Part shown: positions 1-24,442 of the stretch, piece by piece | How positions within the stretch are numbered: the stretch's first letter is position 1 | Layout: each line of letters opens with the position of its first letter | From: a virus | Reading direction: 5' to 3' (one strand) | DNA: 24,442 nucleotides | Virus record (IMG/VR): IMGVR_UViG_3300020205_001992 | Location: 1-24,442 of that record | Program-made: the position numbers and the translations under genes | The notes under the pieces: generated by a model | Told to the model about the DNA's origin: nothing | Database searches by the model: none | Seen by the model: only the letters and a program-made list of their open reading frames with translations

Positions 1-1464
1 ACAGGCTACAACATCAAGATCAAGTTTCGCAGCATTGCACAGCACTATTGGATCTGTGATCCCACTGTGCCTGAAATGCGTGACATGCCATTCTGTGGCT
101 ACTACGATCCCATGACCATTCAAGAAGCCACTGAACTGTATCCAGACATTGATCTGGCACAGTTTGAACGCTTTGCTGAATACAACATGAACGGTGCTTA
201 CCAAGCCGGTTCAGTGCTGAACAATCTTGCCATACACGCTCGCGACTCAGTACCTGTGATGGGTGTGCCAGTGAGTTCAGCAGCATCAGCAGATCCTGAC
301 AGCCGCCAGATCTCCATTGTCACTGTGTGGAACAGATATGACATTGACGGCGACGGTGAATTGGAACTGGTAGAACTGATCTATTCTGGATCATACATTA
401 TCAGTGCCAGAGAAGTGGAGTTTATTCCTGTGGCCAACATGTGTCCCAAGCCCTTGCCAGGCAACTTCTATGGCATGAGCATTGCTGAATCAGTGATCCC
501 CATGCAGGAGTACAACACTTCAGCAGCCCGTGCTGAAATACAACTGGGCTTGCTCACAGCCACACCGCGTATTGGTGTGAAACCAGATCGCCTGGACTTT
601 GAAATGTTGCAGGACGGCGAATCAGCAATCTTTATCCTGGATTCAAAGTTTGATCCTGCCAAAGACATCTATCAACTGCCTCCTCCTTCAGGCAATCTGC
701 AGTTCCTGGAAGTGGCCATGAACCGCATTCAGCAGGACACAATGGCAATGGTTGGTATGACCACTCCACAAGATGTGTTCAACCCTGAAGTCATGGCACC
801 AGGCAATTCAGGTATCAAACTGCAGATGGCCTTGACACCAAACCAGATCATTCAAGACAACACTGTGCGTAATGCTGCTGACGGTCTGAAGGAAGCACTA
901 TGGTTGACCTGGAGAACCTTGATCCAATACGGTGATGACTACGGTGTGAAGAAACTGGCAGCCCGATATCACCCAGACCGGAAGCCAGAGTTCATTGACT
1001 ACCTGGCCTGGGACGACATGAACTTCTGTGATCGCAAGCACATTCAGATTGAATTGGCCCTGGGTATGATGAGTCAAGAGAATGCCCTGGGTCGTTTGCA
1101 GATCATTCAGAAGTGTCAAACAGACTTGTACACACAAGTGCAAGGCATGGCAGCGTCTGGCACACTCACACCAGAAATCTACCAAAAGGTCAAGAAGCCT
1201 TTTGCTGACACCCTGTATGTGCTGGGGGTCAAAGACTGCGATACCTACTTGCCCAGTGATGATGAAGTTAAGACCATGATTGAGCAAGGCGAAGCCGCTG
1301 CCAAGAACCGTGAACCTTCAGCAGAAGACAAGAAACGCCTGGCTGATGCAGGACTTGCACAGGCCAAGACTGAACAGATACAAGCAGAAATGGCTGGTAC
1401 TGATAGTGAAAGCCAACTGGACTACATGGCTGTGGCAGCAGGAGATCCCAAAGTCTACAGTTGA
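1..1464 (+). CDS. Portal protein, P22-like (5' end outside window)
   Basis: The reading frame is open from base 1, so the N-terminus lies upstream; 487 residues are visible. The portal is the dodecameric ring at the head vertex through which DNA is packaged and ejected. Support comes from a YDIDGDGELE segment followed by a hydrophobic, membrane-free region, a YGMSIAESVIPMQE segment typical of the portal core, an Asn/Gln-rich helix (NRIQQDTMAMVG), and the long helical C-terminal part with PNQIIQDNTVRNAADG. These match my knowledge of P22-type portals, which are about 700 residues long, so roughly 200 residues may be missing. Position supports it: scaffold and major capsid genes follow. The first internal ATG (67) is not the real start because the frame continues upstream with plausible protein. 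Family assignment is by recognition, not by a search. Confidence 0.85.
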   Translation, partial: TGYNIKIKFRSIAQHYWICDPTVPEMRDMPFCGYYDPMTIQEATELYPDIDLAQFERFAEYNMNGAYQAGSVLNNLAIHARDSVPVMGVPVSSAASADPDSRQISIVTVWNRYDIDGDGELELVELIYSGSYIISAREVEFIPVANMCPKPLPGNFYGMSIAESVIPMQEYNTSAARAEIQLGLLTATPRIGVKPDRLDFEMLQDGESAIFILDSKFDPAKDIYQLPPPSGNLQFLEVAMNRIQQDTMAMVGMTTPQDVFNPEVMAPGNSGIKLQMALTPNQIIQDNTVRNAADGLKEALWLTWRTLIQYGDDYGVKKLAARYHPDRKPEFIDYLAWDDMNFCDRKHIQIELALGMMSQENALGRLQIIQKCQTDLYTQVQGMAASGTLTPEIYQKVKKPFADTLYVLGVKDCDTYLPSDDEVKTMIEQGEAAAKNREPSAEDKKRLADAGLAQAKTEQIQAEMAGTDSESQLDYMAVAAGDPKVYS

Positions 1465-1485
1465 TTTTTTTAGACAGGATATGAT

Positions 1486-1824
1486 ATGATACAAGAAGAA
1501 ACAATTGAGAGTTTCAACACACGACTCACGGTAGACACCAGCGACATCAAACGGTTGACACCCTCACAGCGTGATACCATCAAACACTATGGATCACAAG
1601 CCGAAGCCCTGCTGAAAAACAGGGACCTGGCCATGTTTGTGCATCACTACAAGTTTGAACTGGCTGACAACTTGACCAACATCACTGGACACACAGATGT
1701 AGACAACATCACACGCATTGCACAGGCCAACTACCTGTCAGGCATTGATGGCTTTGTCACAAGTCTCAAGCGAGCAGTGTATCACAAAAACAAAATCCTG
1801 GCCTGGGAAACTAAACAGCAATAA
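1486..1824 (+). CDS. Small hypothetical protein between portal and scaffold
   Basis: I do not recognise this 112-residue protein. It is predicted to be mostly helical and soluble, with no signal peptide or membrane segment. Its start follows an AGGA ribosome-binding site (1476-1479) with six bases of spacing, and the gap from the portal stop is only 21 bases, so it is probably co-transcribed with the portal gene. Sitting between portal and scaffold, it could be a minor head or assembly factor, but nothing in the sequence shows this. Codon use resembles that of its neighbours. Confidence 0.75.
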   Translation: MIQEETIESFNTRLTVDTSDIKRLTPSQRDTIKHYGSQAEALLKNRDLAMFVHHYKFELADNLTNITGHTDVDNITRIAQANYLSGIDGFVTSLKRAVYHKNKILAWETKQQ

Positions 1825-1846
1825 TCGCACCTTTTTGCCTGGATAC

Positions 1847-1854
1847 TATAAATA
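1847..1854 (+). promoter_or_regulatory. T4-late-like promoter element TATAAATA upstream of scaffold
   Basis: TATAAATA is identical to the core of the T4 late promoter recognised by the gp55 sigma factor. It lies 44 bases before the scaffold start, in the 74-base gap after the preceding gene. Expected transcription start is about six bases downstream, near 1860. No -35 element is evident. It belongs to the family of TAAATA elements found only before starts in this window. Confidence 0.6.
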
Positions 1855-1860
1855 AAACAC

Positions 1861-1886
1861 CAAGGTAATCTTCGGACCCTTGTTTT
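1861..1886 (+). promoter_or_regulatory. Leader hairpin with C(UUCG)G loop
   Basis: CAAGG (1861-1865) pairs with CCTTG (1878-1882). After a small internal loop, TC/GA closes a UUCG tetraloop (1871-1874), an exceptionally stable loop type. TTTTA follows. The hairpin would form the extreme 5' end of a transcript starting at the TATAAATA element. It might stabilise the scaffold/capsid mRNA, or act as a weak terminator or attenuator for read-through from the portal operon. The five-pair outer stem is short for a strong terminator. Confidence 0.45.
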
Positions 1887-1898
1887 ATTAGGAATTTT

Positions 1899-3035
1899 AT
1901 GACAACTGAGATCACGCCTAATGCCCCCGCAGGCACGGCCAATGACACACCCGCAGTGTTGGAAGGAATAATTGCTGAAAAAATGGCCGCTATGCGTAAC
2001 CAAATTCAGGCAACCAGACAACCCGCAACAGGAGCAGAAGCATCGGCAGATGAATCCAGCCCTGCAGTGCCACAAACACTGGAAGATGAAACCGACTATG
2101 ATCAAGATGTACTTGCCACTGATGAGGACCACGCCCAGGACAATCCTGTAAGCGACCCAGACGCAGAAACAACAGGTGAAGATCTCATAGACTTTATTGA
2201 ATTTGCGGATACCAATCCCAATGCCAAATTCAAGTTTACCAGAAATGGTAAGGAAGTCGTGATCGACGCCAAGAAGGCAGCAGCCATCCTGGGTCAAGGA
2301 GGTGCCATACACGAAGAAGCACGCCAGTTAAAAGTGGAGCGAGCCGAGTTTGATGAGTATCTCAAAGAAAGTCGGGAACGCCAAGAAGGTTTAACTCTGG
2401 CAATGGAGTTCACAGTCCAGCCGCAACTTCAGAAAGCATATGATGAGATCTTGAAAACTCAAGGTTATCAGACTGTTTTCCAGCAACAACTTGCAGCCAC
2501 GCAAGATCCAGGTGTCCGAGCCCGGATTGAAGCCAGCATGCGACAGAATGAAAGTTATATTCAGTCACAGCAAGGTGTTATTGGACAGATGAAACCCGCA
2601 GTGGACCAGTTCAGAGACATACGCCGACAACAAGTAGCGGAAGTATTAGAGCGTAATCGCAAGGGGTTTACAGATAAAGAGTTGAAAAACGAATATGTGT
2701 ACAACGAACTGCGTGACAAAGTCGCAAAGATATGGCCTGAAGCCCGTGCCGAGATTATCCCAGGTATTCCCAACATTGACCTGATATCATCTGATGAGAA
2801 CTTGTTGGCCCTGGTGCGTGACGGTTTGAAATACCGCAACGCAAGTAAACCCAAGTCAGCAGGTGCCAGCATAGCACAACTAACACAGCGTAGAGGCAAC
2901 ACCCAGGCTGGACGAAATTCAGAGGGCAGCATCCAAAAACTTCGAGAGCAAGCCAACGCCGGCGATAAAAAAGCCGGAGACAACCTCCTGGTGCAGCGAC
3001 TACAACAGATACGCGGCAGCAGAGGTGGTAGATAA
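1899..3035 (+). CDS. Capsid scaffolding protein
   Basis: This 378-residue protein lies directly before the major capsid gene, the usual place for scaffold. It has an acidic, low-complexity N-terminal third (many Asp/Glu, Ala, Pro and Thr to about residue 95), a central charged and Gln-rich helical region likely to form coiled coil (about 130-260), and a basic, Gly/Arg-rich C-terminus ending RGSRGGR. An acidic front and basic, coat-binding tail are the standard design of phage scaffolds such as P22 gp8, which direct shell assembly and then leave or are degraded. The start at 1899 has AGGA five bases upstream. No protease motif is visible. The function is inferred from position and composition rather than a conserved domain. 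Confidence 0.75.
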   Translation: MTTEITPNAPAGTANDTPAVLEGIIAEKMAAMRNQIQATRQPATGAEASADESSPAVPQTLEDETDYDQDVLATDEDHAQDNPVSDPDAETTGEDLIDFIEFADTNPNAKFKFTRNGKEVVIDAKKAAAILGQGGAIHEEARQLKVERAEFDEYLKESRERQEGLTLAMEFTVQPQLQKAYDEILKTQGYQTVFQQQLAATQDPGVRARIEASMRQNESYIQSQQGVIGQMKPAVDQFRDIRRQQVAEVLERNRKGFTDKELKNEYVYNELRDKVAKIWPEARAEIIPGIPNIDLISSDENLLALVRDGLKYRNASKPKSAGASIAQLTQRRGNTQAGRNSEGSIQKLREQANAGDKKAGDNLLVQRLQQIRGSRGGR

Positions 3036-3061
3036 TAGCCTAATATTCAAGGAGAATTAAA

Positions 3062-4234
3062 ATGGCAGAAATTACAACCAGTCAAATTGGTAATGGTACC
3101 ACAGCATACGGCAGTGATATTGTTGTCAAAGACTTAGACTTAGATGTATCCAATCGTGTAAAAGACGATACCCCCGTGCTCAACATGTGTATGAGCAAGA
3201 AACGCAAGGTCAATTCAACATTGCCTTTGTGGACAGATGACCTGTATCGTTTGCCTTCCGCACAAGCCGTGCAAGAAGGTGCCGCAGTCTCAACAGCCAA
3301 TGCCGAAAGCAACAGCCGCTACAACTTGGGCAACTACACACAGATCTTCCAAACAACCATTGCTGCTTCTGGCACAGCCCGTGCTGTGATGCAAGCAGGT
3401 GGCGATCCTCAAGCATATCAAGAAGTCAAGCAATTGATCGAATTGATGTTCGATGTGGAAATGCAACTGGTTCGTGCTGACCAAATTGGTACACAATACA
3501 GTGGCCAAGCAGGCACAGCAATCAGCCCTGCCACTGCACAGACCGAAGGTCGTCGTATGGGTTCATTGGCTTCCTTTGCAGGTACATTGAGTTTCAACCC
3601 CAGCAACGCTGGTGCAGCCAACATCACCACCAACACCAACAATGCCAGTTCTGACTCAAGCACTGCCAATGTGGGTAACCTGTTGATCAACAGTAATGGT
3701 ACACAGTTCTACACTGGCACATTTACAAACCAAGTGTTTGCACCTGTCACATACAAGCAACTTGTGACCACTGCTGAACAACGCTACAATGCAAAAATCC
3801 GTACCATGGTTGTTCCAACTTCTTTGCGTACAATGATCTCTGACACCATTGGTACTTCTAACACCAGTATCAACCGTCGTAATGTGGAGCGTGGCGACAC
3901 CATCCAAACTTACGAAGGCGACTTCAACTACACATACGAAATCTATGATTCATGGATTATGGACCAGTCAGGTGTGAGCAACAGCATCTACTTCTTGAAC
4001 GAAGATGTGTTGCAGTGGGGTAGTTTGCGTGATCTTGGACCCAACAATGAAGTGTTCAGCAATGCCGACGCAAGTCTTGATCAGTTCTTGATGGAAGGTA
4101 CCCTGATTGTACGCAACCCAGCAGGCGTTGGTTTGTTGAACAACATTTCAACAACTGGTGCGGCTGTGACAGGTCCTCGTACTGCTACATTTGTGTCACG
4201 CACAAATGAAGGCGGCGGCGACAGTTATGTTTAA
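3062..4234 (+). CDS. Major capsid protein, SU10/DUF5309-like
   Basis: This 390-residue protein has the hallmarks of the DUF5309 (SU10 major capsid) group, which has the HK97 fold: an N-terminal segment (residues 20-60) ending in LPLWTDDL, the stretch NLGNYTQIFQTTIAASGT (about 88-105), a helix QAYQEVKQLIELMFDVEM (about 117-134) and GRRMGSL (about 163-169). It would form the icosahedral shell. A strong AAGGAG (3049-3054) with seven bases of spacing precedes the start, as expected for the most abundant virion protein. The gene is followed immediately by a strong intrinsic terminator, so scaffold and capsid form one transcription unit. A Thr/Asn/Ser-rich insertion at about 180-220 could be a surface-exposed loop. 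Confidence 0.88.
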   Translation: MAEITTSQIGNGTTAYGSDIVVKDLDLDVSNRVKDDTPVLNMCMSKKRKVNSTLPLWTDDLYRLPSAQAVQEGAAVSTANAESNSRYNLGNYTQIFQTTIAASGTARAVMQAGGDPQAYQEVKQLIELMFDVEMQLVRADQIGTQYSGQAGTAISPATAQTEGRRMGSLASFAGTLSFNPSNAGAANITTNTNNASSDSSTANVGNLLINSNGTQFYTGTFTNQVFAPVTYKQLVTTAEQRYNAKIRTMVVPTSLRTMISDTIGTSNTSINRRNVERGDTIQTYEGDFNYTYEIYDSWIMDQSGVSNSIYFLNEDVLQWGSLRDLGPNNEVFSNADASLDQFLMEGTLIVRNPAGVGLLNNISTTGAAVTGPRTATFVSRTNEGGGDSYV

Positions 4235-4246
4235 ACCGTAAGGTTT
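4233..4246 (+). other. Small hairpin overlapping the capsid stop codon
   Basis: AAACC (4233-4237) and GGTTT (4242-4246) form a perfect five-pair stem with a GTAA loop (GNRA type). It begins within the TAA stop of the capsid gene and lies 11 bases before the terminator stem. It may help protect the capsid mRNA 3' end or be incidental. Confidence 0.4.
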
Positions 4247-4257
4247 GGCAAAACACA

Positions 4258-4277
4258 AAAGGGGCTTTGGCCCCTTT
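4258..4277 (+). terminator. Intrinsic terminator after major capsid gene
   Basis: AAAGGGGC (4258-4265) and GCCCCTTT (4270-4277) form a perfect eight-pair stem around a four-base loop, followed by CTTGTT. On the opposite strand the stem is followed by TTGTGTTTT, so it could work in both directions. It separates the head operon from the small gene downstream. Confidence 0.85.
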
Positions 4278-4281
4278 CTTG

Positions 4282-4310
4282 TTGACTTCTCAATCACAAA
4301 CATTTATAAT
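4282..4310 (+). promoter_or_regulatory. Sigma70-type promoter P1
   Basis: TTGACT (4282-4287), a 17-base spacer and TATAAT (4305-4310) give a near-consensus promoter with an exact -10 and optimal spacing. Transcription should begin near 4316-4317. It starts just past the upstream terminator, so it appears dedicated to the small gene at 4426. Confidence 0.75.
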
Positions 4311-4312
4311 GT

Positions 4313-4348
4313 AAAGACGACGCCGCTGGTCAGACGGTTTCTGTCTTT
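4313..4348 (+). other. Structured leader between the two promoters
   Basis: AAAGAC (4313-4318) can pair with GTCTTT (4343-4348). Inside, CCGCT (4323-4327) can pair with AG and CGG (4332-4337) with one bulged A. The stem begins at or just before the predicted P1 start site, so a P1 transcript may carry only part of the outer stem. It could be a leader structure or a short RNA; there is no direct evidence for either. Confidence 0.3.
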
Positions 4349-4359
4349 AGCCTTTTCAG

Positions 4360-4388
4360 TTGCTAATGTATCGTCACGACTGTATAAT
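4360..4388 (+). promoter_or_regulatory. Sigma70-type promoter P2
   Basis: TTGCTA (4360-4365), a 17-base spacer and TATAAT (4383-4388). The -10 is exact and the -35 matches four of six consensus bases. Predicted start is near 4395, about 30 bases before the small gene. It lies 78 bases downstream of P1. Confidence 0.6.
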
Positions 4389-4425
4389 AGATACTAATGC
4401 GAGAGCAGATATAAAGGACTTGAAA

Positions 4426-4608
4426 ATGGCAAATAAAGAAAACACAACTTATGATGGTTTGATTGAACTATCAAACAGCATTGACAATCTATCAACTGAG
4501 TTGAATCCCAACAACAAAGGAGGAGAGACGGTAGGTGATTGTCTATACGACATTGCTTATGCGTTCAGTAGGATAGCAGATGCCTTGGAGAAGATAGCAG
4601 ACAAATAA
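4426..4608 (+). CDS. Small hypothetical protein in a self-contained unit (moron-like)
   Basis: A 60-residue protein starting MANKENTTYDG. I chose the ATG at 4426 because AAAGGA (4413-4418) lies seven bases before it; a longer in-frame start at 4360 would overlap promoter P2. The C-terminal half (DIAYAFSRIADALEKIADK) looks like an amphipathic helix, suggesting a small helical, perhaps oligomeric or regulatory, protein. The family is not recognised. The gene has its own two promoters and a terminator on each side. Several codons that are uncommon in the neighbouring structural genes (AGG, ATA, CTA, GGA) appear. This arrangement is the signature of a moron: an independently transcribed cargo gene that often serves the host or blocks other phages. 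That role is an inference. Confidence 0.75.
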   Translation: MANKENTTYDGLIELSNSIDNLSTELNPNNKGGETVGDCLYDIAYAFSRIADALEKIADK

Positions 4609-4611
4609 ACC

Positions 4612-4631
4612 AAAGCCCCGAGAGGGGCTTT
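4612..4631 (+). terminator. Intrinsic terminator after the small gene
   Basis: AAAGCCCC (4612-4619) and GGGGCTTT (4624-4631) form a perfect eight-pair stem with a GAGA (GNRA) loop, followed by TCATT. It begins four bases after the stop codon and insulates the small gene from the next gene. Confidence 0.85.
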
Positions 4632-4665
4632 TCATTGGGAGTTGCTGGCGTATTTGCTGGTATCA

Positions 4666-4672
4666 CTAAATA
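4666..4672 (+). promoter_or_regulatory. Late-promoter-like element CTAAATA
   Basis: The extended word CACTAAATA (4664-4672) is repeated exactly at 18920-18928. It ends only four bases before the ATG at 4677, and no Shine-Dalgarno is present between them. If it acts as a -10-like late element, transcription would start at about the ATG, giving a leaderless mRNA. It directly follows a terminator, so the downstream genes need a new promoter here. Confidence 0.55.
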
Positions 4673-4676
4673 CAAG

Positions 4677-5270
4677 ATGAACGAAGATTTAAACCGACCA
4701 GAATACCTATCCGATGAGGATCCAGAGAAAAACTACGACTATTTGCGTCAAGATCACGGCGGCACAATCACCACGCACAATGGTGTGGCTGATGCCCTGC
4801 TGAAAAATGATGCCCTGTACAACGCAATGAAGGGCGATTGGACCCGCACTGCTTGGTCAGGCTCAAACAACATCAAAACCACCACAGGACGCGAAGATGG
4901 CAAGTTCTACATCAAACGAGAACAAGTCAACGCAGAAGCAGTGGCCGAACGCTGTAGACTGTATCGCGAAGCAGCCGAAGCAGGACACAACGATCCCTTG
5001 GCACCAGTCATGCCTGATGGCAAGTTAGGCTACAAATGGATGGACTTGCCCAATGTGGTCAGCATCCGCATCAGTGATCAGTATTTTGGTGGCATGCCCT
5101 GGGCTGCTGTAAAAAATGACCGCACACTCAAAGCACAATTCTACCGAGTTGTGCAACAAGAATACCCACAGTATGTGTGCTATCCAGGCGGTAAGTTGCC
5201 TATTCCAATAGATGTGCCTTACCCATCAAAGGTGGGGCAACAAAAGTTCTTTAAGGGACACACACTATGA
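4677..5270 (+). CDS. Hypothetical protein, probable head/neck-region gene
   Basis: This 197-residue soluble protein has no domain I recognise. The frame also reaches back to a TTG at 4635, but that lies against the terminator, so the ATG at 4677 (MNEDLNRPEYLS) is preferred. No Shine-Dalgarno precedes it. Visible features are an acidic N-terminus, a basic helical middle (about 75-105) and an aromatic- and proline-rich C-terminal part with YFGGMPWAAVKNDR and VCYPGGKLPIPIDVPYP. Its stop overlaps the next start as ATGA, implying translational coupling with the probable head-tail adaptor, so a role in the same head-completion step is plausible. Confidence 0.75.
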   Translation: MNEDLNRPEYLSDEDPEKNYDYLRQDHGGTITTHNGVADALLKNDALYNAMKGDWTRTAWSGSNNIKTTTGREDGKFYIKREQVNAEAVAERCRLYREAAEAGHNDPLAPVMPDGKLGYKWMDLPNVVSIRISDQYFGGMPWAAVKNDRTLKAQFYRVVQQEYPQYVCYPGGKLPIPIDVPYPSKVGQQKFFKGHTL

Positions 5271-6013
5271 GTTTCCAAATCCCCACAGGTGATGACCTGG
5301 TTGACTTCCTGAAAGATTTCACAGGATCCAGCGATGATGCTGAAATCAAAAAATGTATCTACATGGCAGAACTGTCAATGCGAAACATTGAACTGCCAGC
5401 CCTACGGTCAGATCCATATGCGGCAGAAAACATTGGTGTAGCAGATGCTTACGGGCGTGTGCCCATTCCGTCAGACATGAACAAGCCCATTCTGTTTTTC
5501 AAACAAGGACAGCCTGGCGGTGAAGAATCATCGCCTACAGGGCCTTGGATTGTGTATGATCGTATTGGCGACAGAGATGTCATAACACAGGGCATGATTG
5601 CCCAGTTGTACTTGAGCCCTGTAAATGTGCCGGCAGTGATTCGCGGCAAGTTTTCAGAAGTGTACAATGAATACCAGTTCCTGCCCTGGGTTGGCGAAGG
5701 TGCCTTAATCAATCTTTACTACTACAAGGCCTGGCCCTTGTTGTTCTCACCTGTCACAGGTGGAGATCCTGGTGAAACAGTGCAGACCAATGCGGTGTTG
5801 CAGACCTGGGCTGAAGGCTATGTGTATGCCAGCCTGCGTGAATACTACATCAAGCGTCACAACGAACAAGACGCTGCCATTTACGATGCCAAATACAAAG
5901 ATGCTTGGAACATTGTGAATGACCAAAACAATCTTGGCAAATGGTCTGGCGGACACACAAGACTCACCAGTGTTTGGCAGCCCCGTCAATATCGCCAGTA
6001 CAACATCAAATAA
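5267..6013 (+). CDS. Probable head-to-tail adaptor/connector protein
   Basis: A 248-residue protein beginning MSFQIPTGDDLVDFLKDF. It lies after the capsid gene and before the fibre and hub genes, where podoviruses usually keep the adaptor that stacks on the portal (P22 gp4-type function). Visible features are an N-terminal helical region, a mixed central region with GPWIVYDRIGDRDVI and YNEYQFLPWVGEGALINLYYYKAWP, and a helical C-terminal part (LQTWAEGYVYASLREYY) rich in Tyr, Trp and charged residues. Helical hairpins plus small strands suit an adaptor, but I see no diagnostic motif. AAGGGA precedes the start, which overlaps the upstream stop by four bases. Confidence 0.5.
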   Translation: MSFQIPTGDDLVDFLKDFTGSSDDAEIKKCIYMAELSMRNIELPALRSDPYAAENIGVADAYGRVPIPSDMNKPILFFKQGQPGGEESSPTGPWIVYDRIGDRDVITQGMIAQLYLSPVNVPAVIRGKFSEVYNEYQFLPWVGEGALINLYYYKAWPLLFSPVTGGDPGETVQTNAVLQTWAEGYVYASLREYYIKRHNEQDAAIYDAKYKDAWNIVNDQNNLGKWSGGHTRLTSVWQPRQYRQYNIK

Positions 6014-6023
6014 GGAAAGCATC

Positions 6024-8975
6024 GTGGCCACAACCAGCAGTTCAAATTTTACCAGTTTATATGGAGCCAATGCCAGTCCCATAGTGCCCGCCGTACCATA
6101 TGGCAATGCCAATGTGGTTTCATTGTTGGCCGCATCAACAGATGGTAGCAACACCATTGGCAACATCTCAGCCACAGGCAACATTGCCGGCACATACTTT
6201 TTGGGTAATGGAAGTCAACTCACCGGATTGCCTGCCACTTACAGCAATGCCAATGTGGCCACATTCCTGGCAGCATTTGGTTCCAACACCATTGTCACAA
6301 CTGGCAATATCACTGGCGGATACATTTTTGGCAATGGCAGTCAACTAACTGGACTGCCTGCCACTTACGGCAATGCCAATGTGGCTGCCAACTTGGCAGC
6401 ATTTGGTTCAAATCCCATATCAACCACAGGCAATATCACTGGCGGTAACTTGTTTGGTAATGGTGCAGGTATAACAGGTATCACTGTCACATCCGGTACA
6501 CAAATTGTAAATGGCACTTCAAATGTAAGTGTCACACTCAACGGCAATACCACAATAGGCGTGGCCAATGTCACACAGGCTGAGATCAGCAGTCAGGGCA
6601 TCAGTGCTGTGGGCAATGTTACAGGAAGTTATTTTTTAGGTAATGGAAGTCAACTCACAGGCTTGCCAGCCGTATATGGCAATGCCAATGTAGCAGCAAA
6701 TCTGGCAGCATTTGCCAACAATCCCATATCCACTACTGGCAATATCACTGGTGGTAATATATTAGGCGGAGCCAATGTCAATGCTACCACCCACACAGGT
6801 ACTACTGTGAGTGTGAGTGCAAACATAACTGGTGGCAATATATTAACTGGTGGTTTGATCAGTGCCACAGGCAATATCACTGGTGGCAATATATTAACTG
6901 GTGGTTTGATCAGTGCCACAGGCAATATCACTGGTGGCAACCTGAGTGGCACCAGCATTGTGGGCACATTGACCACAGCAGCACAAACCAATATCACAAG
7001 TGTAGGCACATTGGGCAGCCTGGCTGTCACAGCCAACATTGCTGGTGGCAATCTGACCACTGCTGGACAAGTTTCAGCCACAGGCAATATCACTGCCTTC
7101 AATTTTATAGGTAATGGTGCTGGACTTACAGGTATCGCTGTGAGTGGTGGCACACAAATCATCAATGGCACCTCAAATGTTAGCGTAGCATTAAATGCCA
7201 ACACCACAGTGGGTGTGGCTGGCACCACAGTTGCCACATTTAGTTCAACTGGCATGGTTGTTCCTGGCACAGTCACTGCTCAGACACTTGTTACTTCAGG
7301 TGTTACTGGTAATATCACTGGAGTTAATTATCTTGTTGCCAATATTGTTAACACCACAGGTGTAATCAGTGCTGGTGGCAACATCACTGGCAGCAACATT
7401 GTGACAGGTGGCATAGCCAGTGCCACAGGCACAATAACAGGTGGCAACTTGGTCACTGGTGGCACAGTTTCAGCAACTGGCAACATCACAGGTGGCAATG
7501 TGGCCACTGCTGGTGTTATCACAGCCACAGGCAACATCACAGGTGGCAATGTGTCCACTGCTGGTCTAATTACAGCAACTGGTACAATAACAGGTGGCAA
7601 TGTGGCCACAGGTGGCACAGCCAGTGTTACTGGCAACATCACAGGTGGCAATGTGTCCACTGCTGGTGTTATCACAGCCACAGGCAACATCACAGGTGGC
7701 AATGTGGCCACTGCTGGTGTTATCACAGCCACAGGCAACATCACAGGTGGCAATGTGGCCACAGGTGGATTGATCTCAGCAACTGGTAATATTTCTGGCA
7801 ACTATTTTGTTGGCAATGGATCAGCACTCACAGGTGTCGCAGCCGCTACTGCCAACTCTGCAGTGTATCTGCGTGATGCGTCAAATGCTGCTGCTTATGT
7901 GAATGTGAATGACAGCAACAAAATAGTAAATTTGCCTGGTGGTGGATTTATATCTTACACAGGTGATGGCGTGGATCCCAACACATTTGGCAGCATTGAC
8001 ATTGTGAATCCACAAACAAACTTGGCCAATGCGTATTCAGCCCTGACATTTATTAATGCTGCAAACTTTGCAGCCAATCCGCTCAACACGGTAAATCTGA
8101 GTAACGGTGGTATATTTGTAGCATATGATCTCCTTGGCACAAACAAACAATATAATGTGGGACCTGCAGGTGTTGTAACCAATACCACACTATCAGCAGC
8201 AGGCAACATCACAGCACCATATTTCCTGGGCAATGGATCAGCACTTACAGGAATAGTAGCAACCGTGGTTGGTACATTGGCCAGTTTGAGTGTGACAGGA
8301 AATGTGGATGCAGGCAATCTACGCACAGCAGGACAAGTCAGTGCCACAGGCACAATTACAGGTGGCAACCTGGCCACAGGCGGAACAACCAGTGCTGTTG
8401 GAAATATAACAGGTGGCAATATTGCGTCAGGTGGCACAGTTTCAGCAACTGGCAACATAACAGGTGGCAACATAGCCACAGGTGGCACAGTTTCAGCAAC
8501 TGGCAACATAACAGGTGGCAATGTGGCCACAAGTGGAACAACCAGTGCTACAGGCAACATAACAGGTGGCAATCTTGTCACAGGCGGTCAAGTTACTGCA
8601 ACTGGCAATATCACAGGTGGCAATCTTACAGGAGTCAGTGGCAGTGTTGCCACAGGCATCATCAACTACAAAGACTATGTGGCCACCATTACCTATGCCG
8701 CAACCATCACACCCAACATTGCGTTGGGCAGTATTCAACAGGTCACACTCACAGGCAATGTCACAATGAATGCGTTTGGTGGCACACCACAAGCAGGACA
8801 AAGCATGGTAATCAAGTTCATTCAAGATGCCACAGGTGGTCGCACACTGACATCAACAATGAAATGGGCCGGAGGCGTGAAAACTCTTACAGGCACAGCC
8901 AATGCTGTTGATATAGCCAGTGTGTTCTATGATGGAACCACATATTACGCAAGTTTAACCAACAATTATTCATAA
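6024..8975 (+). CDS. Large repeat-built tail fibre/adhesin
   Basis: The best start is GTG at 6024, with AAGGAAA (6012-6018) five bases upstream. An ATG at 5919 would overlap the adaptor gene by 95 bases. The 983-residue product is almost wholly repeats: 17-residue units around SATGNITGGNVATGG in several arrays, and longer units with GNGSQLTGL plus an Asn/Ala-rich linker; GNGS/GNGA-LTG occurs seven times. Such Gly/Asn/Thr repeats fit an elongated beta-helical trimeric shaft. The C-terminal ~100 residues (TLTGNVTMNAFGG, GGRTLTSTMKWAGG, VDIASVFYDGTTYYASL) resemble a compact beta-sandwich often found at phage fibre ends, likely the receptor-binding head. No chaperone-of-endosialidase peptidase domain is visible. 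A role in adsorption is inferred. Confidence 0.8.
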   Translation: MATTSSSNFTSLYGANASPIVPAVPYGNANVVSLLAASTDGSNTIGNISATGNIAGTYFLGNGSQLTGLPATYSNANVATFLAAFGSNTIVTTGNITGGYIFGNGSQLTGLPATYGNANVAANLAAFGSNPISTTGNITGGNLFGNGAGITGITVTSGTQIVNGTSNVSVTLNGNTTIGVANVTQAEISSQGISAVGNVTGSYFLGNGSQLTGLPAVYGNANVAANLAAFANNPISTTGNITGGNILGGANVNATTHTGTTVSVSANITGGNILTGGLISATGNITGGNILTGGLISATGNITGGNLSGTSIVGTLTTAAQTNITSVGTLGSLAVTANIAGGNLTTAGQVSATGNITAFNFIGNGAGLTGIAVSGGTQIINGTSNVSVALNANTTVGVAGTTVATFSSTGMVVPGTVTAQTLVTSGVTGNITGVNYLVANIVNTTGVISAGGNITGSNIVTGGIASATGTITGGNLVTGGTVSATGNITGGNVATAGVITATGNITGGNVSTAGLITATGTITGGNVATGGTASVTGNITGGNVSTAGVITATGNITGGNVATAGVITATGNITGGNVATGGLISATGNISGNYFVGNGSALTGVAAATANSAVYLRDASNAAAYVNVNDSNKIVNLPGGGFISYTGDGVDPNTFGSIDIVNPQTNLANAYSALTFINAANFAANPLNTVNLSNGGIFVAYDLLGTNKQYNVGPAGVVTNTTLSAAGNITAPYFLGNGSALTGIVATVVGTLASLSVTGNVDAGNLRTAGQVSATGTITGGNLATGGTTSAVGNITGGNIASGGTVSATGNITGGNIATGGTVSATGNITGGNVATSGTTSATGNITGGNLVTGGQVTATGNITGGNLTGVSGSVATGIINYKDYVATITYAATITPNIALGSIQQVTLTGNVTMNAFGGTPQAGQSMVIKFIQDATGGRTLTSTMKWAGGVKTLTGTANAVDIASVFYDGTTYYASLTNNYS
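6831..6932 (+). repeat. Perfect 51-bp tandem duplication in fibre gene
   Basis: Two adjacent, base-for-base identical 51-bp units (6831-6881 and 6882-6932) encode a repeated 17-residue block containing GGNILTGGLISATGNIT. Identity at synonymous positions indicates recent duplication or gene conversion. Confidence 0.9.
7368..7775 (+). repeat. Array of eight 51-bp units in fibre gene
   Basis: Eight in-frame 17-residue units, consensus S/TATGNITGGNVATAGVI, run from 7368 to 7775 and end in a different capping unit with GNYFVGNGSALTG. Units three and seven are nearly identical in DNA, suggesting repeat expansion or exchange. Confidence 0.88.
8289..8645 (+). repeat. Array of seven 51-bp units in fibre gene
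   Basis: Seven 17-residue units with consensus SATGNITGGNIATGGTV directly precede the C-terminal head domain. The period is exactly the same as in the upstream arrays, so unequal crossing-over between arrays could change fibre length in multiples of 17 residues while keeping the frame. Confidence 0.88.
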
Positions 8976-8976
8976 C

Positions 8977-9774
8977 ATGTTTGCATCCCGATTTGCATTT
9001 CAATCACCACAACAGTCCACAAGCAATGCTCGTCGTGCGGGCACTGCCAGCACCAATGCCAGCCTAACCTGGTTTAATGAATTTAATGTTACTACCAGTA
9101 CCACACAATACAAGTTTGGCACAGCCAGTGAAAGATTGGCCGTAGATTCTCAGGCCAGATCTCGCATCGACAGTGCCAACACCACAATTGGTAATTGGGG
9201 TACCACGGATTTTACCATTGAATGTTACATTTGGTTAGATAGTAGAAGCAATCATAGTAAGAGCAGTGATGCCCACAGTCATGACACCGATTATGGATTT
9301 GCATTTCGCCTGGCCCAAAGTTTTGATGCAAATACTACCAATACTATTACTGACAAATTGAGTATTTTTGCCCGCGGTCGGGCTGACTTGGATTACTGGA
9401 CCTTGCCCACAAACTGGCCCACAGGTCAGTGGAATTTTGTGGTAATTCAACGCAAGTCAGGATCATTTGCGGCCTGGGTCAATGGCACTGTGTTGCCCAA
9501 AAGCAACGCATCCAGCAATTATAATTTTGGCACAGGCAGCGGCCGTATTCGTATTGGCTCGGCTGCCGGCAGCGACAGTGGCCTGGGATCAATTTCTGGC
9601 AGCGACTATGTCTACATTGATGAGTTTTGTATGTCAGACACTTATCGGTATGATAACCCCAATGCTGACATTCCAGTGCCCACAGCCCCTTTCACGGTGG
9701 ACAGTTATACAGTGCAGTTGATGCACATGGATGGCTCAAACGGTGGCATCACATTTACCAACGCAACCAGTTAA
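8977..9774 (+). CDS. LamG/concanavalin-A-like lectin domain protein (tail adhesin)
   Basis: This 265-residue protein has the strand pattern of a LamG-like jelly roll: DFTIECYIWLD at about 78-88, then QWNFVVIQRKSGSFAAWVNG at about 151-170, and RIRIGS near 190 with a VYIDEFCMSD strand near 210. Such domains bind carbohydrates or form capsid and tail decorations. There is no signal peptide. The gene starts two bases after the fibre stop and has no clear Shine-Dalgarno, so it is probably translated by coupling with the fibre gene. I infer a virion surface adhesin, perhaps attached to the fibre. The sugar target is unknown. Confidence 0.7.
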   Translation: MFASRFAFQSPQQSTSNARRAGTASTNASLTWFNEFNVTTSTTQYKFGTASERLAVDSQARSRIDSANTTIGNWGTTDFTIECYIWLDSRSNHSKSSDAHSHDTDYGFAFRLAQSFDANTTNTITDKLSIFARGRADLDYWTLPTNWPTGQWNFVVIQRKSGSFAAWVNGTVLPKSNASSNYNFGTGSGRIRIGSAAGSDSGLGSISGSDYVYIDEFCMSDTYRYDNPNADIPVPTAPFTVDSYTVQLMHMDGSNGGITFTNATS

Positions 9775-9783
9775 GGATGAACA

Positions 9784-10062
9784 ATGTATTATAGATTGAG
9801 TTGTATCATAGCAGACGGCACCATACGCGGTTATCAATGGCGTGAGATTGATCAGTCATTGTTTGTGAGCATAGCCACAGGTCAACGACCCATAGGCGAC
9901 GCAGATGCACAACTACGCAATGAGGTCGGCAGAGATGACAGGTTTGATGGATCCACAGTATGGTATGGACATGTGTGGGCAGATGGTTGGGTCACTGATG
10001 TTGATCAAACCACTGCTGAACAGTTGTATCTCACAGTGGGTCGCGAGACCCCAGGAGCATAA
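9784..10062 (+). CDS. Small hypothetical protein in the adhesin cluster
   Basis: A 92-residue protein (MYYRLSCIIADGTIRGYQW) with AAGGA just before its start. It is rich in aromatic residues and Asp, with no membrane segment, and is probably a small beta-rich protein. I do not recognise the family. It lies nine bases after the lectin gene and two bases before the glycine-rich gene, so it is co-expressed with the adsorption genes and may be a minor tail or fibre-assembly component. Confidence 0.7.
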   Translation: MYYRLSCIIADGTIRGYQWREIDQSLFVSIATGQRPIGDADAQLRNEVGRDDRFDGSTVWYGHVWADGWVTDVDQTTAEQLYLTVGRETPGA

Positions 10063-10064
10063 AC

Positions 10065-10901
10065 ATGGCTATCACCATAGGCGGCGGTATCACAATAGGC
10101 AACGGCATCACAATTGATGCGTATCAAGTTACTGTTGTTGCCACTGGCGGCACCGAAAGCAATGTAATCATTGATTCAAACACATATCGACTGCACACAT
10201 TCACATCACCAGATGAAACCAATTTTACAGGCAATCTTGTGGTCAGCAGCGGTGGTGTTGTAGAATACCTGATTGTGGCTGGTGGTGATGTTGGTGGTTC
10301 AGCAGGAGGTGGTGGTGGTGGTGGTGGTCAGGTGCTGTCAGGATCTTTCACCGTGTCCGCAACCACTTACGCAGTTGCAGTAGGTGGCAACACCGGTGGC
10401 AACAGTTCGGTGTTTGGTCAATTGGCTCGAGGTGGCGGTGGCGGTGGCAGTTATAGTGGCGGAGCAGGCAACGGTCAAACTGGCGGCAATGGTGGCGGTG
10501 GCAGCGGCAACGGCGGGGTGGGCGGTGCCACAACTGGCAGTGGGTTTGCTGGTGGTAATGGTAACGCTTCCACACCCTTAGGTGGTGGCGGTGGTGGGGC
10601 TGGTGGTGCAGGAGCAACGCCAACTGCAGCCGGCACAGCCACAGGCGGTAATGGTGTGCAAAATAGCATTACTGGAACTGCAACATATTATGGTGGCGGT
10701 GGCGGTGGCGGTTATAATGCTACTTCATCAACAACCAGTGCAGGTGGACTTGGTGGCGGTGGTACCGGTGGCACACGAACCATAAGCCCACAGTATGGAA
10801 CTCCATATCTTGGTGGTGGTGGTGGTGGGGACGGTAACGACACCGGCGGAATTGGTTTTGGCGGATCAGGCACAGTGATCATTAGATATCGCATAGCGTA
10901 A
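10065..10901 (+). CDS. Glycine-rich tail adhesin
   Basis: This 278-residue protein opens with a short beta-rich part (to about residue 75, including NTYRLHTFTSPDETNF and VEYLIVAGG). It then runs through about 190 residues dominated by glycine runs of four to eight, and ends GGSGTVIIRYRIA. This order, with the VEYLIVAGGG entry and VIIRY exit, is a familiar phage and environmental glycine-rich domain. Polyglycine sandwiches form the receptor-binding tip in T4-like gp38 adhesins such as that of phage S16, so a host-recognition role is plausible here by analogy. CAGGAG precedes the start. The glycine codons are mainly GGT and GGC, giving a highly repetitive DNA sequence. Confidence 0.7.
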   Translation: MAITIGGGITIGNGITIDAYQVTVVATGGTESNVIIDSNTYRLHTFTSPDETNFTGNLVVSSGGVVEYLIVAGGDVGGSAGGGGGGGGQVLSGSFTVSATTYAVAVGGNTGGNSSVFGQLARGGGGGGSYSGGAGNGQTGGNGGGGSGNGGVGGATTGSGFAGGNGNASTPLGGGGGGAGGAGATPTAAGTATGGNGVQNSITGTATYYGGGGGGGYNATSSTTSAGGLGGGGTGGTRTISPQYGTPYLGGGGGGDGNDTGGIGFGGSGTVIIRYRIA

Positions 10902-10913
10902 GGTAAACAACAA

Positions 10914-12590
10914 ATGGCACAGATCAAAAGCGTACTAACAGAAGTAAAGACTCCGTTCACAAATATGAGTTTTACTCCTGACATTCCCAGCACCAATTTA
11001 GGTGCACAGGAATACAATTCAGGCCTCAATGTGGAAACTGACATTCGTGGCATACGCTCTGTGCTGGGCGATGAAGAAATCTTGTTTGATATCCCCAATG
11101 ACGAAACTGCCATCTATGTCACCGGAGGCTACAGAGCCAACAATGTGTGGTGGTACATCATTGCCACTTCAGCAGGCAACTGGTACAGACAAAGCACAGG
11201 TGGCATTGTGAATTGTGCTCCTGGAGGTGTGCCATTTGCAGGTTATAGCAATGATGTCAACATCACAGAAGCCTGGAATGGCACCACCTTGTTCATCAAC
11301 GATGGCTTGAACCCACCCATGTATCTCACAGGCACAGCCAGTGAGTTTGTGGCCTATTCAAACAATCCAGGCGGTCCTGGTTATATCTGGAACTATGATC
11401 CTGCTGTTAGTGCCCTGACCTGCGGTTTTCAACGCTTGTACAACACACCCAATGTGGGCTCAATCTTGATTGCTGGCAACCTCACAGCCACAGCCACAGG
11501 CACAGGCATCATCACCAACTTTCCCACCACAGTGCGTTGGAGCAATGCATTTGGTCTTAATGATGGACCCACAACCTGGGCACCCACCACAGTGGGCGTG
11601 GCCAACGAAGTTGAAGTTCCTGTGCGTGGTCCTGTGGTAGATGGATTCCCCAGTGGTGGCAACTTCTTTGTGTGCTCATACTGGGACACAGTGGTGTTCA
11701 GTCCAATCAGTTATCAAGGCACCAACAACCCTGTGCTGGGCATACGCTTGTTCAATCAAGGTCGTGGCCTGCTCAACGCCAACTGCTGGGCTCCAGCAGA
11801 CAATGCAGTATATGGCCTGGATGCCAGAGACATCTGGGTGTTTGATGGCAGCAAGTTCACAGGCCTGGGCACTCAGCGTGTGAAAAACTACTTGTTTCAG
11901 AACATAAATCCTGCCTACTCTGATCGTGTGTTTTTGATCAACAACACACAAAAGAGTCAGATTGAGATTTACTATCCTGATCTCGACAGTGCAACAGGAT
12001 GGTGCAACAAGATGCTGGCCTACAAATACAACCTGGATGTGTTCAACGCACCCAGAGATGTGTCAGATGCCAGTCATGCTACCGAATCACCTGTGTATCA
12101 AGAGTTTCCAGATTCCTCATCAGGATTCAATGATGCCAGTCGCACAGTGGTGTACAGCCGCGGTGATCCAGGATCAAAACTCATACAAAAAGATCGCGGA
12201 CACGAGTTTATTTCTGTTGACAGCAGTGTGGTACCTATCACCAGTGAGTTTCGTAGAGACAACATTCATTTGTTGCCCAACTACAGTGAACAACTGATGG
12301 TGCACAGAATCTTACCAGAAGTCAACAGCCTTGACAGTAGAGGCCTGCCCATTGACACACCACCCAATGCCACCATCACTATTGAAGTGGGTGGTGCTGA
12401 TAGTGTGGGCCAAACACCCTCATTTTTACCTCCTGTCACGATAGATGTTGATACTGCCAATCCTTGGACACAGATCAACCAAAATGTGTTTAGATTGAAC
12501 TCAATCCGGATCACCAACACCAGCAGTGAAGTCACTTGGATTTGTCCAGGCATCACCTGGCAGTTCACACCCACACAGGACAGCAGATAA
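10914..12590 (+). CDS. Tail hub / DNA-stabilisation protein, P22 gp10-like
   Basis: This 558-residue protein is beta-rich, with repeated W/F-containing blades (VWWYIIATSAGNWYR, TEAWNGTTLFINDG, CSYWDTVVFSP, NAVYGLDARDIWVFDG). That pattern suits a beta-propeller such as P22 gp10, the packaged-DNA stabilisation protein that plugs the portal and forms the tail hub or nozzle. The N-terminus (IPSTNLGAQEYNSGLNVETDIRG) is the type that docks on the adaptor. The C-terminal ~100 residues form another beta domain. AAGG precedes the start. The stop overlaps the next gene's ATG by one base (TAATG), suggesting coupled translation with the second fibre. Assignment rests on blade pattern, length and context. 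Confidence 0.6.
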   Translation: MAQIKSVLTEVKTPFTNMSFTPDIPSTNLGAQEYNSGLNVETDIRGIRSVLGDEEILFDIPNDETAIYVTGGYRANNVWWYIIATSAGNWYRQSTGGIVNCAPGGVPFAGYSNDVNITEAWNGTTLFINDGLNPPMYLTGTASEFVAYSNNPGGPGYIWNYDPAVSALTCGFQRLYNTPNVGSILIAGNLTATATGTGIITNFPTTVRWSNAFGLNDGPTTWAPTTVGVANEVEVPVRGPVVDGFPSGGNFFVCSYWDTVVFSPISYQGTNNPVLGIRLFNQGRGLLNANCWAPADNAVYGLDARDIWVFDGSKFTGLGTQRVKNYLFQNINPAYSDRVFLINNTQKSQIEIYYPDLDSATGWCNKMLAYKYNLDVFNAPRDVSDASHATESPVYQEFPDSSSGFNDASRTVVYSRGDPGSKLIQKDRGHEFISVDSSVVPITSEFRRDNIHLLPNYSEQLMVHRILPEVNSLDSRGLPIDTPPNATITIEVGGADSVGQTPSFLPPVTIDVDTANPWTQINQNVFRLNSIRITNTSSEVTWICPGITWQFTPTQDSR

Positions 12591-15019
12591 TGACCACATT
12601 TGCAGTTACCAGTACAGATCAGACCCTGGATGCAGTCAACTATCTGCTGAGCAATCTTGGACAGGCTGGCAATGTGGGCAATGCAACCATTCCCACTGGC
12701 ACACTAATTGGCAACACCACAAGTGGTATTGTGTCAACCTACAACGCTGGTGGCGGCAATGCCTACAGTTATTTGTATCAATACATCAACCTGCGTTATG
12801 CCAACAATGCCACAGGCACTTCAGGATTCTCAACGCTGCCTGGCAATGCCAACTTTTTTGGTGTGTACAATAGTGCCACCAGTGCAGCCAGTTCAGTACC
12901 TGCTGCCTACACTTATTATGAAGTGGCTGGAGGATTTGGCACCACCAAAACAATCTTTTACAGCACACAAGGCGGTCGTCAGATTCAACTGGTTCCAGCC
13001 AATGTGGCACCCAGCAGCAGTTTTATTCAAAGCACTGCCAATGTGGCTATTGATCTGGATGTGGTCACAACTGCTGCAGGCACACCCGGTTCACGCGGTC
13101 CCATTGCCATGGCCTATGTGGTCACACCCTCAACTCCAGTGGGTGCGTCCGACCTGCAACTCACAGCCTGGTGGGAAGCAGCCAGAGACAGTCTCACTCC
13201 GCCCATAGGCACAGGACTGACTCCTGTGGTGGGAGACACTGGCACATTTATCTATGGTGCAGGTGTGGGCACACCCAGTGAAACATATGAATTCAACGGA
13301 TCAGGTTGGACCGCAGTGGTTCAACAGGTTATTTCAGGCAATGTGGTTGTGGCCAACAGCATGCCAGGCACAGCCATCACTGCGTCCAGCATCACAGGCA
13401 ATAGAATTGCTGCCAATACTATCACAGGCAACACCATTCTGGTCAGTACTATCACAGGCAACTTGATTGCTGGCAACACCATCACAGGCAACTTAATTGC
13501 TGCCAACACCATCACTGGTAATCTTATTGCTGCCAACACCATCACAGCCAACAATATCAGCACTGATTATTTGTACACTGGCAACATTGTGAGTTTTGGT
13601 GCAAACATTGGCAACAACTCCAGTTCAGGTTTTTGGTTGCAGAACAACACTGGCAACGCCAGGTTTGGTGGCAATATCAGCATTGGCAACAGTGCCAACA
13701 TTGGTAGCAATTTGATTGTTGGCGACAATGCTGTGATTGGCAGCAATGTGCAAATTGGTGGCAACTTGTCAGTGGTGGGCTTGATTACTTCTGGAGCACT
13801 CAACAGCAACACAGTAGACACTGCTCAATTGGTTCCCAATGCTGTGGTGTCAACCAAAATAGCAGACAATGCCATTACCACCAGCAAGATCATTGCTGAT
13901 GCTGTGACTGCTACACAAATTGCCAATCAGGCCGTGAGCAATGCCAAAATTGCCTTGGCCACTATCACAGGCAATCTTGTGCAATCACAAACGCTGACTG
14001 GTAATCTTATTGCTCTGAATACCATCACAGGCAACCTGGTGGCCACAGGCACTATCACAGCCACCAACATTGCCACAGGCACTATCACTGCCACACAGAT
14101 TGCTGCCAGTACTATTACAGCCAGTCAGATTGCTGCTGGCACTATCACTGCCACACAAATTGCCACAGGCACTATCACTGCCACTAATATTCAGTCAGGC
14201 ACTATTACTGGAACACAAATTGCTGCTGGAACAGTCACTGCCACCAACATTCAGTCTGGCACTATCACAGCCAGTCAGATTGCTGCCAACACAATCACTG
14301 CCACGCAGATCAGCACTGCTTATGTGTATGCTGGCAACATTGTGAGTTTTGGTGCCACATTAGGCAGCAATACCAGCCCTGGCTATTGGTTGCAATACAA
14401 CACAGGCAATGCCAGATTTGGTGGCAATGTCAGCATTGGTAATAACCTGGCTGTGGGTGCCAACGCTACTGTTGGAGCCAACTTAACAGTATCAGGATTG
14501 ATTACCACAGGTAGTCTAAACAGCAACACAGTAGCCACAACAACCATGGTTGCAGCAGCAGTTAGTAATGGTAATTCAATTCAAAGTAATACTGATAATA
14601 CTGTTTCTACACCAACTATCAATACTGATTATTTTGATACTGGATACGGTATCAATGTCACTACTGTTGAAGCAAATCAACCAGTTTATATCTATGGTCA
14701 AATTTCTCTACAATCTTTATTCACTGTCACAAGCACTGTGACTCAAATATCGGTTGCCACTGGACTTTATAGACAAAATCCTGACACATCATATACTTTA
14801 GTTAAAGCATCACAAACTGTGGTTGGGTCGTTGACTCCACCAGGTAGTTATTTGTCCGCAGAGACAGATTCTTATGTTGGGTATCTTGACACTCCATCTG
14901 CAGCAGGAACTTACAAATACATTTTTGCATTTGCTTGGAGTAAAACTGGTGGCACAATGACAATGTCCAGTCAGACTGTGACATTTAGAAATCTTTTATT
15001 ACAAACTTTAAAACGATGA
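12590..15019 (+). CDS. Second repeat tail fibre with AT-rich tip
   Basis: The preferred start is ATG at 12590, overlapping the hub stop, with AGGAC upstream; an earlier ATG at 12536 lies inside the hub gene. The 809-residue product has an N-terminal globular part (to about 250) that probably attaches to the tail, then 10-residue repeats (TITGNLIAAN and ATGTITATQI types), two copies of a module with GNIVSFGA, NTGNARFGGN and GLIT-G-LNSNTV, and a distinct C-terminal ~165 residues. The repeats and FGG module resemble the C-terminal regions of lambda gpJ-like and other tail-tip fibres. The DNA of the tip (14581-14820) is about 33% GC by hand count, against about 52% in 13321-13380, suggesting the tip was acquired. 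Likely role: receptor binding. Confidence 0.75.
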   Translation: MTTFAVTSTDQTLDAVNYLLSNLGQAGNVGNATIPTGTLIGNTTSGIVSTYNAGGGNAYSYLYQYINLRYANNATGTSGFSTLPGNANFFGVYNSATSAASSVPAAYTYYEVAGGFGTTKTIFYSTQGGRQIQLVPANVAPSSSFIQSTANVAIDLDVVTTAAGTPGSRGPIAMAYVVTPSTPVGASDLQLTAWWEAARDSLTPPIGTGLTPVVGDTGTFIYGAGVGTPSETYEFNGSGWTAVVQQVISGNVVVANSMPGTAITASSITGNRIAANTITGNTILVSTITGNLIAGNTITGNLIAANTITGNLIAANTITANNISTDYLYTGNIVSFGANIGNNSSSGFWLQNNTGNARFGGNISIGNSANIGSNLIVGDNAVIGSNVQIGGNLSVVGLITSGALNSNTVDTAQLVPNAVVSTKIADNAITTSKIIADAVTATQIANQAVSNAKIALATITGNLVQSQTLTGNLIALNTITGNLVATGTITATNIATGTITATQIAASTITASQIAAGTITATQIATGTITATNIQSGTITGTQIAAGTVTATNIQSGTITASQIAANTITATQISTAYVYAGNIVSFGATLGSNTSPGYWLQYNTGNARFGGNVSIGNNLAVGANATVGANLTVSGLITTGSLNSNTVATTTMVAAAVSNGNSIQSNTDNTVSTPTINTDYFDTGYGINVTTVEANQPVYIYGQISLQSLFTVTSTVTQISVATGLYRQNPDTSYTLVKASQTVVGSLTPPGSYLSAETDSYVGYLDTPSAAGTYKYIFAFAWSKTGGTMTMSSQTVTFRNLLLQTLKR
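13559..14533 (+). repeat. Duplicated fibre module (13559-13816 and 14312-14533)
   Basis: Two in-frame copies share GNIVSFGA, a Trp-Leu-Gln step, NTGNARFGGN, SIGN repeats and GLIT-G-LNSNTV. The first copy is about 12 residues longer, with extra SIGN/IGSN-type turns. Between the copies lie further fibre repeats. Confidence 0.8.
14042..14311 (+). repeat. Nine 30-bp units in second fibre gene
   Basis: Nine consecutive 10-residue units follow the pattern xxGTITATxI, with xx = AT, AA or QS and x = Q or N. The DNA repeats with a 30-bp period. Two-turn periodicity of this kind fits a regular beta-helix or coiled stalk. Confidence 0.88.
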
Positions 15020-15450
15020 TTTACACTACCTATAATCCTTCAACTGGTCAGATCTATAGCACTGTTAAAAATTCTGAAACTGTGTTGCCTGAATCTACTG
15101 CTGACATTGGCATATTGCCAGGAGAATACAGCGGAAAAAAATATTGGGTAGTGTCAGACACAATAACTGAATTACCCACTGACCCCAGTTCAGATAGTTT
15201 GAAATATCGATTTGATTATGTCACTGGTGCCTGGCAGTTGGATACGGAATCATCAAAAATCATAGCAAGAGTCACAAGAAACAAAATGTTGGAAGCAATA
15301 GACCGTATCAATCCCATATGGTATGCCAGTCTCAACACTGACCAACAACAAGAACTGATCACATACCGTCAGGCCCTGTTGGCAGTTCCTCAACAGTCAG
15401 GCTTTCCAGAAACAGTGACTTGGCCCGTCAAACCCACCTGGTTATCTTGA
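15016..15450 (+). CDS. Tail-assembly-chaperone-like protein, partner of second fibre
   Basis: In this 144-residue protein the C-terminal part (about 87-142) has the recognisable pattern of the phage tail assembly chaperone domain (Pfam Phage_tail_APC): TRNKMLEAID, then LNTDQQQELITYRQALLAVPQQSGFP, then VTWPVKP. The sequence from LN to FP is the usual 'YRQALRDIP-Q-GFP' block. The N-terminal 80 residues are a separate beta-rich part (TYNPSTGQIYS). The start overlaps the fibre stop (ATGA) with no clear Shine-Dalgarno, so translation is probably coupled. Like the fibre tip it is AT-rich, so fibre tip and chaperone may have been acquired together. In known phages such proteins help fold or attach the fibre just upstream. 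Confidence 0.75.
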   Translation: MIYTTYNPSTGQIYSTVKNSETVLPESTADIGILPGEYSGKKYWVVSDTITELPTDPSSDSLKYRFDYVTGAWQLDTESSKIIARVTRNKMLEAIDRINPIWYASLNTDQQQELITYRQALLAVPQQSGFPETVTWPVKPTWLS

Positions 15451-15455
15451 TCAAG

Positions 15456-15462
15456 TTAAATA
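15456..15462 (+). promoter_or_regulatory. Late-promoter-like element TTAAATA
   Basis: TTAAATA ends seven bases before the ATG at 15470 in a 19-base intergenic gap that holds no Shine-Dalgarno. By analogy with T4 late promoters, transcription would start at or next to the ATG. It would begin the ejection-protein transcript. Confidence 0.5.
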
Positions 15463-15469
15463 TACGACT

Positions 15470-15844
15470 ATGAAAAAAAAATCCCGACAACTACGCACTC
15501 CTGACTTTGCAAGCAAGATATTTGGTGCCAGCAATCGCACACAAAACTTAATGGCCAATCCACAAACACGCGAGGCTTCGACCCAGCAAATTGTTCAAAT
15601 GATTGAACAATCAGGTGTACCTGCTTGGGCCTATGCCGAAGTAGGACGCCAAGCAGAAATGGCTCTAATGGACAAAAGCAAGTATCCCATGTTTGTAAAG
15701 TTCATGGTCGACCGCGGCTTGGACACAGAAGAAAATCTCAAGAAACCCGATCCACAAATGTTGGCCATGTTGGCCACCATTGGCAAAGTGGCTCAAACAC
15801 TGCCTGACAGTGCCATGCCTACACAACCACAAGCACAAGGATAA
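15470..15844 (+). CDS. Small hypothetical protein, first of the ejection cassette
   Basis: This 124-residue helical protein is basic at its N-terminus (MKKKSRQLR) and has no membrane segment. The ATG is followed by nine A residues and has no Shine-Dalgarno, features compatible with a leaderless message. The C-terminal half includes YPMFVKFMVDRGLDTEENLKKPDP and ends in a Pro/Gln-rich tail. I do not recognise the family. It lies four bases before the large internal protein gene, so a role as a small internal virion or assembly protein is plausible. Confidence 0.7.
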   Translation: MKKKSRQLRTPDFASKIFGASNRTQNLMANPQTREASTQQIVQMIEQSGVPAWAYAEVGRQAEMALMDKSKYPMFVKFMVDRGLDTEENLKKPDPQMLAMLATIGKVAQTLPDSAMPTQPQAQG

Positions 15845-15848
15845 CACT

Positions 15849-18800
15849 ATGTCAATGATGGCCTTAGCACAACAATTACAATCACAAGGTCGTGGTGGCG
15901 ATACTATCCTTGCACACATCAACCCTGCAGAAGCAGCCATGCTGGAATCACGCGGTGGTTCTGGCACACTCAACCCTGAAACTGGACTACCAGAATACGG
16001 CTTTTTTAGTGATTTGTGGGATGGTGTCAAAAGTGTATGGAACGACACGGTAGTGCCCACGGTTCGTAAACTGGCTCCTGTTATTATTCCTGCTGTGGCC
16101 ATATTTTTTCCGGCTGCTATTCCTGCCATTGGTGCTTGGTTTGGTGCCACAGGCACTGCTGCCGCAGTTGTGGGCACAGCCGCACTCAGTGCAGGTGTGA
16201 CCCTGGCTTCTGGCGGCACACTTGAACAGGCCATTGCGGGTGCTGCATTAGGTGCTGCTGCCAGTTATATCACACCTATCCTGGGTGCCAAAGCCAATGC
16301 ATTGTTGGGTGCTCAACTGAGTCCTGCTGTGCAAAGTTATCTGGGATCAGCCCTGGTATCAGGTGGTATTAGTGCTGCTCGTGGTGGCAGTGTGCGAGAT
16401 GTGTTTACTGCTGCTGCCACAGGTGCTGCCACAGCATACCTGGGCAGTCTGGCCAAGAACTACTATCAATCACTCAATGACAAGATACAAACTAACCAAC
16501 TGAACATCACACAGAAAACTGCTGACAGCAGCCTGATGGTGGCTGCTGATGCAGAAACTTACAAAAAGGCCGGTCTAACTGAAGCACAGGTTGCAAGAGC
16601 ACTGATGTCACAGGGTGTCAATCAAGAACATGCTGATTTGGCAGCCAAGAGTATTGTGGCCAACAATTCAGCAGAACAAACTGCTTTGATCATTGCTGAA
16701 TATTCAGGTAAGAATGGCAACTCTGTGTATAACAGCCAACTGGGCAAAGATGCTATTGCTGAAAGTGTGACCTTGGGCAACAACACAGACATCCTGTTGC
16801 GGGCTGAAGATGCCAGCATAATGGCCCAAGACGCTGTGGCTTTGAAAGCCCAAGGACTAAGTCAAGCACAAATCAAAAGTCATTTACAAGCATCAGGTGC
16901 CACTGAATACTATGCAACAGAAGCAGCCAAGATGGCAGCCAACGGAGCAGATGTTGCCAAAATTGCTGACTTTGTTCAACAGCGAGCACAGTACAACAGC
17001 AACACCAGTTCATACACTGCTCCTGGTGCTGGCGGTCAAGTATACAACAACACAGAATATGTAGTGCCTCGTGAAATTGGTCAGGTGATGAATGAACAAC
17101 AACAGATCCTGGCCGACTCAATACCATTGAGAGATCTAATCAACAGCAATCAAGTCACTGTTGAACAAGCAGCCACCCTGGCCAGCAGTGATTACACTGC
17201 TGACCAAGTTAGAACACTGCTGGATGTGGGGTATGATTCTGCAGATCTTGCAGATCTTGCTGCGGTGGGCATGCCTCCCAGCACTTTGACCACATTGGCC
17301 AAAACACAATTTGGTGAAAATCAAATCAATGATTTGTTTGAGGCTGGTGCCACAGCCAATGATATTGCCACTGCCAGTAGAATAGTTGATCGAGGGCAGT
17401 TGGATGTTGGCACTGCTACCCAACTGTTGAGCAAAGACATTGGTGGTGGAACCATTGACAACCTGGTGCGTCAAGGCAGTGCTCAAACAGTGGCCAACAG
17501 CAACTTGTCAGGTGCCACGGTGAATGCACTCAGCGGCAATGGCTGGGATCTAAACAAAGCAGTGGCATTGCAAAACTCTGGGGTTGATGTAAATCAACTG
17601 ATCAACAACAATGAGTGGAAAGCATACAATCAATTGGCTTCCGCACCTACAGGTCCAGCAGGTACTGTGCCTGTGCGAGATGCTGCTGGCCGGGTCAGTT
17701 ATTTTGAAGCCGCAACTGGCAACACATTAGATGCATCTGGTCGGGTTATAACATACGCCCGGGCACCAGAAGTTGGCGGCGGCACACAAACTGCTGGCAT
17801 AGGTGATGTTGGTGTGGAAGTTGCTGGAAGACCAGGCAAAGTTGGTCAAGAATCAGCAGTGCGTGGACCACTCACACCAGGCAATGTACTGGCGTCTGAC
17901 GCTGACATTGATAGTGGTCGTGCCACATTCAATGATGCAGCCAATGCCTGGGAAATGCCAGCACAAGCACCCGAATCAGAATACACCTACACAACACCTC
18001 CAGGTGAAACAGTGGGTCCACCTACACCACCTGCAAACGAATACACCTACACAACCCCTCCTGGTGAATTTGTGGGACCAGCACAACCACCCACTACCAG
18101 TCCGGTCACGCCGCCCACACAGGTCACTCCAACTCCGTTGCCACCTGTTGCACCACCTGTGTCTGCTGTTCCTCCCTGGATGCCTGATGGCAGTGTAAAA
18201 TACGGCGAACAAAATGGTGCACCAATATTTGTCACACCCGGCGGTGAATTGTACACTGGCACAGGAGATTTGCTGGGCAATGTGACACCTCCTGGACAGA
18301 CCATGGGTCCTCCAGCACCTCCTGCAACACAGCCACCTTTGTCACCTTTGGTTCCTGGAGACAGTACACCAAGACCTCCTGTGGTCAATGTGGATATTAC
18401 CCAACCACCACCTCTAACACCATTACAACCCACACCAGTGAATCCACCAGCCCCTGTGACTCCTGTTGTGGTTGAACCACCAGTCACGCCACCTGCTGGA
18501 CCAGCACCTGTGGAAGTGATCACACCACCCACACCTTATGTGCCTGTGCCTACTCCTCCAGTGGGCGAAGATCCTGCAACAAAATTCAAAGGATATGGTC
18601 CAATCACACCACTAATGTTTGGAACTGCAGGACAAGTAAACAATCCAGGCCTGAATCCAGGATTCATACAGCCTTCACCATACTACAACACAACCTCACC
18701 GGTGCAGAGTCAATACTACTATGGACAGCGTCCTTATCAACCAGGACCTGTATTTGACCAGGCCCTGTACAATCAAGTGCCCAACGCACCTGCAGTACCA

Positions 18801-18890
18801 TTTGGCCTACAGCAGATGTACACACCCACTGACCTCAATCAATACTTGAATCAGTTCACACAATCATCTGGGCCTGTGGCACCAAGATAA
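15849..18890 (+). CDS. Large internal virion (ejection) protein
   Basis: The 1013-residue protein starts at 15849 with AAGGAT six bases upstream; an in-frame ATG at 15780 lies inside the previous gene. Residues 18-50 (DTILAHINPAEAAML, GGSGTLNPETGLPEYG) form a motif I associate with internal or structural proteins of podoviruses. Residues 75-148 are strongly hydrophobic and Ala/Gly-rich, with room for two membrane spans. Residues about 200-600 are helical with repeated 'G-L-S-x-x-Q-I' type units, and about 707-907 are Pro/Thr-rich with a 20-residue tandem repeat. The C-terminus is Tyr/Gln/Pro-rich. This fits a protein packed in the head and ejected to form part of the trans-envelope channel. 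Function is inferred from layout and from the neighbouring transglycosylase gene. Confidence 0.65.
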   Translation: MSMMALAQQLQSQGRGGDTILAHINPAEAAMLESRGGSGTLNPETGLPEYGFFSDLWDGVKSVWNDTVVPTVRKLAPVIIPAVAIFFPAAIPAIGAWFGATGTAAAVVGTAALSAGVTLASGGTLEQAIAGAALGAAASYITPILGAKANALLGAQLSPAVQSYLGSALVSGGISAARGGSVRDVFTAAATGAATAYLGSLAKNYYQSLNDKIQTNQLNITQKTADSSLMVAADAETYKKAGLTEAQVARALMSQGVNQEHADLAAKSIVANNSAEQTALIIAEYSGKNGNSVYNSQLGKDAIAESVTLGNNTDILLRAEDASIMAQDAVALKAQGLSQAQIKSHLQASGATEYYATEAAKMAANGADVAKIADFVQQRAQYNSNTSSYTAPGAGGQVYNNTEYVVPREIGQVMNEQQQILADSIPLRDLINSNQVTVEQAATLASSDYTADQVRTLLDVGYDSADLADLAAVGMPPSTLTTLAKTQFGENQINDLFEAGATANDIATASRIVDRGQLDVGTATQLLSKDIGGGTIDNLVRQGSAQTVANSNLSGATVNALSGNGWDLNKAVALQNSGVDVNQLINNNEWKAYNQLASAPTGPAGTVPVRDAAGRVSYFEAATGNTLDASGRVITYARAPEVGGGTQTAGIGDVGVEVAGRPGKVGQESAVRGPLTPGNVLASDADIDSGRATFNDAANAWEMPAQAPESEYTYTTPPGETVGPPTPPANEYTYTTPPGEFVGPAQPPTTSPVTPPTQVTPTPLPPVAPPVSAVPPWMPDGSVKYGEQNGAPIFVTPGGELYTGTGDLLGNVTPPGQTMGPPAPPATQPPLSPLVPGDSTPRPPVVNVDITQPPPLTPLQPTPVNPPAPVTPVVVEPPVTPPAGPAPVEVITPPTPYVPVPTPPVGEDPATKFKGYGPITPLMFGTAGQVNNPGLNPGFIQPSPYYNTTSPVQSQYYYGQRPYQPGPVFDQALYNQVPNAPAVPFGLQQMYTPTDLNQYLNQFTQSSGPVAPR
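17979..18098 (+). repeat. Two 60-bp tandem units in the Pro-rich region
   Basis: Two adjacent units of 20 codons each begin EYTYTTPPGE and continue VGP with Pro-rich endings. A related PPGQTMGPPAPP segment lies further on. They form an extended Pro/Thr linker in the large internal protein. Confidence 0.85.
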
Positions 18891-18921
18891 CACTACAAAA
18901 AGGCGAGAAATCGTGAACACA

Positions 18922-18928
18922 CTAAATA
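18922..18928 (+). promoter_or_regulatory. Late-promoter-like element CTAAATA
   Basis: CACTAAATA (18920-18928) is identical to 4664-4672. Here it lies 22 bases before the ATG at 18951, leaving room for a short leader containing AGGAG (18939-18943, seven bases from the ATG). Confidence 0.55.
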
Positions 18929-18950
18929 TTAAACCAGCAGGAGAAGCACA

Positions 18951-19676
18951 ATGAGTTTTGGAAAATCAGGTGGCACACAAGTGACCACACCAGAGTTGAC
19001 ACCCGAACAGCGTCAACAAATACAAGCACAAAATCAGTTTTTTACTGAAACCATTGCTCCCACATATCAAGGTGCTGTGAAAGGTGCCACAGAACTGTAC
19101 AACACAGGTGCTCCTGGTGTGACCAAAGCAGCACAAAACTTGGCTGGCACAGCATATCAAGGACAAGAAGTACTTGGATCAACAGGTGAAAGTGCCCTAC
19201 GCACAGGCATCACAGGCTTGCAAAGTCTGTTTGATCCCAACTATGAACGCCAGCAACTGGACGCAGCACTGATGCCTGCTCAAATGCAATACCAACAAAA
19301 TTTGGCCAATCAACAGGCAGCATTTGGTGGTGCTGGCAACTTGGGGTCAGCCCGCAGTGCCTTGGCACAACAAGCATTAGCAGGACAAACACAAGCACAA
19401 CAACAAGCAGCCGCAGCCGGCGTGCTGAGAGACATTGCTGGTCAACGAGCCGGAGTTGGCTCAACCCTGGCACAGTTAGGTCAAGGCGGACTTGGTCAAG
19501 CCATTGGTGCTGCTGGTCAAGGTGTTACTGCCTCAATGGTGCCACAAGATTTATTCAACAAATACGCTGGTGTGATCTTTGGAACGCCCACAGCCAGTTA
19601 TAATCCAGACTTCAGTGGCACGCAAGGCAGCAGAATAAGCAAAACTGGCTACAATGTCGGCGTTGACTTCAAATAA
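18951..19676 (+). CDS. Gln/Ala-rich internal virion protein
   Basis: A 241-residue protein with a helical, Gln- and Ala-rich middle (about 85-165, including YERQQLDAALMPAQMQYQQ, ALAQQALAG and QTQAQQQAAAAG) and a Gly-rich region with short hydrophobic patches (about 165-200). Its size, composition and place between the large ejection protein and the transglycosylase protein resemble smaller ejection proteins such as T7 gp14 or P22 gp7. It has its own promoter-like element and a strong ribosome-binding site. No enzyme motif is visible. It may line or initiate the ejection channel; this is inference from context. Confidence 0.6.
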   Translation: MSFGKSGGTQVTTPELTPEQRQQIQAQNQFFTETIAPTYQGAVKGATELYNTGAPGVTKAAQNLAGTAYQGQEVLGSTGESALRTGITGLQSLFDPNYERQQLDAALMPAQMQYQQNLANQQAAFGGAGNLGSARSALAQQALAGQTQAQQQAAAAGVLRDIAGQRAGVGSTLAQLGQGGLGQAIGAAGQGVTASMVPQDLFNKYAGVIFGTPTASYNPDFSGTQGSRISKTGYNVGVDFK

Positions 19677-19687
19677 GGTATAACATA

Positions 19688-22432
19688 ATGGATTACACAA
19701 CAGATGCAATGGGAAATTATCAAGGCGATTATGGTGCTGTAGATCCCTACGCTGACGAAACAGAAGAACAACGGCGTTTGAGACTTCAGCGTGAAGCCCA
19801 GGCAGCCGCACAAACACCAGCACCCCCAGCACCTGTGGCACCCACGGTTGAAAAACCTCGTCCAGTCAAACAAACCATAACAACTGATCCTCGCACTGGC
19901 CAACAGACCATGAAGATTGAAGGGTCAGTCGAAGACTTGAGTGCTGCCAATCCCAACACACCCACAGTGATGCCGCCCAACTTTGATCGGATGTTGCAGG
20001 TAGAATCTGGCAACAGAGATTTTGATGCACAAGGTCGTCCCATTGTTTCGCCCAAAGGTGCAAGATATGCAGCACAAGTGATGCCTGCCACTGCTCGCGA
20101 TCCAGGATTTGGTGTGCGACCTGCTGCAGATGACTCACCTGCTGAAAGCAATCGTGTGGGCCAAGACTACTATCAGGCCATGCTCAACAAGTATCCAGGT
20201 CAACCTGAATTGGCTCGTGCTGCTTACAATGCTGGACCAGGAGCAGTGGATGCTGCCATCAAGAAATCCATGATGCAGGGCGGATCACCCCTGGACTACT
20301 TGCCAAAAGAAACACAAGGTTATGTGCAAAAAACTGGCGGCCAAGTACGCATGGAAAATGGAAAAGTAAAAGTTGGAGCACCGGCACAACAACAACCAGC
20401 ACCTGAACCTGTGGTCACAGCACAACAATTGGGCAGCCAAACATTTCCAATGACTGCTGCTCCAGCACCTGTTGCACCTGCTGAACCAGAACCCATGGCT
20501 GCACCAGAACCACAAAGTCCATACAGTCTGGCTTCAGGTCAACCCAGCCAAGGTTTGCAAATGCCAGACCAAGCACCGTCACCTGCTGCCATGCCTACTG
20601 CGGGTGCATTGCCTGCGGCACAACAACGCTTTCAAGAAATACAGGATGATCCTGGTGCATTATTGGCCTATCGCAATGACACTGCCGTACCAGAAAACCT
20701 ACGCAGACGAGCCGGTGAACGGGCTACTGAACTGCTGAACACAGAACGCAACTTGTCCAGAGCCGAAGCCCGCAGAGATGAACTGATTGCTTCGGGTGAT
20801 GGCAAAGCCATTGCCAATGCCATGCAAGGTCGTGGAGCCAAAGGCGAAGAAGGCTCTTGGTTGAAGTTTGTGTTTTTGCGAGCCATTGACAACCGCATGG
20901 CAGATGTAGAAGCAGAAAAACTGGGTCTATTACCCAGCAAATACGAGCAATCAACCATTGCCAATGCTGATGGCACACAGACTGCTATTGAAATCAAAAA
21001 ATCCAGTTCAGGCAAAGTACAAGAAGCCTACCGTATGGATGGTACACCACTGACCACAAAAGAACTCAACACATTGAATTCTGGTGCTAACTTGGACATT
21101 GTGGGCGGCACTTATGTAAATGACGCCACTGGTGAAGTTGGTCGTGTGGTCACAGACAAGAAAAATCCAACAATTAGTTATGTTCAAACTGACAAAGGAC
21201 GCAAGCCATTGACTGGTTTCCGTCCACAAAGCAGCGGCGGCAGTTTAGAACAACAAAATGTCACTCAACAACAACAGTTGACCAACAAACTGCATTATGA
21301 GCCTGCTATTGCTGCTGCCAGCAAAGGTGCCAGCACTCTTGCTGAATACAATGCTCGCGAAGGCACAAACTTTGCTATTGCTGGTCGCGACAGTCTGGGA
21401 CGCCCATTGGTGGTGGATCAACGCAGTAATCAAATGTTGCAAGCACCTCCTGCAGCACCTCCTGCAGCACCTCCTGCAACATCTGGTGGATCTGCACCTG
21501 CTGTTCAAAGCACAGCACCTGTGTCACCAAACGCAATGCCAGGTGTGTCTGGTAGCACACCAGGTGCAAGAGACAGAGCCGCAGAACAATTGAAAGCAGA
21601 ACAACAGGCAGCACGAGATGTAGGCACAGCAGAACAAAAACAATTTGTTGAAAAGGTCATGCCTGAAATACAGAAAAAAGGCGAAGATGGCAAGTTCATT
21701 GCTGACACACGCAGAACACAAGTGGGCATGCTGACAGGTACCAACAGTGCCATAATGGGCATATACCGTGGTTCAGGCACAGGCTATGACAAGGCTCGTG
21801 CTGTGATTCGCGACGCTGTGTCAGGTGCCTACAGTGGTGAAGAAGGTGGAGTCAAACTCAGTGAAGACCTACGCGGTATTTCAATTCCAGAAGAACAACT
21901 CAGTGCCTTGAAAGAATTCACACAACTCAACACAGGTATCAATGCCAAGACCTTGGCTGAAAATGCAGGCGAAGGTCCCAAATCTGATGCAGACATGAGA
22001 TTGAACCAAGCAGCCAACATGACCAACATTGGTGACTTGCCAGCGTATGCTGCACTCACAGGATTGACACGCAGTCAGTTTGCGGGTGACATCAACAAAC
22101 GCAAACAAGACTTCTTGAACGCCAACAGAGATACTTACAAAACGCAATCACAATTGGAAGGTGCCTGGTCAAAAGAAAAAGACATGTTGAATCGTCAATA
22201 CGAATCAATCTACCGAGCCAGACTCAACTACATTGATGCACAAATGGTGCAAAAGTTTGGTCAAGATTGGCGTAAGAAACCCAATGATGACACACAGGCC
22301 TTCTACAGAAATGCCAGCATACACAGTTTCAATGTGTTGCCAACACCCAACTACGATGTACAAACACAAAAGTTTGTGTATCCAACACAGCAATCAAAGA
22401 TAGCCGCAATGCGGGCCATTACAGGAAAATAA
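19688..22432 (+). CDS. Internal virion protein with lytic transglycosylase (SLT) domain
   Basis: A 914-residue protein. Residues about 97-190 are an SLT-type lytic transglycosylase domain: MLQVESGN, with E106 as the likely catalytic glutamate, then SPKGARYAAQVMPATARDPGFG (about 121-142) and AYNAGPG (179-185). This cleaves peptidoglycan glycan strands, as in the T7 gp16 N-terminus, to let the phage DNA pass the cell wall. The rest is long helical and linker sequence: a Pro/Ala-rich linker (about 230-300), charged helices (about 310-420), an APP-repeat linker near residue 590, and a helical C-terminus. A Gly-to-Ala change in the usual G-L-x-Q-V-M-P block (RYAAQVMP) is tolerated in many relatives. 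AAGG is about ten bases before the start. Confidence 0.85.
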   Translation: MDYTTDAMGNYQGDYGAVDPYADETEEQRRLRLQREAQAAAQTPAPPAPVAPTVEKPRPVKQTITTDPRTGQQTMKIEGSVEDLSAANPNTPTVMPPNFDRMLQVESGNRDFDAQGRPIVSPKGARYAAQVMPATARDPGFGVRPAADDSPAESNRVGQDYYQAMLNKYPGQPELARAAYNAGPGAVDAAIKKSMMQGGSPLDYLPKETQGYVQKTGGQVRMENGKVKVGAPAQQQPAPEPVVTAQQLGSQTFPMTAAPAPVAPAEPEPMAAPEPQSPYSLASGQPSQGLQMPDQAPSPAAMPTAGALPAAQQRFQEIQDDPGALLAYRNDTAVPENLRRRAGERATELLNTERNLSRAEARRDELIASGDGKAIANAMQGRGAKGEEGSWLKFVFLRAIDNRMADVEAEKLGLLPSKYEQSTIANADGTQTAIEIKKSSSGKVQEAYRMDGTPLTTKELNTLNSGANLDIVGGTYVNDATGEVGRVVTDKKNPTISYVQTDKGRKPLTGFRPQSSGGSLEQQNVTQQQQLTNKLHYEPAIAAASKGASTLAEYNAREGTNFAIAGRDSLGRPLVVDQRSNQMLQAPPAAPPAAPPATSGGSAPAVQSTAPVSPNAMPGVSGSTPGARDRAAEQLKAEQQAARDVGTAEQKQFVEKVMPEIQKKGEDGKFIADTRRTQVGMLTGTNSAIMGIYRGSGTGYDKARAVIRDAVSGAYSGEEGGVKLSEDLRGISIPEEQLSALKEFTQLNTGINAKTLAENAGEGPKSDADMRLNQAANMTNIGDLPAYAALTGLTRSQFAGDINKRKQDFLNANRDTYKTQSQLEGAWSKEKDMLNRQYESIYRARLNYIDAQMVQKFGQDWRKKPNDDTQAFYRNASIHSFNVLPTPNYDVQTQKFVYPTQQSKIAAMRAITGK
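21443..21478 (+). repeat. Three perfect 12-bp units (APPA linker)
   Basis: GCACCTCCTGCA is repeated three times exactly in tandem, encoding an Ala-Pro-Pro-Ala linker within the transglycosylase protein. Such a repeat can gain or lose units in frame. Confidence 0.9.
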
Positions 22433-22433
22433 C

Positions 22434-23174
22434 ATGGAAGAAGAAGTCAAGAAACTACGCGAAGCCGGATTCAGCGATGAAGACATCAATGCGTACATGC
22501 AAGAACAAAAATCATCCAGCAGTAGCACAGCACCTGGTCCTGTGAGTCCTGAACAGTCTGCTGATGCTCCTGTGCGTGTGGACGAAACAGTGCCTGACTA
22601 TGGTAGCACACCTGAAACTTCTTGGAAAGAAACAATAGGCACATTTGGCACTGCTGTGGCACCTTATGCACTGCCAGTGGCCATTGGTGGTGCAGGCCTG
22701 TATGGTGCCAGCACACTCAAAAGTGGATTCAATGCCATGAAAGAAAGTGCTGCCGCAAGAACAGCACAGGCCAACGCACAAATGGAAATGGCAAAAGGTA
22801 TTCAGCAGCGATTTGATAAAACTCAACAAACGAGAGAAGCCAACGCTGCAGCCAAAGCAGCCAAAACAGCACCACGAACATTTGCATCAACTACATCACA
22901 AACTTACAATGTGCCTACCAGCAATGTTCCACAACCTGTCTCAATGCCTGCATCTGCACCGCCACCCACAACTGCACCACAGATAAGCAATGCTCGAAAT
23001 ATTGTGCAAAAATTGGCTTTGGACAAGATCTTGCCTGCCATGGGCAACATGGCCAGCAAAGCCTTGCCAGCAGCACAAGTGGCTGCGGGATTGTTCTACA
23101 CCAGCCCAGAAGAAATTGCCATACTAAAGGCAGCAGAAGAGAAAAAGAAACGAGCACAAGGTATTAAACGATGA
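22434..23174 (+). CDS. Small membrane-associated structural/ejection protein
   Basis: A 246-residue protein with an N-terminal acidic helix (KKLREAGFSDEDINAYMQEQ), a Ser/Pro linker, a hydrophobic Gly/Ala-rich segment at about 71-93 (TAVAPYALPVAIGGAGLYG) that could span a membrane, a Gln/Ala-rich coiled region (about 105-145), a Pro-rich linker and a second weakly hydrophobic region near 205-225. The GFS-type helix resembles units in the large internal protein upstream. AGGA precedes the start, one base after the previous stop. Together with its position this suggests another internal or ejected protein. The family is not recognised. Confidence 0.6.
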   Translation: MEEEVKKLREAGFSDEDINAYMQEQKSSSSSTAPGPVSPEQSADAPVRVDETVPDYGSTPETSWKETIGTFGTAVAPYALPVAIGGAGLYGASTLKSGFNAMKESAAARTAQANAQMEMAKGIQQRFDKTQQTREANAAAKAAKTAPRTFASTTSQTYNVPTSNVPQPVSMPASAPPPTTAPQISNARNIVQKLALDKILPAMGNMASKALPAAQVAAGLFYTSPEEIAILKAAEEKKKRAQGIKR

Positions 23175-23602
23175 ACACAGCAGACCAACTAACCCAGGTA
23201 TTCAACGACAACTTTGTGGCATACTTCCGCAGCCATTCTGCACACCTAAACATTGTGGGTAGAAACTTTAGATCGGATCACAAACTGTTGCAGGGTGTGT
23301 ATGAACGACGCCAAGCACAGATAGACACACTGGGTGAACTGATCCGTACAGTAGGTGAGTTTGCCCCGCGTAGCATACAGGAGATATTAGATGCAAGTGA
23401 AATTGAAGACAGCACAGTTGATGGCGATAGTGAAGACCTGTTGGGCACAGTGCGTGACAACCTTGAAAGCCTCCGAGGCTGCTATGAAGAACTCATGGCA
23501 GTGGCTTCAGCAGAAGGTCACGAAGAAATAGCCAACTATGCACAGGATCAAATCCTGGACTTGGCCCGGAGTCTTTGGATGCTGGATTCAACTTTAGACT
23601 AA
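23171..23602 (+). CDS. Dps-like ferritin-family protein
   Basis: A 143-residue helical protein that follows the Dps pattern: SAHLNIVG then DHKLLQGVYERRQAQIDTLGE and LIRTVGEFAP, ending in the ARSLWML helix. Aligned by eye to E. coli Dps, ferroxidase ligands H51, H63, D78 and E82 correspond to H25, H37, D52 and E56, whereas D67 is replaced by Q41. Dps proteins form 12-subunit shells that oxidise and store iron and protect DNA. There is no Lys-rich N-terminal tail, so DNA binding of the E. coli type is not expected. The start overlaps the previous stop as ATGA, coupling it to the ejection genes. It may store iron, protect virion DNA or bind host iron; which is unknown. Confidence 0.75.
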   Translation: MNTADQLTQVFNDNFVAYFRSHSAHLNIVGRNFRSDHKLLQGVYERRQAQIDTLGELIRTVGEFAPRSIQEILDASEIEDSTVDGDSEDLLGTVRDNLESLRGCYEELMAVASAEGHEEIANYAQDQILDLARSLWMLDSTLD

Positions 23603-24082
23603 ACGGCGGTAGCAATAACTGCCACGAACTGAGTAGCCAGCACGGCGATGCAGTTCCAAAAACCCCGCCTGCTCATGACGCATGGTGGTTGAACACACAA
23701 TACCAATGCCATACGCACGACACCAGGCTTCTTGGATGTCAATCATGTCCTGCACCAATCTAACTCTTGTGCGTTGACTCAGGGTCATGTCCACATGAAT
23801 CATGCGTGTCATGCTCATTTCCTCGTCTGACCACGGTGCTCGCTGATTGCGTATTGTCCACAGATAAGCCAAGATAACATTGGTATCCTGTGATTTAGCA
23901 ACAGTTAACAGTTCTGATCCCGGAGTGTAGAATTGGTTTACCACAGCAGTGGCCACATTGCGTGAATAGGCCACAGGATCTGGTACAAAGATATCGTCTA
24001 TCTCGTTTTGAAAGTGTGTTTGTGCGATTTGCATGATGGGCACTATGTCCCCACCTGCGGCTGGCAGCCATGTGTATTTCAT
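23594..24082 (-). CDS. GNAT-like N-acetyltransferase
   Basis: A 162-residue protein on the opposite strand. Its C-terminal half has the GNAT look: a strand TRMIHVDM (about 92-99), a helix after it, then YGIGIVCSTTM (about 124-134), QAGFLELHRRAGY (138-150) and a final strand SYCYRRL. The usual acetyl-CoA pyrophosphate loop (Q/R-x-x-G-x-G/A) is represented only by SQRTRV (102-107), so CoA binding may be altered or lost. Phage GNAT proteins of this kind are frequent near structural genes; their targets are mostly unknown. The gene has a TAAATA element five bases before its ATG and no Shine-Dalgarno. Its 3' end overlaps the Dps-like gene by nine bases, tail to tail. Confidence 0.65.
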   Translation of the reverse strand: MKYTWLPAAGGDIVPIMQIAQTHFQNEIDDIFVPDPVAYSRNVATAVVNQFYTPGSELLTVAKSQDTNVILAYLWTIRNQRAPWSDEEMSMTRMIHVDMTLSQRTRVRLVQDMIDIQEAWCRAYGIGIVCSTTMRHEQAGFLELHRRAGYSVRGSYCYRRLV

Positions 24083-24087
24083 GATTA

Positions 24088-24095
24088 TATTTATT
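24088..24095 (-). promoter_or_regulatory. Late-promoter-like element AATAAATA (minus strand)
   Basis: Reading leftward, AATAAATA is followed by TAATC and the ATG at 24082. The predicted start of transcription coincides with the ATG, and no Shine-Dalgarno is present. Confidence 0.5.
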
Positions 24096-24098
24096 CAC

Positions 24099-24106
24099 AA
24101 TAAATA
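24099..24106 (+). promoter_or_regulatory. Late-promoter-like element AATAAATA (plus strand)
   Basis: AATAAATA lies three bases from the identical element on the other strand, making a perfect eight-pair inverted repeat around CAC. It is 19 bases before the HNH start, with AAGGAG (24114-24119) between. Confidence 0.5.
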
Positions 24107-24125
24107 ACAGCACAAGGAGAATGCT

Positions 24126-24442
24126 ATGGCAGGAAGACCCAGAACAGAACTACGCACACAGGTGTATGACATATGGTGCAATTTGACTTATATCAATCGG
24201 CACCAACAACCAGGCAAGAATGGCTGTGTGGAATGGACAGCAGGCAAACACAGACAGGGTTATGGAATGACCGGTGCTTGGCGTGCAGATGGCAGCAAGA
24301 TCATGACCACTGTGCATCGTGTGCTGGGCAGACTCAAATATGGTCGTGCTCTGGCTGAATCAGAATACATTGTGCATACCTGCTCAAACATGGGCTGTGT
24401 GAATCCAGATCACTTGGTGCTGGGAGATAGAACCACCATACA
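24126..24442 (+). CDS. HNH endonuclease (3' end outside window)
   Basis: The frame is open to the window end, giving 105 residues. The start at 24126 follows AAGGAG with six bases of spacing. Visible features are a basic N-terminus (MAGRPRTELR), GCVEWTAG and QGYGMTG strands, VHRVLGRLKYG (about 63-73) and the zinc/HNH core HTCSNMGCVNPDHL (84-97, with H84, C86, C91, N93 and H96). This is the layout of HNH_3-type homing-like endonucleases, which cut DNA using a beta-beta-alpha-metal fold. It is free-standing, with no intron or intein visible beside it. It could be a mobile homing gene or a nuclease used in phage replication or packaging. Confidence 0.8.
   Translation, partial: MAGRPRTELRTQVYDIWCNLTYINRHQQPGKNGCVEWTAGKHRQGYGMTGAWRADGSKIMTTVHRVLGRLKYGRALAESEYIVHTCSNMGCVNPDHLVLGDRTTI

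Follow-up and report, generated by a model that had tools for sequence, protein, structure and literature searches.

In a clade of podovirus-like phages, transcription of the virion operons and of some accessory genes probably depends on a clade-specific promoter of the -10 type, which consists of a single element, R-[C/A]-TAAATA or sometimes TATAAATA. The window (24,442 bases of a virus record) and its relatives belong to this clade. We put the probability of this explanation as a whole at roughly 70%. At the level of genome comparison, the sequences themselves show the element and where it lies, its preference for the heads of operons, the limits of its clade and two promoter classes.

The portal and capsid proteins match the Pfam families SU10_portal and SU10_MCP, a type seen in the C3 podoviruses SU10 and phiEco32. 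There is no close isolate; among named records, MW202484, from an uncultured podovirus, comes nearest (61% for the capsid, 50% for the portal). A relative of the portal is encoded in 511 viral-contig stretches, of which the best 80 were fetched; 28 fuller records were read. Several records of 34–37 kb (G003, G017, G019 and G028) have ends that are identical or nearly identical over 70–190 bp and a circular gene order, hence the genome should be about 34–37 kb long. These records look complete and circularly permuted, the closure being inferred by us, as IMG/VR classes them as linear. The label freshwater is based on the spring from which MW202484 came and on our reading of the sample types. 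A search of 84,980 genomes of bacteria and archaea gave no integrated relatives that would assign a host. The available part of the portal protein (window 1–1464) is 84–90% identical among the relatives, whose other proteins are often 40–60% identical.

TAAATA in the window and in its relatives

TAAATA occurs six times in the window, at the positions, on the strands and in the extended forms given in the preliminary description. That description expected roughly a dozen copies by chance; this was an overestimate, as a dinucleotide-preserving shuffle yields 4.8 on average. Thus the number of copies is ordinary, and it is their placement alone that is unusual. All six copies lie 4–44 nt before a same-strand start codon, in agreement with the earlier statement that each is within about 50 bases upstream of a start. 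Two starts were corrected for these distances, ATG 4677 replacing the mechanically assigned TTG 4635, and ATG 24082 being taken on the minus strand.

The first copy is a part of TATAAATA (1847..1854, plus strand, TAAATA from 1849), the only perfect match in the window to the 8-bp T4 late box. It is situated 44 nt before ATG 1899 and is the candidate promoter of the scaffold operon. The scaffold-like gene (1899..3035, plus strand) is assigned its probable function by its position between the portal gene and the gene of the major capsid protein (3062..4234, plus strand, Pfam match to SU10_MCP, PF17236), and has a relative in MW202484. The second copy, CACTAAATA (4667..4672, plus strand), is a putative promoter of the leaderless class, 4 nt before ATG 4677 of p197, a conserved gene of the virion cluster (4677..5270, plus strand, with the start moved from TTG 4635). 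The copy with the weakest context, TTAAATA (15457..15462, plus strand), precedes ATG 15470 by 7 nt. In relative G004, CACTAAATA is found 5 nt before an ATG, following a gene resembling those of tail-fibre assembly. Another CACTAAATA (18923..18928, plus strand) is 22 nt upstream of ATG 18951 of the p241 gene and is followed by a Shine-Dalgarno sequence.

The last two copies form a perfect inverted repeat, TATTTATT-CAC-AATAAATA (24088..24106), that holds two divergent candidate promoters; a similar divergent pair is present in G004. On the minus strand, AATAAATA (24088..24093) would be of the leaderless class, 5 nt before ATG 24082 of a conserved 162-aa gene (23594..24082, minus strand). This gene was tentatively called GNAT-like by eye and has no PHROG or Pfam match. 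On the plus strand, AATAAATA (24101..24106) precedes ATG 24126 of an HNH endonuclease gene by 19 nt, with a Shine-Dalgarno sequence.

All six TAAATA copies are found no more than 55 nt before a start. For the other 14 A4T2 permutations, pooled, the figure is 17%; the nominal P of about 2.5e-5 was calculated once the motif had been selected. Since TAAATA was picked after reading the window, the real test is provided by the relatives. There, 85 of 401 copies are located 4–6 nt before the ATG of an open reading frame of at least 50 codons, 62 of them at exactly 5 nt. The other A4T2 permutations have 2–26 copies at 4–6 nt, though their totals are mostly higher, and TAAATA is the only one of them with a marked excess at this distance; it has a second mode at 15–28 nt. 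TAAATA takes second place when hexamers are ranked by the fraction situated exactly 5 nt from a downstream ATG, and it alone among the top five is not Shine-Dalgarno-like, the others being AAGGAA, AGGAGA, AGGAAA and GGAGAA.

Position is conserved in the block of the portal, p112 and scaffold genes. Of 70 loci scored, 68 have TAAATA in at least one of the two gaps on either side of p112, the small gene that follows the portal gene: in the second gap only (45), in the first only (19) or in both (4), with two loci having it in neither; ten further loci were left unscored, as a gene start was not found. The gaps flanking p112 change fast, yet TAAATA is kept there, mostly in one gap or the other.

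In the aligned sites, collected with the TAAATA core as the search key, the two bases directly before the core are in most sites a purine and then C or A, where the T4 consensus has T and A. The alignment demonstrates no conservation of a -35 box, and the fifth base past the box is preferentially A or T. The flanking preference is equal in the two distance classes. Judging by the spacing, the peak at 5 nt is consistent with transcription starting about one turn downstream of the box.

Chance occurrence in A+T-rich intergenic DNA would agree with the ordinary total count (6 vs. 4.8), but other A4T2 hexamers behave differently, the position is conserved among relatives, and the pattern is absent from a sister clade of similar G+C content, considered below. 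We reject this explanation on the permutation controls and the sister clade, and regard it as hardly credible.

Operon heads, terminator-like hairpins and the scaffold leader

TAAATA marks operon heads. Counted by genome, it is observed no more than 60 nt before p241 in 19 of 19, before a family of HNH genes in 8 of 8, the portal gene in 24 of 28, the scaffold gene in 20 of 28, p197 in 19 of 25 and the GNAT-like gene in 17 of 23. It is absent upstream of TerL (0/28) and of other inner genes: p104 (0/26), p248 (0/23), p78 (0/21), Gly15 (0/21), lys915 (0/20) and fib18 (0/17). Some accessory genes have TAAATA too.

A terminator-like hairpin is found within 80 nt upstream of 24 of the 79 distinct near-ATG sites, compared to 4–8% in the other class and in the controls. 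In the window, a GC-rich hairpin (4612..4631), with a terminator-like score for the minus strand, is situated just upstream of the p197 promoter, and the arrangement is similar in relatives. If such hairpins terminate transcription, the p197 transcript must start downstream of them, and the box 4–6 nt before the p197 ATG is the sole conserved candidate for the start that we see. The T4 late TATA box lies about one turn upstream of the transcription start (PMC2988020); by the same geometry, a gap of 5 nt would place +1 at the A of the ATG and yield a leaderless mRNA. Many copies of the box thus predict leaderless mRNAs, which the preliminary description did not foresee. Transcription predicted to begin at the start codon is also a likeness to the mycobacterial leaderless promoters, whose TANNNT boxes are read by the host.

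The near class lies at the Shine-Dalgarno distance, so one may think of TAAATA as an element of translation initiation or RNA processing, e.g. a Shine-Dalgarno substitute 5 nt before the ATG. However, the second class, 15–50 nt upstream, has the same flanking consensus together with a Shine-Dalgarno sequence in the inspected cases, near-class sites often directly follow terminator-like hairpins, and it is the operon heads that are marked, the inner genes being devoid of TAAATA. Hence we consider a role in translation or processing very improbable, and retain the promoter reading.

Between the scaffold promoter and its gene, folding of the window yields a structured leader hairpin, CAAGG-UAA-UC-UUCG-GA-C-CCUUG (1861..1882, plus strand), that ends 16 nt before the scaffold ATG. 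The relatives (L007–L086) conserve the arrangement GGUAA-stem-loop-stem-CCC upstream of the scaffold gene. A stem of at least 2 bp can be formed in 41 of 44 distinct inserts, the maximum in 2000 shuffles being 15, and the covariation exceeds that in all 500 shuffles and in every slid register. In loci with the promoter in the first gap, the hairpin is kept and overlaps the end of the p112 gene. Rfam has no family matching at the gathering score, nor did the window leader match one at a relaxed threshold. The window leader folded alone is no better than shuffled sequences; the case for the hairpin rests on covariation. Its likely role is that of a translational operator of the scaffold gene, and it may bind a protein.

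Two further arrangements deserve mention as noncoding candidates. In L110 (from about 3099, plus strand) and L096 (from about 8034, plus strand), an orphan TAAATA is followed by a conserved noncoding stretch with long complementary arms GTGTAGTGAGAC ... GTCTCACTACAC, a candidate small RNA. In gene-poor regions of L092 (near 2909), G003 (near 7609) and G002 (near 9100), all on the minus strand, TAAATA precedes a sequence of the ATTGTCAG type, possibly another noncoding transcript.

A second promoter class and the sister clade

Promoters of a different kind are present in the same genomes. In the window, a sigma70-like promoter TTGACT-17-TATAAT (4282..4310, plus strand) precedes a small accessory ORF starting at ATG 4426. 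In the relatives, TTGAC is combined with a TANNNT-type box at a 17-nt spacer in 43 cases, compared to 9–24 for other spacers, and many of these spacer-17 sites precede accessory or replication-type genes.

The sister clade comprises 69 loci, whose portal, TerL, scaffold, capsid and p197 genes are homologous to those here. TAAATA is found upstream of 2.4% of starts there vs. 30% in the clade of the window, and at 5 nt from the start in only one case of 437. TATAATC is seen upstream instead, while the G+C content is similar. This argues against TAAATA being merely what sigma70 of these hosts prefers, although the two clades may have different hosts. A separate feature of gene content is a Ferritin/Dps-like protein (PF00210; window 23171–23602), kept by most members of the clade, whereas the sister clade yielded none; a Dps-family gene is present in phiEco32 too.

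These data bear on the possibility that the boxes are ordinary promoters of a host housekeeping or alternative sigma factor with an unusual -10 consensus, so that no phage factor is needed. Such an explanation would agree with the failure to find a phage sigma or a host, no relatives having been detected in the 84,980 genomes. On the other hand, canonical TTGAC-17-TATAAT promoters precede accessory genes in the same genomes, and TATAAT is what the sister clade demonstrates with the same virion genes. Moreover, sigma70 boxes follow the pattern T-12 A-11 T-7, and with +1 placed 6 nt past the TAAATA box, its conserved bases would not fit this pattern. Recognition by a host sigma factor is thus unlikely, and a phage-specific factor is the preferred reading.

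Known late promoters and the putative reading factor

The T4 late promoter TATAAATA is read by gp55 with gp33 and gp45, the cyanophage counterpart being NATAAATA (PMC2988020, PMC2984593). The match to the T4 late element put forward in the preliminary description holds for the TAAATA core, the lack of a -35 box and the T4-like spacing, but not for the preceding bases, which are mostly R and C/A instead of TA; furthermore, neither gp55 nor gp45 was found. The leaderless-type spacing of 5 nt is another departure from T4: in a 49-kb late region of that phage, TATAAATA boxes near starts are mostly 14–32 nt before the ATG, and none is at 5 nt.

The combination of podovirus-type virion genes with a T4-like late sigma, initially described as unusual, appears less odd given that phiEco32, whose portal and capsid are of a related type (SU10 Pfam families), has an analogous one-box late promoter. 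Its middle and late promoters, tAATGTAtA, have no -35 box and are read by its own sigma factor phi32_gp36; transcription starts 6–8 bp downstream of the element, and the early genes depend on host sigma70 (PMC8948821). The clade considered here shares the single element with no -35 box, but the conserved element is R[CA]TAAATA, no gp36 homologue was found, there is a large leaderless-type class, and the genomes are about half the size. The spacer-17 peak, with many of its sites before accessory genes, may be compared with the host-dependent early genes of phiEco32.

One published parallel was found for a T4-late-type motif in a phage with no gp55. In rV5, the late-gene motif TggTAaAAtA resembles the T4 late element in a phage devoid of gp55, gp33 and gp45 homologues; this is a different phage type with eight copies of a longer, looser motif, and no leaderless class is mentioned alongside the motif (PMC3606486).

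The T4-like late sigma factor suggested earlier was not detected in the window and the closed-map relatives by profiles, tblastn, phmmer or HHalign. The profiles of gp55 (phrog_234), another late sigma (phrog_12791) and Sigma70 region 2 produced nothing credible in 30 records, a single weak sigma-profile match of 13 bits falling within a 922-aa frame. In 11 records, there were no matches to Sigma70 region 4 and to the gp45 sliding clamp (PF02916), and none to the single-subunit RNA polymerase (PF00940), for which the positive control gave no match either. T4 gp55 and phiEco32 gp36 used as tblastn and phmmer queries, and HHalign comparison of 272 protein clusters with gp55, yielded nothing. As gp36 and gp55 do not detect each other by the same method, the failure to find a sigma factor is weak evidence. 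Similarly, the negative result for gp36 homologues is weak, the sigma factor of phage 7-11 sharing only 15% identity with gp36 (PMC8948821).

Individual proteins were considered for the role of the factor. p112, of the same length as T4 gp33, was rejected, as its predicted fold is like that of small proteins of many phages and not of a sigma factor; p262 was rejected because of a poor mixed alpha/beta structure model. The clade-specific p104 and p78 remain candidates.

The T4-like box and spacing, together with the failure to find an own sigma factor, might also mean that the phages have no factor at all, the late genes being read by gp55, gp33 and gp45 of a co-infecting T4-like phage. In line with this, some nearly closed relatives, e.g. 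G004, show no recognised replication genes. However, primase/helicase-type genes are present in other members, the T4 boxes are TATAAATA whereas -13/-12 here are mostly R and C/A, and no helper is known. We therefore consider such dependence highly unlikely, and it is, if anything, slightly less probable that these podoviruses, with no specificity factor of their own, have late promoters tuned to the gp55/gp33/gp45 of co-infecting T4-like phages. If true, this would be a bacteriophage counterpart of virophages using the late promoters of a giant virus. Regarding gene content, the map of G004 (L092 and L093) is almost closed with no recognised replication gene, and the variable block of other members contains Prim-Pol, DUF3987 or AAA genes.

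In the preferred reading, DNA would be opened at TAAATA, with no need for a -35 box, by an RNA polymerase that probably consists of the host core and a phage-specific specificity factor, and transcription would start about 6 nt downstream. With the box 4–6 nt from the ATG, the message would have its 5' end at the AUG or right beside it, and its translation would be leaderless, while with the box at 15–50 nt there would be a Shine-Dalgarno leader or a structured leader in between. Accessory and early-type genes would keep host-type TTGAC-17-TATAAT promoters, producing an early/late split, the late timing being suggested by gene content. Such promoters would work like those of T4 and phiEco32 late genes, but they cannot be filed under either system, because the defining sigma factor was sought and not found.

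The result is a promoter map for a widespread clade of uncultured freshwater phages. It points to an undiscovered specificity factor of RNA polymerase, and predicts leaderless late phage mRNAs with a spacing like that of T4, on a scale that T4 itself does not show. Finally, sister clades with the same virion genes and different promoter classes constitute a natural experiment in promoter switching.
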